Source: an uncultured Roseovarius sp.
GTDB lineage: Bacteria; Pseudomonadota; Alphaproteobacteria; Rhodobacterales; Rhodobacteraceae
NCBI GenBank assembly: GCA_947499555.1
Contig: CANMOU010000001.1
Span: 124,001 to 188,000 of the forward strand
Length of the DNA: 64,000 nucleotides
Reading direction: 5' to 3'
Positions 1-64,000 of the stretch are shown piece after piece (positions within the stretch are counted from its first letter, which is position 1; each line of letters opens with the position of its first letter). The notes under the pieces are model-generated. The model saw only the letters and a program-made list of their open reading frames with translations. It did not search any database and was not told the origin of the DNA. The position numbers and the translations under genes are program-made.

Positions 1-295
1 GGATATAGAGCGTGTCACCCGGCGCCAACGCGTGCACGTCGCCGCTTGTCATATCTGTAAGCCTGCCACGTCCGGAGAGCACCGTCATCATCTCGTCTCC
101 CTGTTCGACGCAGGAGAACTGCCCTTTGGTGCAGCGCCAGATCCCGGCGCGGGCGGTGTGACCTGTGCCGCCGCTGTCAAGCCGTCCCGAAGCGCGCGGC
201 GCGCCGGACAAGATTTTGTAATCGCTAAAAGGATTGTCGAACGGCCAGTCCTCAAGCGGGCCGGGGTCTTCCCCGATCTGATAGCGCCGCATCAT
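1..295 (-). CDS. Cupin-fold protein (DUF861/Cupin_3-like), 3' part cut by window edge
   Basis: The visible 98 codons read from an ATG at 295 and run off the left edge. The protein has a short N-terminal arm, then a cupin core with a W-R-C-T-K-G-x-F segment, an acidic E-Q-G-D-E strand, and the typical L-x-G-x-x-x-L and A-P-G-D-T strand pair. This pattern is that of the Cupin_3 (DUF861, EutQ-like) family, whose members are usually small sugar- or metabolite-binding proteins of unknown reaction. The start codon overlaps the stop of the upstream short-chain dehydrogenase (ATGATGA), so the two are probably translated as a pair. The C-terminus is not visible, so metal ligands cannot be judged. Family call is reasonably good; function is unknown. 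Confidence 0.7.
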   Translation of the reverse strand, partial: MMRRYQIGEDPGPLEDWPFDNPFSDYKILSGAPRASGRLDSGGTGHTARAGIWRCTKGQFSCVEQGDEMMTVLSGRGRLTDMTSGDVHALAPGDTLYI

Positions 296-1047
296 TGCAG
301 CCGCATCGCGCCGTCGATGCGAATGACCTCGCCGTTGAGGTAATCGCATTCCACGATGAACCGCGCCAGTGCGGCGAATTCCGCCGGATCTCCAAGGCGC
401 TTGGGAAAAGTCACATCCTGCGCCAGGCCGTCCTGCACCTCTTGCGGCAGGCCGCGCAGCATCGGTGTGCCGAAGATACCCGGCGCAATCGCCATCACGC
501 GAATGCCGTCGCGTGACAAATCCCGCGCCATGGGCAAAGACAGCCCGTAGACGCCCCCTTTGGAGGCTCCGTAGGCGGTTTGGCCTTTCTGTGCCTCGAA
601 GGCGGCGATCGAGGCTGTGTTGATGATCACGCCACGCGTGCCATCCGGGGCAGGGGTGTTCTTGGCGATCTCCGCAGCAGCAAGCCGGGCCACGTTGAAA
701 CTGCCGACCAGATTGATGTCGATCACGCGTTTGAAAAGCTCAAGCCGGTGTGGGCCGTCCTTGCCCAGCGTCTTTTCCGCCGGCGCGATACCTGCGCAAT
801 TCACCGCGACGCTGATCTTGCCCATTGCGGCTGTGGCAACCTCAATGGCGGCCTGAACCGATGTTTCATCTGTCACATCTGCTTCCGCGAAAGTGGCACC
901 AATTTCTTTGGCAACCTGAGGCCCACGGTCAGTGTCGCGGTCAAACAGGGTGACCCTCGCGCCCATGTCCCGAAAATGCCGGGCAGTTGCTTCACCGAGG
1001 CCCGAGGCCCCTCCGGTGATGATGGCAGCGGTCTGGGCAAGGTGCAT
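292..1047 (-). CDS. SDR-family dehydrogenase, 3-hydroxyacyl-CoA dehydrogenase type II-like
   Basis: This is a 251-residue classical short-chain dehydrogenase/reductase, normal length for the family. The NAD-binding TGGASGLG motif is at residues 11-18, NCAG at 83-86, catalytic Ser at 146, and Y159-x3-K163 is the catalytic pair. The C-terminal G-E-V-I-R-I-D-G-A-M-R-L-Q resembles type II 3-hydroxyacyl-CoA dehydrogenases (HSD17B10-like), which oxidise short or branched 3-hydroxyacyl-CoA with NAD. The call at family level is firm; the substrate is inference from that C-terminal resemblance. It lies 59 bp downstream of the AbrB-like gene and overlaps the cupin gene after it. A perfect inverted repeat lies 23-36 bases before the ATG and suggests repressor control. 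Confidence 0.85.
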   Translation of the reverse strand: MHLAQTAAIITGGASGLGEATARHFRDMGARVTLFDRDTDRGPQVAKEIGATFAEADVTDETSVQAAIEVATAAMGKISVAVNCAGIAPAEKTLGKDGPHRLELFKRVIDINLVGSFNVARLAAAEIAKNTPAPDGTRGVIINTASIAAFEAQKGQTAYGASKGGVYGLSLPMARDLSRDGIRVMAIAPGIFGTPMLRGLPQEVQDGLAQDVTFPKRLGDPAEFAALARFIVECDYLNGEVIRIDGAMRLQ

Positions 1048-1069
1048 TGCGGGTCTCCGTTTCGATAAA

Positions 1070-1083
1070 TGAACAAATGTTCA
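1070..1083. promoter_or_regulatory. Perfect 6-2-6 inverted repeat, candidate TetR-type operator
   Basis: TGAACA-AA-TGTTCA is a perfect dyad lying 23 to 36 bases upstream of the SDR start, in the 59-bp gap after the AbrB-like gene. Short spacer dyads of this size are typical operators of TetR-family repressors that control acyl-CoA and alcohol catabolism. There is no run of T residues, so it is not a terminator. No TetR gene is visible in the window, so the cognate regulator must lie elsewhere. The role is inferred. Confidence 0.5.
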
Positions 1084-1106
1084 GATAAACGCTGTCCTGA
1101 CCGCTG

Positions 1107-2174
1107 TCAAAGCCTTGCTCTGAGCCAGCGGGCACTGATGCCAAGGCCCACGACCGTGATCAGGATCCGAAAAACGTGGTGCAGGGTCACGAAGGCCGGA
1201 TTGGCTGTCAGGCTGAGGGCGACAAGGGACATCTCGGTGACACCACCTGGAGCAAAGCTGATCAGCAAGACGTCAAAGGGTTGCTGCAGCGGCCCTGTTA
1301 GCACGGCGGCAAAGCCTGCGGAGATCACAAGCATCCCGCCGACGGACAGCAATGTCAGGCCAAACCCGTGCAGCATCAGTGTTGTGGACAAGCCCGTGAA
1401 CCGCATGCCAAGCGCAGTGCCCACCACAATCTGCGCCACATTCACGAGCCATTGCGGTACATCCACATGCAGAACGCCGCTAAGCGAAAGGACCGCCGCA
1501 ACAGCCATCGGACCGGTCAGCTGTTTCGCCGGCAGGCGCAGAAGATGTCCCGCTGCCAGCCCGGCGGCACCGGCAAGCAGGATCATCGGCAGGGCCTGCC
1601 ACGGCACATCGTCCTGCGCCAGTGTCATGCCCGCGGCGCTGCCCACGGGCGCGCCAAGCCAGAGCGACAGTCCTATCGGCAGAAGCGTCACAACCGCAAC
1701 GATGCGTAGAAACTGATGCAATGTCAGGCGCGCGGGATCGGCTCCGGCCTCTTCGCCCATGGCGATGGATTCGAACAATCCCCCGGGAGCAGAGCTGTAA
1801 AAGGCGGTGGGTCTGTCATACCCGCCCACATGATGCAGGATGATGTAGCCAAACCCATGCGCCAACACGACAAAAGCGGTCAGGGCGGCAAAGCTGAGCG
1901 CCATGAGCGATAGGTTCGAAAAAAGATCCGGTGTCACTTGGGCTCCGATCATCAAGCCGATGATTGCGATGAAGATGAGCCGAAGATTGGGCGGGAAGCG
2001 GTAACCATCCGGAAGCCGCCCGGGCAACAAGGTTGCCACCAACGAGGCGGCCAACAGTGGTCCCAGCAAATAGGGCAAGGGTAGTCCGACACCAAGCGCG
2101 GCGAAGGCCGCGCCGGTGCTCAGCACCAATAGGGCCAAAGTGGTGATCGTTGCCCGCATGGCTCCTTGAAGCAT
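1107..2174 (-). CDS. AbrB-family integral membrane protein
   Basis: A 355-residue, very hydrophobic protein with about ten membrane spans. It shows the internal duplication typical of the gram-negative AbrB family (formerly labelled ammonia monooxygenase-like): each half carries a hydrophobic pair ending in a glycine/proline-rich A-P-G-G motif (S-S-A-P-G-G-L-F-E-S in the first half, S-F-A-P-G-G-V-T-E-M in the second). Members are presumed transporters or regulators; no substrate is established. The start at 2174 is uncertain, because an ATG at 2159 is preceded by AAGGAG but spaced only two bases from it. It precedes the SDR gene on the same strand with a 59-bp gap that contains an operator-like repeat, so the two genes may have separate promoters. 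Confidence 0.8.
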   Translation of the reverse strand: MLQGAMRATITTLALLVLSTGAAFAALGVGLPLPYLLGPLLAASLVATLLPGRLPDGYRFPPNLRLIFIAIIGLMIGAQVTPDLFSNLSLMALSFAALTAFVVLAHGFGYIILHHVGGYDRPTAFYSSAPGGLFESIAMGEEAGADPARLTLHQFLRIVAVVTLLPIGLSLWLGAPVGSAAGMTLAQDDVPWQALPMILLAGAAGLAAGHLLRLPAKQLTGPMAVAAVLSLSGVLHVDVPQWLVNVAQIVVGTALGMRFTGLSTTLMLHGFGLTLLSVGGMLVISAGFAAVLTGPLQQPFDVLLISFAPGGVTEMSLVALSLTANPAFVTLHHVFRILITVVGLGISARWLRARL

Positions 2175-2217
2175 CGCCTACAGCGCATGGCAAGAGGCAT
2201 GGAAACCCGGTTTCGCG

Positions 2218-2685
2218 CTACACGTTGTCTGACACGATGAAATCCTGGGCTTGAAGTGCCTCATGTAACGCCGCGTCTGGCACGGTCTTTGCATGAATTG
2301 ACCGAAGCTCTACTGAGACGCGGCCCAGATCGAGCAGCGTGAGACCGGTATTTAGGGATGGCAGAAAGGTCAGTCGATACCAACCCATGAAAAACATGCG
2401 ATCATTAAAAACCTGCCAAGGATAGTCCGAGGCCTCTTTGGCCAGCATCGGGTCTGAACCGGGACGGGCCATAAATTCGTCCAGCCAGCTATGCAAACTG
2501 ACGAAGATCTCGGTTATCTCAGGGTTCTCCAGGATCATCCTGCAGTAGTGCATGGCTTGCGAATAAGGGAGGGTGGCTGACAAAAACAACTTGCCAGACA
2601 ACGATGTGCCGATTGGCGCTTTTTTCGACAGTTCCTGATAGGCATCGCGCCAGTTGTTCGGGACGTGGTAAGGCGATTTGGTCAT
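2218..2685 (-). CDS. Hypothetical protein, 155 aa
   Basis: A soluble protein that I do not recognise. It starts M-T-K-S-P-Y and has no signal peptide or membrane span. The sequence is rich in aromatic and acidic residues (F-M-G-W-Y-R-L-T-F-L-P-S in the middle) and looks like a small alpha-helical domain. A TTG at 2691 could extend it by two residues, but the ATG at 2685 is preferred. It stands alone between the AbrB-like gene and the molybdenum hydroxylase, with 43- and 56-base gaps. Codon use matches the neighbours, and the length of open frame in this GC-rich DNA supports a real gene. No function is proposed. Confidence 0.6.
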   Translation of the reverse strand: MTKSPYHVPNNWRDAYQELSKKAPIGTSLSGKLFLSATLPYSQAMHYCRMILENPEITEIFVSLHSWLDEFMARPGSDPMLAKEASDYPWQVFNDRMFFMGWYRLTFLPSLNTGLTLLDLGRVSVELRSIHAKTVPDAALHEALQAQDFIVSDNV

Positions 2686-2741
2686 CAGCAAACGCTACTG
2701 CGTTCTGGTGCATTGCGCAAAGCCGGAACTGACCTCATCGC

Positions 2742-4982
2742 TCAGGCGAAATCGACGAATTTTGCAAATGGCATCTCGCGCAACCGCTCGCCCGTGAGGG
2801 CAAAGATCGCGCTGGCCAAGGCCGGGGCCGCAGGCGGGACGGGGGGTTCGCCAACGCCCAGAACACGCGTGCCGTTTTCAAGTCCACGTACCATGATGTC
2901 GGGGCATTGATGCAGACGCATGTATTCGAAAGTGTCGTAGTTTTCCTGCTCGGCAACACCGCCTTCGTAGGTGATCTCACTAAACATTGCATGCCCAAGG
3001 CCAAAAATAAGCCCGCCTGCCACCTGGTTCTCAAAGTTCAACGGATCCACCACTGTGCCCACATCCGCTGCGACCCAAGCGCGGGTCAGTCGTAGGCCAC
3101 CATCCTCCTGACGCACCTCAACGATCTCTGCACAAGGCACGCCAAAAGATTTGGTGAAGGCAATGCCATGCGCCACGTCGGGGGCCGGGGTCGGGCCGCG
3201 CCATCCTGCCATTTCGCCCACGGTTTCAAGCACCTTGCGGGAGACGTCGTCGCTACACAGCCGCAACCGCTCTTCCAGCGGGTCCGCGCCCGCGGCGTGG
3301 ATCAACTCATCCAGCCCGGCGTTATAGAAAAACCCATGCGACGACGCACCCACGGCCCGCCAAGAGCTGATCGGGGCCAGTTCCGGCGCGCGATACCCGG
3401 TGACACGGTGATGGGGAATGGCAAAGGGTTGCTCAAAAGCACCGGCGACGATTTGGCTGTCAGGTCCGGGCACCGCCTGGTTCTGCCGTGCCATCTGAGA
3501 CGCGATAACGGAGGGCATGGCGATCGAAAGATCATAGGCCTCAACCATCCCGTCTCGAACCGCGCCTCGCATCCGCGCCATGGCAATCTGGCGCGGAAAC
3601 TCATGCAGCATGTCTTCCTCGCGTGAATAGGTAAGCTTGACCGGCGTGCCTTTCATTTGCATCGCGATTTCAGTGGCTTGTTTGACGGCCTCGTCTTCCA
3701 GGCGATGCCCGAAACTGCCACCGGACACCTGCGCATGGACGCGCACCTTGTCATCGGGCAAGCCGGTGATCCGGGCAACATTCGCCTGGATAAAACGCGG
3801 AATTTGCGTGCCTGTCCAAACCTCGGCGGCGTCTTCATCGACCTGAACAACTGCGTTCAACGGCTCAAGCGGTGCATGCGCCAGATAGGGCGCTCGAAAC
3901 TCGGCTTGCATGGCATCTTGAGCGAGGACCGCGTCAACATCGCCATCATCGCGCTTGCGGCTGTCCTGTGCATCAGCAACAAAGCTGTCCGAGAGAGCCT
4001 GCCAATGGGCCTCCATCGTGTCTGGCATCGGTCCTTTTGGCCAGCTGGCCTCAATCGCGCGAGCGCCTTGAAAGGCCCGCCAAGTGTTGTCAGCCAAAAT
4101 TCCCAGACCGCCGGTGATCTCGACCACCGAAGTGACACCGCGAATCTTGAAGGCCTCTGCGGTGTCGTATTTGCCCAATGCACCGCCTTGCGAGGGGTTC
4201 ATCAGGACGGTGGCATGCACCATGGCCGGCAGGTTCAAGTCAATGCCATAAGCCTGGGTGCCTGTGGATTTTGCCAAGATATCAAGCCGATGTGCTGGTT
4301 TTCCGATCAACTTCCAGTCTGACGCTGCGCGCAATGGCACATCCTGAACCACGTGAACCGTGGCGGCCACCCGCGCAAGCTCGGTATAGGGCAGCGATGT
4401 GTCATCAGGTAAGATCACGGCCCCGGCTTCGGTTCTTATGTCTGCAACCGCGACTCCGCTTTGCTGGCTCGCAGCCAGTTTCAGCGTCTCGCGGGCAGAA
4501 GCGCCAGCCATGCGCAACTTGTCAAAGCCATCCGGGATAGTTGTTGATCCACCCGTGATCTGCAATCCAAGGAACTTCGCCGCCGCCTGCACGGTGGTCT
4601 TGGCCGCACCTTGTGCAAACCCGCCGCCGGGTGCCAGGAACTCCGAGGCCTCATCAGCCAGCGCCTGGTTCCAATAGGCCACATCCGGTCGGCCGGGATC
4701 GGTCAGGATCTGATCAAGCGTCACATCTAATTCTTCTGCGATCATAAGGGCTTGCGCATGATATGCGCCTTGCCCGACATCGGATCTTGGGGTGATTAAC
4801 ATAATCCCATCGGGCCGAATAAGCACATATGGGGTCAGGGCCGCATCACCATCATTGAGACCCGACAGAAGTGGGTTCTTGTAAGGCGTATTGTAGCGCC
4901 ATGTGCCAAAAGCCACGCCCCCGGCTGCAGCCACCGCGCCCACAAGGAGCGTTCGGCGAGTGATTTTCCCCAGGCGGCTCAT
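2742..4982 (-). CDS. Molybdopterin-binding large subunit, isoquinoline 1-oxidoreductase beta type
   Basis: A 746-residue xanthine-oxidase-family large subunit. The N-terminus carries a twin-arginine signal (T-R-R-T-L-L followed by a hydrophobic stretch to about residue 26), so the folded, cofactor-loaded enzyme should be exported to the periplasm. Two molybdopterin domains follow. A G-V-G-E-P-P-V-P-P segment near the C-terminus carries the glutamate that is the catalytic base in this family. Such enzymes hydroxylate N-heterocycles or oxidise aldehydes and pass electrons through the small iron-sulfur subunit. That subunit is encoded one base upstream (4984-5442). There is no FAD-binding middle subunit, as expected for the two-subunit isoquinoline type. 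The substrate cannot be read from sequence; aldehyde dehydrogenase activity is an alternative. Confidence 0.88.
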   Translation of the reverse strand: MSRLGKITRRTLLVGAVAAAGGVAFGTWRYNTPYKNPLLSGLNDGDAALTPYVLIRPDGIMLITPRSDVGQGAYHAQALMIAEELDVTLDQILTDPGRPDVAYWNQALADEASEFLAPGGGFAQGAAKTTVQAAAKFLGLQITGGSTTIPDGFDKLRMAGASARETLKLAASQQSGVAVADIRTEAGAVILPDDTSLPYTELARVAATVHVVQDVPLRAASDWKLIGKPAHRLDILAKSTGTQAYGIDLNLPAMVHATVLMNPSQGGALGKYDTAEAFKIRGVTSVVEITGGLGILADNTWRAFQGARAIEASWPKGPMPDTMEAHWQALSDSFVADAQDSRKRDDGDVDAVLAQDAMQAEFRAPYLAHAPLEPLNAVVQVDEDAAEVWTGTQIPRFIQANVARITGLPDDKVRVHAQVSGGSFGHRLEDEAVKQATEIAMQMKGTPVKLTYSREEDMLHEFPRQIAMARMRGAVRDGMVEAYDLSIAMPSVIASQMARQNQAVPGPDSQIVAGAFEQPFAIPHHRVTGYRAPELAPISSWRAVGASSHGFFYNAGLDELIHAAGADPLEERLRLCSDDVSRKVLETVGEMAGWRGPTPAPDVAHGIAFTKSFGVPCAEIVEVRQEDGGLRLTRAWVAADVGTVVDPLNFENQVAGGLIFGLGHAMFSEITYEGGVAEQENYDTFEYMRLHQCPDIMVRGLENGTRVLGVGEPPVPPAAPALASAIFALTGERLREMPFAKFVDFA

Positions 4983-4983
4983 A

Positions 4984-5442
4984 TCACGTACCCCTCAGAT
5001 TAGAGGCGGCTGTTTTGATCGCTGCGCGAATGCGCGGGTAGGTGCCGCAGCGGCACAGGTTGCCCGCCATGGCGTCGTCAATCTCTTGATCCGTCGGATT
5101 TGGCACCTCAGCCAACAACGATGCGGCTTGCATGATTTGCCCGGATTGGCAGTAGCCGCACTGCGCCACCTGATGTTCGATCCAGGCCGCCTGAACCGCA
5201 TGCAAGGCCGCAGGTTTCCCCAAACCCTGAATGGTCGTCACATCTCCCCAGACGTCAGCTGCGGCGACTTGGCAAGAGCGCACCGCCTCTCCGTCAATAT
5301 GCACGGTGCAGGCGCCGCATTGCGCAATGCCACAGCCGTATTTGACCCCAGTGATCCCAAGTTCATCGCGCAAGACCCACAAAAGCGGCATGTCGTCTTC
5401 GACATCCACCTCATGACGCGTTCCATCTACGGTGATCTGCAT
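4984..5442 (-). CDS. [2Fe-2S] small subunit, isoquinoline 1-oxidoreductase alpha type
   Basis: A 152-residue protein with the two-cluster arrangement of molybdenum hydroxylase small subunits. Cysteines 37, 42, 45 and 57 form the plant-ferredoxin-type cluster and cysteines 95, 98, 130 and 132 (C-G-Y-C and C-R-C-G-T-Y-P-R-I) form the C-terminal four-helix cluster. It passes electrons from the molybdenum centre to an acceptor, commonly a cytochrome c in two-subunit enzymes. It has no signal of its own and would be co-exported with the TAT-tagged large subunit. It is the promoter-proximal gene of a two-gene operon with a one-base gap. Length and all eight ligands are normal. Confidence 0.92.
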
Positions 5443-5580
5443 GTCAGCCTAACATCACCCCCGTGCCCGGTCTGCTTGAGGTAAGACTACCACGCCTTTG
5501 ACGAAGTTTCGAAGGGTTTCTGAACTATTTAGTTCAGAAGGCGGGCTTTTGCCAGTTTTGATCCCCAATTTGCAGCCACG

Positions 5581-6480
5581 TCACCTGGCGCGCACCAAAA
5601 GCATCAGCCCCAGAGAGACCAGCGCAATACCTACCCATTCCATGGCCATCGGTATTTCGCCCAGCACCGGAATGGCAAGCACTGCAGCCGTGGCCGGCAC
5701 CGCGGCGGAAAACCCCGCGGTGCCGTTCGGACCCAGATGATTTGCAGCGAGAGAGAACAGAATGACGGCAAGAAAGCCCGGCCCAAGCCCCTGGAAAAGC
5801 GCTTGGGCAAGAATTGTGCTCCATGCGGTGTCGGCCATGCCGCTTGGCAGAAAGACCGCCCAGATTGGAAGGAAGATCAAAGCATTGGGAATATTCACCA
5901 GCATCAATGCCTGACGCGGCTGCACCTGCCAATGACGCAGGCTGAAGATGTAGACCGACTGGATCGCACCGGAAAAAAGGAACAAGGCAATGCCAAGGCC
6001 GACATTGCCCTCGCTGCTGCCAAACCCGGTAACGCCCACAAGCACCGCTCCGATCACAATCAGGGACAATGCGGCGACTTGCATGCGCCCCGGCAATTGA
6101 TGTGTGACAAAGGCCACCAGAGCACCAGTGAAGATGGGCAATGCGCCATTGGCGAAGACCCCGCCATAGGCCACCGAGGCCTCGCGCAAACCGAAATACA
6201 TGCATATCGTGTAGATGATGCCGGGCCCGGTCATTGACAGCATCGCCGCCGCCCAGATGGGGATATGTCGCGGCCACCAGGCCCAAACGAAAGGCAGACA
6301 GATCACGCCCGCGACGGCAAAGCGCAGCGCGGCGATGTCGGCAGGGGTCAGCGCGGTCTGTACGCCTGCGCGGGAAACAACAAAAAAAGCTGACCAGATC
6401 AACAGAACCGCGACAGCACTGAAAACCCCCAATGTGTAGTTGGGGGTTTGGGCGTCACGAGGAGAGGAGAAGCCTGTCAT
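5581..6480 (-). CDS. DMT/EamA-family transporter
   Basis: A 299-residue protein with about ten hydrophobic spans in two EamA repeats, the drug/metabolite transporter superfamily layout. It begins with a short hydrophilic tail and a first span around residues 18-38. Members move metabolites or amino acids across the inner membrane, mostly outward. Specificity is not readable. It lies upstream of the molybdenum hydroxylase genes on the same strand but with a 138-bp gap, so linkage is weak. It is divergent from the DUF7079-like gene at 6595. Confidence 0.85.
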   Translation of the reverse strand: MTGFSSPRDAQTPNYTLGVFSAVAVLLIWSAFFVVSRAGVQTALTPADIAALRFAVAGVICLPFVWAWWPRHIPIWAAAMLSMTGPGIIYTICMYFGLREASVAYGGVFANGALPIFTGALVAFVTHQLPGRMQVAALSLIVIGAVLVGVTGFGSSEGNVGLGIALFLFSGAIQSVYIFSLRHWQVQPRQALMLVNIPNALIFLPIWAVFLPSGMADTAWSTILAQALFQGLGPGFLAVILFSLAANHLGPNGTAGFSAAVPATAAVLAIPVLGEIPMAMEWVGIALVSLGLMLLVRAR

Positions 6481-6594
6481 GGCCGGAGCAGTGGCAGAGC
6501 CGCGGCGGGGTGTCCAGAGATCACGCCGCAGTTTGATATGGCGACTTGGAATTTATACATGGGATCAAGACCAAGACAGAGCAGACGGAACCCA

Positions 6595-6963
6595 ATGCTG
6601 GCGCCCAAAGACGATCTCACCAACCGCGTGCCCGTGTGGTCTGCCTTGAGTGGGCTTTACGTGGATAACGAGATGTCCGCGCAGGAATTTGACGAAATCA
6701 TCCAGGCCTGCACCGCTTCGCCTTACACTCTCAAAGAGCTCGAAGAGATCATGTTTTCCGAGTTGTGGCCCGCCTTTGGCAGCAATCTTTTGTCAGTGGC
6801 TGGGGACTGGCGAGGATGGAGCCCCGGGACGGTTCAGAAGGCGGTTTTGGACGCCTACCACCCACGCTGGCGATGGCCATGGTGGCTGAACCCTTTCAAA
6901 CGGGTCGTTGCGCAGGATTGGCGGAAGGTCGCAGCAGGGGTCGCGAAGCTGCGTGCAGGATGA
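6595..6963 (+). CDS. DUF7079-like hypothetical protein
   Basis: A 122-residue protein from the ATG at 6595. The segments R-V-P-V-W-S-A-L-S-x-L-Y, A-S-P-Y-T-L-K-E-L-E-E-I and N-L-L-S-V-A-G-D-W-x-G-W resemble a family of small bacterial proteins (DUF7079 as I recall it) of unknown function, found as single soluble domains. The frame is open further upstream, and starts at 6538 or 6559 are possible. They would add low-complexity residues that do not look like the family, so the shorter form is preferred. The C-terminal tail is basic and tryptophan-rich. Function is unknown. Confidence 0.6.
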   Translation: MLAPKDDLTNRVPVWSALSGLYVDNEMSAQEFDEIIQACTASPYTLKELEEIMFSELWPAFGSNLLSVAGDWRGWSPGTVQKAVLDAYHPRWRWPWWLNPFKRVVAQDWRKVAAGVAKLRAG

Positions 6964-7111
6964 GGGTGCGCTTGGCCAGACGGATTGAGATCTCTTGCGT
7001 GGCTGCTTCTTCCGGTCATCGCCGGCCTTGCTTCATGGACTCTTGGATTGGCTGACCACAGATCAAGTCAGGGATAACAGCCGCGCCTTCGCACCTCGTC
7101 GCGCATCAATC

Positions 7112-8476
7112 TCAACTTTCACAATGCCGATCCGCAATCTCCAATGTCCGATCCAGAATTTCCAGTCCGATATCAAGGTCTTCACGGCTGATGTTCAGCG
7201 GCGGTGTAAGGCGGATGCAATTTGAGAAGAAAGACAGGTAAAGCCCTTCATTCATGGCATATTTCATCATTTCGGTCATTGGCGCCGCAGCGTCGCCCTT
7301 GGCGGCGAATGGTACCAGCATTTCGCGCGTGCCGCGGTTCTTCACAAGCTCGATGGCGTTGAACATGCCCTTGCCGCGAATGTCACCGATGCAGGGGTGC
7401 TTATCGGCCAGCTTGCTCAGTTCCGCGCGCAGATAGTCGCCCGAGGTCGTGGCCTGCGCCAGTGTGCTTTCCTCCTGCATCGCGCGAATGGCCGCAACGC
7501 CGGATGCACAGGCCAGAGGGTGGCCCGCATAGGTTAGCCCACCCGGCAACGAGTAATCCCTGAGCCAGGCCGCCAGTGTCTTCGACACCGACATTGTTCC
7601 CAAAGGCACATAGCCCGAGTTGATGCCCTTGGCGGAGCTAAGGATATCCGGCGCCACACCCCAGTGATCACAGGCAAACCATTCTCCTGTGCGCCCAAAA
7701 CCAGCCATAACTTCATCAAAAATAAGCAAAATACCGTTCCGATCGCAGGTTTCTCGGATGGATTGCAAATAGCCGTCGGGCGGGACGAGAATGCCGTTGG
7801 TGCCGACAATGGGTTCGATGATCACTGCTGCCACGGTCTGCGGGTTTTCATACATCAGGATCTCTTCCAGATGTGGTCCACCCTGGCTCACCGGACACTG
7901 CGCGCTGTCCTTGTGGCCCATCGGGCAGCGATAGCAATAGGGGTCCATCATGCGCACCACACCGGGCATGTCGCCGCGTGTCAGGTGACGGCGCGGATCG
8001 CCGGTGAGGCTGAGTGTGCCGCCGGTCGCGCCGTGATAGCTGCGATAGCGCGCCACGATCTTGGTTCGTCCGGTGTAGTGCCGTGCCAGACGGATTGCCA
8101 GTTCGTTGGCCGCAGAACCGCCCGTGGTGAAGAAGGTCGAGGTGATCGGCTCTGGTGTGATCTCGGTCATGAGTGCGGCCAGTTCCGAACGCACGTCCGA
8201 GCCCATGGCCGGGCCGATGTAACACAGCTTATCGGCTTGATCCTTGATGGCCTGCACGATCTTCGGATGTTGATGGCCCAGATTGGCGTTCACCAGCTGT
8301 GACTGGAAATCCAGATAGCGCTTGCCATCGCTGTCCCAGAACCAGCTGCCCTTAGCGCCCGTGATGACTGGCGGCTTGGCCCCTTGCTTGGACCAGCTTT
8401 GCAGGTAGTGGTTGGCATGCATTTCCTGCACCCAGTCCGGGTCATGCGTCGGATATTCATTGGAAAATTCGGACAT
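7112..8476 (-). CDS. Class III PLP-dependent aminotransferase
   Basis: A 454-residue fold-type I aminotransferase of class III. The pyridoxal-phosphate lysine is K283 (S-S-A-K-G-I-N-S-G-Y) and the partner aspartate is in I-F-D-E-V at residues 252-256. A Tyr/Cys-rich insert (Y-C-Y-R-C-P-M-G-H, residues 180-188, with another Cys at 194) is of the kind I associate with taurine-pyruvate-type and related omega-aminotransferases. The reaction is transfer of an amino group from an omega-amino acid or amine to pyruvate; the actual donor is unknown. ATG 8476 is chosen because GGAG precedes it at good spacing. It is the last gene of the minus arm of the island, 23 bp after an enolase-superfamily gene, so it probably acts on a product of that pathway. 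Confidence 0.88.
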   Translation of the reverse strand: MSEFSNEYPTHDPDWVQEMHANHYLQSWSKQGAKPPVITGAKGSWFWDSDGKRYLDFQSQLVNANLGHQHPKIVQAIKDQADKLCYIGPAMGSDVRSELAALMTEITPEPITSTFFTTGGSAANELAIRLARHYTGRTKIVARYRSYHGATGGTLSLTGDPRRHLTRGDMPGVVRMMDPYCYRCPMGHKDSAQCPVSQGGPHLEEILMYENPQTVAAVIIEPIVGTNGILVPPDGYLQSIRETCDRNGILLIFDEVMAGFGRTGEWFACDHWGVAPDILSSAKGINSGYVPLGTMSVSKTLAAWLRDYSLPGGLTYAGHPLACASGVAAIRAMQEESTLAQATTSGDYLRAELSKLADKHPCIGDIRGKGMFNAIELVKNRGTREMLVPFAAKGDAAAPMTEMMKYAMNEGLYLSFFSNCIRLTPPLNISREDLDIGLEILDRTLEIADRHCES

Positions 8477-8499
8477 GTCAGTCTCCAACAAAGGGAAAA

Positions 8500-9603
8500 T
8501 CAGTCAAAAACATGAGTGGGTGCACCCAGCACATCGGCATCCACCGTGATGCCAAGGCCGGGGCCCTCGGGTGGAATAATGCGACCATTGGTGCGCGTGG
8601 GTGTGTCAGGGGCCAGGCGCGGGCCGACATAGTGGCTTAGGTCACAGGTGTTCATCAACCCGCGCGTCGGTGTGGCGGCGGCCAGATGCAATACTGTTGC
8701 TGTCACGATGTCGCTGCCCCAGGTGTCTTCGATGCACATCTTGGTGCCCAAGGTCAGGCACAGGTCTCTTGCCGCCCGCATCGCCGAAAGACCGCTGAAC
8801 TTCGACAGTTTCAGCGCCACGGCGTCCATGCAGCCCTTGCCATGGGCCTCCAGCAGGGTCGCGATGTCGTAGGCCGCCTCATCAAGCTTCATCGGCAGGC
8901 CTGTGGCTGCGCGAACATGGGCACATTCCTCGATCGTTTCGCAGGGTTGCTCCAGCATCACGTCCAGATCACGCACCGCCCGCCCCACGCGTGTGGCCTC
9001 GAGCGCCGAGGCGCCACAATTCCAGTCACCGTAAACCAGCGGGCCGGGCCCAACAGCCGCACGCACCGCGCGCAGCCGCTCGACATCGGCCTGCCAGTCC
9101 GCATCGGCCCCCAGCTTGGCCTGAAACTGAGTCATGCCTTTGTCCTTTGCCTCCCGCGCCATGCGGGCCATCTCGTCGGGATCGATGCAGGTGATGGAAT
9201 GATAAAGCGGCATATCAGCCACCGCACGCCCGCCAAGAAGCGCATAAAGTGGTAGGCCTGCAGCTTGTGCCGTGAGGTCCCATAGGGCCATGTCGACAAT
9301 GGATTTGGCATATCCATGGCCCTTAAGGTGGGAATTCAGCCGCGCCATCAGCGCCTCCGGCCCGACCGGGTCCGCGCCGATGAGAACCGGTGCCATCTCA
9401 GCCACCGCCGGGGCCACGCCACCGGCGTAAGAGGGCAAGTAGTGCGGGATGGCACAGAATTCGCCCCAGCCGCTTAGACCGGTATCCGTGTCAGCACGTA
9501 GAACGACCGTGTCCACCGTCTCGCAGGTCTTGCCTTCGGCCATGTAATACGTGTCATGAGAGGTCAGTGGGACAGTCCAGAGGGTGAGCTTGGTGATTTT
9601 CAT
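8500..9603 (-). CDS. Enolase-superfamily protein (mandelate racemase/muconate lactonizing type), paralogue 1
   Basis: A 367-residue enolase-superfamily protein with N-terminal capping domain and a C-terminal barrel. Metal ligands are D193, E218 and D241. The two acid/base lysines K163 and K265 sit on opposite strands, the arrangement used for 1,1-proton transfer (racemases and epimerases). The opening (T-S-H-D-T-Y-Y-M-A) resembles what I remember of cis-3-hydroxy-L-proline dehydratase, an enzyme of the same superfamily found near betaine and hydroxyproline genes in marine Rhodobacterales; this is weak recall. It is the fourth of four paralogues in one operon and follows a 101-bp repeat. Substrate unproven. 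Confidence 0.85.
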   Translation of the reverse strand: MKITKLTLWTVPLTSHDTYYMAEGKTCETVDTVVLRADTDTGLSGWGEFCAIPHYLPSYAGGVAPAVAEMAPVLIGADPVGPEALMARLNSHLKGHGYAKSIVDMALWDLTAQAAGLPLYALLGGRAVADMPLYHSITCIDPDEMARMAREAKDKGMTQFQAKLGADADWQADVERLRAVRAAVGPGPLVYGDWNCGASALEATRVGRAVRDLDVMLEQPCETIEECAHVRAATGLPMKLDEAAYDIATLLEAHGKGCMDAVALKLSKFSGLSAMRAARDLCLTLGTKMCIEDTWGSDIVTATVLHLAAATPTRGLMNTCDLSHYVGPRLAPDTPTRTNGRIIPPEGPGLGITVDADVLGAPTHVFD

Positions 9604-9621
9604 CAGAGAGGTCCGTTTTCA

Positions 9622-9722
9622 GGTTGCGCCGCCTTTGGCGTCGCCGGGGGACAGGGGGCCAGCCCCCTCTGCGGCTGCGCCGCATTCACCCCCGGGATAT
9701 TTGAGCAAGAAGAAAGCACTGG
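9622..9722. repeat. 101-bp intergenic repeat, copy A
   Basis: By eye this segment matches 12239-12339 at 96 of 101 positions. It contains nested inverted repeats (G-C-C-G-C-C against G-G-C-G, and GGGGGCC-AGCCCCC) and ends in an AAGAAGAAAGC tail. Both copies lie in the same position: after the stop of an enolase-superfamily gene ending ...VAIY(D/E) and just before the start of the next one. It is intergenic and non-coding, of the palindromic type often seen in Rhodobacterales. It may stabilise or attenuate the operon mRNA. Confidence 0.85.
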
Positions 9723-9723
9723 T

Positions 9724-10830
9724 CTACTCATAGATGGCCACCGGGGTGCCAAGGATGTCAGGGTCAGGTGTGACGCCGAGGCCGGGACGCGTAGGGGGCG
9801 TGGCAAAACCCTTTGCGTTGCGCGCGCCCTGTCCCGGGACGGGGTCATCGGCGAGATGGTAATGGCAGAGCCAGGACGCGAGCCTGTTTTCATCCGGTGT
9901 CGCAGAAGCAAGATGGAGAGCGGCGGTATCGGCCAGGGCAGAGCCGCCGACATCCTCGATATGCATTTGCCATCCCACCGAGACGCCAAAATCGCGAATC
10001 TGGCGGGCTTTGGTGAGCCCGCCGACACGGTTTGGTTTGACCTTCACGCCCTCGCAGGCGCCGCGTTTCCAGGCCTCAAGATGGTCTTGAACCGTGTGCA
10101 TGCATTCGTCGAGCATAATCGGATTGGCGACGCGTGCAGCAACATGCGCGCATTGGTCAAGCGTCTCGCAAGGCTGCTCGACCCAGTCGCGCGCCTTTGT
10201 GGAGTTCAGCACTTCGATGGCCATGGCGGGTGTCCATGCGCGGTTCACATCAAAGGTCACGCGGTGGCCTTGGGGCAGGGCGGCAGAGATGGCCTCGATC
10301 CGGGCGATATCAATATCGGGGTCACTGCCGCCCACTTTGGCGGAATGGACCGTGTAGCCCTGTCTGGCGGCTATCTGGATGCGCGCGATCATTTCATCAG
10401 GCGTTCCGGTGGAAATCGAGGAATTGACTGTAACAGGCGTGGCTTCCGCGCCGCCGAGAAGCTTCCAGAGCGGCAGGCCTGCGGCCTGTCCGAGGATGTC
10501 CCAGCAGGCGATATCAATCGGGGATTTGGCATAAGGGTGGCCCGGAAGCTGCGTGTCCATCACGCGGTTGATATGATCGGGGCTGCGCGGGTCCTGACCG
10601 AGAAGAGCAGGCGCAAGAGTTTGGATCGCGGCACGCAGGCCGGGACCGTGGGCGGGTAGGTAGGTGTGCCCCCAAGGGCAGCCTTCGCCCCAGCCACTGA
10701 GCCCATCATCGGTGTCGATGCGCAGGAATGTGCTGTCGAGTGCCTCAAATTTCAGCCGGCCGCCCGAAAGCCAGTAGGGCTCGGCCAGTGGCAGATCATG
10801 CTGCCAAACGGAGAGGCGGGTGATCTTCAT
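9724..10830 (-). CDS. Enolase-superfamily protein (mandelate racemase/muconate lactonizing type), paralogue 2
   Basis: A 368-residue protein with metal ligands D194, E218 and D241 and opposed lysines K165 and K265. The barrel strand reads V-K-V-K-P-N-R-V-G-G-L. The N-terminus Y-W-L-S-G-G-R and the loop W-G-E-G-C-P-W-G-H-T-Y resemble the hydroxyproline-betaine 2-epimerase (HpbD) group, so a betaine epimerase role is a reasonable inference. Its ATG overlaps the stop of the small cupin (ATGA). Its 3' end shares near-identical codons with paralogue 4 and is followed by the same 101-bp repeat, suggesting a duplication. Confidence 0.85.
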   Translation of the reverse strand: MKITRLSVWQHDLPLAEPYWLSGGRLKFEALDSTFLRIDTDDGLSGWGEGCPWGHTYLPAHGPGLRAAIQTLAPALLGQDPRSPDHINRVMDTQLPGHPYAKSPIDIACWDILGQAAGLPLWKLLGGAEATPVTVNSSISTGTPDEMIARIQIAARQGYTVHSAKVGGSDPDIDIARIEAISAALPQGHRVTFDVNRAWTPAMAIEVLNSTKARDWVEQPCETLDQCAHVAARVANPIMLDECMHTVQDHLEAWKRGACEGVKVKPNRVGGLTKARQIRDFGVSVGWQMHIEDVGGSALADTAALHLASATPDENRLASWLCHYHLADDPVPGQGARNAKGFATPPTRPGLGVTPDPDILGTPVAIYE

Positions 10831-11111
10831 TTCAGTTCCACCTCGACGAAGGACATCGGTGCGTCACCGGCGTTGATCACGTTATGCTCGACGCCCTTGT
10901 CGCGGGCATAGGCGGTGCCGGCGGGAACGATGACCTCGCGGGTGGTGCCGCCGGGCTCCTCGAGGCGCATGTGGCAGTCGGTGAGGGCGGTGATGACATA
11001 ATCCATCCCGTGCGTGTGCCAGCCGGTTTGCTGACCCGCTTCAAAGTCAAACCGCGTGACACGGGTGCGGGCGTCGTCGATCAGTTGCGTGGCGGTGCAG
11101 GTCATGGTCAT
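10827..11111 (-). CDS. Small single-domain cupin
   Basis: A 94-residue cupin barrel. Motif 1 is G-W-H-T-H-G-M-D-Y and motif 2 is A-Y-A-R-D-K-G-V-E-H-N-V, giving two or three histidine ligands plus an acidic residue, compatible with metal binding. The start at 11111 overlaps the stop of paralogue 3 (ATGA) and has GGAGAGG upstream; an in-frame ATG at 11126 is also possible. It sits between two enolase-superfamily genes with four-base overlaps on both sides, so it is certainly part of the operon. Such tiny cupins may be isomerases, dioxygenases or sensors. The function is unknown. Confidence 0.75.
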   Translation of the reverse strand: MTMTCTATQLIDDARTRVTRFDFEAGQQTGWHTHGMDYVITALTDCHMRLEEPGGTTREVIVPAGTAYARDKGVEHNVINAGDAPMSFVEVELK

Positions 11112-12220
11112 GACGCCTCTCCCCATGAAGCGACGGGCGCGCCCAGGCTTTCAAAATCGGGTGTGGCACCCAGGCCCGGTGTGTCGGTGGCATAAAGCTT
11201 GCCATCCCTAGTCGTTGGCCCGCCGATGCCGGTGGAGCGGGTGTTGTAATTCATCAGATCGGTGGAGTTGATCAGGTACTCCTCGGGCGTTGATGCCGCG
11301 AAATGCGCTAGGGCTGCGCTAGTGATTTCACCCCCCCATGTGTCCTCGGCGACCACGGGAATGCGGTTCTCCACAAGAAAATCGCGCACCCGGCGGGCCT
11401 TGGAAAGACCACCCAGATTGGAAATTTTCAAACAGCAGATTTCAGCCCCCCGATCAGTTACCACGCGCTGCGCGGCCTGCAGGCCGGTGATGCATTCATC
11501 AAGCTTCATCGGCTGGGTGGCGACACGGCGGACCTGTTGGCATTCCTCGTAGGTCCTGCAGGGCTGTTCGAGGATGAAATCGAGGTCTGCCGTGGCGCGC
11601 GCCACACGAATGGCATTGTCCACGCGCCAGCCCTGGTTGGCGTCGGCCATGGCCTTTTCGCCGGGTTTCAGAAGCGGCACAGTGGCGCGGATGCGATCAA
11701 TATCGCTGGCCCAGTCTGCCCCCACCTTGATCTGGAATTGCCGATAGCCTGCGGCGCGGTGGCGTTCCATCTCGGCGATGGTTTCATCGCGGGGCCTTTG
11801 GGGCGCGACGCGGTACATTGGCGCGCCATCGGTCAGCTTGCCGCCCATCAGCATCCAGACCGGCTGATCCGTGGCCTGTCCGAGAATGTCCCAGAAGGCG
11901 GCGTCGAAAGGCGCCTTGGCATAGCCATGCCCCTGAACGATGTGGTCCATCAGCCGTTCCATATGTGCCACCTGCCTGGGGTCTTCGCCCAGCAGGTGTG
12001 CGGCGGCCAGGCGGGCAAAGGCCTCAACCCCTTCGGAATGGGCGACCATGTAATTCTCACCACAGGGAGTGAATTCCCCGCAACCCTGAAGACCGGCATC
12101 TGTGTCGATGACCACAATCGACGCTTTGGCCACGGAAATTGAATTACCAGCCCCCCAGCCATAGCTGGCATCGACATATGGAAGATCGGTCTTGTATAGG
12201 CGGATGCGGGTAATTTTCAT
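11108..12220 (-). CDS. Enolase-superfamily protein (mandelate racemase/muconate lactonizing type), paralogue 3
   Basis: A 370-residue protein with metal ligands D193, E218 and D241 and opposed lysines K165 and K265 (C-C-L-K-I-S-N-L-G-G-L). The ATG at 12220 aligns with the M-K-I-T start of the three sister proteins; the frame is open further upstream through the 101-bp repeat, but that part is not coding. It resembles paralogue 1 in the G-H-G-Y-A-K segment and in ending L-G-A-P. Racemase or epimerase chemistry is inferred from the two lysines. The substrate is unknown. Confidence 0.85.
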   Translation of the reverse strand: MKITRIRLYKTDLPYVDASYGWGAGNSISVAKASIVVIDTDAGLQGCGEFTPCGENYMVAHSEGVEAFARLAAAHLLGEDPRQVAHMERLMDHIVQGHGYAKAPFDAAFWDILGQATDQPVWMLMGGKLTDGAPMYRVAPQRPRDETIAEMERHRAAGYRQFQIKVGADWASDIDRIRATVPLLKPGEKAMADANQGWRVDNAIRVARATADLDFILEQPCRTYEECQQVRRVATQPMKLDECITGLQAAQRVVTDRGAEICCLKISNLGGLSKARRVRDFLVENRIPVVAEDTWGGEITSAALAHFAASTPEEYLINSTDLMNYNTRSTGIGGPTTRDGKLYATDTPGLGATPDFESLGAPVASWGEAS

Positions 12221-12238
12221 GAATGGGCTCTGCGAATG

Positions 12239-12339
12239 GGTTGCGCCGCCTTTGGCGTCGCCTGGGGGCAGGGGGCCAGCCCCCTCTGCGGCTCCGCCGC
12301 ATTCACCCCCGGGATACTTGGGCAAGAAGAAAGCACTGG
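12239..12339. repeat. 101-bp intergenic repeat, copy B
   Basis: This is the second copy of the element at 9622-9722, differing at five positions that I can count. It occupies the whole gap between paralogue 4 and paralogue 3. The inverted repeat around GGGGGCC-AGCCCCC is retained. Presence of the same element in the equivalent place between two gene pairs supports segmental duplication, although independent insertion of a mobile palindromic repeat is possible. Confidence 0.85.
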
Positions 12340-12340
12340 A

Positions 12341-13462
12341 TTAGTCATAGATGGCCACCGGGGTGCCAAGCGCGTTGAGATCAGGTGTGACGCCGAGACC
12401 GGGCGCGTCGGGCGCGCGCACGCCGCCCTTTTCCAGCGGCGCGTTAAAGGCTGCAATCCGGGCTGTGGTCATGGCACGGGTGTCCAGTGCCGCGCGCAGT
12501 TGAGCGCGCGGTGTCGATTGGGCGATGTGCAGCAGCGCGGCAAAGGCGATCTCGGAGCCGACCGTGTCCTGGATCGACACCGTCAGCCCGGCCGCCAATG
12601 CAATGGCGCGTTGGCGCAACATCGGGGTGATCCCGCCCTGTTTCGAGGTTTTCAATCCGACGCCATCGCAAAGGTCATGGGTGATCGCATAGATCAGGTC
12701 GGCTTCGGATTGGATCATCTCATCAAGCAGTATGGGTCGCGTGCAGCGCGCGCGCAGGCTTTGGGTCTCGCGCCATGTGGCACACGGGGCCTCAAACACC
12801 AAATCAGTGCCTTCAGGAAGGAGCGATAGCAGGCGCAGAGCGTGTTCAGGTGACATGCCGCCATTGGCATCAGCGAGGAACCATTCACCGGGCTGGCGGT
12901 CCATCAGGCAAGCGGCGATGCGCTGCGCATCCAGCGCCGGGCCGCCCTCGACCTCGCTTGCGCCGATCTTGATGGAATGGCTTTGGAACCCTTCCTTGCG
13001 GTGTGCGGCGACCTTGGCGCGCATGTTCTCGGGCGTGTCACTGCCGATGGAAGAAATGGTGGGCACCTGGCCCGGCAAGCGCCCGCCGATATGGTCACAA
13101 AGCGGTTGGTTTGCCGCCTTGGCGGAAATGTCCCAGCATGCGACATCAAGCGCGCAACGCGCATCGCGGTGCCCCTTGAGCGTGTCCTTCATCAGGTCCC
13201 AAAGCCGGTCATGCTGGCGCGGGTCCTGACCAAGAAGCGCGGGTGCAAGCAGGTCAATTCCTGCGCGTGTGCCACCGGCATGTGCCGCAATGTAGGTCGC
13301 TCCGAAGGGCGTGCTTTCGCCCCAGCCTTCGATGTCTTGATCAGTGGCGACGCGCAGGATCGTGGCATCATAGCTGGTGTACTCGCGCCCGCCGGAAAGC
13401 CGGTAGACCCCGCCCGCAACCGGCAGATCCGCCTGGAAGACCTCGATTCGGGTGATCTTCAT
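12341..13462 (-). CDS. Enolase-superfamily protein (mandelate racemase/muconate lactonizing type), paralogue 4
   Basis: A 373-residue protein with metal ligands D198, E224 and D247 and opposed lysines K165 (S-I-K-I-G-A) and K271 (L-K-T-S-K-Q-G-G). The N-terminus Y-R-L-S-G-G-R-E-Y and the loop W-G-E-S-T-P-F-G are similar to paralogue 2 and to N-methylproline/betaine epimerase-like members. Its ATG overlaps the stop of the first dddQ-like gene, so it is translationally coupled to the DMSP lyase genes. The final residues are L-G-T-P-V-A-I-Y-D, as in paralogue 2. Substrate is unproven. Confidence 0.85.
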   Translation of the reverse strand: MKITRIEVFQADLPVAGGVYRLSGGREYTSYDATILRVATDQDIEGWGESTPFGATYIAAHAGGTRAGIDLLAPALLGQDPRQHDRLWDLMKDTLKGHRDARCALDVACWDISAKAANQPLCDHIGGRLPGQVPTISSIGSDTPENMRAKVAAHRKEGFQSHSIKIGASEVEGGPALDAQRIAACLMDRQPGEWFLADANGGMSPEHALRLLSLLPEGTDLVFEAPCATWRETQSLRARCTRPILLDEMIQSEADLIYAITHDLCDGVGLKTSKQGGITPMLRQRAIALAAGLTVSIQDTVGSEIAFAALLHIAQSTPRAQLRAALDTRAMTTARIAAFNAPLEKGGVRAPDAPGLGVTPDLNALGTPVAIYD

Positions 13463-14064
13463 GAGGTGGCCTCGCTTTGTGTGAGGCGCGGGTTGTCGCC
13501 CAGGCCCTCTCCGCGCCAGAACACGAGCGTCAGGATCGGGCTGTCGGTCGTGGTCAGCGCATGCGGCTGGTTTGAGGGATGAAATCGCGTGTCGCCGGGG
13601 CCGAGCTCCAGATCGGGGGCGTCGTCGAGGTGGAACGTGCCGTGGCCCGACACCACGGTGTAAAGCTCTTCCGCGTCGTGCTCATGCCGCCCGTAATGCA
13701 GGCCCGCGCCCCAATAGCCCACGGTGATGCGGGTTTGATGGGTGATGAAATGCCCGTCCGGCCCGGCGAGTTCAAACCAGCCGAAACGATCGAGGAAATG
13801 CTGACCGACCTCGTCGGCGCTATAGGTGTGGCGCCATTCCAGATGGGGCGCGAGGGCTTGCAGTGCTGACAAAAGCGGCGTGGATGCCGGAGTTGGGCCA
13901 CCGGGTGCCGTTTGGACCAGCCCAGCCGCGCTGAGGGTGTTTGGCGGGCGGTCCTGATAGGTCAGGTCCATCGGCCAAGCGACAAACCCCGATACGGCGG
14001 GCAGGGCGGCGTGCCAGGCCTGCGTCTCGGCCAGGGCCGCGTCAAAGAGCGCCCGCGTTGTCAT
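13459..14064 (-). CDS. dddQ: DMSP lyase DddQ (copy 1)
   Basis: A 201-residue cupin protein of normal DddQ length. DddQ cleaves dimethylsulfoniopropionate to dimethyl sulfide and acrylate. The signature Y124-G-R-H-E-H129-D-A-E-E133-L-Y135 and H168 in Q-P-H-A-L match the known metal ligands (His, Glu, His) and the two catalytic tyrosines of the DddQ family (Tyr120 and Tyr131, His125, Glu129 and His163 in the solved enzyme, from memory). The ATG at 14064 overlaps the preceding stop (ATGA); an upstream in-frame start would add an arginine-rich tail and is rejected. It is tandem with a second, quite divergent dddQ. Sequence similarity between the two copies outside the cupin core is low, so they may differ in activity. 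Confidence 0.82.
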   Translation of the reverse strand: MTTRALFDAALAETQAWHAALPAVSGFVAWPMDLTYQDRPPNTLSAAGLVQTAPGGPTPASTPLLSALQALAPHLEWRHTYSADEVGQHFLDRFGWFELAGPDGHFITHQTRITVGYWGAGLHYGRHEHDAEELYTVVSGHGTFHLDDAPDLELGPGDTRFHPSNQPHALTTTDSPILTLVFWRGEGLGDNPRLTQSEATS

Positions 14065-14660
14065 TCGAGATCCTCTGGATGGCTCCAGACCGGCTTGGTG
14101 GCCAGATCTCCGCGCCACAGCACATAGGCCATGATTGGGCTGTCATGGGTCGTCAGCGCATGCGGCACATTGGAGGGATGAAAGGCCGTGTCGCCGGGCC
14201 GCAGATGCCGCGCAGCTTGGCCTTCCATGTGAAACTCACCTTCTCCGGCCACCACAAGGTAAAGCTCTTCGGCCGGATGGTGATGCATGGGGTAGTGAAA
14301 TCCCGGCACCTGGTAGATCACGAAACTGCGCATCTCTTCCGCCCCAAGCGGTGTGTCCGCGCCCAGCACTTCATAACACCCAAAATGCGCGTGCAGCGTC
14401 TCGCCATAGCCCGTGCCGCAATAGGTTTCGCGCCACCTTGCCTCTGCCGCAGCGGCGCAAAAGGCATCACGAAACGCAGCTAGATCATCTGGCGCGAAAA
14501 GCTCCCCGTCAGACCGCATCCTGTCACTCAGGGGATCGTAATGCGGCGCGCAGTCTTGCCGATGCACAGCGTCGGGAAAGGTGCAAAACTCCTGAAGCGC
14601 CGAGATGCGGTTATGGGCCGCTTGCGCCTCTGAGTACAGGTGATCCCAGACATCACTCAC
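14061..14660 (-). CDS. dddQ: DMSP lyase DddQ (copy 2)
   Basis: A 199-residue DddQ-type cupin. The active-site run is Y123-P-M-H-H-H128-P-A-E-E132-L-Y134, with H167 in V-P-H-A-L-T-T; every metal ligand and both tyrosines are present. This copy has the triple histidine seen in the characterised enzymes and so looks the closer to canonical DddQ. It starts with GTG at 14660, overlapping the stop of the MDR gene (GTGA). The protein is cytoplasmic: no signal peptide is visible. DMSP uptake must come from elsewhere, as no BCCT transporter is in the window. Confidence 0.87.
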   Translation of the reverse strand: MSDVWDHLYSEAQAAHNRISALQEFCTFPDAVHRQDCAPHYDPLSDRMRSDGELFAPDDLAAFRDAFCAAAAEARWRETYCGTGYGETLHAHFGCYEVLGADTPLGAEEMRSFVIYQVPGFHYPMHHHPAEELYLVVAGEGEFHMEGQAARHLRPGDTAFHPSNVPHALTTHDSPIMAYVLWRGDLATKPVWSHPEDLE

Positions 14661-15742
14661 GGCACCACCACGATGTTACCAATGTGTTCCTTGGCGATAA
14701 AAGCCGCCTGCGCCTTTGGGTAATCTCTAAGCGGATAGGTGGCAGCCAGCACCGGTTTGATCTCGCCGCGCTCGATATATTCGACCACGTTATGGAACAC
14801 ATGCTGCGGAATAACGGTGGAGCCCGTAAAGGTCAGATCGCGCAGGTAAAACGTGCGCAGGTCAAGCTCGACCATCGGCCCTGCAATGGCGCCGGAACAG
14901 GTGTAGCGCCCGCCGCGTTCCAGCACGTCTATGAGCGCAGGCCATTGCGGCCCGCCTACGATGTCCGCGACCACCGTAATCTTTTCATCGCCCAATGCCC
15001 TGCGCAGATCGCCCGGCGCGCGGGGCAGGATGATATCCGGCCCCATCTCGGCCACCTGCACATGCTTGGCCTGGGATGCCATGGCGATCACGCGCGCGCC
15101 ACGCCGCTTGGCCAGTTGAATGAGCGCACCACCCACGCCGCCTGACGCGCCGGGGATCAGCACCGTGTCCTCCGCGCCGACCTGCGCGCGGGACAGCATG
15201 CCTTCGGCGGTGGTGTAGCTGCATTGAAACGTGGCGAGTTCCGCGTCGCTCAGCGGGCTTTCGACAACCGCCACATCGCGCATGTCGGCCATGGTAAATT
15301 CCGCATAGCCGCCGTCTTTTTCGCTGCCAAAATAGCCAGTCTTGTCCTTGTTCATGGGATCGGACCAGTCGCGCACCCAACCGTCGATCATGACGCGTTT
15401 GCCGACGAGGCTTGGATCAGCCTCGGCCCCCACCGCGACCACTTCGCCCACCGCATCCGCGCCTTGGATGCGCGGGAAGGTCAGGGGCCTGCCGCCCCAG
15501 GTCGGGTCGTCTTCGTTGACCTCGTCAAAGGCCCCGCCGGTGGTGGCCTCATCCACTGCCTTGGAATACCAGCCGGACCGGGTGTTCACATCCGTGTTGT
15601 TCAAACCGCATGCGCCCACTTTGATCACCACATCGGTGGGGCCGGGCTGCGGCGTCGGCCAGTCTTCGTGCCAGTGATACATGTCCAGATCACCATGCCC
15701 GGTCAGCACCATGGCGTTCATCGTGGCGGGCAGGGTGGTCAT
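14657..15742 (-). CDS. Zinc-type/quinone-reductase-like MDR oxidoreductase
   Basis: A 361-residue medium-chain dehydrogenase/reductase. The GroES-like N-terminal domain includes G-A-C-G-L-N-N-T-D-V-N-T-R, and the nucleotide site is G-A-S-G-G-V-G-G-A near residue 195. The classic zinc ligands of alcohol dehydrogenases are mostly missing, so it is more like a quinone reductase or enoyl reductase. AcuI, the acryloyl-CoA reductase of DMSP metabolism, is about 330 residues and has a different N-terminus, so I do not call it AcuI. The ATG at 15742 has AAAGGAT upstream. It directly precedes and overlaps dddQ copy 2, so a step on the DMSP/acrylate route is possible but unproven. Confidence 0.82.
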   Translation of the reverse strand: MTTLPATMNAMVLTGHGDLDMYHWHEDWPTPQPGPTDVVIKVGACGLNNTDVNTRSGWYSKAVDEATTGGAFDEVNEDDPTWGGRPLTFPRIQGADAVGEVVAVGAEADPSLVGKRVMIDGWVRDWSDPMNKDKTGYFGSEKDGGYAEFTMADMRDVAVVESPLSDAELATFQCSYTTAEGMLSRAQVGAEDTVLIPGASGGVGGALIQLAKRRGARVIAMASQAKHVQVAEMGPDIILPRAPGDLRRALGDEKITVVADIVGGPQWPALIDVLERGGRYTCSGAIAGPMVELDLRTFYLRDLTFTGSTVIPQHVFHNVVEYIERGEIKPVLAATYPLRDYPKAQAAFIAKEHIGNIVVVP

Positions 15743-15767
15743 CGGGCGATCCTTTCGATGGGTGATT

Positions 15768-15785
15768 GGAAAATTGCAATTTTCC
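15768..15785. promoter_or_regulatory. Perfect 18-bp palindrome, TTGCAA core
   Basis: GGAAAATTG-CAATTTTCC is a perfect, loop-less dyad in the 75-bp gap between the FAD demethylase and the MDR gene, 26 to 43 bases before the MDR start. It is AT-rich inside GC-rich DNA and has no T-tract, so it reads as an operator, not a terminator. It lies next to a second dyad with the same core. Confidence 0.6.
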
Positions 15786-15788
15786 GTT

Positions 15789-15810
15789 TCGTTTTCTTGC
15801 AAGAAAACGA
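15789..15810. promoter_or_regulatory. Perfect 22-bp palindrome, TTGCAA core
   Basis: Eleven bases (TCGTTTTCTTG) are followed by their exact reverse complement. The centre is 23 bp from the centre of the neighbouring 18-bp dyad, about two helical turns, as expected for cooperative binding of two dimers on one face of DNA. It lies 8 bp after the stop of the upstream gene region. The core TTGCAA is shared by both sites. Confidence 0.6.
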
Positions 15811-15817
15811 CATGGTT

Positions 15818-18268
15818 TCAGACCTCGGCCATCGCCGTATCTGCGCGTGGCAATAGGCTTTCCGGGTCATAGGCCGGCGCCCCAAGAATGCGGCCTTTGC
15901 GGGGTTTGCCCGCGATCACCACCTCGATCTCTTGCCGAGGTTGATTGGCGTGAGGTTTGATATATGCAAAAGCGAGGATCTTGCCGATGGTGTGGCCATA
16001 GGCGACCGAAGCGGTGGAGCCCACGACCTTGCCGTCCAGAAGCACCGCTTCCCCGCCATGCCCATCCTCAACCTCATTGGGCTCAATCTCCAGATAGGCA
16101 CAGATCCAGGGCAGATCGGTGTTGAGTGTCTTGTCGCGGCCAAGAAAGTCCTTGTCCGTCCGTGCAAAGCGCAGCACGTCGGCCTCCGCAAGGGTGACCT
16201 CATTGGTCAGCTCGCCTGCGCCTTTGAAGCCTTTCTCCATGCGCATCGCATTCATCGCGAAAGAGCCGTAATCGGCGATCCCATATGGCTCCCCTGCTGC
16301 CCAAAGTGCGTCATAGACGTCAAGACAGGCCGCATCGGGCATATGCAGTTCCCATCCCAGCTCACCGGCATAGGACATCCGAAACGCCCAAATCTTGTGA
16401 CCGGCGACTGTGATCTCCTGAGCAGAGAGCCAGCGAAAGCCTGCATTGCTGAGGTCGGCATTGGTGCATCTGCTTAGAACTTCCCGTGATTTCGGCCCGT
16501 TGAGCGACAGTGCCGACCATCCATGGGACAGGGCGGTAATCGTGACATCCTCATCATCGCGTTGCAGGTTGAGTTGGTCCAGAAGCCTCTGCTCAAAGAA
16601 CGCCGCGCAAACGAGGTAGAACCGGTCTTCGGCCATGCGCACGATTGTTGTCTCAAGCTCAATACGACCACGCCGGTTCAACATGTGTGTCAGTGTGATA
16701 GACCCGACCTTTTGCGGCATGCGATTGGCGGTAAGCCGGTCAAGCAAGGCGTAGGCATCGGGGCCACTGACCTCTACCTTAGTGAAGGCGGTGACATCCA
16801 TGATCCCCACGCTCGAGCGCACGGCTTTGACCTCTGCTCCGACCATGTCATGAACTGCGTTGCGCTTGAAAGAGTAGTGGTCGCACTGTTCAACACCGTG
16901 CCGTGCAAACCAGCGTGGACGCTCAAACCCATAAACCTCTTCATAGACCGCGCCCTTTTCCTTTAACCGCTCATAGAGGGGAGAAGGTTTGATGGGTCGC
17001 CCCGCAAGACGGTTGAAATGCGGGAAGGGGATTTCGTGGCGCAGGCAATAATCCTCTTTGGCCTTAATGACTTGCCACTCTTTATTGGCGTATTGCCCGA
17101 ACCGGCGCGGGTCATACTCGCGCATGGAAATATTCGCCGCCCCATGCACCATCCAGCGCGCCAGTTCGCGCGTCAGCCCCGGACCCCAGCCAATGCCGAT
17201 CTGCGTGCCGCAACAGCACCAGTAGTTCTTGACCCCCGGTGCGGGTCCAATCATCGGGTTGCCATCGGGCGGGTGCGAAATCGCGCCATGCACCTCGCGC
17301 TGAATACCAAGCTCTGCAAAGATCGGCATGCGGTTCAGGCTTTCCTCAAGCCACGGCATGATGCGGTCGTAATCAGCATCAAAAAGCCAGTTCTCATAGT
17401 GCCAGGGACATTCATCGAGCCAGACCGCGTTGGGATTTTCCTTTTCGTAGATCCCTATGAGGCCACGTTTCTGCTCCATCCGGATGTAACCCGAAACCTT
17501 CTTGTCATCCCGAATGACTGGCAATTCGTGCGCAAGATCGGCAAATTCCGGCACCGGCTCGGTGACGAAGTAATGATGCGTCATGGACGTCATCGGCAGT
17601 TGCAGCCCTGACCATTCGCCCATTTGGCGAGCATAGGTGCCGCCTGCATTGACCACATGTTCACAAGTGATCGTGCCTTGCTCGCTTTCCACAACCCATT
17701 CACCCGCAGCGTTCTGCGTGATGTTCGTGGCCCGGCAATTGCGAATGATCCTCGCGCCAAGCTGACGTGCACCTGCGGCCATCGCCATGGTCACGTTGGT
17801 GGGGTCCACATGACCATCATCGGGCGTGTAAAGCGCACCAATGACGCCTTCGAGATTGTAAAACGGGTGGTTTCCGCGAATGTGATCCGGGCCCACCAGT
17901 TCGATATTGAATCCCAGCGAGCGCCCCACCGAGAGCGTATGGCGCAGCCAGTCCATCTCGTCCTCGGTATAGGCCAGCCGGTAGGACCCGCAGCCATGCC
18001 AGGTCACGGCCTGACCGGTCTCGGCCTCCAGCGCCCCGGAATAGAGGCCAATATTGTAATCCACGCATTTGCCCAACCCAAAGGACGAGGTCGAATGCGT
18101 GATCTGGCCCGCCGCATGCCATGTTGAGCCAGAAGTGAGTTCGGCCTTTTCAAGCAAAACCACATCAGTCCAGCCTTCATGCGCCAAATGATAGGCCAGG
18201 CCCACCCCCATTACGCCACCGCCAACGATGACCACACGCGCCTGGGTTGGGAATGATTTCTCCGCCAT
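15818..18268 (-). CDS. FAD-dependent demethylase, dimethylglycine/sarcosine dehydrogenase-like
   Basis: An 816-residue two-part enzyme. Residues 1 to about 400 form a D-amino-acid-oxidase-type FAD domain with GGGVMGVG at 16-23 and S-T-W-H51-A-A-G, where the family carries the His covalently bound to FAD. The remainder is the folate-binding aminomethyltransferase (GCV_T) region that takes the released one-carbon unit onto tetrahydrofolate. The reaction is oxidative N-demethylation of a secondary or tertiary N-methyl amino acid. Start 18268 is preferred, with AGGA eight bases upstream; an ATG at 18274 is too close to it. It heads the minus arm, 71 bp from the divergent RpiR gene, and pairs logically with the Rieske oxygenase on the other arm. 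Confidence 0.88.
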   Translation of the reverse strand: MAEKSFPTQARVVIVGGGVMGVGLAYHLAHEGWTDVVLLEKAELTSGSTWHAAGQITHSTSSFGLGKCVDYNIGLYSGALEAETGQAVTWHGCGSYRLAYTEDEMDWLRHTLSVGRSLGFNIELVGPDHIRGNHPFYNLEGVIGALYTPDDGHVDPTNVTMAMAAGARQLGARIIRNCRATNITQNAAGEWVVESEQGTITCEHVVNAGGTYARQMGEWSGLQLPMTSMTHHYFVTEPVPEFADLAHELPVIRDDKKVSGYIRMEQKRGLIGIYEKENPNAVWLDECPWHYENWLFDADYDRIMPWLEESLNRMPIFAELGIQREVHGAISHPPDGNPMIGPAPGVKNYWCCCGTQIGIGWGPGLTRELARWMVHGAANISMREYDPRRFGQYANKEWQVIKAKEDYCLRHEIPFPHFNRLAGRPIKPSPLYERLKEKGAVYEEVYGFERPRWFARHGVEQCDHYSFKRNAVHDMVGAEVKAVRSSVGIMDVTAFTKVEVSGPDAYALLDRLTANRMPQKVGSITLTHMLNRRGRIELETTIVRMAEDRFYLVCAAFFEQRLLDQLNLQRDDEDVTITALSHGWSALSLNGPKSREVLSRCTNADLSNAGFRWLSAQEITVAGHKIWAFRMSYAGELGWELHMPDAACLDVYDALWAAGEPYGIADYGSFAMNAMRMEKGFKGAGELTNEVTLAEADVLRFARTDKDFLGRDKTLNTDLPWICAYLEIEPNEVEDGHGGEAVLLDGKVVGSTASVAYGHTIGKILAFAYIKPHANQPRQEIEVVIAGKPRKGRILGAPAYDPESLLPRADTAMAEV

Positions 18269-18316
18269 CGTCATTTTCCTGTAAAATGAGTCGTAATTTT
18301 GCTCGACAGCGTATGC

Positions 18317-18328
18317 GTACATATGTAC
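18317..18328. promoter_or_regulatory. 12-bp palindrome in the divergent promoter
   Basis: GTACATATGTAC is a perfect dyad near the middle of the 71-bp region between the two arms of the island. A second, imperfect repeat (18344-18361) lies close by. The position suits an operator for the adjacent RpiR regulator acting on both arms. Confidence 0.5.
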
Positions 18329-18339
18329 CGTCGTCAATC

Positions 18340-19227
18340 ATGAATGACACAAATGTATCATCTGCCGTTCTGGAACGCCTCACAGAAGAGTGGGACGCGC
18401 TCACGCCTGAGGCGCAGAAAGCCGCGCGCTATGTGCTTGAAAATCCAGCAGATGTTGGCGTTTCCACCGTGCGCGAAATTGCCGAGGCGGCGAAGGTGAA
18501 GCCCAATACATTTGTGCGCATGGCCCGCCAGGTGGGATTCGACGGCTATGATGATTTCCGCGAACCCTTCCGCGATGCCATTCGCCGCGGGCAAGTGTCG
18601 TTTCCCGACCGCGCCCGCTGGCTTCAAAGCATTTCGCGCTCTGGCGATCTGGGTGGGCTTTATGCCGACATGATCGGTGCGGCCATCCGCAATCTGGAAG
18701 AGACCTTTGCCGGGATCAGCGCTGAAGATCTCAAGACCGCGGCCGAGGCGATCTGGAACTCGCGGCAGGTCTTTACCCTAGGCGTGGGCGTCAACAACGC
18801 CAATGCGCGCAACTTCACCTATCTTGCCTCGACCGGCATGAAGCAGTTTCACGCCATCCCGCGCCCCGGATCGGTGGCGGTGGATGATCTGGCCTGGGCA
18901 GATGAGCGTGACGTTCTGATCGCGATGACCTGCAGACCGTACCGGACGGAGGTGATTGAAGCGGTCAGGCTTGCGCGCGAACAAGGTCTGAGGGTTGTGG
19001 GTATTTCCGACAGTCCGGCCAGCCCGATCATCCTGCAGGCCCATCACGGGTTTGTCGTGGCCGCCGACACGCCGCAATTCTTTCCGTCATCCGTTTCAAC
19101 CATCACGCTTCTGGAAACGTTGCTCAGCTTCGTAATTGCCGTGGCCAGCGACGAGATTGTCGAACGGGTCGAGCGGTTCCACAAACGTCGCCATCAGCTT
19201 GGCATCTATCAGGAGGAGCCGGAATGA
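18340..19227 (+). CDS. RpiR-family transcriptional regulator (HTH plus SIS domain)
   Basis: A 295-residue regulator. Residues 1 to about 85 form the HTH_6 domain (V-S-T-V-R-E-I-A-E-A-A-K-V-K-P-N-T-F-V-R recognition region), followed by a SIS phosphosugar-binding-type domain from about 115 onward. RpiR proteins bind DNA as dimers and respond to sugar phosphates or related ligands. Here the ligand is unknown. The start at 18340 gives a normal N-terminus; upstream in-frame starts run into the promoter. Its stop overlaps the start of the Rieske gene (ATGA), so it leads the plus arm. It is the only regulator in the island and very likely controls both arms through the dyads nearby. Confidence 0.85.
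   Translation: MNDTNVSSAVLERLTEEWDALTPEAQKAARYVLENPADVGVSTVREIAEAAKVKPNTFVRMARQVGFDGYDDFREPFRDAIRRGQVSFPDRARWLQSISRSGDLGGLYADMIGAAIRNLEETFAGISAEDLKTAAEAIWNSRQVFTLGVGVNNANARNFTYLASTGMKQFHAIPRPGSVAVDDLAWADERDVLIAMTCRPYRTEVIEAVRLAREQGLRVVGISDSPASPIILQAHHGFVVAADTPQFFPSSVSTITLLETLLSFVIAVASDEIVERVERFHKRRHQLGIYQEEPE
18344..18361. promoter_or_regulatory. Imperfect inverted repeat over the RpiR start
   Basis: ATGACACAAATGTATCAT matches its own reverse complement at 14 of 18 positions. It overlaps the first codons of the RpiR gene, a position suited to autorepression. It shares TGTA/TACA half-site elements with the dyad at 18317-18328. Confidence 0.35.
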
Positions 19228-20312
19228 ACGCACCCTTGGTCAGATCGCTCGAGGCTCGCTACTACACTGACCCGGCCATCTTTGCGCAAGAAATAGCAGG
19301 TCTGCTGTCACGCACGTGGCAACTCGCCGGGCACCGCGCACAGATCCCCAATGCGGGTGACTACTTCGCGTTCGAGATCGCCGGGCAGAACCTGTTTTGC
19401 ATTCGCGGTCAGGATGACGTGATCCGCTGTTTCTACAATGTGTGCCAGCACCGCGCGCATGAATTGGTGAGCGGTACTGGCAATACCCGCGTGGTCGTTT
19501 GCCCATATCACGCCTGGACTTACGAGCTGACTGGCGGTTTGCGCGCCGCGCCCAATTCCAAGTCCGTTCCCGGCTTTGATCGAAGCGCCATCTGCCTGAC
19601 CGAGGCGCGGTGCGAGGATTTCAACGGCTTCCTTTTCGTAAACCTCGATCCTCACACTGCCCCAATGGACGAATGGTTTCCGGGCGTGCGCGAAGAGCTG
19701 GCTGAATATGTGCCAAATATCGATCTGCTCGCGCCGCTTGAATGGGTGGAGATCCCGGAGAACTGCAACTGGAAAGTCTCTGTCGAAAACTATTCCGAAT
19801 GCTATCATTGTTCGCTCAACCATCCCACTTTTGCCGAGGGCGTGGTCAAGCCCGAAACCTATGACATTCAGCCCTCGGACAAGGGCTATGTCCTGCGCCA
19901 CACGACGGAATGCCAGAATCTGGAAAATATGACCTATCCCATTGACATGTCAGTGGAACATGCCGGTGAATACCGGTCCTGGTTCCTGTGGCCGATGGTC
20001 AGCTTTCAGTGTTATCCCGGCAATGTGCTCAACACCTATCATTGGCGCGTGCGCGATGTGGATCACTGCACCGTTTATCGCGGCTGGTACACCGAAGGCG
20101 GCGCGGAAAGCGATGTGATCCGCGCACTGGCCGTGCAGGACCGCAAGACCACGGTGGAGGAAGACATTCACCTTGTGGAATCGGTGTATCGCGGCCTCAA
20201 ATCACGCGGCTATCGCCCTGGTCCGCTGGTTCTGGATCCCGGTTGCGGTGTGAATTCGGAACATTCGATAGAAAGATTGCAGGCCTGGATGAAGGAGGCA
20301 GTGGATGGGTGA
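19224..20312 (+). CDS. Rieske non-heme iron oxygenase, betaine/carnitine monooxygenase-like
   Basis: A 362-residue oxygenase. The Rieske [2Fe-2S] site is C74-Q-H76 and C93-P-Y-H96. The mononuclear iron site follows in E-N-Y-S-E-C-Y-H195-C-S-L-N-H200. This E-N-Y-x-E-C-Y-H pattern is shared with glycine-betaine, stachydrine and carnitine oxygenases, which hydroxylate an N-methyl group so that it leaves as formaldehyde, or cleave the C-N bond. A partner reductase is needed and none is encoded in the window. The gene overlaps both its neighbours, so it belongs to the RpiR-led operon. Call at class level is firm; the substrate is inferred from context. Confidence 0.87.
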   Translation: MNAPLVRSLEARYYTDPAIFAQEIAGLLSRTWQLAGHRAQIPNAGDYFAFEIAGQNLFCIRGQDDVIRCFYNVCQHRAHELVSGTGNTRVVVCPYHAWTYELTGGLRAAPNSKSVPGFDRSAICLTEARCEDFNGFLFVNLDPHTAPMDEWFPGVREELAEYVPNIDLLAPLEWVEIPENCNWKVSVENYSECYHCSLNHPTFAEGVVKPETYDIQPSDKGYVLRHTTECQNLENMTYPIDMSVEHAGEYRSWFLWPMVSFQCYPGNVLNTYHWRVRDVDHCTVYRGWYTEGGAESDVIRALAVQDRKTTVEEDIHLVESVYRGLKSRGYRPGPLVLDPGCGVNSEHSIERLQAWMKEAVDG

Positions 20313-20961
20313 GATTGAGAAAGACAAAGCAGCCGAAGCGAATGAAAATCGAACCTCTCCCGTCGAGCAAAAAAAACAATCGAAGAAAATCGATAGAATC
20401 GAATGGGAGACAGAAGTCGAACAAGCAGATGGTAGCAAAATCTGCCCAAACGCATTAGAACTGCACGCAAGTTACCGTGAAAAAGTAACTCATGAAGATG
20501 GTTTGGTGAATACCCGCACGTCTTGGTTGCTTATCTCTCAATCAATTTTCTTTGCTGCTTTAGTCTTCTGGCTCGAAAAATTCCCTAATTACGCGGGTTT
20601 TTGGGTGGTAGCTTTTTCTATTGTCGTAGCTGGATTGGTGTCCTGTGCTGCGACTTTCGTAAGTGTGCAGGCTGCATTCACGGCAATCGACGAGGCGCAA
20701 AGTCGTTGGAACCTGGTGAGGAAAAAAATTGGCAATCACATGGTGTTGCCGACAGTTGCCGGTAGCTGGCAGGGAGGTCGTGGTGTTGCTCTCGGAAAAT
20801 ATTCAGCGAACGCCATTTCAGTTGTGTTGTTCTTGGCGTGGGTCGTTACTGGTGGCGTTTTGTGTTTCCACGGGCCGCCCGAGCAAACGAAAGGACAAGT
20901 TGGGCAAGTTCATGATTCCCAAGATCAAACAGAAGAACTTGAACAAATTGACGCGGAGTAG
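20305..20961 (+). CDS. Small membrane protein with charged N-terminus (RipA/SLATT-like?), AT-rich
   Basis: A 218-residue protein. The first 60 residues are highly charged and lysine/glutamate-rich; two adjacent hydrophobic segments follow at about 74-93 and 96-118, and a third at about 172-194, with a hydrophilic acidic tail. The layout resembles small bacterial membrane proteins of the RipA or SLATT type, but I cannot confirm the family. Its base composition is visibly lower in GC than every neighbour, and codons such as AAA and GAA dominate. That suggests recent transfer into the operon. It has a strong AAGGAGG ribosome site inside the Rieske 3' end and overlaps that gene by eight bases. 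Function is unknown. Confidence 0.7.
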   Translation: MGEIEKDKAAEANENRTSPVEQKKQSKKIDRIEWETEVEQADGSKICPNALELHASYREKVTHEDGLVNTRTSWLLISQSIFFAALVFWLEKFPNYAGFWVVAFSIVVAGLVSCAATFVSVQAAFTAIDEAQSRWNLVRKKIGNHMVLPTVAGSWQGGRGVALGKYSANAISVVLFLAWVVTGGVLCFHGPPEQTKGQVGQVHDSQDQTEELEQIDAE

Positions 20962-20964
20962 ACA

Positions 20965-21783
20965 ATGCTAATGCCCGAAACCTGGCGGACCGAGCATAAG
21001 CTCTTCCCGCACCAGGTGGCCTTTACCTGTCCGCCCTTTGACTATGATGCAGCCCCCAGTGATTTCCTGCGCATGGCGCCCGAAACTGTGGGGGTGCATG
21101 GCTGGATGCTACATGTGCCCGACTACGTACACGGCCTCGATCAGCGCCAACAAAACTTCGGCATGCTGGAAGATTTCGTGCATCTTTGCGCGCGCAATGG
21201 CGTCGATGTGGCAGGGCAGGTGGGTTCGAACTGGGTGCATGCCTCGGGGCTGGGCGTGGACGGCATCCGCGATCACTGCGCACGGTTGTCTGACACTTAT
21301 GGTGTTGAGTTTCACATGGCCGGCTACGCGATGGTCGAGGCTTTGCGCGCCATGAATGTTGAAAAAGTCGCGCTCAACGCCGCCTATCATTGGCCCGAAT
21401 GGTGGCAGGGCACCGTTGGGTTTCTGAAAGAAGCCGGGTTTGACGTGCTTTGGGCGGGCAATTTCCACGATCAGGGCTGGTTTGACAGCCAGGAGGCGGT
21501 GAATGACTGCCGCTGGGTCTTTGATGAAGAGCTCGCGACGAAAAGCTTTGACTATGTCGCCGAACAGGCCCCTCAGGCGGACGCTTATCTGATCAACGGC
21601 ATGTGCAATTTTCGCAGCGGGCCAAACGGCCAGCCTCAGCGCCCTTTGCATCTCACGCCGATGTTGGAAGAACGGTTGGGCAAGCCAGTGATCGGCCACG
21701 ACACCGCCCTTTACTGGCGTATGTTCAAAGACCTAAGTCTGGCTCCAACTTCACCTCAGGGCCAGCTTCTTAACTCTTTGTAA
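20965..21783 (+). CDS. Asp/Glu racemase superfamily protein (maleate isomerase/arylmalonate decarboxylase-like)
   Basis: A 272-residue protein with the two-lobed Asp/Glu racemase layout. The C-terminal catalytic cysteine is C215 in N-G-M-C-N-F. At the N-lobe position where racemases and maleate isomerase have a second Cys, I see G-S-N-W-V-H (residues 88-93), with no Cys. One-cysteine members include arylmalonate decarboxylases, so a decarboxylase or lyase role is as likely as isomerisation. GGAG lies eight bases before the ATG at 20965. It follows the AT-rich membrane protein by three bases in the plus arm. Confidence 0.7.
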   Translation: MLMPETWRTEHKLFPHQVAFTCPPFDYDAAPSDFLRMAPETVGVHGWMLHVPDYVHGLDQRQQNFGMLEDFVHLCARNGVDVAGQVGSNWVHASGLGVDGIRDHCARLSDTYGVEFHMAGYAMVEALRAMNVEKVALNAAYHWPEWWQGTVGFLKEAGFDVLWAGNFHDQGWFDSQEAVNDCRWVFDEELATKSFDYVAEQAPQADAYLINGMCNFRSGPNGQPQRPLHLTPMLEERLGKPVIGHDTALYWRMFKDLSLAPTSPQGQLLNSL

Positions 21784-21852
21784 ACATGCCTTTCTTTTTG
21801 CCTCAAATATCCTCGCCGAAGGCCACGCCCGCAGGGCGTATACACAGGACAC
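21784..21852. repeat. Degenerate intergenic repeat with hairpin
   Basis: The stretch CTTTCTTTTTGCCTCAAATA resembles the reverse complement of the tail of the 101-bp repeats at 9622 and 12239, followed by the hairpin ACGCCC-GCA-GGGCGT. It lies in the 69-bp gap between two plus-arm genes and could attenuate transcription of the distal genes. Confidence 0.45.
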
Positions 21853-22599
21853 ATGCACATGCATAAAATAATTTCCCTCTGGGCTGTGCCCCGTTCGACC
21901 TCCACCGCCTTTGAATGGATGATGCGCCAGCGCGGTGATATGGATTGCCTGCACGAACCCTTTGGTGAGGCGTGGTATCAGGGCGAAGAACCCCTTTGGC
22001 AGCGCTTCAAGGAAGGCGATGTCACGACGCCCGGTCTGACCTTGAACAGCGTCTGGCGGGACATTCAGGATCGCGCGGCCAAAGGCCCGGTCTTCCTGAA
22101 GGATTTTCCGCATTACATCAATCACATGTGGGACGCGGAGTTCCTTGCGAACTTCACTCATGCCTTCCTCATCCGTGATCCGGCCAAGACGATCACCTCC
22201 ATGCACAACAAATGGCCGGATTTTGATGAGGGCGAGGTGGGTTTTCCCGAACAGCGCGCGCTTTTTGACCTGCTTTGGGCGCTCAATGGCGCGCCGCCAC
22301 CGGTCATCGACAGTGACGATTTGCTGGAAAATCCCGAAGCGATGGTCGAGGCGTTTTGTGATGCTGTAGGCATTCCGTTTCTGCCGGAAGCCCTGAGTTG
22401 GGAAGCTGGCGGCGACCCGTCCGAGCACAGCTGGTGGGATGGCGGGTCCTTTCATGCCAATCTGGCCAAATCCACCGGTTTAACCCGGCAGGAACGGCGC
22501 TATGTTGCGCTGGAGGATTGTGCGCCGCGCGTGCAGCAGGTGCATCGGCGCATGCGTCCACATTATGACCGGCTCTATGCGCATCGCGTGACGGTCTGA
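21853..22599 (+). CDS. Sulfotransferase-like P-loop protein
   Basis: A 248-residue protein. The N-terminal strand-loop I-S-L-W-A-V-P-R-S-T-S-T-A-F is a PAPS-binding-type P-loop of the sulfotransferase family, and F-L-I-R-D-P-A-K-T-I near residue 110 matches the 3'-phosphate-binding strand. Such proteins transfer sulfate from PAPS to an alcohol or amine, but bacterial members of this short type are mostly uncharacterised. A start at 21859 (second Met) is equally possible. It is unrelated in detail to the two sulfotransferases at 30068 and 30894. Its presence inside a catabolic operon is unusual. Confidence 0.7.
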   Translation: MHMHKIISLWAVPRSTSTAFEWMMRQRGDMDCLHEPFGEAWYQGEEPLWQRFKEGDVTTPGLTLNSVWRDIQDRAAKGPVFLKDFPHYINHMWDAEFLANFTHAFLIRDPAKTITSMHNKWPDFDEGEVGFPEQRALFDLLWALNGAPPPVIDSDDLLENPEAMVEAFCDAVGIPFLPEALSWEAGGDPSEHSWWDGGSFHANLAKSTGLTRQERRYVALEDCAPRVQQVHRRMRPHYDRLYAHRVTV

Positions 22600-22617
22600 G
22601 CGGGCCGCAGGGCAAAA

Positions 22618-24072
22618 ATGGAATGGAAGATGAAAGACTATTGGCAGAACTACATTGGTGGCGCGTGGGTCGATGGCGGAGCCGGGCGGCTTGACGTGAT
22701 CAACCCCGGAAGCGGTGAGAAACTGGCCGAGCAGGCACTGGCCGATGCTGCGGATGTGGACCGCGCCGTGCAGGCGGCCAAACGCGTGCACGAGAGCGGC
22801 ATTCTGACCGATATGCGCCCGGTGGAGCGGGGTCGCATGGTGCAGGAGATTGGGCGTAAGTTTCTGGAAAGGCGTGATGAAATTGCCGAGATCCTTACGC
22901 TGGAGCAAGGCAAGCCATTGTGGGAAGCGCAGCGTGAAATGGACGGCGCGGCACGATATTTTGAGTATTACGGCAATCAGGCCGAAACGGTCGAAGGGCG
23001 GTCGATCCCTCTAGGTGCAGGTTACGTCGATTTTACTCAGCATGAGCCTTATGGCATCTCGGCTCAGATCATCCCTTGGAACTTTCCGTTAGAGATCGCC
23101 GCGCGATCACTCTCCGCAGGGTTGGCCACGGGGAATGCCTGCGTGATCAAAACCTCGGAAATGACCCCGCTCAGCAGCTGGATTTTTGCCGAACTGGCCG
23201 AGGAGGTGGGCCTGCCCAAGGGCGCGGTGAATATCCTCTGTGGGTTGGGGGCCGAGGCAGGGGCGGCGCTTGCAGGCCATCCTGATGTCAATCAAATCGT
23301 CTTCACAGGTTCGGTCAAAACCGGAATTGCCATTGCCACGGCGGCCGCTCAAAACATCGTGCCAAGCGTTCTGGAACTGGGCGGCAAATCGGCGGCCATC
23401 GTGTATGACGATGCCGATCTTGACGCGTTCGAGCGCGACATCCGCTGGGGGATTTTCTTCAATGCGGGTCAGGTTTGTTCCGCCATGAGCCGTGTTCTGG
23501 TCCATGAAAGCCGTGAGGAGGAAATGGTAGAACGTGCTGTAAAGGTTGCGAAATCCCTGTCCGTTGGTCCCGGCATCGAGAGAGCTGTGGGCACCGAAGG
23601 CATGGGTGCCATGGCCTCTGAGGTACAGCGTGACCGCGCCGCCGGCATGATCGCAGACGCTGAAGCACAGGGCGCAAAGGTGGCAACCGGTGGGCGCAAG
23701 ATGAACATCCCCGGCGCATTCCTTGAACCGACAGTGATGACGCAGGTCACGCCCGACATGACCATCGCACAGGAAGAAGTGTTTGGCCCGGTACTCTCGG
23801 TCATTCCCTTCCGGGACGAGGCCGAGGCTATCGAGATCGCCAATGGCACCCAATACGGACTTGTGGGTGGCGTTTTCACCCGTGATCTTGATCGCGCCAA
23901 CAAGGCCGCGCAAAAGATGCGGGCCGGGCAGATCTTTGTGAATGAATGGTTTGCCGGTGGTGTGGAGACGCCCTTTGGCGGGTATGGTAAATCGGGCTAT
24001 GGGCGCGAGAAAGGCCGCGAGGCGCTTTGGAACTATGTCCAGACCAAGAACGTTGCGATGAAAGTCCGGTAG
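22618..24072 (+). CDS. NAD(P)-dependent aldehyde dehydrogenase
   Basis: A 484-residue aldehyde dehydrogenase of standard length. I-P-W-N155-F-P holds the oxyanion Asn, E253 in L-E-L-G-G-K is the general base, and C287 in N-A-G-Q-V-C is the nucleophile; E-E-V-F-G-P is present downstream. The enzyme oxidises an aldehyde to an acid with NAD(P). Betaine-aldehyde-like and semialdehyde dehydrogenases have this form. It could handle formaldehyde-derived or semialdehyde products of the island's demethylation or transamination steps. The start at 22618 is used, and 22630 is an alternative. It precedes the FrhB-like gene by one base. Confidence 0.9.
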   Translation: MEWKMKDYWQNYIGGAWVDGGAGRLDVINPGSGEKLAEQALADAADVDRAVQAAKRVHESGILTDMRPVERGRMVQEIGRKFLERRDEIAEILTLEQGKPLWEAQREMDGAARYFEYYGNQAETVEGRSIPLGAGYVDFTQHEPYGISAQIIPWNFPLEIAARSLSAGLATGNACVIKTSEMTPLSSWIFAELAEEVGLPKGAVNILCGLGAEAGAALAGHPDVNQIVFTGSVKTGIAIATAAAQNIVPSVLELGGKSAAIVYDDADLDAFERDIRWGIFFNAGQVCSAMSRVLVHESREEEMVERAVKVAKSLSVGPGIERAVGTEGMGAMASEVQRDRAAGMIADAEAQGAKVATGGRKMNIPGAFLEPTVMTQVTPDMTIAQEEVFGPVLSVIPFRDEAEAIEIANGTQYGLVGGVFTRDLDRANKAAQKMRAGQIFVNEWFAGGVETPFGGYGKSGYGREKGREALWNYVQTKNVAMKVR

Positions 24073-24073
24073 T

Positions 24074-25291
24074 TTGAGCACTCGACAACCGCAATCCGTA
24101 AGAGAAGTGGTCGAAAGCGGCCTGTGCATCGGCTGTGGCCTGTGTGAGGCATTGGTCCCGGACCGCTGGGTCATGCGCATGAATGCCCAGGGCCGTTTGC
24201 GCCCCGCACCGAAACAGGCCGAAGATCCAAAGGCTGATGCAGCTATTCTTGCCGCCTGTCCGGGCGTGGTGGCCGAGGCCGAGGCGCGCGGCTGTGAGGC
24301 TGACCCGGTCTGGGGTAGCTACATGCAAATGCATGAGGCTTGGGCCGGGGATGCCGATATACGGTTTCGCGCCGCTACAGGTGGCGTGCTGACAGCCCTT
24401 GGCGTCCATCTTCTCAACTCCGGCAAGGCCGCCTTCATTCTGCATTGCGCGGCGGACTCGGATCACCCGATGCGCACGCGATGGGTGATGTCCGACACGG
24501 CTCAAGAAGTCGCCGCACGTGCGGGCTCCCGTTATGGGCCAAGCGATACGCTGGCGGGGCTTGAGGCAGCGCTTCGGCGCGAAGAACCCTTTGCAATCAT
24601 TGCTAAACCTTGTGATGCGGGTGCTGTGCGCGCCCGTGCCAAAGATGATCCGCGACTGAGCAAGCTGCTGGTGGCCGTGCTGGTCATGGTTTGCGGTGGG
24701 GCCTCTGATCTGGGCAAGTCGCAGGCCGTTCTGCATGAGCTGGATTTGGCAGAGGATGAGCTGACGCTCTTTCGGTATCGTGGCCATGGCAATCCAGGCC
24801 CCACGCGGATCGAGACCCGCGATGGGCGCAGTTTTGAAAAGACCTATCAAGAGATGTGGGCGGATGAGGCGGGCTGGCGCATCCAGACCCGGTGCAAGCT
24901 GTGCCCGGATGCGATTGGCGAAGCGGCGGATATAGCTGCGGCAGACATTTGGCCTGATGCCAACCCGGAAGGCGAAGACGAAGGCTTTAACGGCGTGATC
25001 ATTCGCTCCCCCGAAGGACAGGCGCTGTTTTATGCCGCCGTAGCGTCGGGCGATCTGGTGCAGGGTGTGGCACATGGCCCGCGCGACTATGACCATTTCC
25101 AGCCACATCAGGTACGCAAAAAGCATGCAATCGCATCAAGACTGCGTGGCCTGACCAAAGCAGGCCGTCCGGTCTATGCCCATAAAGGGCTGCGCATTGA
25201 TGAGCTGGACACGGGCGATCTGTCCGAAGAACAAGGGGCGGAAGCCCGTGCGCGCTCGGGGCGCTTTGATGACGAAATGCCAAGCCTTTGA
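24074..25291 (+). CDS. Coenzyme F420 hydrogenase/dehydrogenase beta subunit family (FrhB-like) iron-sulfur protein
   Basis: A 405-residue protein. C18-I-G-C21-G-L-C24 with C62-P gives a [4Fe-4S] site, followed by the FrhB N- and C-terminal domains (F-R-A-A-T-G-G-V-L and A-K-P-C-D-A segments) and further Cys in C-K-L-C. FrhB relatives use flavin and iron-sulfur clusters to reduce or dehydrogenate substrates; in bacteria without F420 they serve other reductions. The start is a TTG one base after the aldehyde dehydrogenase stop; a GTG about 33 bases later is possible but would lie very near the first Cys. It may be the missing electron donor for the Rieske oxygenase, but that is speculation. Confidence 0.8.
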   Translation: MSTRQPQSVREVVESGLCIGCGLCEALVPDRWVMRMNAQGRLRPAPKQAEDPKADAAILAACPGVVAEAEARGCEADPVWGSYMQMHEAWAGDADIRFRAATGGVLTALGVHLLNSGKAAFILHCAADSDHPMRTRWVMSDTAQEVAARAGSRYGPSDTLAGLEAALRREEPFAIIAKPCDAGAVRARAKDDPRLSKLLVAVLVMVCGGASDLGKSQAVLHELDLAEDELTLFRYRGHGNPGPTRIETRDGRSFEKTYQEMWADEAGWRIQTRCKLCPDAIGEAADIAAADIWPDANPEGEDEGFNGVIIRSPEGQALFYAAVASGDLVQGVAHGPRDYDHFQPHQVRKKHAIASRLRGLTKAGRPVYAHKGLRIDELDTGDLSEEQGAEARARSGRFDDEMPSL

Positions 25292-26133
25292 TTACAAAGC
25301 CGTTCACACAGGATCAGGCGCGCGGCATGTTGATCGGTCTGGCGGTCGGGGATGCGCTGGGCACAACGCTGGAATTCACCACGCGCGGAGAGTTTGAGCC
25401 GATCACCGATATGGTCGGCGGCGGGCCCTTCAACCTCAAACCCGGGCAATGGACCGACGATACATCCATGGCCATGTGTTTGGCGCAGATGCTGCGCTCG
25501 GCCAATGGCTGGGATGCCGAAGATGCGATGAAACGCTTCATCAACTGGCGCGACCATGGCTACCTGTCCTCAACCCGCGTGTGTTTTGACATTGGCATGC
25601 AAACCGCCGACGCATTGCGCCACTTTGAGCAAACCGGCAACCCCTATGCCGGACCGGTCGAGAACGAAAAAAGCGGCAATGGCGGGATCATGCGGCTGGC
25701 CCCTGTGGTTCTGGCCTATGGTGCGGTCAAGGAGAGCGCAATGGCCGTCGCACAGCTGCAAAGCCGCCTCACCCATGCCAGCCCGCTTTGTCAGAAGGCC
25801 GCCGCCAACATGGCGCAGTTCATGGTGACCGGCGATCAAACCCTTCTGCCACATCCCGATGACCCGCCTGAAGAGGCCACAGGTTATGTGATGCACACGC
25901 TGCACGCGGCCTTCTGGGCGCTCACTCAGGGTGAGACGTTTCGCGATGTGCTGCTCGCTGCCGTCAATCTGGGTGGCGATGCGGATACGGTCGGCGCCGT
26001 CGCCGGCCAGCTTGCCGGCCGCATCTATGGCTATAGCGGTATTCCTGAAAACTGGCGCGAGATGCTTTATGACCACATGAAAATCCGGACCGCAGCGGAT
26101 GATCTATATGCCATGCGTCCAATTGACCAATAA
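25288..26133 (+). CDS. ADP-ribosylglycohydrolase (DraG/ARH) family protein
   Basis: A 281-residue protein with the full ARH signature: GDALG at 21-25, W-T-D-D-T-S at 55-60 and G-G-D-A-D-T-V-G at 229-236. These acidic residues bind the dinuclear magnesium site that removes ADP-ribose from proteins or cleaves related N-glycosides. It starts with TTG at 25288, overlapping the stop of the FrhB-like gene, since the later ATG at 25327 would cut into the conserved N-terminus. Its place in a catabolic operon is odd: either it regulates an operon enzyme by removing ADP-ribose, or it hydrolyses a small molecule. Confidence 0.85.
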   Translation: MITKPFTQDQARGMLIGLAVGDALGTTLEFTTRGEFEPITDMVGGGPFNLKPGQWTDDTSMAMCLAQMLRSANGWDAEDAMKRFINWRDHGYLSSTRVCFDIGMQTADALRHFEQTGNPYAGPVENEKSGNGGIMRLAPVVLAYGAVKESAMAVAQLQSRLTHASPLCQKAAANMAQFMVTGDQTLLPHPDDPPEEATGYVMHTLHAAFWALTQGETFRDVLLAAVNLGGDADTVGAVAGQLAGRIYGYSGIPENWREMLYDHMKIRTAADDLYAMRPIDQ

Positions 26134-26150
26134 CCACGAAAGGAACTCTC

Positions 26151-26537
26151 ATGAGCCTCTTTGATGAAGACCTGTTTCTAAAAGGTCTCGAACAGCGTAA
26201 AGGCACGTTAGGCGCTGAATATGTTGAAAAAAATCTTGCAGCGGCAGATGATTTCACACGCCCTTTCCAGGAGGCGATGACCGCCTGGTGCTGGGGGTTT
26301 GGCTGGGGCGATGATGTCATTGACGCCAAGACGCGTTCGATGATGAACCTCACGATGATTGGCGCATTAGGCAAGATGAACGAGTTTGAGATCCATTGCC
26401 GGGGCGCACTTAACAATGGGGTCAGCAAAGAGGAAATCCGTGCGATTGTGCATGTGGTGGCGATCTACTGCGGCGTTCCGCAAGGGCTGGAATGCTTCCG
26501 GCATGCGCGCAATGTGTTGGAAGAGCGTGGCCTCTGA
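26151..26537 (+). CDS. Carboxymuconolactone decarboxylase (CMD) family protein
   Basis: A 128-residue all-alpha CMD/AhpD-fold protein. The segment N-E-F-E-I-H-C-R-G-A followed by V-S-K-E-E-I-R-A-I-V is the classical PcaC-type core. The AhpD C-x-x-C motif is absent, so it is not a peroxidase. PcaC decarboxylates 4-carboxymuconolactone, but many single-domain members have unknown substrates. GAAAGGAA precedes the ATG. It occurs together with a PcaB-like lyase three genes on, without any ring-cleavage enzymes in the window. Confidence 0.82.
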   Translation: MSLFDEDLFLKGLEQRKGTLGAEYVEKNLAAADDFTRPFQEAMTAWCWGFGWGDDVIDAKTRSMMNLTMIGALGKMNEFEIHCRGALNNGVSKEEIRAIVHVVAIYCGVPQGLECFRHARNVLEERGL

Positions 26538-26621
26538 CAAAGGCTCTGCAAATCCATTTGCGGCTGATAGGCTCCGATCAGGGCTTGAAGACGATGGGGC
26601 AGATGGTCAAAACTGTGTTGC

Positions 26622-27452
26622 ATGACAAACCCTTGCATCATTTGTGTGGCCATCACCGGATCGGTACCTCAAAAGGCTGACAATCCGGCTGTGCCGATCA
26701 CGGTCGAGGAACAGATTGAATCGACACACGCGGCATTTGATGCGGGTGCATCTATTGCACATTGCCACGTCCGCATGGACGACGGCACGCCCACTTCCGA
26801 TCCCGAACGCTTCGCACGTCTGGGGGAAGGGATCCGCAAACATTGCCCCGACATGATCGTGCAGTTCTCAACCGGTGGCCGCTCGGGTGCCGGGGCCGAG
26901 CGAGGAGGGATGCTGCCTCTGCGACCCGACATGGCATCCCTGTCCGTCGGCTCGAACAACTTCCCGACGCGCGTCTATGAAAACCCACCCGACCTGGTGG
27001 CCTGGCTTGCAAGTGAGATGCAAACACATGAGGTTGTGCCAGAGATTGAGGCCTTTGATTTAAGCCATATTTTGCAGGCTATCGCCCTACATGAAGCGGG
27101 CGCGCTCTACGGGTCGCTCTATGTGCAATTCGTCATGGGTGTGAAAAATGCCATGCCTGCAGATAGGGACGTGTTCGATTTCTATGTGCGGATGATGCAA
27201 GAGCGCGCCCCAGAGGCACAATGGTGCGCTGCGGGCATTGGCGCCAATCAAATCAAGGTCAATGAATGGGCGATTGCCGCAGGCGGGCACACGCGCACTG
27301 GCCTCGAAGACAACGTGCGCCTGTCCAAGGACGCACTTGCACCGTCTAATGCTGCGCTCGTCATGCGCGCGGTCGAGATTTGTGAGAAATACGAACGGCC
27401 CGTGGCCACAGCTTCTCAGGCGCGCGAGATCTTGGGACTGCGTGCCGCATGA
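26622..27452 (+). CDS. Beta-keto acid cleavage enzyme (BKACE, DUF849)
   Basis: A 276-residue barrel. A-H47-C-H49-V-R supplies the zinc-binding histidines found in all BKACE proteins. The family condenses a beta-keto acid with acetyl-CoA, giving acetoacetate and a new CoA ester. Known members use 3-keto-5-aminohexanoate, dehydrocarnitine and other beta-keto acids. Dehydrocarnitine is attractive here because of the betaine-type oxygenase and the flavin demethylase, but specificity residues cannot be judged by eye. Its stop overlaps the PcaB-like start (ATGA). Confidence 0.85.
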   Translation: MTNPCIICVAITGSVPQKADNPAVPITVEEQIESTHAAFDAGASIAHCHVRMDDGTPTSDPERFARLGEGIRKHCPDMIVQFSTGGRSGAGAERGGMLPLRPDMASLSVGSNNFPTRVYENPPDLVAWLASEMQTHEVVPEIEAFDLSHILQAIALHEAGALYGSLYVQFVMGVKNAMPADRDVFDFYVRMMQERAPEAQWCAAGIGANQIKVNEWAIAAGGHTRTGLEDNVRLSKDALAPSNAALVMRAVEICEKYERPVATASQAREILGLRAA

Positions 27453-28519
27453 GCGCGCCGAGGACCTGGTTGCAAGCGCTGTCCGGCCACGCGGGCGTGG
27501 CTGCGCGCCTTGGCGATGATGCTCAGATCGCCGACATGCTAAAGATTGAGGCGCTTTATGCCCGTGCCGCAGGGCGGGTTGGCAAAGTTGATGCTGACAT
27601 GGCCGAGGCTGCCGCTGTGGCTATCGAAGCTGTGGCCATCGACCAAACCCGCCTCAGAAAAGCTGCGGCAAGAGACGGTGCTCCGGTGCCTGACCTGGTG
27701 GCCCAGATCAAAGACGCCACGCCTGCGTCGCTGTACCCGGCGATCCACAAAGGCATGACCAGCCAGGATGTCATGGACACGGCCTTCGTTCTGGCGGCAA
27801 GAGATATTCTTGAAGAATTAGAAGATCTTATGAGCGGCGTGCTGGCTGCATGCGATACTCTCGACCAAAAGTTTGGCGGCAGGCCTTTGATGGCGCGGAC
27901 ACGTATGCAGGCCGCCTTGCCCGTCACGGTTGCTCACCGGATTGCCAAGTGGCGTTCGCCTTTGGCTGACAGCCTGACCCAACTCGCGACGTTAAGACCG
28001 CGTCTTCTGCAGCTACAGTTGGCGGGCCCTGTCGGGACCGGCGAAAGCTTCGATGGGTTCGTCGAAGCATTGGCCAATGACATGGCTCAGGAACTTAACC
28101 TCAACGTTGCAAAAACCCCCTGGCAGACACAGCGCGGCCCTTATGCCGAACTGGCAAACTGGCTTGCGATGGTCTCGGGCAGTTTGGGGCAAATCGGTGC
28201 GGATCTTACCCTGATGGCTCAGCAAGGTATCGATGAGGCGACACTTTCTGGCGGTGGTTCGTCCTCTGCCATGGCGCATAAGTCAAACCCGATTGGTGCC
28301 GAAGTGCTGGTGGCGCTGTCGCGCGACTCATCCCTTCAACAGGCGGGAATGACGCTTGCGCTTGGGCATGAGCAAGAGCGGTCAGGTGTGGCCTGGACAC
28401 TCGAATGGCTGGTCTTGCCGCGACTCATGGAAAACACAGCAGCAGGCCTTGAGATCGCCATGCGGCTCTTGGGAGACGTCGTTTCCCTCGGTTCCTCCTC
28501 GGGCGACCAAAAACTGTGA
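27449..28519 (+). CDS. 3-carboxymuconate cycloisomerase-like (fumarase/aspartase superfamily, PcaB-type)
   Basis: A 356-residue lyase. The superfamily signature S-S-S-A-M-A-H-K-S-N-P-I is present, and T-S-Q-D-V-M-D-T lies in the first conserved region. Known PcaB proteins (about 350-450 residues) cyclise 3-carboxymuconate, while other members are argininosuccinate or adenylosuccinate lyases. The short form and the CMD neighbour point to PcaB type. With no ring-cleavage genes here, the substrate may be an amino-acid-derived dicarboxylate. It is the last gene of the plus arm. Confidence 0.8.
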   Translation: MSAPRTWLQALSGHAGVAARLGDDAQIADMLKIEALYARAAGRVGKVDADMAEAAAVAIEAVAIDQTRLRKAAARDGAPVPDLVAQIKDATPASLYPAIHKGMTSQDVMDTAFVLAARDILEELEDLMSGVLAACDTLDQKFGGRPLMARTRMQAALPVTVAHRIAKWRSPLADSLTQLATLRPRLLQLQLAGPVGTGESFDGFVEALANDMAQELNLNVAKTPWQTQRGPYAELANWLAMVSGSLGQIGADLTLMAQQGIDEATLSGGGSSSAMAHKSNPIGAEVLVALSRDSSLQQAGMTLALGHEQERSGVAWTLEWLVLPRLMENTAAGLEIAMRLLGDVVSLGSSSGDQKL

Positions 28520-28848
28520 CGCAAAAGCATCGCTCGCCAAAAGAGCGCAATCCGGCCCGCCGAGAATCACCCGAGCCGCACACCGATCTCCTAGGTTATC
28601 GCTTGATGCACTCCGCTGCCCTAAACCTTCGGATTTCCCGGAAAATAAGGCGTCAAAGGCGATTTTCAGACGGAATCTGAAGCCCCGGTCTGAGTCTGTG
28701 TGTGAAATACGTCACAGGAATCGGTAGAGCGCCGAACAGGGGGGTGGCCACGTTGACTCTGAAGCCCCTTATGCCGCATTCCCAATACAAGCCGTGACCC
28801 GCGTTGGGGGCGGCGGAAAATGAAATCCTGCTTTAAGGAGGGACAACC
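28520..28848. other. 329-bp intergenic leader before the porin
   Basis: No gene is visible in this stretch. It holds the end of the island's plus arm and the long 5' leader of the porin, including an AAGGAGGGA ribosome site. A ten-codon reading frame from an ATG at 28820 ends with a TGA that overlaps the porin TTG start. I see no T-tract terminator after the PcaB-like gene. Confidence 0.5.
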
Positions 28849-29967
28849 TTGAAAAAGCAACTTCTCTGCACCAGCGCTATCGCCCTTGGCGTCGCAGCTG
28901 CTGCACCGGCCTCCGCCGCCGAGTGGAATCTCGACTGGGGTGGCTTTGTAAACACACACCTCGCCATTGGTGACCTGTCCGGTCTCGCAACAACAGGTCT
29001 CGACCTGGACGGCGAAGGCCTCGACATTCACCAGACTGGTGAGATCATCTTCACCCCGTCGATCACGCTGGACAACGGCATGACTTTCGGTTTCCAAGTT
29101 CAGATGGAAGCTCTGAACGCGGCCGGTGGTGCTGACGGCATCGACGAAGCCTACATCACCATCTCCAGCGACACTTTCGGTCAGTTGGACATCGGTGCTG
29201 AAAACTCGGCTGGTTACAAGTCGATGGTTGCAGGCCCGAGCACGACGTCTATGTTCATCAACTCGCCGTCGATCTCTGCCTTCATTCCGTTCTCGGCTGT
29301 TCTGCCAGGTAACTTCCGTCAAGCGGCGATCTCGTCCTACACAGAAGTTGCAGGCAACAACGACGTTCAGCGTATCACCTACTACACGCCGTCCTTCAAC
29401 GGTCTGACAGTTGGTGTTTCCTACGCTCCGACTGGTGCAACTAACGCGACAACCGGTTCGTTCGGCGTCGACAAGAACGTCACCCTGTCGGACATCTTCG
29501 ACATTGGCGTTAACTACAGCCAGTCGTTCGGCACCACAGACGTAAGCTTCGGCGCACGCTGGGGTACAGGCGACACAGCAACTGCTGGTAACTCCGATCC
29601 TGAAACATGGGGCGTAGGCTTCCAGGTTGGCTTCAACGGCATCTCGTTCGGCGCATCATACGCTGAAAACGACAACGGTGTTGCAGCTGGTGTTGGTGAC
29701 CAAGAAGGTTACAGCATCGGTATCGCGTACGACGCACCTGGCCCATGGACCTTTGGCCTCGAAACTTACTTCGGTGAGTACACAGGTACAGGTACTGGCG
29801 CAGCAGACGAAGAGTACGAAGCCTATCAGCTCGGCGCAAGCCGCAGCCTGGGTTCGGGCGTAACATGGCAGGTTCACCTGACATACGTCGAAGCTGACGA
29901 TGAAGGTACCGCCGGTACGGACCTCGAAGGCACCGTTCTGGGTACAGCAATCAATCTGAGCTTCTAA
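28849..29967 (+). CDS. Gram-negative general porin
   Basis: A 372-residue outer-membrane protein. A signal peptide is clear (basic start, hydrophobic core, A-S-A-A cleavage at about residue 23). The mature part is a series of amphipathic beta strands with D/G-rich loops, ending L-G-T-A-I-N-L-S-F, a C-terminal Phe typical of trimeric porins. It begins with TTG behind a strong AAGGAGG site. The codon use is highly biased, as in abundant proteins. It makes a passive pore in the outer membrane and is probably highly expressed. A good rho-independent terminator follows. Confidence 0.92.
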   Translation: MKKQLLCTSAIALGVAAAAPASAAEWNLDWGGFVNTHLAIGDLSGLATTGLDLDGEGLDIHQTGEIIFTPSITLDNGMTFGFQVQMEALNAAGGADGIDEAYITISSDTFGQLDIGAENSAGYKSMVAGPSTTSMFINSPSISAFIPFSAVLPGNFRQAAISSYTEVAGNNDVQRITYYTPSFNGLTVGVSYAPTGATNATTGSFGVDKNVTLSDIFDIGVNYSQSFGTTDVSFGARWGTGDTATAGNSDPETWGVGFQVGFNGISFGASYAENDNGVAAGVGDQEGYSIGIAYDAPGPWTFGLETYFGEYTGTGTGAADEEYEAYQLGASRSLGSGVTWQVHLTYVEADDEGTAGTDLEGTVLGTAINLSF

Positions 29968-29990
29968 GCTTAGTTTGATCTGACTTTTAG

Positions 29991-30023
29991 ACGGCGGGGA
30001 GGTTCACTTCCCCGCCGTTTTCT
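29991..30023 (+). terminator. Rho-independent terminator after the porin gene
   Basis: A ten-base perfect stem (ACGGCGGGGA against TCCCCGCCGT) with a short loop is followed by TTTTCT. It lies 24 bases after the porin stop. Confidence 0.92.
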
Positions 30024-30067
30024 ATTAGAGAAATGGAAAAACCATTTCCTTCCGGCAGGTTCAGAAA

Positions 30068-30901
30068 ATGAAGAAGAGCATCGTCTGGCTGGCGTCGTAT
30101 CCGAAGTCAGGAAACACTTGGATGCGGCTGTTTCTAGCCAATTATCTGATGAATGCGAAATCGCCGATGCCGATCAATCAGGTGCATCGATTTGGTTTGG
30201 GTGACTCAATCGTCCACATGTACCAAAGGGTCGCCGGAAAAGAGATCGACGCCAAGAACTCGACCCTTACTTTGACTTTGCGCGACAAGGTCATGCGTGG
30301 GATTGTGGCCAATAATGCAGACGTTAACTTCGTAAAGACCCACAATTTCTGTGGTCCTGCTTTCGGGGTCGAGCTCATCGAGCCGAAATACACCCGTCTC
30401 GGCATTTACATCATGCGCAATCCGCTGGATATGGTGCTGTCCTATGCCAAGCATTTCGGTCTCAGCAACGAAGAAGCTGTCCATGCGATCTGCACATCAA
30501 CCAACGCAAACGCCGCAGATGAGAAAACGGTCTGGCAATTCTTGGGAAGCTGGTCGGATCATGTGAAGACATGGACCGAAGCCAAAGGATTTCCGGTTTG
30601 TGTCTTGCGGTATGAAGATATGCTGGAGAAACCAGAGGAAACCTTTTCCGAAGCGCTGGCTGCGTTGGGAATACCAGCAGAGAAAGAGCGTTTGCAGCGC
30701 GCGATTGAATTTTCAAGTTTCAAAGAGCTTCAGAAACAGGAAAAACAGAAGCAGTTCGTCGAACGCTCACCCCATTCCGAAAACTTCTTCAATAAAGGCA
30801 GCAGTGGGCACTGGAAAGAAGAGCTGGCTCCTGAACTTGTCAAACGGATCAGGCAAAGCAACAAACAGATGATGAAACGCTACGGATATTACAGTGTCTA
30901 A
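30068..30901 (+). CDS. Sulfotransferase-domain protein (tandem copy 1)
   Basis: A 277-residue cytosolic-type sulfotransferase. The 5'-phosphosulfate loop Y11-P-K-S-G-N-T-W18 is canonical, and the 3'-phosphate strand is I-M-R-N-P-L-D-M-V-L-S near residue 120. The family transfers sulfate from PAPS to hydroxyl groups of lipids, sugars or small molecules; the acceptor is unknown. It overlaps the second copy by eight bases. The pair is downstream of the porin terminator and has its own start region. A lipid or polysaccharide sulfation role is possible but not shown. Confidence 0.88.
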   Translation: MKKSIVWLASYPKSGNTWMRLFLANYLMNAKSPMPINQVHRFGLGDSIVHMYQRVAGKEIDAKNSTLTLTLRDKVMRGIVANNADVNFVKTHNFCGPAFGVELIEPKYTRLGIYIMRNPLDMVLSYAKHFGLSNEEAVHAICTSTNANAADEKTVWQFLGSWSDHVKTWTEAKGFPVCVLRYEDMLEKPEETFSEALAALGIPAEKERLQRAIEFSSFKELQKQEKQKQFVERSPHSENFFNKGSSGHWKEELAPELVKRIRQSNKQMMKRYGYYSV

Positions 30902-31760
30902 TCTTCGAAGGATCCTGTGGCTGGCGTCTTACCCGAAATCTGGCAATACCTGGATGCGCAGCCTCTTGGCGCATTACTTCATGCCGCCAGGAAAGGCGCC
31001 AGATATCAACAATTTACGTCAATTTACGACGGGTGACACGCGAACCGACTTTTTCGACAAGGCTGCTGGCGGGAAGTATGAGGGCAAAACCTTGCAGGAT
31101 TGGGCGCGAGTGCGGCAGGTTGCGTTGCGCCACATCGCGGCGTCCAAGCCAAACCGCCACTTTGTCAAAACCCACTGCAAGCCGGTCATTTTCCTCGACA
31201 CGCATCTTATCCCGCCAGAGGTGACAGCTGGGGCGATTTACATCATTCGAAGCCCTTTTGACGTGGTGCCAAGTTTTGCCCGACATGTGTCGGCCAGCAT
31301 CGACGATACGATTGACCGTGTTTGCAATCCTGACACGATCATGGGCACGGAAAACGGTATCTACGATGCGTTGGGTCGGTGGGACGAGCATGTCACCGCC
31401 TGGACGACGGCACCTGGTTTGCCACGTTACGTCGTGCGCTATGAAGATATGCTCGACAAACCCGCCAAGGTTTTCAATGGCTTGCTGGATTTCCTTGGCG
31501 CCAAGCCGGACCGTCCCAAGCTTGCGCGCGCGATCAAGGCGACCAGTTTTGACGCGATGAAAAAGCAGGAAGAGAAACTTGGTTTTGGCGAAAGACCGGT
31601 CGGCATGCAAAGTTTCTTTGCCAAAGGCAGGGCGGGGGCCTGGCGCGAGGATCTTACGCCGGCTCAAGTGGGCCGTATTCGCGAGGAATTTGGCCCAACG
31701 CTAGAGACATGGTATCCTGAGTTGATCGAAGAGGTCGACGAATTCGCCCGCGCTGGATAG
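30894..31760 (+). CDS. Sulfotransferase-domain protein (tandem copy 2)
   Basis: A 288-residue sulfotransferase with Y13-P-K-S-G-N-T-W20 and I-I-R-S-P-F-D-V-V-P-S. It starts with GTG inside the end of copy 1, so translation is coupled. The two copies share motif architecture and are diverged paralogues, with different acceptor loops. Probably both PAPS-dependent. The acceptors may differ. Confidence 0.88.
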   Translation: MSNLRRILWLASYPKSGNTWMRSLLAHYFMPPGKAPDINNLRQFTTGDTRTDFFDKAAGGKYEGKTLQDWARVRQVALRHIAASKPNRHFVKTHCKPVIFLDTHLIPPEVTAGAIYIIRSPFDVVPSFARHVSASIDDTIDRVCNPDTIMGTENGIYDALGRWDEHVTAWTTAPGLPRYVVRYEDMLDKPAKVFNGLLDFLGAKPDRPKLARAIKATSFDAMKKQEEKLGFGERPVGMQSFFAKGRAGAWREDLTPAQVGRIREEFGPTLETWYPELIEEVDEFARAG

Positions 31761-31866
31761 CTGCCGATCAAGCATCACCACAAAGCCGCGAGCCTTGTGT
31801 GAGGTCGGTTGATGCCGTGTGATCGGGCTATACCTTAGTCGCACGTCCCAAAAAAGGTATCCTGTG

Positions 31867-32382
31867 ATGATTAAAAATGTAATGAAAACAATGTCTACGG
31901 CGGCGGTCCTCATATCGGTCGCAGCATCAGCTTCGGCAGCGACAAGTAAACTGGGTCAATCCCACGTCGTTTCTGGCGGTGAATATTCAAGCGGTGGCGG
32001 CATCAGCGTTGCAGCAGAGGTGCGCAACCATTCGGGCCGGACCCTTGTCTGCGGCGTCTGGGCCCAAAGCCGGAACCAATCCATTCTGACGAAGCTGGTT
32101 GAACGGCGGGTTCTCGATTCCGGTTCGGTCTTTCTTGGGCGGGAACGGATTGTTCACGGCCTTCTCTTCATGAACGAGGTGGCTCCGGCCAAAAGTTTCG
32201 CCAATGAGACGGCGGGATGCGTTCTGACGAACCGGGCCTGGCAAGCGACTGATGCAAACAAGCAGGTGGTCATCCGAATTCCGCGTCAGGTTGTCAACAA
32301 CCAGCGTGACGGCGGCCGCTTGTTTGGCGGCGGGCCGGTTGTCACCTTCAAACAGACAGGCCCCAAGGCAGGTGGCATCTAG
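31867..32382 (+). CDS. Secreted hypothetical protein
   Basis: A 171-residue protein from the ATG at 31867, with a clear signal peptide (M-I-K-N-V-M-K then a hydrophobic run ending A-S-A-S-A-A). Mature sequence contains two cysteines (in T-L-V-C-G-V and A-G-C-V-L-T) that could form a disulfide in the periplasm, and a glycine-rich C-terminus. I do not recognise the family. AAGG lies before the ATG. It stands between the sulfotransferases and the convergent liv genes. Confidence 0.65.
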   Translation: MIKNVMKTMSTAAVLISVAASASAATSKLGQSHVVSGGEYSSGGGISVAAEVRNHSGRTLVCGVWAQSRNQSILTKLVERRVLDSGSVFLGRERIVHGLLFMNEVAPAKSFANETAGCVLTNRAWQATDANKQVVIRIPRQVVNNQRDGGRLFGGGPVVTFKQTGPKAGGI

Positions 32383-32388
32383 TATTGC

Positions 32389-33075
32389 CTAAACGCCAAT
32401 GTAGCGTTCCGAGATATCCGGCTTAAGTTCGGATATCTCACCCCTCCAGGCCGTCTCTCCCCGGTTCAGAATGACCGCCCGATCGCAAATTTCCTTCATT
32501 TCTTTCAGCGACTTATCGATCAAGAGAATGGCGAGTCCGGTTTTCGCCTTGAGTTCACTGATCGCAGCCCAGATCTCTTGCCGAATGATGGGCGCCAACC
32601 CTTCGGTTGCCTCATCCAGGATCAGAAGGCGTGGATTGGTCATCAGCGCCCGACCGAATGCCAGCATTTGTTGCTCACCGCCTGACAGGGATGCGGCATA
32701 TTGCGACTGGCGTTCCTCAAGCCGCGGGAAAAGTGCGCCGACAGATTTCAGCGACCAGTCTCCGGGACGGGCGGCAGCCAAGAGGTTCTCACGCACCGTC
32801 AGATCACGAAAGCATCGCCGCCCCTCTGGCACAAGCCCAATGCCAAGTTGCGCCGCACGGTGGCTTGGAAGGGTCTGAAGATCGTGACCGTCGAAGATGA
32901 GCTCGCCTTCCGAGGCTATCATCCGGCATATGGCCTTAACAGTCGTGGTCTTGCCCATCCCGTTGCGCCCCATAAGAGCGACAACTTCACCGACCCGAAC
33001 CTCAAGGTTCACGCCAAATAGCGCCTGCGCAGTGCCATATCGCGCGGTCAGCCCTTTAACCTGGAGGAGGGTCAT
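32389..33075 (-). CDS. livF: ABC transporter ATP-binding protein, LivF-type
   Basis: A 228-residue ATPase of the branched-chain amino acid uptake family. Walker A is G36-R-N-G-M-G-K-T-T44 and the signature is L-S-G-G-E-Q-Q. After Walker B the usual L-L-V-E-Q-N is replaced by L-L-I-D-K-S, a variant of the switch region that occurs in some Liv-like systems. It pairs with the LivG ATPase upstream, overlapping it by four bases. It ends the operon. The system may take up amino acids, amides, urea or aromatic acids. Confidence 0.88.
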   Translation of the reverse strand: MTLLQVKGLTARYGTAQALFGVNLEVRVGEVVALMGRNGMGKTTTVKAICRMIASEGELIFDGHDLQTLPSHRAAQLGIGLVPEGRRCFRDLTVRENLLAAARPGDWSLKSVGALFPRLEERQSQYAASLSGGEQQMLAFGRALMTNPRLLILDEATEGLAPIIRQEIWAAISELKAKTGLAILLIDKSLKEMKEICDRAVILNRGETAWRGEISELKPDISERYIGV

Positions 33076-33821
33076 GCGCTCTCCCCCAGATAGGCCTCTT
33101 TGACCGCCGCGCTTTGTCTGATGTCCTTGACCGACCCGGTCGCAATGACGCGGCCGTAGACAAGAACGGTGATCCGGTCTGCGAGGGCGAAAACAGCATC
33201 CATGTCATGTTCGACAAGCAGGATCGGGGCCTCTCGACGCAGCCCATCAAGAAAGCTTGTCATCTGCTTGGAGCCTTCGGCGCCAAGCCCGGCCATGGGT
33301 TCGTCCATGACAAAGACTTTGGGGGAAAGCGTAAGCGCAACGGCCACTTCAAGCTGGCGTCGTTGGCCATGGCTCAGATCGGCTGTCCGCTTCCCGGCAT
33401 GCTCGGTAAGGTCCACGCGCTCCAATGCGGCCATGGCGCGTTCGCGGAGGTCAGTGTCTTTGAGGACAGGCCGCCAAAACCGCCAGGGTCGCCCGGCCGC
33501 ACCAATGGCACCCAATATCGCGTTTTCCAGAACCGTGTCTTCCATCGCCAAAGCCGAGATCTGAAACGTCCGCCCAAGGCCCTGCTGCGCCCGCGCTTTT
33601 GTGTTGAGCTGACTGACGTCACGCCCCAAAAGCTCGACACGGCCAGCATCGGGCCTCAATCCGCCGCAGATTTGCGCGATCAGCGTGGATTTGCCCGCAC
33701 CATTGGGGCCGATAACGGCGTGAATCTCTCCAGGCTGCAGGTCTATCGACACATTATCCGTGGCCGAGAGGGCGCCAAAGCGCTTGCATAACCCATGCGT
33801 GGCCAGAACCGGTTCAGACAT
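33072..33821 (-). CDS. livG: ABC transporter ATP-binding protein, LivG-type
   Basis: A 249-residue ATPase. Walker A is G38-P-N-G-A-G-K-S-T46, the signature L-S-H-G-Q-R-R-Q-L, and L-L-V-E-H-D-M-D holds the switch His. LivG-type proteins form the heterodimeric ATPase with LivF at the inner membrane. Eight bases overlap with the permease upstream and four with livF downstream. Confidence 0.9.
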   Translation of the reverse strand: MSEPVLATHGLCKRFGALSATDNVSIDLQPGEIHAVIGPNGAGKSTLIAQICGGLRPDAGRVELLGRDVSQLNTKARAQQGLGRTFQISALAMEDTVLENAILGAIGAAGRPWRFWRPVLKDTDLRERAMAALERVDLTEHAGKRTADLSHGQRRQLEVAVALTLSPKVFVMDEPMAGLGAEGSKQMTSFLDGLRREAPILLVEHDMDAVFALADRITVLVYGRVIATGSVKDIRQSAAVKEAYLGESA

Positions 33822-34797
33822 GCGCGCCCTCCTTGCCGGTCAAGAGCCCGATCAGCCCCCCGCGCGCGAAAAGCACGATCACCAGAAGGATCACCCCAAG
33901 CCAGATGTGCCAGAAATCGGTGAGCCCTCCAAGCCAGTGCTCCAGCGCCACAAAAAGGCACGCGCCGATCACCGGGCCCATCAACCGGCCAACGCCGCCG
34001 ATGATGATCAAGACAATCAACTCGCCCGAAAGCTGCCAGCTGAACATGGTCGGGCTGACAAACCGGTTGAGATCGGCAAAAAGCGCGCCTGCCAACCCGG
34101 TAATTGCGCCAGAGATGATGAAAGCAACCAGTTTAAGCCGCATTGGGTTCAAACCCACGGTCTCAACCCGTTCCGGCACCTGCCGTGCTGCATTCAACGC
34201 CAGGCCAAACGGCGAGGCCTGCAGGCGATGAAACAGCACAAGCGCCAGACAAAGAGCGACGAAACAGACGGCGAAGAACTGCGCGGGCACAAGCGTGTTC
34301 ACGCCGGGAAAACCGTTGCGCACATAGATAGACAGGCCATCCTCACCGCCATAGGCGCTCCAGGAGATCGAGAAATAGAAAAACATCTGCCCGAAGGCCA
34401 GCGTGATCATAATAAAATACACGCCTGTCGTGCGCAGGCTCAGAAGCCCGATTATCCAGGCGGCCAATGCCGAGATGATCACAGCGACGAGCCAGATGAC
34501 CGGCATCGACTTGGTTCCGGGCAGGGTGAAGAGCCCAAGATCCAGTGGCGTGAAGGTTTGCGCGTGTGACGCCAGAATGCCCATCGCGTAGCCGCCAAGA
34601 CCGAAAAACGCGGCATGTCCAAGGCTGACCAACCCGCCGATGCCAAGCGCGATATTCAGGCCGACAGCTGCCAGGGCAAGAATCGTGACGCGCGTGAGAA
34701 GCGTTATGGTAAACGGCTCATCGGCCAGAATTGCATAAGCCAACACAGCCAGAATACCGGCAATCACCGTGCCATTGATCCACCGTTCCGCGATCAT
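33814..34797 (-). CDS. livM: ABC transporter permease, LivM-type
   Basis: A 327-residue permease with about ten membrane spans. The conserved L-S-L-R-T-T-G-V-Y-F-I-M-I-T-L-A region is the LivM hallmark. It overlaps livH upstream by four bases and livG downstream by eight. It forms the channel with LivH. Confidence 0.88.
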   Translation of the reverse strand: MIAERWINGTVIAGILAVLAYAILADEPFTITLLTRVTILALAAVGLNIALGIGGLVSLGHAAFFGLGGYAMGILASHAQTFTPLDLGLFTLPGTKSMPVIWLVAVIISALAAWIIGLLSLRTTGVYFIMITLAFGQMFFYFSISWSAYGGEDGLSIYVRNGFPGVNTLVPAQFFAVCFVALCLALVLFHRLQASPFGLALNAARQVPERVETVGLNPMRLKLVAFIISGAITGLAGALFADLNRFVSPTMFSWQLSGELIVLIIIGGVGRLMGPVIGACLFVALEHWLGGLTDFWHIWLGVILLVIVLFARGGLIGLLTGKEGAHV

Positions 34798-35714
34798 GCG
34801 CGCGCTCCGAATAGCCCCGTGGGCCGCCAGATCAGCACCACACCCATCAGGATGTAGACCGCCATGGACGCCAGCGCCGAGCCTGTCTGTGTAGCGGCCC
34901 CGCTTTCCATGAAAATCTTGAAAAGTTCAGGCAGAAAAATACCGCCCAGCGTATCGGTCAGGCCGACAAGGATGGCACCGATAAAGGCCCCTTTGATCGA
35001 TCCGATTCCACCGATGACGATCACGACGAAGGCCAAGATCAACACTGGCTCCCCCATGCCCACCTGCACCGATTGGATGGCTCCGACGAGCGCGCCTGCA
35101 AGCCCTGCCAGCGCCGCGCCAAGCGCGAAGACCAGCGTGTAAAGCGCCGAGATATTTACCCCCAAAGCCGCAATCATCTCGCGGTCATTCTCGCCGGCCC
35201 GGATCTGGATGCCAATCCGCGTGCGGGCCGTCAGCCACCAAAGCCCGGCGGCCACCAAAAGCCCAATCAGGATCAGTGCAAGCCGGTAAAGCGGATACTT
35301 GATCCCGCCCGGCAGGCTGACCGGGCCGGACAGGTAATCGGGGATGTCGAGAAACAGCGGAAAAGACCCGAAGATCCACCGTGTGCCTTCGGAAAAGATC
35401 AGGATAAGGGCAAAGGTTGCGAGCACCTGATCGAGATGCGCCTTGCCGTAAAGCCTTCGGATCACGGTGATTTCCACCAAGGCACCGGCCACTGCCGCCG
35501 CTGCCAGAGCGGCAGCAAGCGCAAGAAGGAACGAACCTGTCGCACCTGCAACCGCCGCGGCAGCAAATGCGCCAACCATGTAAAGCGAGCCATGTGCGAG
35601 ATTGATCAGCCCCATCACGCCGAAGATCAGCGTGAGCCCGGCGGCCATCAGAAACAGCATCACCCCGAACTGAAGCCCGTTCAGGATCTGCTCGATGAAA
35701 AGCAGTGTGGTCAC
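34794..35714 (-). CDS. livH: ABC transporter permease, LivH-type
   Basis: A 306-residue permease with about eight spans. G-L-I-N-L-A-H-G-S-L-Y-M-V-G near residue 40 is diagnostic for LivH. It is the first gene of the four-gene operon and is divergent from the desaturase across a 236-bp gap. No periplasmic binding protein gene lies in or next to the operon, so the specificity component must be elsewhere. Confidence 0.88.
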   Translation of the reverse strand: MTTLLFIEQILNGLQFGVMLFLMAAGLTLIFGVMGLINLAHGSLYMVGAFAAAAVAGATGSFLLALAAALAAAAVAGALVEITVIRRLYGKAHLDQVLATFALILIFSEGTRWIFGSFPLFLDIPDYLSGPVSLPGGIKYPLYRLALILIGLLVAAGLWWLTARTRIGIQIRAGENDREMIAALGVNISALYTLVFALGAALAGLAGALVGAIQSVQVGMGEPVLILAFVVIVIGGIGSIKGAFIGAILVGLTDTLGGIFLPELFKIFMESGAATQTGSALASMAVYILMGVVLIWRPTGLFGARA

Positions 35715-35950
35715 CTCAGCCCTTACCCCCGCTCCGGCGCTTCATGCGCTTTGTCGCCCTCCCCAGAGCATTGCTTTCGTCTGTCTGCTTCAAAACGCGA
35801 AATTAGGCCGAAATGTCAATGCCCGGAACCGGATCAGCCCGGTTTGGCGCATAAGACAACAGGACGGCCTATGGATGACGCAAGAAACCGGTTGTAGTAT
35901 CGCACGGACGCGGCCAACCCGCTTGTGAACCAGAGATAAAGACAGGGTCA

Positions 35951-36886
35951 ATGACATCACCGCCGGATTCTGAGGCAAATTTCGATCACAAGATCTTTGT
36001 CAAAACGCTCTCTCCCGCCTTGCGGGCGGAACTGACCGAAGCGCGCGATGGCACGTCATTGACCCATCTGACCCTGCACGGTCTGGCCCTTCTGCTCATG
36101 GTGGGCCTTGTTGGTTTCGCGGCTCCCCTCTGGCCGCTCTGGATGCTTGGCCTGGGCATCCTGATCTCGTTTCTCTTTACGATTGAGCACGAAGCGACGC
36201 ACCACACGGTTGTCTCAGGCCCAAAACTCAATGACTGGATCGGTCGGTTCTGCGGCTTGGCCATCTTGCTGCCCTTCGAGTGGTTTCGCTACTTTCACCT
36301 AGCGCATCACCGCCACACGAATATTCCGGGAAAAGACCCCGAACTTATGGGCGGTCCGCGCCCCGACACCTGGCCGGCCTTTCTTCTGCATATTTCCGGC
36401 TTGCCATACTGGATCGCCATGATCCGCGCGCTCGTGCGCAATGCGTCGGGTGCACCGCTGGAGGATTTCGTGCCAAAGGGCGCGATCCCACGCATCCGGC
36501 GTGAGGCCCGGGTGATGCTGGCGCTATACAGTCTGGCCGGGCTTAGCCTGATCTGGACACCTTTTCTTCTCTGGGTCTGGATTCTGCCTGCCTTGCTGGG
36601 CCAACCCTTTCTGCGTCTTTTCCTGCTGGCAGAGCATGGCCATTGTCCCTTTGTGGCCAACATGTTTGAAAACACCCGCACCACCTTTACCAATCGCGTG
36701 GTGCGCTATCTGACCTGGAACGCGTCATACCATGTCGAACACCACACGCTGCCCATGGTGCCGAGCTATAACCTTCCTTTGCTGCATGAACATATGCAGA
36801 AGCATCTAAAAGTCACCTCGTCGGGATATGTCGCGTTTTCCGTGGAATACCCAAAGGGTTTCCAGACCGGGGAACCTGCGAAATAA
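35951..36886 (+). CDS. Membrane fatty-acid desaturase/hydroxylase family protein
   Basis: A 311-residue membrane di-iron protein with the three histidine boxes HEATHH (80-85), HLAHHRHTN (116-124) and HVEHH (261-265), plus an extra E-H-G-H at 228-231. Several hydrophobic segments (about 43-62, 66-78, 185-210) anchor it in the inner membrane. The family introduces double bonds or hydroxyls into fatty acids or carotenoids using oxygen. It is alone on its strand. The substrate is not readable; fatty-acid desaturation is the default call. Confidence 0.83.
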   Translation: MTSPPDSEANFDHKIFVKTLSPALRAELTEARDGTSLTHLTLHGLALLLMVGLVGFAAPLWPLWMLGLGILISFLFTIEHEATHHTVVSGPKLNDWIGRFCGLAILLPFEWFRYFHLAHHRHTNIPGKDPELMGGPRPDTWPAFLLHISGLPYWIAMIRALVRNASGAPLEDFVPKGAIPRIRREARVMLALYSLAGLSLIWTPFLLWVWILPALLGQPFLRLFLLAEHGHCPFVANMFENTRTTFTNRVVRYLTWNASYHVEHHTLPMVPSYNLPLLHEHMQKHLKVTSSGYVAFSVEYPKGFQTGEPAK

Positions 36887-36959
36887 CCTTTTCTCCGGTT
36901 TCAAAATGGTTAGATAAGGCGCACACCGTTTAAGCCGCACCATAGTGACCTCAGCCCGC

Positions 36960-37961
36960 ATGTCGTTGATGCCCAAACCTCAAATTGCAGCCCGCCTATC
37001 CGTCGCGCCTATGATGGACTGGACGGACAGGCATTGCCGGTACTTGCACCGCCTCTTATCTCGCGAGGTGCTGCTATATACGGAAATGGTGACGGCACCG
37101 GCCCTGGTGCGGGGCGGTGCGCTGCATCTGCTGGACTATTCACCCGAGGAGCATCCCGTCGCGCTGCAATTGGGCGGCTCGGACCCTGCCGAGCTGGCAC
37201 AGGCCGCGCGGCTTGGGGCGCAAGCGGGGTACGATGAGATCAATCTGAATGTGGGTTGCCCCAGTGATCGTGTGCAATCCGGCACCTTCGGGGCGGTGTT
37301 GATGAAAGAGCCCGATCTTGTGGCCGAGTGCTGTGCGGCGATGATTGAGGCGGTCGATGTCGAAGTCGCGGTGAAATGCCGGCTTGGGGTCGATGATCAG
37401 GACCCTGAGATCGCCCTGCCTGAATTTCTGTCTCGCGTGTCCGCCGCCGGGGTTGGGCGGGTCATCATTCATGCCCGCAAAGCCTGGCTCAAGGGGCTGA
37501 GCCCTAAGGAAAACCGAGACATTCCACCGCTCGATTACGACCTGGCGCTGAAGATGAAAGAGCTGTTTCCAAGCCTGCATATCTCCGTGAATGGCGGCGT
37601 TGCCTCTCTCAAAGAGGCACAGGGCTTTCTGGATCAGGGCTTTGATGGCGTGATGCTGGGACGGGCGGCCTATCACCAACCGGTTGATATTCTGGGCAGT
37701 GCAGATCGTATGATTTTTGGCTCCGGCCGTCCGGACCAGACTGGTGAGGATGCGGTACGCGCCATGATCCCTTATATCGAGGCCCATCTTGCCTCTGGCG
37801 GCAAACTGCATCAGATCACGCGCCATATGTTGGGTCTTTTCGCCGGGCAGCCCGGAGCGCGCGCCTGGCGGCGGGTGCTCTCTGAGGGGGCCACGCGCCC
37901 GGGCGCCGGGTCGGAACTTGTCGAGGCCGCTTTGGCCGAAATCACGGGCGTGGCCGCGTGA
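36960..37961 (+). CDS. dusA: tRNA-dihydrouridine synthase A
   Basis: A 333-residue FMN enzyme that reduces uridine 20/20a of tRNA. S-V-A-P-M-M-D-W-T-D-R-H is the DusA N-terminal signature and N-V-G-C-P-S holds the catalytic cysteine. A-R-K-A-W-L-K-G-L-S-P-K-E-N-R is DusA-type, distinguishing it from DusB and DusC. Starts at 36945 (GTG), 36960 and 36969 are all possible and none has a strong ribosome site. It overlaps the next gene by four bases (GTGA). Confidence 0.92.
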   Translation: MSLMPKPQIAARLSVAPMMDWTDRHCRYLHRLLSREVLLYTEMVTAPALVRGGALHLLDYSPEEHPVALQLGGSDPAELAQAARLGAQAGYDEINLNVGCPSDRVQSGTFGAVLMKEPDLVAECCAAMIEAVDVEVAVKCRLGVDDQDPEIALPEFLSRVSAAGVGRVIIHARKAWLKGLSPKENRDIPPLDYDLALKMKELFPSLHISVNGGVASLKEAQGFLDQGFDGVMLGRAAYHQPVDILGSADRMIFGSGRPDQTGEDAVRAMIPYIEAHLASGGKLHQITRHMLGLFAGQPGARAWRRVLSEGATRPGAGSELVEAALAEITGVAA

Positions 37962-38740
37962 GTGCTTTCCTTGAAAAAGGCTGGGCGCTCTTTGACGCCG
38001 AGCCCGATGTCGCAGCCTGGACCAGGGCCGCGTTTGAGGTGGCAAAACCTCTGGTCAGGGCCCCGGAAGCACAGCATTGGCTGCGCTGCGAAGGCACATG
38101 GTTTGTGGGCGTTGATACGCTGCCAAATGATGCAACGGGACAGCTCAAGGGGTCAAAACCCCTCTCCGGCAAAGCTTTGTCCGAGGCCACCGCTCTTTAT
38201 GGAAACCTGCCTTTGCATCGCGGTCAGGTCTCGGTCATCTATCCCGGTTATCCCAAACCCCGTGAGGGCGAAGGTGAGGCGGCCTTTGCCTATCGGTTGA
38301 AGCGCGATGCGGCGCATGTAGATGGGCTTTTGGCTGAAGGGCCGCAGAAGCGGCGTTTTCTCAAAGAGCGGCATGCCTACATTCTGGGCCTGCCCTTGAC
38401 CGATACCAGTGAGGGGGCGAGCCCCCTGTCGGTCTGGGAAGGCAGCCATCATGTGATGCGCGCGGCCTTTGGTGAGGCGCTTGGGCACCTGCCCGAAGAA
38501 GACTGGGATCAGGTGGACCTGACCGATCTCTACAAAGCCACGCGCCGCAAGGTGTTTGAAACCTGCCCGCGTCGCCTTTTGCCTGCAAAACTCGGAGAGG
38601 CGTATCTGATCCACCGGCATGCGCTGCATGGCGTGGCCCCATGGGGTGAAGGCGCGCAGGCACCCGAGGAAGGGCGCATGATCGCTTACTTCCGTCCCGA
38701 ATGGCCCGTGCCATCCGATCAATGGCTTGTCGCGCCGTGA
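37958..38740 (+). CDS. Phytanoyl-CoA dioxygenase-like hypothetical protein
   Basis: A 260-residue soluble protein. H-V-D near residue 112 and H-R-H-A-L-H-G-V-A-P-W near 220 resemble the H-x-D...H iron site of PhyH-type 2-oxoglutarate oxygenases, with a possible 2-oxoglutarate-binding Arg in M-I-A-Y-F-R-P-E. The match is by eye and moderate. It begins with GTG overlapping the dusA stop and its own stop overlaps the next start, so it is in a small operon with dusA. Confidence 0.6.
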   Translation: MSAFLEKGWALFDAEPDVAAWTRAAFEVAKPLVRAPEAQHWLRCEGTWFVGVDTLPNDATGQLKGSKPLSGKALSEATALYGNLPLHRGQVSVIYPGYPKPREGEGEAAFAYRLKRDAAHVDGLLAEGPQKRRFLKERHAYILGLPLTDTSEGASPLSVWEGSHHVMRAAFGEALGHLPEEDWDQVDLTDLYKATRRKVFETCPRRLLPAKLGEAYLIHRHALHGVAPWGEGAQAPEEGRMIAYFRPEWPVPSDQWLVAP

Positions 38741-39264
38741 AACGGCTTCTTTTTCTGCCGGTTCTGCTGGTCGCGGCTTGCTGTATGGCCGCGCTCTATG
38801 GCGCTGTTCACAACCAGCTTTCCTACACCGTCGCGCCGGGGTATTTTCACGAGTTCAAGTTTCTGCAATTCCGGCTGCCGCCTGACGCGTGGACGCGGGT
38901 TGGGGCCTCGTGGATAGGTGTTCTGGCCAGCTGGTGGATGGGGTTGATCCTTGCTGTGCCAATTTTCTGCGCGGCGCTTTTCGTCAAAGGCGATAGCGCA
39001 TTCATCCGCGCGTTCCTGACTGCCACCATCATCGTGCTGAGCACAACTTTGGTAATCGGTCTCGGCGCTTTGGCGATGGCCTACATGACCTTCACACCCG
39101 ATAACCTGCCTTGGTGGATGGACGGTTGGGACGTCAGTAACCCGGTTGCCTTCGCGCGCGCAGGTCAGATGCACAATTTCAGCTATCTCGGGGGATTGAT
39201 TGGTACAGGTCTTGGTCTGATTTGGGTCATCCAAGCCGCATGGCGTTCGCGCCGCGCTGCCTAA
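38737..39264 (+). CDS. Hypothetical four-span membrane protein
   Basis: A 175-residue protein from a GTG at 38737 that overlaps the previous stop (GTGA). Hydrophobic segments at about 3-23, 56-80, 90-115 and 150-168. I do not recognise the family. A longer form from 38701 would overlap the upstream gene by 40 bases and is not preferred. Its end overlaps the end of the convergent DUF1289 gene by four bases. Confidence 0.65.
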   Translation: MKRLLFLPVLLVAACCMAALYGAVHNQLSYTVAPGYFHEFKFLQFRLPPDAWTRVGASWIGVLASWWMGLILAVPIFCAALFVKGDSAFIRAFLTATIIVLSTTLVIGLGALAMAYMTFTPDNLPWWMDGWDVSNPVAFARAGQMHNFSYLGGLIGTGLGLIWVIQAAWRSRRAA

Positions 39265-39500
39265 CCGCGCTTCAACCGCGCAGAACGTCCGCCCCGGCGT
39301 TTGCGCAGCAACGACGTCCGGTCGGGCAGGGCCGCCATGATCTCGCGCCTTTCGTCACGGCTCATCTTGGACCACCGGCTGATCTCATCAATCGTGCGAA
39401 AACACCCCGTACAGATACGCGCCTCGGGGTGCACAACGCAGATGCGCACACAGGGACTTTCAATCTCGTCCCGCGTCCAGACTGGCGTGTTGTCGTTCAA
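39261..39500 (-). CDS. DUF1289 domain protein
   Basis: A 79-residue protein with the DUF1289 pattern: S-P-C-V-R-I-C-x(n)-C-T-G-C-F-R-T-I-D-E-I-x-x-W. Four cysteines (17, 21, 30 and 33 or close) suggest a small metal or iron-sulfur site. Function of the family is unknown. It overlaps the end of ruvX by four bases. Confidence 0.88.
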   Translation of the reverse strand: MNDNTPVWTRDEIESPCVRICVVHPEARICTGCFRTIDEISRWSKMSRDERREIMAALPDRTSLLRKRRGGRSARLKRG

Positions 39501-39976
39501 GAAGGTTGGTCCTTTAGATGTCGCAAGCGATCCAGCGCTCCTTGCAGAATATAGGCTGCCGCGACCGCATCGATAACCTCAGAGCGACGTTTTCGGGTCA
39601 AATCGGCCTCAAGCAGTGCCCTTTCTGCCGCAACCGTCGAAAGGCGCTCATCCCAGAAAGTGATGGGAAGCTCTGTCAGATTCGCCAGATTTCTCGCAAA
39701 GGCGCGTGTTGATTGCGCCCTGGGGCCTTCTGAGCCGTCCATATTCCGGGGCAGGCCCAAAACGACGCCGGCCGCGTCGCGCATCTCCGCTAACTCCAGA
39801 ACGCGTGCCGCGTCCGACGTGAATTTCTGGCGTTTGATCGTCTCAACAGAGCTTGCCGTGCTCAATAGTCCGTCAGAGGCGGCAACGCCGATGGTCTTGG
39901 TGCCCAGATCGAGACCAATCAATGGCCGCATGCTCGGCAGGACTGCCGCGAAGCCAGAGATCTCGTCGAAGATCAT
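39497..39976 (-). CDS. ruvX: Holliday junction resolvase RuvX (YqgF)
   Basis: A 159-residue RNase-H-fold protein. I-G-L-D-L-G-T-K-T-I-G-V-A carries the first catalytic Asp, G-L-P-R-N-M-D-G the second strand, and F-W-D-E-R-L-S-T the third; I-D-A-V-A-A closes the site. Its roles are in Holliday junction or rRNA processing. The ATG at 39976 overlaps the ccmI stop; an internal Met at 39931 gives a more usual N-terminus and is possible. Confidence 0.9.
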   Translation of the reverse strand: MIFDEISGFAAVLPSMRPLIGLDLGTKTIGVAASDGLLSTASSVETIKRQKFTSDAARVLELAEMRDAAGVVLGLPRNMDGSEGPRAQSTRAFARNLANLTELPITFWDERLSTVAAERALLEADLTRKRRSEVIDAVAAAYILQGALDRLRHLKDQPS

Positions 39977-41202
39977 TCCACAAATCCGGCTTCCTTGGCC
40001 GCGTTTTCCATGATTTCCAGATTTTCGGGATCTCCGGCAAAAATCTCGCGCGCGCGGGCAAGCGCGTCGCGCACCGCAGGCTCATCACCAAGAACCGCGT
40101 AGGCGTTGATCAAGCGCGCCCATTCACCCGGGGTGCCGCCCTCGGCGCGAATGCGCTCGTCAAGCCCGGCCACCATGCCCCGGATCATCGCTTCACGATC
40201 TTCCGGGCTCATGTCCCGCGCGGCGGTCATATCGGCCAACGTTGGCCCCGAGCGGCGGTTTTCATCGGGTAATTGATAGCGCGCAACGCCCGCCCGCCAG
40301 GCCAGTTCCTCGATCTGCTCTCGTATCAGTGGCACCCAGGGTGCATCTGACGTACTTTCGCGCAAAAGCGTGTCCCACGTACGAAAGGCCATGTCCGGGC
40401 GGTCAACCTGCATCAGGTAAAGCCCCATGTAATACCGCGCCCGCGGCTCTTGCGGATTGCGGCTCAGCGCTTCGCGCAGTGCCGTCTCCGCCTCTGCCGA
40501 GACAAACCCGCCCGTGGCGGAAATCATCATATCGGCCAGTTCCGCAAAATCCTCTGCCGTGGCGGTATCCCCTTTCAGGGCGATCATCTGCGATTGCGCC
40601 ACATGGGCCGCCGCCAAATTGCCAATCGACGCTTCCGTCCGCGCCAAGAGCTGCAGACCCTGAAGATCCTCAGGACGACCTGCGACAGTGTCGCGCAACT
40701 GGTCAATCAAGGCCCGATAATCAGCAGGCACATCGTCGCCCATCTCGAAAGCGGGCAGCCGTGCTTCCAGCTCTTGTTGAGCAGGGCGGTTGGCACGTGC
40801 CTGCTCCGAGGCGGCGATGCGCGTCTGCAAAGGCAGGTCGCGGTAACCGGGGGTCCCCATACGGGTGTAAATCAGGGCGGCACCGGCCACGACGGCGATG
40901 GCTCCGAAACCAACCAGAAAACGAAGCCCGTTTGAGTGCGAAACGGTCTTGCCGTCAGCCGCCTGAAGCTGCGCGTCTGCCGCAAGGATCCGACGGGAGA
41001 CTTCTGCGCGAATACGCTCGGCATCCTCCTGCGCAATCACACCGCGCGCCAAATCGCGTTCAACTTCCTTAAGCTGATCGCGATAGACCTGCAGGTCATA
41101 GACGGCGGGCGGCACATTGGACGCGCCGCCCCGAAGCCCATAAAGCCCCAGAACCGTGGCACATATCAGCGCCAGCAGAGTCGCGATAATCCAGAAAACC
41201 AT
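39973..41202 (-). CDS. ccmI: Cytochrome c maturation protein CcmI
   Basis: A 409-residue protein with a membrane span at the very N-terminus (residues 2-21), a cytoplasmic coiled segment (Y-R-D-Q-L-K-E-V-E-R-D), a second span around 95-112, and a long periplasmic TPR-rich domain. CcmI holds apocytochrome c for heme attachment. The other ccm genes (ccmABCDG) are 19 kb away at 59980-62694. It is divergent from the sarcosine oxidase operon across 207 bp. Confidence 0.9.
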   Translation of the reverse strand: MVFWIIATLLALICATVLGLYGLRGGASNVPPAVYDLQVYRDQLKEVERDLARGVIAQEDAERIRAEVSRRILAADAQLQAADGKTVSHSNGLRFLVGFGAIAVVAGAALIYTRMGTPGYRDLPLQTRIAASEQARANRPAQQELEARLPAFEMGDDVPADYRALIDQLRDTVAGRPEDLQGLQLLARTEASIGNLAAAHVAQSQMIALKGDTATAEDFAELADMMISATGGFVSAEAETALREALSRNPQEPRARYYMGLYLMQVDRPDMAFRTWDTLLRESTSDAPWVPLIREQIEELAWRAGVARYQLPDENRRSGPTLADMTAARDMSPEDREAMIRGMVAGLDERIRAEGGTPGEWARLINAYAVLGDEPAVRDALARAREIFAGDPENLEIMENAAKEAGFVE

Positions 41203-41409
41203 GCCATTCCCTCACTTGGCAGACATGTAACCCCGACAGCCGTAGAGAAAAAGGGGCAAGTGGTTATAACTATTCAAGCGTCGCAACGCGCGGAATGTCG
41301 CAAATCGCCCCATTGATGCCGCCCGCAGTATCCTTCAAAAATGGACGGTGTCGCATATCCACCTTGGGACGTTATGTTCGCGAATCCGTCCCTTTTTCGG
41401 AGGCTCCGC

Positions 41410-42654
41410 ATGAAACGCTATTCCGCCTTTGCCATCGCGCGCGAAGCGCTCACCCATCACATGGGATGGGAACGGGCCTGGGCGTCGCCTGAGCCCAAGA
41501 AGAAATATGATGCGATCATCATTGGTGCGGGCGGGCATGGTCTGGCGACAGCCTACTATTTGGGCAAGAACCATGGGCTGACCAACGTTGCGATCCTCGA
41601 GAAAGGCTGGCTCGGGGGTGGCAACACAGGCCGCAACACGACGATCATTCGCTCGAACTATCTTCAGGATGCCTCGGCGGCAATCTACGAGAAATCGCGC
41701 AGCCTTTATGAGACACTCAGTCAGGACCTGAACTACAACATCATGTTCAGCCCTCGCGGAGTGATCATGCTGGCCCAGACCCAGCATGAGGTGCGCGGGT
41801 ACGAGCGTACCGCCCATGCCAATGCGCTTCAGGGGGTGAAAACCGAATTCATTTCGCCCAGCCGCGTGAAAGAGCTCTGCCCTATCATCAACCTGGATGG
41901 GCCGCGGTATCCGGTGCTGGGCGGGTTGTGGCAGGCCCGCGGCGGCACCGCACGGCATGACGCTGTGGCTTGGGGCTATGCAAGGGCCTGTTCGGCCATG
42001 GGCATGGATGTGATCCAGAAATGCGAAGTTACTGGCATCCGCTCCGAAGATGGCAAGGTCAAAGGCGTGTCCACCAATCGTGGTGATATCGATTGTGACA
42101 AGCTTGGAATTGTCGTGGCCGGTCATTCCGGGCATCTGGCCGACATGGCGGGGTTCCGGCTTCCGATTGAATCGGTAGCACTCCAGGCGCTTGTTTCGGA
42201 GCCGATCAAGCCTTGCATGGATGTGGTTGTCATGGCCAACACCGTGCACGGCTACATGAGCCAGTCCGACAAGGGCGAAATGGTGATCGGCGGCGGCACG
42301 GATGGCTACAACAACTTCACGCAGCGCGGCTCGTTCCACCACGTTGAGGAAACCGTGCGCGCGCTCATTGAGACCTTCCCGATGATCGCGCGGCTCAAAA
42401 TGCTGCGGCAGTGGGGCGGGATCGTCGATGTGACCGGCGACCGTTCGCCAATCTTGTCAAGAACGCCGCTTGAGAACTGCTTCATCAACTGCGGCTGGGG
42501 CACAGGTGGCTTTAAGGCCATTCCCGGCAGTGGCTGGGGTTTTGCCGAGTTGATGGCCAAGGGATATTCGCCTCTGACGGCAGAGTTTGGACTTGATCGT
42601 TTCTACGAAGGCCGGTTCATCGACGAATCCGTCGCGGCAGGTGTGGCACATTGA
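41410..42654 (+). CDS. soxB: Sarcosine oxidase beta subunit
   Basis: A 414-residue flavoprotein from the ATG at 41410, which has GGAGG just upstream; the frame is open earlier but without a good ribosome site. The FAD/NAD-type fold starts with I-I-I-G-A-G-G-H-G at 36-44. The stretch A-R-H183-D-A-V-A-W is where the family's covalently attached FMN His is found. With SoxA, D and G it oxidises sarcosine to glycine, transferring the one-carbon unit to tetrahydrofolate. The gap to soxD is unusually long (565 bp) and contains a small membrane protein gene. Confidence 0.93.
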   Translation: MKRYSAFAIAREALTHHMGWERAWASPEPKKKYDAIIIGAGGHGLATAYYLGKNHGLTNVAILEKGWLGGGNTGRNTTIIRSNYLQDASAAIYEKSRSLYETLSQDLNYNIMFSPRGVIMLAQTQHEVRGYERTAHANALQGVKTEFISPSRVKELCPIINLDGPRYPVLGGLWQARGGTARHDAVAWGYARACSAMGMDVIQKCEVTGIRSEDGKVKGVSTNRGDIDCDKLGIVVAGHSGHLADMAGFRLPIESVALQALVSEPIKPCMDVVVMANTVHGYMSQSDKGEMVIGGGTDGYNNFTQRGSFHHVEETVRALIETFPMIARLKMLRQWGGIVDVTGDRSPILSRTPLENCFINCGWGTGGFKAIPGSGWGFAELMAKGYSPLTAEFGLDRFYEGRFIDESVAAGVAH

Positions 42655-42835
42655 TGACACTTCGCGATTTCCACAGGTCCAAGGGTCTGAACCACCCAAA
42701 TCCGGCAAGTAAATGCCGAACCCAGTCGTTCAAAAACGCGGGGATCGGCCCAAAACTGCCATATCAGGCAGGGTATTCTTCCATTCTTGAAGCTCTCGGG
42801 CGATGTTCACGTTCGAGCAGTTTGGAGAGTACCAA

Positions 42836-43108
42836 ATGTCCGATTACGACCAATGGCGGCAGAACCAGAGTTATCGTGCGAAGCGACCGGTCGATGACGG
42901 CGGCGCCGCACTCTTTTGGGTGCTTGTTGTGGTCGTCGCCTTGGGTGTCTTCGTTTTTGCGAATTTCGTCACCGGTTCGGTGCGCGGAGATTTTGCGGCA
43001 CCCCCGGTCGCTGGACCGGAACCAAGACCAGCCGCAGTTGCCATTGAACAGACGCAACCGGTTGATGGCGTCTCTATCGGTGGCGCAAGCTACACCTCAA
43101 GCGACTGA
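42836..43108 (+). CDS. Small single-span membrane protein inside the sox operon
   Basis: A 90-residue protein. Residues 1-22 are hydrophilic (M-S-D-Y-D-Q-W), 25-46 form one membrane span, and a Pro/Ala-rich tail follows. GGAG precedes the ATG at 42836. I do not recognise it. It lies between soxB and soxD, which are adjacent in most sox operons I know. Confidence 0.6.
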   Translation: MSDYDQWRQNQSYRAKRPVDDGGAALFWVLVVVVALGVFVFANFVTGSVRGDFAAPPVAGPEPRPAAVAIEQTQPVDGVSIGGASYTSSD

Positions 43109-43219
43109 CAAAACCCTATCTAAAACTCTGAGAGGCGGCCTTTCCCAGGTCGCCCTTTTGGCGTTTGCCTGCACCAGACCGTTGGCAGGTGCGCACGCGC
43201 GTCAGCAAAGGAGCTTGCC

Positions 43220-43549
43220 ATGCTGATCCTTGAATGCCCGTGTTGCGGGGTTGTCGGCGAAGAGACCGAGTTTGCCGGTGGTGGCGAGGCGCATCTGAAG
43301 CGCTTCGGCCCCGGTTCAAGCGACGATCAGTTTCACACCTATCTCTTTGCGAAAGAGAACCCCAAGGGTGTGCATTTTGAGCGCTGGCGGCATGCCAATG
43401 GCTGTGGCAAATGGTTCCTGGCCGCGCGCAACACGGTGACGCTCGAGGTATACGGCACCTATTCGGCGCAAACCTACGAGCCAACGCAAGAAATCAAGGA
43501 CAAGATCTCGGCCAAAGTGCCGGGTTGGAGCTGGAGAGGGTTCTCATGA
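43220..43549 (+). CDS. soxD: Sarcosine oxidase delta subunit
   Basis: A 109-residue zinc protein. C6, C9, H58 and C62 match the known zinc ligands of SoxD (N-terminal C-P-C-C-G and R-H-A-N-G-C-G). It overlaps soxA by four bases, with AAAGGAG before its ATG. Small structural subunit of the heterotetramer. Confidence 0.93.
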   Translation: MLILECPCCGVVGEETEFAGGGEAHLKRFGPGSSDDQFHTYLFAKENPKGVHFERWRHANGCGKWFLAARNTVTLEVYGTYSAQTYEPTQEIKDKISAKVPGWSWRGFS

Positions 43550-46500
43550 GCACGCGTCTGGCAGCAGGCGGGCGTCTGATCAACAAGGCGCGCGCGATGG
43601 AGTTCACCTTCAATGGTAAACGGCTTCGGGGGTTTGAGGGCGATACGCTTGCCTCGGCGCTTCTGGCCAATGATCAGATGCTTGTGGGGCGGTCGTTCAA
43701 GTACCACCGTCCGCGCGGCATCGTCGCCTCAGGCGCGGAAGAGCCGAATGCCCTCGTGAATATGGGCCGGGACGAGACGTTCGAGCCCAACCAGCGCGCC
43801 ACGACCACCGAGCTTTTCGATGGGCTGCGTGCCGAGTCCCAGAACCACTGGCCAAGTCTTGAATTTGACGTGGGCGCGATCAACACGAAGCTCTCGCGCT
43901 TTCTGCCTGCGGGCTTTTACTACAAGATGTTCATTCACCCCCGGCCGCTTTGGAAACATGTCTACGAGCCATTTATCCGCCGGTCGGCCGGCCTCGGCAA
44001 AGCCCCCCGCGACCGAGATCAGGACAAGTATGAGCATCTTTATGCCTTCTACGACGTTGTCGTGATCGGCGGCGGTATTGCTGGTCTTCTGGCTGCGAAA
44101 GCGGCGGGAGAGGCGGGCGTCAAGGTGCTCTTGATGGAGCAAACCGCGCATTGGGGCGGGCGTGCGCTGGTTGACAGCGGAACTGTCAACCAAATGCCTG
44201 TGGATAAGTTCGTGGACGAAACACTGTCAGCTCTTGCAGACATGTCTAATGTCACGATGCGTCTACGCATGATGGGCGCAGGTGTATACGATCACGGATA
44301 TCTGCTTGGATATGAACGGGTTAGCGATCATAAGCCAAGGCAGAATGCGCCCCGTCACAGGCTTTGGCGGATCCGCGCCAAACAGATCGTCACAGCCACG
44401 GGGGCAATCGAACGTCCGCTCTCTTTCGCAGGCAACGATTTCCCCGGCGTGATGCTGGCCTCGGCGGTGCGCGACTACGCTGTGAATTACGGTGTTTCGA
44501 TCGGTGATCGTACCGTCGTTGTCACCAATAATGACGATGCCTATCAAACCGCGATTGTCATGAAAAACGCAGGTTTGGACGTGCCGCTGATCGTGGACGC
44601 GCGGTCATCGGGCGGCGGCGCGTTGGCCGATGAAGCGCGCGCGCTGGGCATTCGCGTTGAAACCGGCAAAGCCATTGCCAAGGTCAAAGGCGGCAAGCGC
44701 GTGACCGGCGTGGCGCTTTGTTCGCAGGCTGGCGAGGGGACACCCCTCGAAGAGGTGGCGTGCGATGTGATTGCCATGTCTGGTGGCTGGTCGCCTGTGG
44801 TGCATCTCTGGTCGCATTGCGGCGGCAAGCTGATCTGGGACGATGCACAGGCGATGTTCCGACCGGATCCTGATAAAGCCCCCACTGGTGCCCAGGGTGA
44901 GGCGTTTGTCTCGGTCGCGGGGTCTGCCAATGGAGCGATGGATCTTGGCGAAATTGTCTTAGATGCTGTGAATGCCGGTCAGGCGGCGGCCAAAGCGGCC
45001 GGGGGCAAGTCCAAACGCTCCAAATCCCCCGACGCCCATAGCCCCAAAATGGCACCGATTGAACCCATCTGGCTGATGCCGCAAGGGGCGAATATCAAGC
45101 TTCGCGCGAAATCATGGCTCGACTATCAGAACGACGTGAAAGTCAGCGACGTGCAGCTTGCCGCGCGTGAAGGTTTTGAAAGTGTGGAGCATGCCAAACG
45201 CTACACCACGTTGGGCATGGCCACGGATCAGGGAAAGCTGAGCAATATCAACGGGCTTGCGATCCTTTCTGATGCACTCAACCAACCCATTCCGCAAACC
45301 GGAACCACGACGTTTCGGCCACCCTATACACCCATCTCGATGGCTTCTATCGCAGGGGAAGCACGCGGGCCAATCTTTCAGCCGTTGCGCAAGACGCCCA
45401 TGCATGACTGGCACGAGGAAAACGGCGCCTATTGGGAGCCCGTCGGCCAGTGGCGGCGGCCTTATTGCTTTCGCAAGCATCCCGGCGAGGATATTGAAAC
45501 CGCCGTCAAACGTGAGATCAATCAGACGCGTCAAAGCCTTGGCCTGCTTGATGCCTCCACCCTTGGCAAACTCATCGTCAAAGGCCCTGACGCGGGCAAG
45601 TTCCTCGACCTGCTCTACACCAATATGATGAGCACGCTGAAGCCAGGGCGCTGCCGCTATGGGCTGATGTGCAACGAAAACGGCTTCTTGACCGATGACG
45701 GCGTGGTGGCGCGCATTGATGAGGATACGTTCCTTTGCCACACCACGACCGGCGGGGCCGACAGCATTCACGCCCATATGGAAGACTGGCTGCAATGCGA
45801 ATGGTGGGACTGGAAGGTCTACGCTGCCAACGTGACCGAGCAATATGCGCAGGTCGCCGTGGTCGGCCCCAATGCCCGCAAGACATTGGAAAAGCTGACG
45901 AATGAGGATATCAGCGCCGAGGCGATCCCGTTCATGGCCTGGAAAGACGTTGCCTTTGGCGACATCAACGCGCGTGTCTACCGCATCTCTTTCTCGGGTG
46001 AACTGAGCTACGAGATTGCCGTGCCCGCGAGCCAAGGCCGCGCCTTCTGGGATCAGCTGCTGGAGGCCGGGGCAGAGTTTGGGGTGACGCCCTATGGCAC
46101 CGAAGCTCTGCACGTGATGCGCGCCGAAAAAGGTTTCATCATGATCGGCGATGAAACCGACGGTACAGTGATCCCGCAGGACCTTGGCCTTGACTGGGCG
46201 ATTTCCAAGAAGAAAGACGACTTCTTGGGCAAACGCGCGCAAGAGCGCAAACACATGATCGATCCCAATCGCTGGAAGCTGGTGGGGCTTGAAACCGTCG
46301 ACGGCTCGGTTCTGCCGGACGGGGCCTATTGTACGGCTGAAGGCACCAACAAGAACGGGCAGCGGAACGTGCAGGGCCGTGTCACCTCGACCTACTATTC
46401 GCCCACGCTCGAACGCGGCATTGCGATGGGGCTTGTCCACAACGGGCCCGATCGGATGGGCGAAGTCATTGAATTCCCGAAGGTCGATGGCACCGTCATC

Positions 46501-46560
46501 CAGGCCAAGATCGTCAGCCCGGTCTTCTATGACCCTGAAGGGGAGAAGCAAAATGTCTAG
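43546..46560 (+). CDS. soxA: Sarcosine oxidase alpha subunit
   Basis: A 1004-residue subunit. The N-terminal ferredoxin-like domain, a Rossmann domain with V-I-G-G-G-I-A-G at 173-180 and a C-terminal GCV_T domain that binds tetrahydrofolate are all in order. It binds NAD and passes the methylene group from the tunnel to folate. The ATG at 43546 overlaps soxD (ATGA), and the 3' end overlaps soxG by eight bases. Confidence 0.95.
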   Translation: MSTRLAAGGRLINKARAMEFTFNGKRLRGFEGDTLASALLANDQMLVGRSFKYHRPRGIVASGAEEPNALVNMGRDETFEPNQRATTTELFDGLRAESQNHWPSLEFDVGAINTKLSRFLPAGFYYKMFIHPRPLWKHVYEPFIRRSAGLGKAPRDRDQDKYEHLYAFYDVVVIGGGIAGLLAAKAAGEAGVKVLLMEQTAHWGGRALVDSGTVNQMPVDKFVDETLSALADMSNVTMRLRMMGAGVYDHGYLLGYERVSDHKPRQNAPRHRLWRIRAKQIVTATGAIERPLSFAGNDFPGVMLASAVRDYAVNYGVSIGDRTVVVTNNDDAYQTAIVMKNAGLDVPLIVDARSSGGGALADEARALGIRVETGKAIAKVKGGKRVTGVALCSQAGEGTPLEEVACDVIAMSGGWSPVVHLWSHCGGKLIWDDAQAMFRPDPDKAPTGAQGEAFVSVAGSANGAMDLGEIVLDAVNAGQAAAKAAGGKSKRSKSPDAHSPKMAPIEPIWLMPQGANIKLRAKSWLDYQNDVKVSDVQLAAREGFESVEHAKRYTTLGMATDQGKLSNINGLAILSDALNQPIPQTGTTTFRPPYTPISMASIAGEARGPIFQPLRKTPMHDWHEENGAYWEPVGQWRRPYCFRKHPGEDIETAVKREINQTRQSLGLLDASTLGKLIVKGPDAGKFLDLLYTNMMSTLKPGRCRYGLMCNENGFLTDDGVVARIDEDTFLCHTTTGGADSIHAHMEDWLQCEWWDWKVYAANVTEQYAQVAVVGPNARKTLEKLTNEDISAEAIPFMAWKDVAFGDINARVYRISFSGELSYEIAVPASQGRAFWDQLLEAGAEFGVTPYGTEALHVMRAEKGFIMIGDETDGTVIPQDLGLDWAISKKKDDFLGKRAQERKHMIDPNRWKLVGLETVDGSVLPDGAYCTAEGTNKNGQRNVQGRVTSTYYSPTLERGIAMGLVHNGPDRMGEVIEFPKVDGTVIQAKIVSPVFYDPEGEKQNV

Positions 46561-47122
46561 CGCAGTCAGCGCCCTGAAAGGCGCAAAGTATGAGGGCTAC
46601 GTGAAGGTCGAAGAGTTGGGCCTTCGCGGCATGATCACCCTGCGTGGCGATCTGAACTCGGCAAAGATGAAAAAGGCGGTTCAGGACGTGACAGGGGCCA
46701 AGCTGCCGAACCAGCGCGAGATCACCCACGAGGGTGACAAGGCCGTGGCTTGGATGTCGCCGGACGAGCTTTTGGTCATGGTGCCCTACACGGATGTCCA
46801 CGAGACGTTAGCTGCGCTTGAAAAAGCCTTGAAAGGCCAGCACTTTCTAGCCGCCAATGTCTCGGACGCGCGCGCGATCTTCGGTTTGTCAGGCCCGGCA
46901 GCCCGCGAGGTTATCGCCAAACTCTGTCCGGTCGATATGGCCTCCGGTGCGTTTGCCCCCGGCCAGATCCGCCGCACCCGCATGGCCCAGATCGCCGCCG
47001 CGTTCTGGATGACATCGGACACCCGGATCGAGGTGGTTTGCTTCCGCTCTGTCGCGCAATATGCGTTTGACCTGCTCAAAGATGCCGCCGAGCCAGGGGG
47101 TGAGGTCGGAATCTTCGCCTAG
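46553..47122 (+). CDS. soxG: Sarcosine oxidase gamma subunit
   Basis: A 189-residue subunit starting within the end of soxA, preceded by GGGGAG. The segment G-L-R-G-M-I-T-L-R-G-D and the W-M-S-P-D-E-L-L-V motif are SoxG-typical. It is structurally related to the GCV_T fold and completes the heterotetramer. A hairpin follows. The usual downstream folate genes are not present. Confidence 0.92.
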   Translation: MSSAVSALKGAKYEGYVKVEELGLRGMITLRGDLNSAKMKKAVQDVTGAKLPNQREITHEGDKAVAWMSPDELLVMVPYTDVHETLAALEKALKGQHFLAANVSDARAIFGLSGPAAREVIAKLCPVDMASGAFAPGQIRRTRMAQIAAAFWMTSDTRIEVVCFRSVAQYAFDLLKDAAEPGGEVGIFA

Positions 47123-47143
47123 GGTGGGGGATCATCCCCACCC
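47122..47143. terminator. Hairpin between convergent genes
   Basis: GGGTGGGG-GATCAT-CCCCACCC gives an eight-base perfect stem, right at the soxG stop and before the end of the convergent small gene. No clear T-run, so it may act as a bidirectional, weak or factor-assisted terminator. Confidence 0.6.
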
Positions 47144-47154
47144 GTCAGAGCGAC

Positions 47155-47436
47155 TCAATGCTGACCAAAGCGCGCACGGATGCTGCGCCGTTCCCAGCGG
47201 TTGACAACGCGGGATGTCGGTTTGTCCAGCCGATCTCGATGGCTTTCGCGCCGGTCAATCCGGTCCTCGATCACATCGAGAGGACCGCGGTCGAACCGCT
47301 CATCTCGAATGCTCTCCCGCCGGTCGATCCGGTCTTCCAACCGGTCAAGCCTCTCAGTGCGGGTCTCTGCCGGAGCAGGGCCGGTCATACTGGTTCCGAC
47401 GATGGTCAAAGTGATCAAAGTTACCAAGCTCTTCAT
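47155..47436 (-). CDS. Small secreted Arg/Asp-rich repeat protein
   Basis: A 93-residue protein. The ATG at 47436 has GGAGG five bases upstream. A signal peptide (M-K-S-L-V-T-L then hydrophobic to about residue 24) precedes a highly charged mature part in which E-D-R-I-D-R-R-E-S occurs twice, about 20 residues apart. The pattern suggests a helical periplasmic protein. I do not recognise it. Confidence 0.6.
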   Translation of the reverse strand: MKSLVTLITLTIVGTSMTGPAPAETRTERLDRLEDRIDRRESIRDERFDRGPLDVIEDRIDRRESHRDRLDKPTSRVVNRWERRSIRARFGQH

Positions 47437-47578
47437 GTGCGCCTCCATTGCAGTTGAACAGACATTCAACGCAGCACCTTCTGCTTTCCGTCGCCGATCC
47501 GGTGATCTCCTCTTGACCTCGACAAGCCTGCACTACCATGTAGACGCAGAAATACTGCAACGACTGAGGGGGCCCATT

Positions 47579-48178
47579 ATGGCTTTTGAACTTCCCGATC
47601 TTCCCTATGCACATGACGCTCTGGCCGACAAAGGTATGTCGAAAGAGACGCTCGAATACCACCATGACCTGCACCACAAGGCCTATGTGGACAATGGCAA
47701 CAAGCTGATTGCCGGCACCGAGTGGGATGGCAAGTCGATGGAAGACATCATCACCGGCACCTATGACAAATCCGCTGTGGCGCAGAATGGGATTTTCAAC
47801 AACATCAGCCAACTTTGGAACCACAACCAGTTCTGGGAAATGATGGGTCCGGGCGACAGCAAGATGCCGGGTGAGCTGGAAAGCGCCTTGACCGAAAGCT
47901 TCGGATCGGTGGACGCGTTCAAGGAACAGTTTTCCGCCGCAGGCGCAGGCCAATTCGGATCAGGCTGGTGCTGGCTTGTGAAAAACGCCGATGGGTCGCT
48001 TGCCGTGACCAAGACCGAAAACGGCGTGAACCCGCTCTGCTTTGGTCAAACAGCACTTCTGGGCTGCGACGTGTGGGAGCATTCCTACTACATCGACTTC
48101 CGCAACAAACGCCCGGCCTACCTGACGAACTTCCTCGACAATCTGGTCAACTGGGAAAACGTCGCCAGCCGGATGTAA
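47579..48178 (+). CDS. sodB: Superoxide dismutase, iron type
   Basis: A 199-residue Fe/Mn superoxide dismutase. Metal ligands are H28, H82, D164 and H168 (D-V-W-E-H). Q78 in N-N-I-S-Q-L-W-N-H is in the position used by iron enzymes. No signal peptide, hence cytoplasmic. A strong terminator follows. It is divergent from the small secreted protein gene. Confidence 0.95.
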   Translation: MAFELPDLPYAHDALADKGMSKETLEYHHDLHHKAYVDNGNKLIAGTEWDGKSMEDIITGTYDKSAVAQNGIFNNISQLWNHNQFWEMMGPGDSKMPGELESALTESFGSVDAFKEQFSAAGAGQFGSGWCWLVKNADGSLAVTKTENGVNPLCFGQTALLGCDVWEHSYYIDFRNKRPAYLTNFLDNLVNWENVASRM

Positions 48179-48201
48179 GGGCGGTTTGATAGATTTAGGA
48201 A

Positions 48202-48229
48202 AGCCCCGGAAAGCTCCGGGGCTTTTTTG
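48202..48229 (+). terminator. Rho-independent terminator after sodB
   Basis: AGCCCCGGA-AAGC-TCCGGGGCT gives a perfect nine-base stem followed by TTTTTT. It is 24 bases after the sodB stop. Confidence 0.95.
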
Positions 48230-48482
48230 TTTTGGCGATGTTATTTTGGCCTGGCCCAAAGTTCATCCCACACAAGGCACGGCATCGAGGGGCGTCGCCC
48301 CGCCGTGCCAGCGACGGACCGGCCCGATGGGCCGGCGCTTTGTGGAAGCATGCGCATCGTTCATTCTGAGGAGGGGTGTGGCCGGGATAAAGTGCTCTCG
48401 CGCTATTGATTGCCGCGCCGCCCCCCGGTCCGCTGCTGGCACGGTTTGAATCTAACCGCAACTTCGTCCGCGCAGCAAACCC
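48230..48482. repeat. Intergenic hairpin repeats between sodB and the LOG gene
   Basis: No gene is visible. Two strong hairpins are seen: 48276-48309 (GGCACGGC against GCCGTGCC with a nested GGGG/CCCC stem) and 48319-48335 (CCGGCCC-GAT-GGGCCGG). They look like a composite palindromic repeat of the type common between Rhodobacterales genes. No protein-coding signal on either strand. Confidence 0.65.
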
Positions 48483-49034
48483 TCATCCCAAAGCCCCTTC
48501 TAAACCCGTTACCAATCCGTCAACCGTGTCCGCCACCTGCACAAACTCGTGCAAGGAGCCGTCAGCAAACCCATCCTCAATGACATGTTGAATAAGCGAC
48601 ATAAGTTTGTCCCAATACCCTTCTGTATTCAAAAGGAATATTGGCTTTTCATGCAACCCGATCTGGCGCCAGGTGAGTACCTCGAAAAACTCATCCAGTG
48701 ACCCCGCGCCGCCCGGCAGAACCACCACCGCATTGCAGTTCATGAACATCACCTTCTTGCGTTCATGCATGGTTTCGGTGATCACGTAGTGGGTCAGGTC
48801 TGTCTTGCCGATCTCGCGCTCAAAGAGATTGTCGGGCATCACGCCAAAGGTTTCGCCGCCTGCATCCTGCGCGGCCCGCGCCACGGCCCCCATCAACCCG
48901 ACATCGCCCGCGCCGTAAACAAGCCGCCAGCTCTTGTCGGCCAGAGCGGTGCCAAAGGCCGTCGCATCGGCGATATAGGCCGGGTTTTTGCCGGGGCGTG
49001 AGCCGCAAAAGACACAGATCGAGTGTGCAGTCAT
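48483..49034 (-). CDS. LOG-family protein (cytokinin riboside 5'-monophosphate phosphoribohydrolase-like)
   Basis: A 183-residue Rossmann-like protein with the LOG motifs M-H-E-R-K-K at about 89-94 and P-G-G-A-G-S-L-D-E at 107-115 (Ser replaces the usual Thr). The family releases ribose 5-phosphate from nucleoside 5'-monophosphates such as N6-modified AMP. Older databases call it lysine decarboxylase, which is wrong. It stands alone. Confidence 0.88.
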   Translation of the reverse strand: MTAHSICVFCGSRPGKNPAYIADATAFGTALADKSWRLVYGAGDVGLMGAVARAAQDAGGETFGVMPDNLFEREIGKTDLTHYVITETMHERKKVMFMNCNAVVVLPGGAGSLDEFFEVLTWRQIGLHEKPIFLLNTEGYWDKLMSLIQHVIEDGFADGSLHEFVQVADTVDGLVTGLEGALG

Positions 49035-49132
49035 AAGATCACCGAAAGCTGAGCAGGGTTGTTTTGACCCATCTAGCCCGGGTTGGTAAGCTCTCGCAAC
49101 CGCGCAAACTGCGCCGGGTGGGAAGGGACGAC

Positions 49133-50356
49133 ATGAGCAAGTGGACCGGATCTTTTGGTGGCTGGACGCTGGGGCTCTTCTGTGGGGCCGTCATCGCGCT
49201 TCTTGCAGGTCTCTACCTGACCAATGTCTTCGTGCCTTTGCAGGACGACGATGTGGTGACAACCGCGCTCGAGGCAGAGCCCGAGGCGGCGCCCGAAAGC
49301 CAGGCACCCGCCGCTGAGACTGCGCCAGAGACGACTGCGCCCGAAGCGGAGACATCTGAAACCGAAACCGTCACGGAAGAGCCACCGGCAGCGGCCTTGC
49401 CCTTGCCACCGACGGTCAGCACGTTCCGCCTTGAAGCGGATGGTCAGATGCTGGTCGCCGGTCGGGCCGAACCGGGCTGGGAGACCTCCATCCGCCTTGA
49501 TGAAACCGTGCTCAGCACCTTTTTGCCTGATGGAAATGGGGAATTTGTCGAATTCGTCACAGTAGAGCCAAGCCCGGATGTCCGTGTCTTGAGCCTCGCA
49601 ATGCGCTCGCCAGATGGCGACGACGTCCTGTTCTCTCAAGGCGACATCATCATCACACCTGTCAAAGCACCCAAAGCCCTCGCGTTGCTGACGGAGCCAG
49701 AGTCGACCGAAACTGAAGCGCAAGGCGCCACGGACGCAGACACCGGGGCAGAATCCGAGACGGCCTCGCTTGCCGGTGCCGAGGAAACAGGAACAACAGA
49801 AGAAGTCTCTCAGAATTCGGCGGTTTTGGTCTCGGATGATGACGGCGTTCGCGTCCTGCAACCTGCCCAACCGCAGGATACCTCGCCCGAGGTCATGTCG
49901 GCCGTGGCCCTTGACGCCATCACATATTCCACCGAGGGCGACGTGCAACTGTCCGGTCGCGGGGCAGGGGAAGGCTTTGTACGTGTCTATATCGACAACG
50001 CGCCGATCATCACCTCACAAATCGAAGAAGACGGCAGTTGGCGATCGGATCTGCCCGAGGTCGACACCGGTGTTTACACTTTGCGCATTGACGAGGTCGA
50101 TGCCGAGGGCAACGTGACCAGCCGGGTCGAGACCCCTTTCAAACGCGAGGATGAGGCCGTTTTGGCGGAAGCCGCAGAAGAGCAATCTCAGCTGGTTCAA
50201 GCGGTCACGGTGCAACCCGGTTATACGCTTTGGGGTATCTCACGTGACAATTACGGCGACGGCATGCTCTTCGTGCGCATCTTTGAGGCTAATCGCGACC
50301 GTATTCGCGATCCCAACCTTATTTTCCCGGGGCAGGTTTTCAACATTCCGGAGTAA
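49133..50356 (+). CDS. Membrane-anchored LysM-domain protein
   Basis: A 407-residue protein. The ATG at 49133 has GGAAGGGA upstream. There is one N-terminal membrane span (residues 11-31), then a long, Glu/Thr/Ala-rich low-complexity stretch, an Ig-like region (F-V-R-V-Y-I-D-N-A-P), and a C-terminal LysM domain (Q-P-G-Y-T-L-W-G-I to I-F-P-G-Q-V-F-N-I-P) that binds peptidoglycan. It is likely a periplasmic cell-wall protein. Confidence 0.85.
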   Translation: MSKWTGSFGGWTLGLFCGAVIALLAGLYLTNVFVPLQDDDVVTTALEAEPEAAPESQAPAAETAPETTAPEAETSETETVTEEPPAAALPLPPTVSTFRLEADGQMLVAGRAEPGWETSIRLDETVLSTFLPDGNGEFVEFVTVEPSPDVRVLSLAMRSPDGDDVLFSQGDIIITPVKAPKALALLTEPESTETEAQGATDADTGAESETASLAGAEETGTTEEVSQNSAVLVSDDDGVRVLQPAQPQDTSPEVMSAVALDAITYSTEGDVQLSGRGAGEGFVRVYIDNAPIITSQIEEDGSWRSDLPEVDTGVYTLRIDEVDAEGNVTSRVETPFKREDEAVLAEAAEEQSQLVQAVTVQPGYTLWGISRDNYGDGMLFVRIFEANRDRIRDPNLIFPGQVFNIPE

Positions 50357-50403
50357 GGCAGCGGTCCAAGGCAGGGGCAAAACCGGCTGAATGCGCGAAG
50401 ATA

Positions 50404-51135
50404 TCAAGCCTTTGCAGGCCTCTTCTCGGCAAGCTCCTGATATGTCCTGGCACTGATGCCTTGCAAATGGTCGGCGAAGCCGCGTGCATCGGCCTCGGTA
50501 TAGCCCTCGGGAGAGACGGGTTCGCAGAACCGAATGCGCACCTCGCCCGGCCTCGCCCGGAATGAGCCCAGCGGCATCACGTGATGTCCTCCATGCATCA
50601 CCACTGGAATCACGGGCGCTTTCGCGCGGATCGCAATGAGGCTTGCGCCCACCTTGAATCGCGCCACGCCGTCCACGCCGGAAATACGCCCTTCGCCGCC
50701 CCAGACAACACGTTCACCCCGTCTGACGGCCTCGACCATGCGGTCTAGCAACCGGTCCGTGCCGTCTCTGTTTCCGCGCGGGACAAGTTCGATCGCCAAT
50801 TTGCGGCATGCTGCGCGCCCGCCAGGGATGTATTTGTAAAGATCGGCGGCTGCCGCACGCTCGGCATAGGGCCACATCGACATGCAATAGGCGGCGACGT
50901 CGATAAACGATGTTTCATTGTGGCTCAGGATGCAGCCCTGCCCAGGCTCGGGAAAGTGACCTTCTAGCGAAACACGGACACGACATCGCTCTATGAACCG
51001 CGCGAAATGGCGTGAAATCATCTCGCGCGCGTGGTTGGTGTCACGTGCACGCAAAGCGATCCTCGCGTTGGTCAGGGGCGCGCCCATCAGAAACAGGGCC
51101 GATGCCAGCCCACCTCGCCAGTATTCCGCGATCAT
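50404..51135 (-). CDS. PlsC-family acyltransferase with altered HX4D motif
   Basis: A 243-residue protein of the lysophosphatidic acid acyltransferase family. The family's N-H-x-S-x-x-D block reads N-E-T-S-F-I-D here, with Glu in place of the catalytic His and a His just before the Asn. The second block reads G-G-E-G-R-I-S and the last V-I-P-V-V-M-H-G. It may acylate a lipid other than lysophosphatidate, or be inactive. The ATG at 51135 is taken because a longer open frame upstream is low-complexity. It is divergent from the ABC exporter. Confidence 0.75.
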   Translation of the reverse strand: MIAEYWRGGLASALFLMGAPLTNARIALRARDTNHAREMISRHFARFIERCRVRVSLEGHFPEPGQGCILSHNETSFIDVAAYCMSMWPYAERAAAADLYKYIPGGRAACRKLAIELVPRGNRDGTDRLLDRMVEAVRRGERVVWGGEGRISGVDGVARFKVGASLIAIRAKAPVIPVVMHGGHHVMPLGSFRARPGEVRIRFCEPVSPEGYTEADARGFADHLQGISARTYQELAEKRPAKA

Positions 51136-51378
51136 TCTATTTAGTCGCCCCCCAGCCCGGCTGCCGTGGCATAGTAACCTGGTTTGTAGAGGGTTCGAAA
51201 GAGAAACCGTGCGCAAGATGAACCGGTCGTGGCCAAAGCGCGCCGCGTTGCCGCCCGCGGAGCAGAAGAAAACCCTGCTTTCTGTGCAGGTCAGACAAGA
51301 GACCTGTGCACCTATCTGCATCTGGTCATCCGCATCGCCCCGGCCTATGTCTGGGCGACTGGAAGGAAACGCCGAACG

Positions 51379-53196
51379 ATGCGCCGACGCACGCTGACAA
51401 CGACAGACGCCCCGGAAAACGGCTGGCAGGTGATCCGCCGCGTCGCGCCCTATCTCTGGCCTGCGGGGCAGGGCTGGGTCAAACGGCGGGTCATCTTTGC
51501 GCTGATTGCCCTTCTGATTTCCAAACTGATCGCCGTCGGCACACCGTTTTTCTACAAGGCCGCAGTCGATGCGCTGGCCGGCGAAGGTCAGCAAGCGGCC
51601 TGGATGCTGGCCGCAGGCGCGATCGGCTTGACCGTGGCCTATGGCATGGCGCGGCTGATGACCGTGGGGTTCCAACAGCTCCGCGATGCGATTTTTGCCC
51701 GCGTGGGTCAACGCGCCCTGCGCTCGCTCGCGCTCGAGACCTTCCGGCACATTCACAAAATGTCCCTGCGCTATCACACCACGCGCAAAACCGGCGGGCT
51801 AAGCCGGATTATCGAACGTGGCGTGAAAGGCGTGGATTTCCTCCTGCGCTTCCTGCTTTTTTCCATCGGCCCGCTGATACTGGAGCTTTTGCTCATCGGC
51901 ATCGTGCTCTGGGCGCTCTTTGACGTCTGGTATCTTGTCGTCGTCGTCGGGGTGATCGCGGCCTATGTCTGGTTCACCTTCAAAGTCACCGAGTGGCGCG
52001 TGAAGCTGCGCAAGGAGATGAATGATCAGGACACCGATGCCAACCAAAAGGCCATCGACAGCCTGCTCAACTTCGAAACGGTAAAGTATTTCAACGCTGA
52101 AGGGCGTGAAGCCGCGCGTTATGACAGCGCGATGGAGGGCTATGAAAGCGCGGCGCTCAAGACATCCTACTCGCTGGCTTTCCTCAATTTCGGGCAAAGT
52201 TTCCTGATCACCAGCGGGCTGGTCATCGTCATGGTCATGGCCGCCATCGGCGTGCAGAACGGCACGCTGACCGTGGGCGATTTTGTCATGGTGAACGCGT
52301 ACATGATTCAGATCACTATGCCACTGAACTTCCTTGGCACGGTTTACCGCGAGATCCGGCAAGCCTTGGTCGATATGGGCGAAATGTTCGATTTGTTAGA
52401 GCAAGCTCCGGATGTTGAGGATAAATCAGGCGCAAAAAGCCTGAAAATCGAAGGCGGCGCTGTTGAACTGGATGATGTATTCTTCGGCTATGAACCCGAA
52501 AGGCCCATCCTCAAAGGCGTCTCGCTGCAGGTGCCTGCCGGACAGACCGTTGCTGTGGTCGGCCCCTCGGGGTCGGGCAAATCCACCATCGGGCGGCTCT
52601 TGTTCCGCTTCTACGACGTGCAGGGCGGCGCCTTGCGCATCGACGGGCAGGACGTGCGCGACGTTACCCAAGACAGCCTGCATGCCGCCATCGGCGTCGT
52701 TCCGCAGGACACGGTGCTTTTTAACGACACGATTGGCTACAACATCGCCTATGGTCGCGACGGGGCTACGCAGGCCGAGATCGAAGAGGCCGCGCGCGCG
52801 GCGCAAATCCACGAATTCATCGAAAGTCTGCCGCAGGGCTACGGCACGCAGGTGGGCGAACGCGGCCTGAAGCTGTCAGGCGGCGAAAAGCAACGCGTGG
52901 GTATCGCCCGCACGCTGCTCAAGAACCCCGCGATCCTGCTTCTCGATGAAGCCACCAGCGCGCTTGATACGGAAACCGAACAGGGCATTCAGGAGGCGCT
53001 GCGCCGCGCGGGCACGGGCCGCACCGTGATCACCATCGCGCACAGGCTGTCCACGATCTCTGACGCCAATCAGATCGTGGTGCTGGAAGATGGCCATATC
53101 GTAGAGCAAGGCACGCATGAGGTTCTGATGGCCCGCGATGGCCGCTATGCCAGCCTTTGGCGCCGTCAGGCGCACGAGCGCGATGAGGTGGCTTAG
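51379..53196 (+). CDS. ABC exporter, ATM1/HMT1-type (fused permease and ATPase)
   Basis: A 605-residue half-transporter. Six membrane spans lie in residues 35-320; the ATPase has Walker A G-P-S-G-S-G-K-S-T, signature L-S-G-G-E-K-Q-R and Walker B L-L-L-D-E-A-T-S. The overall pattern and H-K-M-S-L-R-Y-H-T-T-R-K-T-G are typical of ATM1-like exporters, which move glutathione- or sulfur-related compounds from the cytoplasm. The ATG at 51379 follows GGAAGGAAA. It works as a homodimer. Confidence 0.9.
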   Translation: MRRRTLTTTDAPENGWQVIRRVAPYLWPAGQGWVKRRVIFALIALLISKLIAVGTPFFYKAAVDALAGEGQQAAWMLAAGAIGLTVAYGMARLMTVGFQQLRDAIFARVGQRALRSLALETFRHIHKMSLRYHTTRKTGGLSRIIERGVKGVDFLLRFLLFSIGPLILELLLIGIVLWALFDVWYLVVVVGVIAAYVWFTFKVTEWRVKLRKEMNDQDTDANQKAIDSLLNFETVKYFNAEGREAARYDSAMEGYESAALKTSYSLAFLNFGQSFLITSGLVIVMVMAAIGVQNGTLTVGDFVMVNAYMIQITMPLNFLGTVYREIRQALVDMGEMFDLLEQAPDVEDKSGAKSLKIEGGAVELDDVFFGYEPERPILKGVSLQVPAGQTVAVVGPSGSGKSTIGRLLFRFYDVQGGALRIDGQDVRDVTQDSLHAAIGVVPQDTVLFNDTIGYNIAYGRDGATQAEIEEAARAAQIHEFIESLPQGYGTQVGERGLKLSGGEKQRVGIARTLLKNPAILLLDEATSALDTETEQGIQEALRRAGTGRTVITIAHRLSTISDANQIVVLEDGHIVEQGTHEVLMARDGRYASLWRRQAHERDEVA

Positions 53197-53246
53197 GGAT
53201 ACGCGTTCAAGTAAGGCGCGCCATCACGCGCCCTCTTAGGCATCCC

Positions 53247-54011
53247 CTAAATGAACCCTTCGTCATCATCGCCACCAACAAGCTTGGCGACACCGCCTGC
53301 CGCCGCCGCGACAAAGCCTTTCTTGGCCAGGGCACGCCCGGCACCGCCATCGGTTTCGCGCCGCCGCCAGGCCCGACGGACCACCGCGGCGACGATAGAG
53401 AAGACGAACATCATGATGCCGGTGATCCCGACCACCAGATAAAATTCCGGGCGTTCTTTCAGGATCGCGTCGCGCCCTGCAAAATGCGGCTCAATGTAGA
53501 AAAAATTGTCCGAAAGAGCGACGTCAAGATCGTAGGCGGCCCAGTCAACCTCGTCCATCGTGACCGATGGGGTCAAAGCCGGAACACCTGTCAGCTCAAA
53601 AATTGGCCCCAGAGCGCCTTCTTCAACAAAAGCCTTTTCCAGATAGGCGGCAACCTCATCTTCTTCCGGACTGGAATACGAGAAGGCTCCAAGAACGGTT
53701 TTCACGGTACCTTCGTGACTGGGATCAACAAAGAAATACAGCGGGAACTCGATCTCTCCTGCCTCGGTCTCGGTCCAGTAGAGATAGGAAAGATCTTCAA
53801 CGATCTGGACGCGGATCGTCGTTTCCTCAAACCATGGAAAGCCGCGCACGGCTTGCATCTGAGACACGGGCACCGCCTCGGGCACGCCCGTTTCACGCGC
53901 AATCCTTTTGCCGTTCTCATAATTGAACAGCGCACCCATGAAAGCAAAACAGCCAAGCCCGAGGATCAAAAAAATCACAGGGACGGGGATCAGTCTGAGA
54001 ATCCAAGACAC
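53247..54011 (-). CDS. Hypothetical two-span membrane protein
   Basis: A 254-residue protein with a span at 7-27, a long extracytoplasmic acidic region (residues 30-190), a second span at about 192-214 and a short C-terminus rich in Gly, Ala and Asp. I do not recognise the family. It resembles roseobacter membrane proteins of unknown role. It lies downstream of serS on the same strand with a long gap. Confidence 0.7.
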   Translation of the reverse strand: MSWILRLIPVPVIFLILGLGCFAFMGALFNYENGKRIARETGVPEAVPVSQMQAVRGFPWFEETTIRVQIVEDLSYLYWTETEAGEIEFPLYFFVDPSHEGTVKTVLGAFSYSSPEEDEVAAYLEKAFVEEGALGPIFELTGVPALTPSVTMDEVDWAAYDLDVALSDNFFYIEPHFAGRDAILKERPEFYLVVGITGIMMFVFSIVAAVVRRAWRRRETDGGAGRALAKKGFVAAAAGGVAKLVGGDDDEGFI

Positions 54012-54319
54012 GTCAAAACTCCGTTCAAATCTGCTGCGATTTCGGCCAGCAAAAATGCGGGCAGTAAGACTGATTTGTGGTCATTTGGAGGCGCGCAGAC
54101 GTGAAAGAAGGCCCGCAAAAGCAGGGATCTGAGGCGCATCAGTATTGCCAAGCCTGTATTGACAGGCTCTGCACGATTTGTTCGGGACAAAGCGCTTCCT
54201 TGGCAGCCCCCCGGTCCGCCGCTATCACTGCTCACTTCAATTGACGGTAGGGTGGGGGTCCACCCCACCTGTTCCAGAGTGCGGCAGAGTCGGGGTGAAA
54301 CCCCGACCTACATCTTAAC
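54012..54319. repeat. 308-bp intergenic with two hairpins downstream of serS
   Basis: No gene seen. Two stems occur near the serS stop: 54251-54269 (GGTGGGG against CCCCACC) and 54289-54307 (GTCGGGGT against ACCCCGAC). The second is eight bases with a three-base loop and probably terminates serS; both have the look of Rhodobacterales repeats. Confidence 0.6.
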
Positions 54320-55612
54320 TCACTCCAGCGATCCATCTGACATAAGCCGCGTCTTGCCGCGCAGGTATGGATGCAGCGCCTCGGGCAGGCGCACGGACCC
54401 ATCTGCTTGCTGCCCGTTCTCCAGCACCGCAATCAAACACCGGCCCACCGCCAACCCTGAGCCGTTCAGGGTATGCACGAACTGCGGCTTGCCGCCATCT
54501 GCTGGTTTGAAGCGACCATTCATCCGGCGGGCCTGAAAATCACCACAGACAGAAACGGAGGAAATCTCACGATAGGTGTTCTGCCCCGGCAGCCAGACCT
54601 CGATGTCATGGGTCTTGCGCGCGCCAAAACCCATATCACCGGTGCAAAGCACAATGGTGCGATAAGGCAGGCCAAGCTTTTCCAGAACGCCCTCGGCGCA
54701 ACCGGTCATCCGGTCATGCTCCTCCAAAGACCGATCCGGATGCGTCACCGACACCATCTCGACCTTCTCGAACTGATGCTGGCGCAACATGCCGGCGGTG
54801 TCCTTGCCCGCGCTTCCCGCCTCGGAGCGGAAGCATTGCGTATGCGCCACATAGCGACGGGGCAGATAGCTTTCATCGACAACCATACCGTTCACGATAT
54901 TGGTCAGCGTCACCTCCGCTGTGGGCACCAGCCACCAGCCATTGGTGGTCTCATAGGAATCCTCACCAAATTTCGGCAATTGGCCCGTGCCATACATCAT
55001 CTCGGGCCGCACCAACACCGGCGTCCAGGTTTCGGAAAGCCCGTTTTCCTCCACATGCGTGTCGATCATGAACTGCGCCAGCGCCCGGTGAATGCGCGCC
55101 ACGCCGCCTGACATGACCACGAAGCGAGAGCCTGAGAGCTTGGCGGCCGTCTCGAAATCCATTCCCGGTTTCACGCCTTCGATCTCGAAATGCTCTTTCG
55201 GGGCGAAATCGAACACCCGTGGCGTGCCCCAGCGTTTCAGCTCGACATTGTTGTCCTCATCCTCGCCATCGGGCACATCATCAAGCGCCAGGTTGGGCAG
55301 ACCCATGAGCAGATCATTGAGCTGCTGATCAAGCGCCTTGGCCTCGGCCTGCATAGCGGACACTTCCGCCTTCTTCTCGCCAACCAGCGTGCGCAACCGC
55401 TCAAACTCGGCCTCGTCGCCCTTGGCCTTGGCTGCACCCACGTCCTTGGCTGCCTTGTTCTGATCGGCCTGAGCTGTCTCAGAGGCCAGGATCTTGGCCC
55501 GCCGTGCCTCGTCCAACTTAAGGATTTCCACGGACGCTCCCGACACGCCGCGCCGCGCCATGGCAGCATCAAAGGCAGTCGGGTTTTCGCGAATGGCACG
55601 AATGTCATGCAT
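54320..55612 (-). CDS. serS: Seryl-tRNA synthetase
   Basis: A 430-residue class II aminoacyl-tRNA synthetase. The N-terminal coiled-coil arm (about residues 25-105) is followed by the catalytic domain with motif 2 F-R-S-E-A-G-S-A-G and motif 3 G-L-A-V-G-R. Charges tRNA-Ser (and tRNA-Sec in hosts that use it). ATG 55612; an open frame continues upstream but contains no conserved sequence. Confidence 0.96.
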
Positions 55613-55707
55613 CGGTGGGGTCCTCGGGTCAGTGAATCGTCTGGCCCCTGATAAACAACTCTCAGAAGGATGTAACCAGTGGATCGTGCCCAGAGCGGGC
55701 AAATCCA

Positions 55708-55751
55708 CCGACGTGATACCGACGCAATACCGACGTGATACCGACGCGCCT
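55708..55751. repeat. 11-bp tandem repeat
   Basis: Four near-copies of an 11-bp unit (CCGACGTGATA, CCGACGCAATA, CCGACGTGATA, then a partial CCGACGCGC) lie in the divergent region between serS and yajC. The function is unknown; it may have arisen by slippage. Confidence 0.75.
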
Positions 55752-55838
55752 TTCGACCTTGCAAATGCGCCTTTCCAGACATAGGTTCCCGCCAATTCGC
55801 GGGGGCGCCCGCGGCCCCCGAATAAGGAAAAAAGTCGC

Positions 55839-56120
55839 ATGGAAGCCTTCGCCCAGTTTGTCCCGCTCATCCTGATCTTCGCGATCATGTGGTTCTTGCT
55901 GATCCGGCCACAGCAGAAAAAGATGAAAGAACATCAGGCCATGGTCGCCGCGCTGCGCCGGGGCGATCAGGTGGTGACCCAAGGCGGGCTGATCGGCAAG
56001 GTGACCAAGGTCAAAGAAGCCGAAGAGGTGGAGGTTGAAATCTCCGACGGGGTTAGGGTGCGGGTTGTCAAACACACCATTGCGCAGGTGATCTCCAAGA
56101 CAGAGCCTGCCGACGCCTGA
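55839..56120 (+). CDS. yajC: Sec translocon accessory protein YajC
   Basis: A 93-residue protein with one N-terminal membrane span (about 5-24), then R-P-Q-Q-K-K-M-K and the [14 protein letters not shown] strand pair. It is the usual partner of SecDF and lies 49 bases upstream of it. Confidence 0.95.
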
Positions 56121-56169
56121 GTTGGCCCATCGGCCAAACACCTCTTTATCCCTTTGAAAAGGCGCGATA

Positions 56170-58806
56170 ATGCTACAAATTGACCTCTGGAAACGCGTGG
56201 TGATTTGGAGCCTTGTGGCGCTGGGATTGCTTTTAGCCTCCCCCAATGGGTTCTACACGAAAGTCGAAGGTCACAACGATGCGCTTGCCGCCATTGAGCG
56301 TGGCGAGACCAACGCCGAGCTTGAAACGCAGGCGGCCAGCTGGCCATCCTGGATGCCGTCCGGTCTGGTCAATCTCGGGCTTGATCTGCGCGGCGGCGCG
56401 CATCTTCTGGCCGAGGTGCAGGTCGAGGATGTCTACCAGGCCCGGATCGAGGCCATGTGGCCTGAAATCCGCGATCTGCTGCGCGAAGAACGTGACCGTG
56501 TCGGTCCCATTCGCCTGCAACCAACTGAGGATGCCGAACTGCGTGTCCGTCTGGTCGAGAACCCCGAAGATATCGAATACGCCGCCGGTCTCGTCCGCGG
56601 TCTGGCGCAGCCGATTTTTGATCCGCTTTCAGGGGCCTCATCGAGCGATATCGATGTCGATGTCCAAGGCGATACGATTGTCGTCACACTAAGCGAGGCC
56701 GAACGGCAGGCCAGCGACGAGCAAACCGTGCGCACTGCGCGCGAAATCGTCGAGCGCCGCATCAATGAAATGGGCACGCGCGAGCCCACCATTCAGCGGC
56801 AGGGCGCGGACAGGATCCTGATTCAGGTGCCCGGCGTCGGCAGCGCGGCAGAACTCAAAGAAATCATCGGCACCACCGCACAGTTGACCTTCCAACCGGT
56901 CGTGGGCCGAACCAGCGATCCCAATGATGCGCCCGGGGCAGGAAACGAAATTCTGCCTTCTCTGGATGAAGAAGGTATCTTCTACATTGTTGAGCGCGCC
57001 CCTGTTGTCACCGGCGAAGAGCTGGTCGATGCGCAGCCGGACTTTGATGAGAATGGCTTGCCAGCGGTCTCTTTCCGGTTCAATCCCGCAGGGGGCCGCA
57101 AGTTCGGCGACTACACTGCCGCCAATATCGGCAGTCCGTTCGCCATCGTTCTCGACAACGAGGTGATCAGCGCGCCGGTCATTCAAAGCCATATCCCCGG
57201 CGGCACCGGCATCATCACCGGGCAATTCACTGTTGAGGACAGCACCAATTTGGCCGTGCTTCTCAGGGCAGGGGCCTTGCCGGCGGAACTGGAGTTTTTG
57301 GAAGAACGCACTGTCGGTCCGGAACTGGGTGCGGACAGCATCGAGGCTGGCAAAATCGCGAGCATCGTGGCCTTTGCGCTTGTCTTGGCCTTCATGTGGG
57401 CCAGCTACGGTACCTTTGGCCTCTTTGCCAATATCGCGCTTTTGATCAATGTAGGTCTGATCTTTGGGCTGCTGAGCCTGATCGGAGCCACGCTGACCCT
57501 CCCCGGCATCGCAGGGATCGTGCTTACCATCGGGATGGCGGTGGACGCGAATGTGCTTGTCTTCGAGCGGATACGAGAAGAGCTGAAAACGGCCAAAGGT
57601 CCGGCGCGCGCCATTGAGCTGGGGTATGAAAAGGCATTAAGCGCCATTACGGACGCCAATATCACCACGTTCATCACCGCGCTTATTCTTTACGCCATGG
57701 GCTCTGGCCCGGTGCGTGGGTTCGCCATCACGCTCGGCCTTGGCATCATCACATCGGTATTCACGGCAATATTCGTCACGCGTTTGATTGTGATCATCTG
57801 GTTTGAGCGCAAACGCCCCAAGACTGTGCTTCAGGGCCGCGCCCTGCGTCTTGTGCCGAAAGAGACCAGCATCGATTTCTTCAAGCGCTGGAAAATGTCG
57901 CTGGGCCTCTCGGGCGTGTTCATCGTCGTGGCGGTGATCTCTTTCTTCCTGCAGGGGCTCAATTTCGGCATCGACTTCCGGGGCGGGACGACAATCCGGA
58001 CCGAAAGTGCACAAACCATTGATATCGGGCAGTATCGTGACGCCATTGCGCCGCTGGAACTGGGCGATGTGTCTATTACCGAAATTTTCGATCCGACGTT
58101 CGGTCCGGATGAAAATGTCGCAATGATCCGTATTCAGGCGCAGGAAGGCGAAGAGGCCGTCACGCCAGAAGTCATCCGATCCGTAGAGGCGGCGCTACAA
58201 GAGGTCCTCCCCGATTTGAAGTTCACCGCAGTGGACAGCGTTGGACCGAAGGTTTCGGGCGAACTCATCCAGACTGCAGTTATCGCCGTCATCCTCGCGA
58301 TTGGCGCCGTGCTGGTTTACATCTGGCTCAGGTTCGAATGGCAGTTTGCCGTCGGCGCGGTTTTGGCACTCATACACGACGTCTGGCTTACAATCGGCAT
58401 ATTCTCGGAACTGCAAATTCAGTTTGATCTTGCGATTATCGCAGCCCTTCTGACCATCGTGGGCTATTCGCTGAACGATACCGTGGTTGTCTTTGACCGG
58501 GTGCGGGAGAACCTGCGGAAGTACAAGAAAAAGCCGCTGGCCGAAGTGCTTAACATCTCGATCAACGAAACGCTCAGCCGGACGGTCATGACCTCGGTCA
58601 CCACGCTTCTTGCGCTTCTGGCGCTTTATGTGCTGGGTGGCGATGTGATCCGGGGCTTTGTCTTCGCGATGATCTGGGGTGTCATTGTAGGCACCTATTC
58701 GTCGATCTTCGTGGCAAGCTGTGTGCTTCTCTGGCTTGGCGTCAAGCGCGACTGGTCGAAACCCGATGCCAATGCCGGCACGCAATTTGCCAATGTAGAT
58801 GCCTGA
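56170..58806 (+). CDS. secDF: Fused protein-export membrane protein SecDF
   Basis: An 878-residue fusion. SecD occupies residues 1 to about 560 (G-L-D-L-R-G-G at about 73) with six spans, and SecF follows (N-F-G-I-D-F-R-G-G near 600). SecDF uses proton flow to pull exported proteins across the inner membrane. Its 3' end overlaps the next gene by eight bases. Confidence 0.95.
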   Translation: MLQIDLWKRVVIWSLVALGLLLASPNGFYTKVEGHNDALAAIERGETNAELETQAASWPSWMPSGLVNLGLDLRGGAHLLAEVQVEDVYQARIEAMWPEIRDLLREERDRVGPIRLQPTEDAELRVRLVENPEDIEYAAGLVRGLAQPIFDPLSGASSSDIDVDVQGDTIVVTLSEAERQASDEQTVRTAREIVERRINEMGTREPTIQRQGADRILIQVPGVGSAAELKEIIGTTAQLTFQPVVGRTSDPNDAPGAGNEILPSLDEEGIFYIVERAPVVTGEELVDAQPDFDENGLPAVSFRFNPAGGRKFGDYTAANIGSPFAIVLDNEVISAPVIQSHIPGGTGIITGQFTVEDSTNLAVLLRAGALPAELEFLEERTVGPELGADSIEAGKIASIVAFALVLAFMWASYGTFGLFANIALLINVGLIFGLLSLIGATLTLPGIAGIVLTIGMAVDANVLVFERIREELKTAKGPARAIELGYEKALSAITDANITTFITALILYAMGSGPVRGFAITLGLGIITSVFTAIFVTRLIVIIWFERKRPKTVLQGRALRLVPKETSIDFFKRWKMSLGLSGVFIVVAVISFFLQGLNFGIDFRGGTTIRTESAQTIDIGQYRDAIAPLELGDVSITEIFDPTFGPDENVAMIRIQAQEGEEAVTPEVIRSVEAALQEVLPDLKFTAVDSVGPKVSGELIQTAVIAVILAIGAVLVYIWLRFEWQFAVGAVLALIHDVWLTIGIFSELQIQFDLAIIAALLTIVGYSLNDTVVVFDRVRENLRKYKKKPLAEVLNISINETLSRTVMTSVTTLLALLALYVLGGDVIRGFVFAMIWGVIVGTYSSIFVASCVLLWLGVKRDWSKPDANAGTQFANVDA

Positions 58807-59554
58807 TCTTTGGGCCAACGCCCTGGCACAGCCGGGGCTGGTCTGGCTCTTGGCGGCGGCGCTTGTGGCCGGTCTTGTGCGCGGATTCTCGGGCTTTGGC
58901 ACCGCGATGGTCTACTTGCCCGTCGCAGGCACGTTTCTTGGCCCCTTTGCCGCGCTCACCACGCTGCTCGTGATGGATCTCATCGGGCCGCTGCCCAATG
59001 TGCCCCGCGCGCTGCGCGACCGCCATCCCGGTGACATGTCTCGCCTCATTCTCGGGCTGATCATTGCCTTGCCCATTGGCGTTCTGGTTCTGACGCAGGT
59101 GCCGGGTGAGGCCTTTCGCTACGGCGTTTCTTTGATAGCCCTTGCACTGTTGGTGTTGCTTATCTCCGGCTATCGTTATCGCGGGGCGCTGACCCCGCGT
59201 CTGATCACAGGCACGGGCATGCTGGGTGGCTTTCTGGGCGGCTCAACCGGCCTTCCGGGTCCACCGGTTATCATGCTCTACATGGCCAGCACCCATCCAG
59301 CCCACGTGGTGCGTGCCACGCTCATGCTCTATCTCGTGGCGGTCGACCTGCTGATGCTGGGGGTTTTCTGGCTTTTTGACCGGCTGGAACCTGCCAACCT
59401 CGTGCTGGGCTTTTACGTGATGGTGCCCTATCTCTTGGGCAATATCCTGGGCGGATGGCTCTTTCGCCCAGGTCAGGAAAAACTCTATCGCGGCATCGCC
59501 TATGTGGTTATTGCGCTCTCTGCAATCATAGGTCTGCCATTTTGGGATGGATAA
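58799..59554 (+). CDS. TauE/SafE-family membrane permease
   Basis: A 251-residue protein with about eight spans in two related halves; the G-F-S-G-F-G-T-A-M-V segment near residue 30 and G-G-S-T-G-L-P-G-P-P-V in the second half are family marks. Members export sulfite or organosulfur acids, others are of unknown specificity. It overlaps secDF. Confidence 0.85.
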   Translation: MPDLWANALAQPGLVWLLAAALVAGLVRGFSGFGTAMVYLPVAGTFLGPFAALTTLLVMDLIGPLPNVPRALRDRHPGDMSRLILGLIIALPIGVLVLTQVPGEAFRYGVSLIALALLVLLISGYRYRGALTPRLITGTGMLGGFLGGSTGLPGPPVIMLYMASTHPAHVVRATLMLYLVAVDLLMLGVFWLFDRLEPANLVLGFYVMVPYLLGNILGGWLFRPGQEKLYRGIAYVVIALSAIIGLPFWDG

Positions 59555-59559
59555 ACCAC

Positions 59560-59913
59560 ATGCGCCTGAGCGAAGTGACCTTCACCGATGCGCAGCCCAT
59601 TGATGGCTACGGTCCCGGCTTTTTCCGTGTCGGCGGAAAAGTGTCCGAGGCTCCGGTCTGTGTTCATCCCGGCGGCACCTTTGTCTGGGGCGGATATGCG
59701 GACACGCAGTCTTTGCTGACATTGGCAGATGAGATCGATGTGCTCTTTGTCGGCACCGGGGCCGAGACGGCCCATGTGCCCAAGGTGTTCCGCGAGGCGA
59801 TTGAGGCGGCTGGCATCGGGGTTGAGGCGATGAATTCCCCCGCCGCCGCGCGCACCTATAACGTGCTTGTCTCCGAAGGCCGCCGCGTGGCCGCGGCGTT
59901 GTTGGGGGTGTGA
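59560..59913 (+). CDS. Mth938-like (DUF498) domain protein
   Basis: A 117-residue protein with the Mth938/AAMDC pattern (I-D-G-Y-G-P-G-F-F-R-V, L-F-V-G-T-G, A-A-R-T-Y-N-V-L). In many Rhodobacterales it lies by secDF, as here. The biochemical role is unknown. Confidence 0.88.
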   Translation: MRLSEVTFTDAQPIDGYGPGFFRVGGKVSEAPVCVHPGGTFVWGGYADTQSLLTLADEIDVLFVGTGAETAHVPKVFREAIEAAGIGVEAMNSPAAARTYNVLVSEGRRVAAALLGV

Positions 59914-59979
59914 AAAACACTTCCCGCACCGGCATTTAACTGACTTTGCGTGTCTTGGCCTTTGCGGTATGCAAGTCGC

Positions 59980-60597
59980 ATGACCCTATCCGTCCACAAT
60001 CTCAGCATCACGCGCGGCGGCATTCGCGTTCTGGAACAGGTGAGCTTTGTGCTGGCCGCAGGTGAGGCGCTGGTGCTGCGCGGTCCCAACGGGATTGGCA
60101 AGACCACGCTTCTGCGCACCATCGCCGGGCTGCAGCCGCCACTGGACGGGGAAATTTCAGTTGCCCCTGACACTTTGGTCTATGCGGGGCATGCGGATGG
60201 GTTGAAATCCACCCTGACGGTTGAAGAGAACCTGAGTTTCTGGGCACAGATTTTCGGCCAGGGTGATATTGCGCCGGCCATGGATTCCTTCGACTTGGGC
60301 GCGCTTAGAACCCGCCCAGCGGGGCTTTTGTCAGCAGGGCAAAAACGCCGTCTGGGGCTGGCGCGGCTTCTGGTGACTGGGCGGGCGATCTGGATTCTGG
60401 ATGAGCCCACCGTGTCGCTTGACACCCGTGCTGTCGAAATGTTCGCTCAGGTCATCCGCACCCATCTGGGGCAGGGGGGCGCGACCCTAATGGCCACGCA
60501 TATTGACCTGGGTCTGGATCAGGCAAATACGCTTGATCTTACCCCGTTTCGTGCCAGCGCAAACCAGCTTGATGATTTTGACGAGGCTTTCCTGTGA
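59980..60597 (+). CDS. ccmA: Heme exporter ATP-binding protein CcmA
   Basis: A 205-residue ATPase. Walker A is G-P-N-G-I-G-K-T-T and the signature L-S-A-G-Q-K-R-R, diagnostic for CcmA. It drives release of holo-CcmE with CcmB and CcmC. It overlaps ccmB by four bases. Confidence 0.93.
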
Positions 60598-61250
60598 CGG
60601 CGCTTTTGCTGCGCGACCTACGGCTTGCGATACGGGCAGGCGGCGGGTTTGGCCTTGGCCTGGCGTTTTTTCTGATCGTCGTGGTGCTCGTCCCCTTTGG
60701 TGTTGGCCCGCAATCCGAGCTGCTGTCGCGCATTGCCGCGGGCACGCTCTGGATCGGGGCGCTGCTTGCATGCCTTTTATCGCTTGACCGCATTTTCGCG
60801 CTCGACTGGGAAGACGGCTCGCTTGATCTTCTGGCCACCGCTCCCTTGCCGATGGAGGCGATTGCCGCCGTCAAGGCCCTGGCCCATTGGCTGACCACCG
60901 GGCTGCCGTTGGTATTTGCCGCGCCAGTTCTTGCGATCCTTCTGAACCTGCCGCCTGCGGGGTATGGCCCTCTTGTCTTGTCGCTGCTTCTGGGCACACC
61001 CGCACTTAGCATGATCGGCACTTTCGGGGCCGCGCTCACAGTTGGGTTAAAACGCGGCGGTTTGCTTCTGAGTCTTCTTGTTTTGCCGCTTTATGTGCCC
61101 ACATTGATCTTTGGCGCAGAGGCGGCAAGGCGTGGTATGGACGGGTTTGACACAACTACGCCGATGCTGATGCTGGCCGGGATCACCTGCGGCACCATCG
61201 CGCTTTTGCCTTTTGCCGCCGCTGCGGTATTGAGGGTCAATCTGCGGTGA
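60594..61250 (+). CDS. ccmB: Heme exporter membrane protein CcmB
   Basis: A 218-residue protein with six membrane spans; starts with GTG in the end of ccmA. It contains [10 protein letters not shown], typical of CcmB. Partner of CcmA. Confidence 0.93.
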
Positions 61251-61272
61251 ACTGAATCGGGGAGAGAGCGGC

Positions 61273-62007
61273 GTGCCGTCATTGTGGGAATATGCAAATC
61301 CCAAGAAATTCATCGATACGACCAGCCGGGTCACGCCATGGCTGTTCGTCGCGGCTTTTCTGTGCCTTGTGACGGGCCTGACCTGGGGCTTTTTCTTTAC
61401 GCCCGATGATTTCCGGCAGGGCAGCACCGTCAAGATCATCTACCTGCACGTGCCCTCGGCGCTCATGGCCATCAACGCCTGGCTGATGATGCTGGTGGCC
61501 TCGCTGATCTGGATCGTGCGGCGCCATCATGTCAGCGCCCTGGCCGCCCGCGCCGCAGCGCCTGTGGGCGTTGTGATGACGCTCATCGCGCTGGCAACCG
61601 GGGCAATCTGGGGTCAGCCGATGTGGGGCACATGGTGGGCCTGGGATCCGCGCCTGACCTCGTTCCTGATCCTGTTCCTCTTCTATCTGGGCTACATCGC
61701 CTTATGGGAAGCCATCGAGAATGACGATACGGCCGCAGACCTCACATCAATCCTCTGCCTTGTCGGGTCGGTTTTCGCACTGCTCAGCCGATATGCGGTC
61801 AATTTCTGGAACCAGGGCCTGCATCAGGGAGCGTCCTTGAGCCTCGATAAAGAAGAAAACGTGCATGACGTCTTCTATCACCCGCTGCTTATCTGCATCG
61901 CGGGCTTTGTCCTGCTCTTCCTCGCCCTGGTCTTTCTGCGCACGCAGACCGAAATTCGCGCGCGCCGTATGCGCGCGCTTTTGGCGCGTGAAAGGTTAAC
62001 GGCATGA
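61273..62007 (+). CDS. ccmC: Heme transporter CcmC
   Basis: A 244-residue membrane protein. The tryptophan-rich WGQPMWGTWWAWDPRLT at 113-129 is the heme-handling segment, with heme-axial His at 59 and near 184. GTG start at 61273 after GGGGAGAG. It loads heme on CcmE. Confidence 0.95.
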   Translation: MPSLWEYANPKKFIDTTSRVTPWLFVAAFLCLVTGLTWGFFFTPDDFRQGSTVKIIYLHVPSALMAINAWLMMLVASLIWIVRRHHVSALAARAAAPVGVVMTLIALATGAIWGQPMWGTWWAWDPRLTSFLILFLFYLGYIALWEAIENDDTAADLTSILCLVGSVFALLSRYAVNFWNQGLHQGASLSLDKEENVHDVFYHPLLICIAGFVLLFLALVFLRTQTEIRARRMRALLARERLTA

Positions 62008-62162
62008 TCCCCGATCTTGGAAAATATGCCGATGCGGTGCTGTCGGCCTATGGCGTGTCTCTTTTGCTGCTGGTCGGGCTTGTCTGGCTCAGCCTGCGCC
62101 GGGCGAAAAAGGTGAAGCGAGAGCTGGAACAGATTGAAGGTAAAGGGAAAACCGATGGCTAA
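62004..62162 (+). CDS. ccmD: Heme exporter protein CcmD
   Basis: A 52-residue single-span protein. It starts with ATG overlapping the ccmC stop (ATGA), has a hydrophobic segment at about 14-30 and a positively charged cytoplasmic tail (L-R-R-A-K-K-V-K-R-E-L). Size, place and topology are those of CcmD, which stabilises CcmC-CcmE. Its end overlaps the ccmG start. Confidence 0.9.
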   Translation: MIPDLGKYADAVLSAYGVSLLLLVGLVWLSLRRAKKVKRELEQIEGKGKTDG

Positions 62163-62694
62163 AGTCTCTCCTCTGATGATAGCGCCAATCGTCTGTGCAG
62201 CCATGATTGCCGGTGCTGTTGTGGCGCTCAACACAAGCGAAGGACGCGATCAGTTGCCGTCGGCCTTTGAGGGGCGCGCCGCACCGACAGTGGCGCTTGA
62301 GGCCTTGGGTCAGAAACCTGTTTTTGATGATGCCATGCTCCGCGATGGCGACGTGAAGCTCGTGAATTTCTGGGCCAGCTGGTGCGCGCCGTGCCGGGTC
62401 GAACATCCGCATTTGACGGCGTTGGCCGAAGAAGGAGTCACGGTTTACGGCGTGAACTACAAGGACAGTCCGGCCAATGCGCTCGACTTTCTCGAAGAGC
62501 TGGGCGACCCCTATGCAGGGATCGGGACCGATTCAAATGGCCGCATGGGGCTTGACTGGGGGCTATACGGCGTGCCGGAAACCTACGTCATCAACGGCGA
62601 AGGCCAGATTGTTCTGCGCTTTGCTGGTCCGATCACGCAGCGGGTGATGGACAGCGAAATCCGCCCGGCCATCGAACGTGCAAAGGCTCAGTGA
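62155..62694 (+). CDS. ccmG: Thiol:disulfide interchange protein CcmG (DsbE)
   Basis: A 179-residue thioredoxin-fold protein anchored by an N-terminal span (about 8-26). W76-C77-A-P-C80 is the redox site, and G-V-P-E-T-Y is the cis-proline loop. It reduces the apocytochrome c cysteines in the periplasm. The start at 62155 is inside ccmD. Confidence 0.95.
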   Translation: MAKVSPLMIAPIVCAAMIAGAVVALNTSEGRDQLPSAFEGRAAPTVALEALGQKPVFDDAMLRDGDVKLVNFWASWCAPCRVEHPHLTALAEEGVTVYGVNYKDSPANALDFLEELGDPYAGIGTDSNGRMGLDWGLYGVPETYVINGEGQIVLRFAGPITQRVMDSEIRPAIERAKAQ

Positions 62695-62828
62695 GCCGCC
62701 TGGCACTGCCCTGCGGCGGCAACCTCATTAACAGCGCAGGCATGGGCATCCTGCGCGCCGGTTGTCGCGCCGATAAGGGCAACACAGCACAGGATGGCAA
62801 CCTGGGACGCAATCAAAAACATACGCAT
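62688..62828 (-). CDS. Putative 46-residue secreted peptide, convergent with ccmG
   Basis: An open frame of 46 codons reads M-R-M-F-L-I-A-S-Q-V-A-I-L-C-C and continues hydrophobic to about residue 22, then A-Q-D-A-H-A-C31 and C42 near the end. The layout looks like a signal peptide plus a very small mature part with two cysteines. GAGAAAGA precedes the ATG. It overlaps the last seven bases of ccmG on the other strand. Real, but unproven, because short frames can arise by chance. Confidence 0.4.
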   Translation of the reverse strand: MRMFLIASQVAILCCVALIGATTGAQDAHACAVNEVAAAGQCQAAH

Positions 62829-63054
62829 GGCTTGGTCTTTCTCAAACTCTTGTCTCAATCTGAGATCTAGACTTGGGGTCTTCGAGGGGAAAAACTAAGT
62901 CAGGAAACCCATACCTTTGTGGCTTTTAACGCGCATTTGATACATCTTGAGCGCGGGGTGAGGTGGCCGGGTTCTCTTGCGCCGCGCGCGCGCTGTTGCT
63001 ATCTGGCGAGGGCTTATCCGATTGTTTTGATCGGGAAACTGGAGACAACAGCAC

Positions 63055-64000
63055 TTGCCCGAGACACCCCCAAGGCTTGAAACCAAAAACCTGATGCGCC
63101 GCTATGAGGGGCGTGTTGTGGTGGATGATGTCTCGCTAAAGGTGCAGCCGGGGCAGGTGACCTGTCTTCTGGGCCCCTCGGGCTGCGGCAAGTCAACGAC
63201 GTTGCGGATGATTGCAGGCGTTGAAATGCAGGATGAGGGCGAGATTTGGGTTGATGGCAATCTGGTTTGCGACACCGTGTTCCGTGTCCCTCCCGAGCGG
63301 CGCAATATTGGCCTGATGTTCCAGGATTTTGCGCTTTTTCCCCACCTGCAGGTTGGTGAAAACATCGCGTTCGGTCTGAGTGGCGAGAAAGCTCAAAAAG
63401 ACGCGCGTGTAGGCGAGCTCTTGGAACGGGTGGGGCTCGAGGGCTACGCACGCAAGTACCCCCATGAACTTTCAGGCGGCGAGCAACAACGCGTGGCGCT
63501 GGCCCGTGCGCTCGCGCCGCGACCGCGCATCATGCTGATGGATGAGCCGTTTTCCGGACTTGATAACCGGCTGCGTGACGGCATTCGCGATGAAACGCTT
63601 GATGTTTTGCGCGAAGCGGACACTGCCGTGCTGCTGGTGACTCATGAGCCGGAAGAAGCGATGCGCATGGCCGACAATATCGCACTCATGCGCCACGGCC
63701 GGATTGTGCAGCAGGGCGCACCCTACAATATCTACAACGCGCCGGCTGACCGCGACGCAGTGGCATTTTTTAGCGATATCAATGTGATACGCGCTGAAGT
63801 TTCCGGCGCGCTAGCGCAAACCCCTTTTGGTCAGTTTCTCGCGCCAGCGATTTCGGATGGCCAGTCCGTGGACATCGTGATCCGCCCGCAGCATGTGAAG
63901 ATCGACTTTGACCGCAACGGCGTCGGCCCGTCGCCCACGATCAGTGACGGCACCGCCGCACGGGGGCAGGTTCAACGCGCCCGGTTCATGGGGTCAGAAA
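63055..64000 (+). CDS. ABC transporter ATP-binding protein (FbpC/PotA-type), cut by right edge
   Basis: At least 315 residues are visible from a TTG at 63055, with GGAG ten bases upstream. Walker A G-P-S-G-C-G-K-S-T is at 40-48, signature L-S-G-G-E-Q-Q-R-V-A-L-A-R-A, Walker B M-L-M-D-E-P-F-S-G-L-D, and the switch His is in V-T-H-E-P. A C-terminal TOBE-like regulatory part follows and runs off the window. Such ATPases power binding-protein uptake of ferric iron, spermidine, sulfate or similar. The partner genes are not visible. Confidence 0.88.
   Translation, partial: MPETPPRLETKNLMRRYEGRVVVDDVSLKVQPGQVTCLLGPSGCGKSTTLRMIAGVEMQDEGEIWVDGNLVCDTVFRVPPERRNIGLMFQDFALFPHLQVGENIAFGLSGEKAQKDARVGELLERVGLEGYARKYPHELSGGEQQRVALARALAPRPRIMLMDEPFSGLDNRLRDGIRDETLDVLREADTAVLLVTHEPEEAMRMADNIALMRHGRIVQQGAPYNIYNAPADRDAVAFFSDINVIRAEVSGALAQTPFGQFLAPAISDGQSVDIVIRPQHVKIDFDRNGVGPSPTISDGTAARGQVQRARFMGSE

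Follow-up and report, generated by a model that had tools for sequence, protein, structure and literature searches.

A conserved bacterial locus with a probable role in methylated osmolyte breakdown

A stretch of 64,000 nucleotides from an uncultured Roseovarius sp. (the window) carries a conserved bacterial gene cluster that is probably dedicated to the breakdown of methylated osmolytes. We favor, with moderate confidence, a reading of this divergon as a self-regulated, horizontally mobile catabolic unit for methylated onium (betaine-type) carboxylates, built on an RpiR regulator, a Rieske oxygenase, a DMGDH-type flavoprotein (FADT) and racemases; the scheme is predicted from sequence. What is new is that a racemase, a lyase and a reductase are repeatedly found together. 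Gene order and partners recur across dozens of species, so the arrangement is more than chance.

Organization and conservation of the cluster

The comparison set comprised 67 non-redundant orthologous loci, 46 of them with full context. The minus arm holds the ten genes described in the initial annotation (an aminotransferase, four enolase-superfamily genes, a small cupin, two DddQ, an MDR-family reductase and the DMGDH-type flavoprotein), all of which were recovered from Pfam matches and ORF coordinates. The plus arm starts with RpiR followed by the Rieske oxygenase, and we counted 11 ORFs in it rather than the twelve first reported. Features of the two arms are as follows:

7112..8491, minus strand: AT3, class III aminotransferase, PRK06062-like (PF00202 4e-96; NF004718 540 bits, cut-off 472)
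8500..9603, minus strand: En1, enolase-superfamily racemase/epimerase (PF13378/PF02746; nearest PDB entry 4mgg, 276 bits)
9724..10830, minus strand: En2, enolase-superfamily paralog (nearest PDB entry 2qdd, 690 bits; catalytic residues intact)
10827..11126, minus strand: small single-domain cupin (PF07883 1.8e-8; homolog in 6/46 full-context loci)
11108..12325, minus strand: En3, enolase-superfamily paralog (nearest PDB entry 2rdx, 741 bits; catalytic residues intact)
12341..13462, minus strand: En4, rare enolase-superfamily paralog (nearest PDB entry 2pce, 613 bits; ortholog in 1/67 loci)
13459..14118, minus strand: DddQ-type cupin lyase a (PF16867 71.9 bits; nearest PDB entry 4b29, 246 bits)
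14061..14660, minus strand: DddQ-type cupin lyase b (PF16867 59.8 bits; nearest PDB entry 5cu1, 172 bits)
14657..15802, minus strand: MDR-family (quinone-oxidoreductase-like) reductase (PF00107/PF08240), a frequent DddQ partner
15818..18268, minus strand: FADT, DMGDH-type FAD oxidoreductase fused to a GCV_T folate domain (DAO, FAO_M, GCV_T, GCV_T_C)
18340..19227, plus strand: RpiR-family regulator, HTH_6 and SIS (PF01418, PF01380)
19224..20312, plus strand: Rieske oxygenase alpha subunit, CntA-like (PF00355, PF00848; CntA 6y8j 205 bits)
20305..20961, plus strand: protein without annotated function (20305 protein), hydrophobic segments by eye (GC3 0.44, low; window-specific, 0/67 loci; no match in Pfam and NCBIfam profile searches)
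20965..21783, plus strand: Amd, Asp/Glu-racemase/arylmalonate-decarboxylase-like (PF17645 26.8 bits, cut-off 25.9)
21853..22599, plus strand: Sulf, Sulfotransfer_5 protein (PF19798 3.9e-20)
22618..24072, plus strand: ALDH, betaine-aldehyde-dehydrogenase-like (PF00171; TIGR01804 431 bits, under cut-off 669; 14/46 full-context loci)
24074..25291, plus strand: FrhB/FdhB-family protein, rare accessory (PF04432/PF04422; also in L060, and in L213 at 46%)
25288..26133, plus strand: ADP-ribosylglycohydrolase family protein (PF03747 2.3e-66; window-specific, 0/67 loci)
26151..26537, plus strand: CMD, carboxymuconolactone-decarboxylase-family, conserved cluster member

Six four-base overlaps, a feature noted at the outset, were seen in the ORF coordinates (10827-10830, 13459-13462, 14657-14660, 19224-19227, 25288-25291 and 27449-27452). 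The enzyme classes originally named (two DddQ, four enolases, flavoprotein, Rieske, aminotransferase, ALDH, BKACE and a PcaB-like protein) all exist according to Pfam, with BKACE and the PcaB-like protein on the plus arm, while that list lacked the MDR, sulfotransferase, Asp/Glu-racemase/AMDase-like, FrhB/FdhB and ADP-ribosylglycohydrolase proteins.

RpiR was retained in 43/46 full-context loci, followed by FADT (42/46), En1, the most constant racemase of the cluster (40/46), and a GSAM-like aminotransferase (38/46); CMD was present in 33/46, MDR in 30/46 and DddQ in 15/46. The GSAM-like enzyme of most relatives is replaced in the window by AT3, which is also present in L066 and in L200 (81%). 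Amd was always accompanied by Sulf (11/11 full-context loci, 16/16 across all 67 loci).

Gene content of the orthologous loci placed the conserved unit at approximately 7112-26537, interrupted by strain-specific insertions. BKACE, PcaB, the 20305 protein and the ADP-ribosylglycohydrolase were found in none of the 46 full-context loci, and in all 31 full-context loci where CMD follows the Rieske gene downstream, the view reached at least 2.8 kb past CMD. The island had thus been drawn too wide when BKACE and PcaB were counted as members. These two genes, with CMD, could instead form a beta-ketoadipate branch of an aromatic or sugar-acid pathway whose MR/MLE enzymes act as cycloisomerases or dehydratases. 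BKACE does pass as a 3-oxoadipate:acetyl-CoA acetyltransferase in NCBIfam (488 bits, cut-off 350), and it has PcaB- and PcaC-like neighbors, the adjacent PcaB-like gene scoring under the NCBIfam cut-offs. The enolases match the muconate-cycloisomerase profile weakly (100-124 bits, cut-off 335), compared with 294-390 bits on the hydroxyproline-dehydratase profile. CMD falls under the PcaC cut-off (TIGR02425 117.5 bits, cut-off 155.7), whereas a separate PcaC over the cut-off (178 bits) lies elsewhere in the host genome at G000:C3:246257. With BKACE and PcaB missing from the full-context loci, and with a DMGDH-type enzyme and a group V Rieske both unsuited to aromatics, we regard such a pathway as scarcely credible.

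Divergent promoter and operator-like element

The intergenic region contains two features:

18269..18339, no strand: divergent promoter region, 71 bp, between the FADT ATG at 18268 and the RpiR ATG at 18340
18305..18335, no strand: conserved operator-like element GACAnnnTAnnnnnACAnnnGTACCnTnGTC, 31 bp, putative RpiR site, from a 58-row alignment

The longest FADT ORF extends to 18337, but the alignment supports the ATG at 18268 as the conserved start; the ATG at 18274 is also possible. Both start codons are conserved in most rows of the 58-row alignment, which upholds the 71-bp divergent promoter beside RpiR proposed in the initial annotation. Allowing at most 3 mismatches, the 31-bp element was found upstream of the Rieske gene in 52/66 loci vs 0/63 control stretches. 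It has a single match in the window, and this is the sole zero-mismatch copy in the host's own genome. RpiR bound at this site would switch both arms, and the view of the locus as a co-regulated catabolic island, as it appears, gains support.

The Rieske oxygenase resembles CntA

The window Rieske protein matches CntA (6y8j) with 205 bits over nearly its full length, and other structures reach at most 112 bits. Its signature, N-Y-S-E-C-Y-H-C, is that of group Va, and the bridging Glu, the Cys pair and the cation-binding Tyr are in register with those of CntA (Y/E/C/C). According to passages of two reports, the Glu/Cys/Cys positions mark the quaternary-ammonium group V Rieske enzymes and the Tyr marks group Va (PMC7948474, PMC10952381). 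The bridging Glu and the Cys-X-X-Cys by the mononuclear iron (E192, C193, C196) are present in 67/67 lettered rows. Position 190, equivalent to CntA Tyr203, is Tyr in the window protein; across 68 rows it is Tyr in 64, His in three (L057, L093, L103) and a gap in one. Asn, as required in the demethylating group Vb (GbcA/Stc2), occurs in 0/68 rows. GbcA is nonetheless the best NCBIfam match, at 149.8 bits against NF058607 (residues 8-208; cut-off 670). The enzyme is predicted to be of group Va, CntA type, an assignment that depends mainly on one residue.

An oxygenase of this type would oxidize a carbon adjacent to the onium nitrogen. The product would be an aldehyde, to be handled by the BADH-like ALDH, and/or formaldehyde, to be passed to the GFA protein present in some relatives. 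The window cluster contains neither a Rieske reductase nor a dedicated transporter. A polyamine-type ABC transporter lies beside Rieske (43-44%)-MDR-GSAM genes in two genomes of one genus, and in Mesorhizobium the genes next to the cluster encode EtfA, EtfB and a ferredoxin-reductase-type flavoprotein, electron partners that enzymes of this kind need.

Racemases and the flavoprotein demethylase

The catalytic residues K163/K265 and D193/E218/D241, which mark racemases/epimerases of the MLE subgroup, were all present in En1 and in 103/103 enolase rows; we take the two catalytic lysines of this subgroup to lie on strands 2 and 6. En1 to En4 were rejected as cis-3-hydroxy-L-proline dehydratases (NF043002 342, 317, 390 and 294 bits; cut-off 500). 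Matches to the HpbD structures 2pmq and 4h2h were 167-195 bits, and other PDB entries were nearer. FADT carries DAO, FAO_M, GCV_T and GCV_T_C along its full length, as in DMGDH-type enzymes, and matches mitochondrial DMGDH (5l46) with 522 bits.

In our scheme, the racemases would epimerize the carbon alpha to the carboxylate inside the cell, FADT would pass the remaining N-methyl groups to tetrahydrofolate, and the class III aminotransferase would remove the freed amine, leaving CMD, Amd and Sulf outside the scheme. The betaine-type reading offered at the start is supported by a CntA-like Rieske, a DMGDH-type FAD/THF demethylase and racemases with intact catalytic lysines. The locus may degrade several onium osmolytes.

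The cluster could alternatively be a variant of the hydroxyproline/proline-betaine (Hpb) pathway, acting on a cyclic amino-acid betaine whose C-alpha the racemases invert, with the Rieske and flavoprotein removing the two N-methyl groups, the aminotransferase and ALDH handling the ring-opened product, and DddQ and MDR as passengers or acting on a side product. The enolases belong to the c3LHypD family (NF043002 294-390 bits, below the cut-off of 500) and have 4mgg, 4h2h and 2pmq among their PDB matches, and the core is found in a Lotus-derived Mesorhizobium. At L095-L097 (proteobacterial MAGs) the cluster adjoins a TMADH-like flavoprotein (Pfam) and a further Rieske-like protein (by eye), with another enolase-like protein nearby in L095 and L097 (by eye). 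However, the Rieske has the group Va Tyr and not the Vb Asn of GbcA/Stc2, the flavoprotein is of the DMGDH type, and no late Hpb-type genes were recognized among the annotated window genes. In addition, contig C5 of the host (L192) carries a different cluster that comprises a TMADH-like flavoprotein, a pair of Rieske proteins, a racemase, a CoA-transferase and an SBP_bac_5 protein. We consider this variant unlikely, and the hydroxyproline-betaine analogy drawn earlier holds only loosely.

Distribution and mobility

A Rieske ortholog was found in 29/149 same-family genomes. Cluster copies reside on plasmids of Sulfitobacter, Ruegeria and Mesorhizobium; in the plasmid copy of Ruegeria sp. SCSIO 43209, RpiR is missing both from the listed genes and from the interval where it would lie. 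In a Lotus-associated setting, N-betaines are expected and DMSP is not. Because the core exists without DddQ and in a Lotus-derived Mesorhizobium, it is unlikely that the core acts on DMSP.

DddQ, DddP and the MDR reductase

Both DddQ copies match PF16867 (71.9 and 59.8 bits; cut-off 27) and retain Tyr120, His123, His125, Glu129, Tyr131 and His163, the catalytic residues listed in PMC4437653. Crystallized RlDddQ (5jso) and the in-cluster DddQ of L063/L094 share 96.7% identity across 183 aa. DddQ adjoins cluster racemases, MDR or FADT in 18/67 loci, and 13 of the 15 full-context loci with DddQ also have MDR, a co-occurrence that is modest given MDR's own frequency (Fisher p 0.049, and related loci cannot be treated as independent). 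At L077 the DddQ gene lies outside the operon. MDR-DddQ pairs occur with no Rieske ortholog in view at L149, L164 and L166, and on the short contig L154 such a pair is accompanied by En3 and En1. Of 50 out-of-cluster DddQ-type regions, 44 have no cluster ortholog nearby. The MDR was rejected as AcuI (NF051456 34 bits, cut-off 440) and was under the cut-off of every NCBIfam family among the 25 matches listed.

DddP-family proteins, which are unrelated to DddQ, have equivalent surroundings at three further loci, and a racemase is present at two of these. The L217 DddP (NF043017 705 bits vs cut-off 600; 61% identity over 394 aa to RlDddP 4rzy) stands in the order DddP-racemase-MDR, and at L095 and L220 DddP-family proteins are directly beside MDR, the L095 protein scoring 260.6 bits, under the cut-off of 600. 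In the class sample, DddP-family genes came within 2 kb of MDR at two sites, against approximately 0.16 expected (P 0.012). At L096 a DddP-like gene is split in two pieces, 3.5 kb from MDR.

The island might instead serve DMSP, with DddQ as the physiological DMSP lyase and the remaining genes processing acrylate or related sulfonium compounds. In line with this, both copies keep the published residues, DddP, a second DMSP lyase family, recurs beside the same MDR family, and sections of PMC5395565 describe dddQ as DMSP-inducible and its mutants as releasing less DMS (down 97% in R. pomeroyi and 20% in R. nubinhibens). Against it, DddQ is in only 15/46 full-context loci; the R. nubinhibens MDR ISM_14095 did not correct acrylate sensitivity, as stated in part of PMC3338564; dddQ of R. 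pomeroyi given DMSP was induced 1-4 fold vs 40-fold for dddW (PMC4437653); and PMC5395565 gives R. lacuscaerulensis DddQ a Km of 22 mM for DMSP. The host moreover has elsewhere both a DmdA with an adjacent AcuI-like gene at C1:1091073 (418 bits, below 440) and a DddP (84% to RlDddP). We find a DMSP island quite improbable.

The recurrent module, the 5jso match, the DddP setting and an MDR that is not AcuI together suggest that DddQ and some DddP may act by onium-group elimination on a substrate not yet described. Within the betaine-type unit, a DMSP-lyase-type enzyme (two DddQ here; the DddP family in other lineages) would form an optional module on the core that eliminates a beta-onium group, and MDR would reduce the alkene left behind. 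We tentatively suggest an N- or S-methylated, alpha-substituted beta-onium carboxylate, and not DMSP, as the native substrate of this module: two unrelated lyase folds would perform the same beta-elimination, the racemase would set C-alpha, MDR would reduce the product and DMSP cleavage by DddQ would be a side activity of an osmolyte pathway not yet described.

Significance and comparison with known systems

According to PMC5395565, no bacterial DMSP lyase genes are more abundant in the Global Ocean Sampling metagenome than dddP and dddQ. If dddQ has its home in a betaine-type pathway that can take up either of the two unrelated lyase folds next to the same racemases and reductase, dddQ counts may not equal DMSP cleavage. 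Such a pathway would also account for the high Km that DddQ shows with DMSP, and roseobacters amenable to genetics would allow an undescribed methylated-osmolyte route to be tested. Dozens of species carry the core without DddQ, which also points to an uncharacterized Rieske/DMGDH/racemase pathway. The location of the climate-relevant lyase DddQ next to genes for racemases and a reductase hints that this enzyme may serve a second pathway, one not described so far.

We found no description in the literature of the Rieske-RpiR-DMGDH-racemase divergon as a whole. The dddQ1-dddQ2 and SPO1593-SPO1596 loci were reportedly described by Todd et al. in 2011, and the entries 2rdx, 2pce, 2qdd and 4b29, nearest to En3, En4, En2 and DddQa, are presumably R. 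nubinhibens proteins. At dddQ1-dddQ2 of R. nubinhibens ISM and at SPO1593-SPO1596 of R. pomeroyi, a DddQ pair adjoins an MDR gene as here; the relevant part of Todd et al. 2012 (PMC3338564) describes only DddQ and MDR.

CntA shares the bridging Glu, the Cys pair and the cation-binding Tyr, and an ALDH is nearby, as C-N cleavage would require. However, the window protein is a 205-bit relative, and its cluster has no CntB-type reductase and includes racemases, a DMGDH-type enzyme and DddQ. HpbD and the proline-betaine pathways of alphaproteobacteria, reportedly characterized by Zhao (2013) and Kumar (2014), likewise place an enolase-superfamily racemase beside a Rieske and a flavoprotein demethylase, but differ in Rieske group, flavoprotein type, RpiR, aminotransferase, MDR, CMD and lyases. 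Dimethylglycine dehydrogenase (5l46) has the same FAD and GCV_T fusion, which here is a divergon member. Finally, the L217 relative of RlDddP (4rzy) is over the NCBIfam cut-off but sits in an operon with a racemase and MDR, the L095 and L220 proteins are only distant relatives, and the window cluster, which has no DddP, carries two DddQ.

Gene content of the island

The enzyme classes named in the initial annotation were borne out by ORF calls and by Pfam and NCBIfam scans, and the 71-bp divergent promoter gap was confirmed, with start codons at 18268 and 18340 that an alignment showed to be kept in most relatives. The gene list was sound for these classes but lacked the genes for a quinone-oxidoreductase-like reductase (MDR), an Asp/Glu-racemase/AMDase-like protein (Amd), a Sulfotransfer_5 protein (Sulf), an FrhB-like protein and an ADP-ribosylglycohydrolase. 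The arms read as follows.

7112-18268, minus strand: from the promoter outwards, a DMGDH-type FAD and GCV_T flavoprotein (FADT), MDR, the PF16867 DMSP-lyase-type cupins DddQb and DddQa, the racemase-like enolase-superfamily proteins En4 and En3, a small cupin, En2, En1 and a class III aminotransferase (AT3)
From 18340, plus strand: RpiR, Rieske protein, unknown protein, Amd, Sulf, ALDH, FrhB-like protein, ADP-ribosylglycohydrolase, carboxymuconolactone-decarboxylase-family protein (CMD), BKACE and PcaB-like lyase

The unknown protein (20305-20961) matched no family, has a GC3 of 0.44 compared with about 0.65-0.70 for most neighbours, and sits behind the Rieske gene, a position taken by GFA in some relatives; it looks like a recent insertion. 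Insertions in this island include two ADP-ribose-related families, each in a different strain, namely the ADP-ribosylglycohydrolase of the plus arm here (25288-26133) and a NADAR-domain protein in the minus arm of locus L200 (11130-11732). Beyond the island lie two tandem sulfotransferases (30068-31760) followed by a branched-chain-amino-acid-type ABC transporter (32389-35714) and, some 13 kb past it, a second demethylase-type pair of a DAO oxidoreductase and a sarcosine-oxidase-alpha-like protein with GCV_T (41341-46560).

Conservation across orthologous loci

Rieske orthologues (at least 61% identity) were found in 29 of 149 same-family genomes, including that of the window, and the next matches in these genomes had at most 41% identity. 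From a scan of named genomes, the best 80 of 588 Rieske relatives were taken as loci. We scored 79 loci (L031-L110 minus L058, whose Rieske protein has 37% identity) and dropped ten with a Rieske identity below 55% and two duplicates; the two sets merged thus gave 67 non-redundant orthologous loci besides the window's own. Full context, meaning 8.5 kb or more ahead of the Rieske gene and 4.1-10 kb after it, was available for 46. Loci L111-L139 (Rieske identity 32-37%) were left out of the count.

Among the 46 full-context loci, the core consisted of RpiR (43), FADT (42), En1 (40), a GSAM-like aminotransferase (38) and CMD (33). Unlike most relatives, the window carries AT3, which also occurs in L066 and L200. 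Partner genes were MDR (30), En2b (25), En3 (16), DddQ (15, including L077, where the gene lies outside the operon) and ALDH (14), and accessory genes were Amd (11), Sulf (11), GFA (10), the small cupin (6), En2a (3) and FrhB (1). Amd and Sulf always occurred together, in 11/11 full-context loci and in 16/16 among all 67. MDR was linked to En2b (both 24, MDR alone 6, En2b alone 1, neither 15; Fisher p 1.4e-6) and more weakly to DddQ (both 13, MDR alone 17, DddQ alone 2, neither 14; Fisher p 0.049), these p values being indicative only because related loci are not independent.

En4, the unknown protein, the ADP-ribosylglycohydrolase, BKACE and PcaB were each absent from all 46 full-context loci. 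BKACE and the PcaB-like lyase (26622-28519), which had been annotated as island members, lie directly behind the conserved unit, and on this absence we rejected them as pathway members. They would have shown in the 31 loci where CMD follows the Rieske gene, since the sequence examined extended 2.8 kb or more past CMD in every one. BKACE exceeds the NCBIfam cut-off for 3-oxoadipate:acetyl-CoA acetyltransferase. We rejected CMD as PcaC, as a separate PcaC over cut-off is encoded elsewhere in the host genome (G000:C3:246257). Genes downstream of CMD in L032, L035, L060, L063 and L094 were likewise discarded as partners, being thiolase and paa-type genes.

Divergent promoter

A 58-row alignment including the window revealed the 31-bp element GACAnnnTAnnnnnACAnnnGTACCnTnGTC (18305-18335) inside the 71-bp gap. 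Allowing up to 3 mismatches, 52 of 66 loci have it ahead of the Rieske gene; none of 63 equal-length control stretches taken downstream has it. It occurs once in the window, where shuffles expect 0.03 occurrences. Genome-wide, there is one zero-mismatch copy and two further matches at 3 mismatches; for want of a second good copy we rejected a wider RpiR regulon. The hexamers TCGACA (18303-18308) and TACCGT (18326-18331; TACCAT in most relatives) stand 17 bp apart, with 8 bp from the end of the latter to the RpiR start codon, and possibly form a putative -35/-10 promoter for a leaderless RpiR transcript.

DddQ inside and outside the cluster

In the 149-genome family sample, PF16867 matched 91 places in 61 genomes. 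By coordinate comparison with the Rieske orthologues, 15 of these, in 10 genomes, fall inside the cluster and 76 outside. We retrieved out-of-cluster regions around 50 lower-scoring and 6 higher-scoring places, and 44 of the 50 lower-scoring regions had no cluster gene nearby. L154 and L158 each have one PF16867 place on a short contig with cluster genes and without a Rieske gene, L149, L164 and L166 have MDR-DddQ pairs elsewhere, and L162 has a CMD-DddQ pair; 21 of the 91 places are linked to a cluster gene. Cluster-linked DddQ proteins are not monophyletic: 12 changes of the label are required on the tree, compared with 19.3 when shuffled (with L224, which duplicates the G736 locus L210, wrongly counted in the 'other' group), and at least 8 are forced by well-supported branches, so the linkage was gained or lost several times. 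The mini-cluster of L164 (4112-9885), in which CMD is divergent from MDR-DddQ, followed by a TRAP transporter (DctP/DctM), is perhaps the simplest system in which to search for the DddQ substrate.

Both window proteins, DddQa and DddQb, keep all six residues listed in PMC4437653. The in-cluster DddQ of two Ruegeria records (L063/L094) shares 96.7% identity with the crystallised RlDddQ (5jso) over 183 aligned residues. Excerpts of Todd et al. 2012 (PMC3338564) describe dddQ of R. pomeroyi and dddQ1/dddQ2 of R. nubinhibens as likely co-transcribed with an MDR gene. According to sections of PMC5395565, DMS production by dddQ mutants fell by 97% in R. pomeroyi and by 20% in R. nubinhibens, and dddQ is induced by DMSP (1-4 fold in a passage of PMC4437653); DddQ therefore cleaves DMSP in vivo when DMSP is supplied. 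The DddQ Km of 22 mM for DMSP given in the same part of PMC5395565 leaves room for another main substrate. The host also encodes a DddP, a DMSP lyase of another fold (84% to RlDddP), and a DmdA over cut-off with an adjacent AcuI-like gene (418 of 440 bits), so its DMSP use does not depend on having the island.

DddP in the same setting

In L095, an Acidiferrobacteraceae MAG, the order RpiR-Rieske-Amd-Sulf-En3-En2b-MDR is followed 34 bp on by an M24 protein, to which DddP structures are the closest (210-220 bits, vs 70 for prolidase); on the DddP model it scores 260.6 bits (cut-off 600). The related DddP-like protein of L096 is split in two and lies 3.5 kb from MDR. In L217, from an alphaproteobacterium, the genes run DddP, racemase, MDR: the DddP exceeds the cut-off (705 bits) and is 61% identical to RlDddP across 394 aa, the racemase has 37% identity to En2b, and the MDR homologue has 53%. 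A DddP-like protein in L220 (39% to that of L095) lies 30 bp before MDR, with no racemase on the 7.3-kb contig. The same MDR family is thus accompanied by either of two unrelated folds with shared DMSP-lyase chemistry, and a racemase is present as well in L095 and L217. In the class sample, DddP-family genes lie within 2 kb of MDR in at least two genomes (G817, G814) among the matches listed, where about 0.16 were expected (P of two or more, 0.012); these searches took the best five or fewer and four or fewer candidates per genome, respectively, and the counts are lower bounds.

Spread and partner genes

Most copies of the conserved unit are in Rhodobacterales; others come from Mesorhizobium, Roseibium and several gammaproteobacterial MAGs. 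Sulfitobacter sp. SK012 has a DddQ-free copy on a 93-kb plasmid typed as conjugative by prediction. In the copy on a plasmid of Ruegeria sp. SCSIO 43209, RpiR is missing from its place between FADT and the Rieske gene; this copy adjoins a phosphonate C-P lyase operon. In the Lotus-derived Mesorhizobium sp. 131-2-5 the unit is on a plasmid, adjoined by EtfA, EtfB and a flavoprotein, and neighbours of the M. erdmanii copy have ETF domains and a ferredoxin-reductase-type protein by Pfam. These are the kind of electron partners on which a DMGDH-type dehydrogenase and a Rieske oxygenase depend.

In two genomes of one genus (L214, L215), a trio of Rieske (43-44%), MDR and GSAM genes faces a polyamine-type ABC transporter (TIGR01187 over cut-off; PotF, PotG and PotI models below), a hint that fits a cationic substrate. 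A Leisingera caerulea plasmid has a related Rieske-ALDH-MDR-MR/MLE cluster, then an operon annotated as Na+-translocating NADH:quinone reductase. The host has a separate betaine-type cluster (C5:30000-49000) with a TMADH-like flavoprotein, two Rieske proteins, a CoA-transferase, an ALDH, an SBP_bac_5 protein and a racemase 57% identical to En2.

Proposed pathway and the Rieske oxygenase

We found no description of the divergon as a whole in the open literature, although subscription papers may contain part of it, and nothing there on DddQ together with an enolase, mandelate racemase or Rieske protein; of the locus tags around SPO1590-1601, the papers found on these bacteria mention only SPO1593 and SPO1596. 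Gene content, conservation, motifs, residues and co-location were observed directly, and the island is most likely a mobile, RpiR-controlled divergon for the catabolism of methylated onium carboxylates. The substrate, order of steps and regulation are what we infer. RpiR would control the divergon, which would carry an optional racemase-lyase-reductase module. Within it, DddQ or a DddP relative would perform beta-elimination, and MDR would reduce the product. In part of PMC3338564, the R. nubinhibens MDR ISM_14095 did not correct an acrylate-sensitive yhdH mutant, which argues that the alkene is not simply acrylate or acryloyl-CoA; this result and the NCBIfam scan led us to reject MDR as AcuI.

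Both catalytic lysines and the three metal ligands are kept in 103/103 enolase rows, so each of En1-En4 could in principle carry out 1,1-proton transfer. FADT matches mitochondrial DMGDH (522 bits).

Portions of PMC7948474 and PMC10952381 give a bridging Glu and, in some members, Cys-X-X-Cys as marks of group V Rieske enzymes, with Tyr/Phe in group Va (carnitine, choline, benzalkonium) and Asn in group Vb (glycine betaine/stachydrine demethylation). E192, C193 and C196 are kept in all 67 rows with letters, and at position 190, 64 rows have Tyr and 3 have His. This signature places the enzyme in group Va, and C-N cleavage or carbon hydroxylation would then be no less likely than N-demethylation. 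Among NCBIfam models the enzyme scores best on GbcA, far below cut-off, and it aligns nearly end to end with CntA (residues 12-353 of 362, 205 bits).
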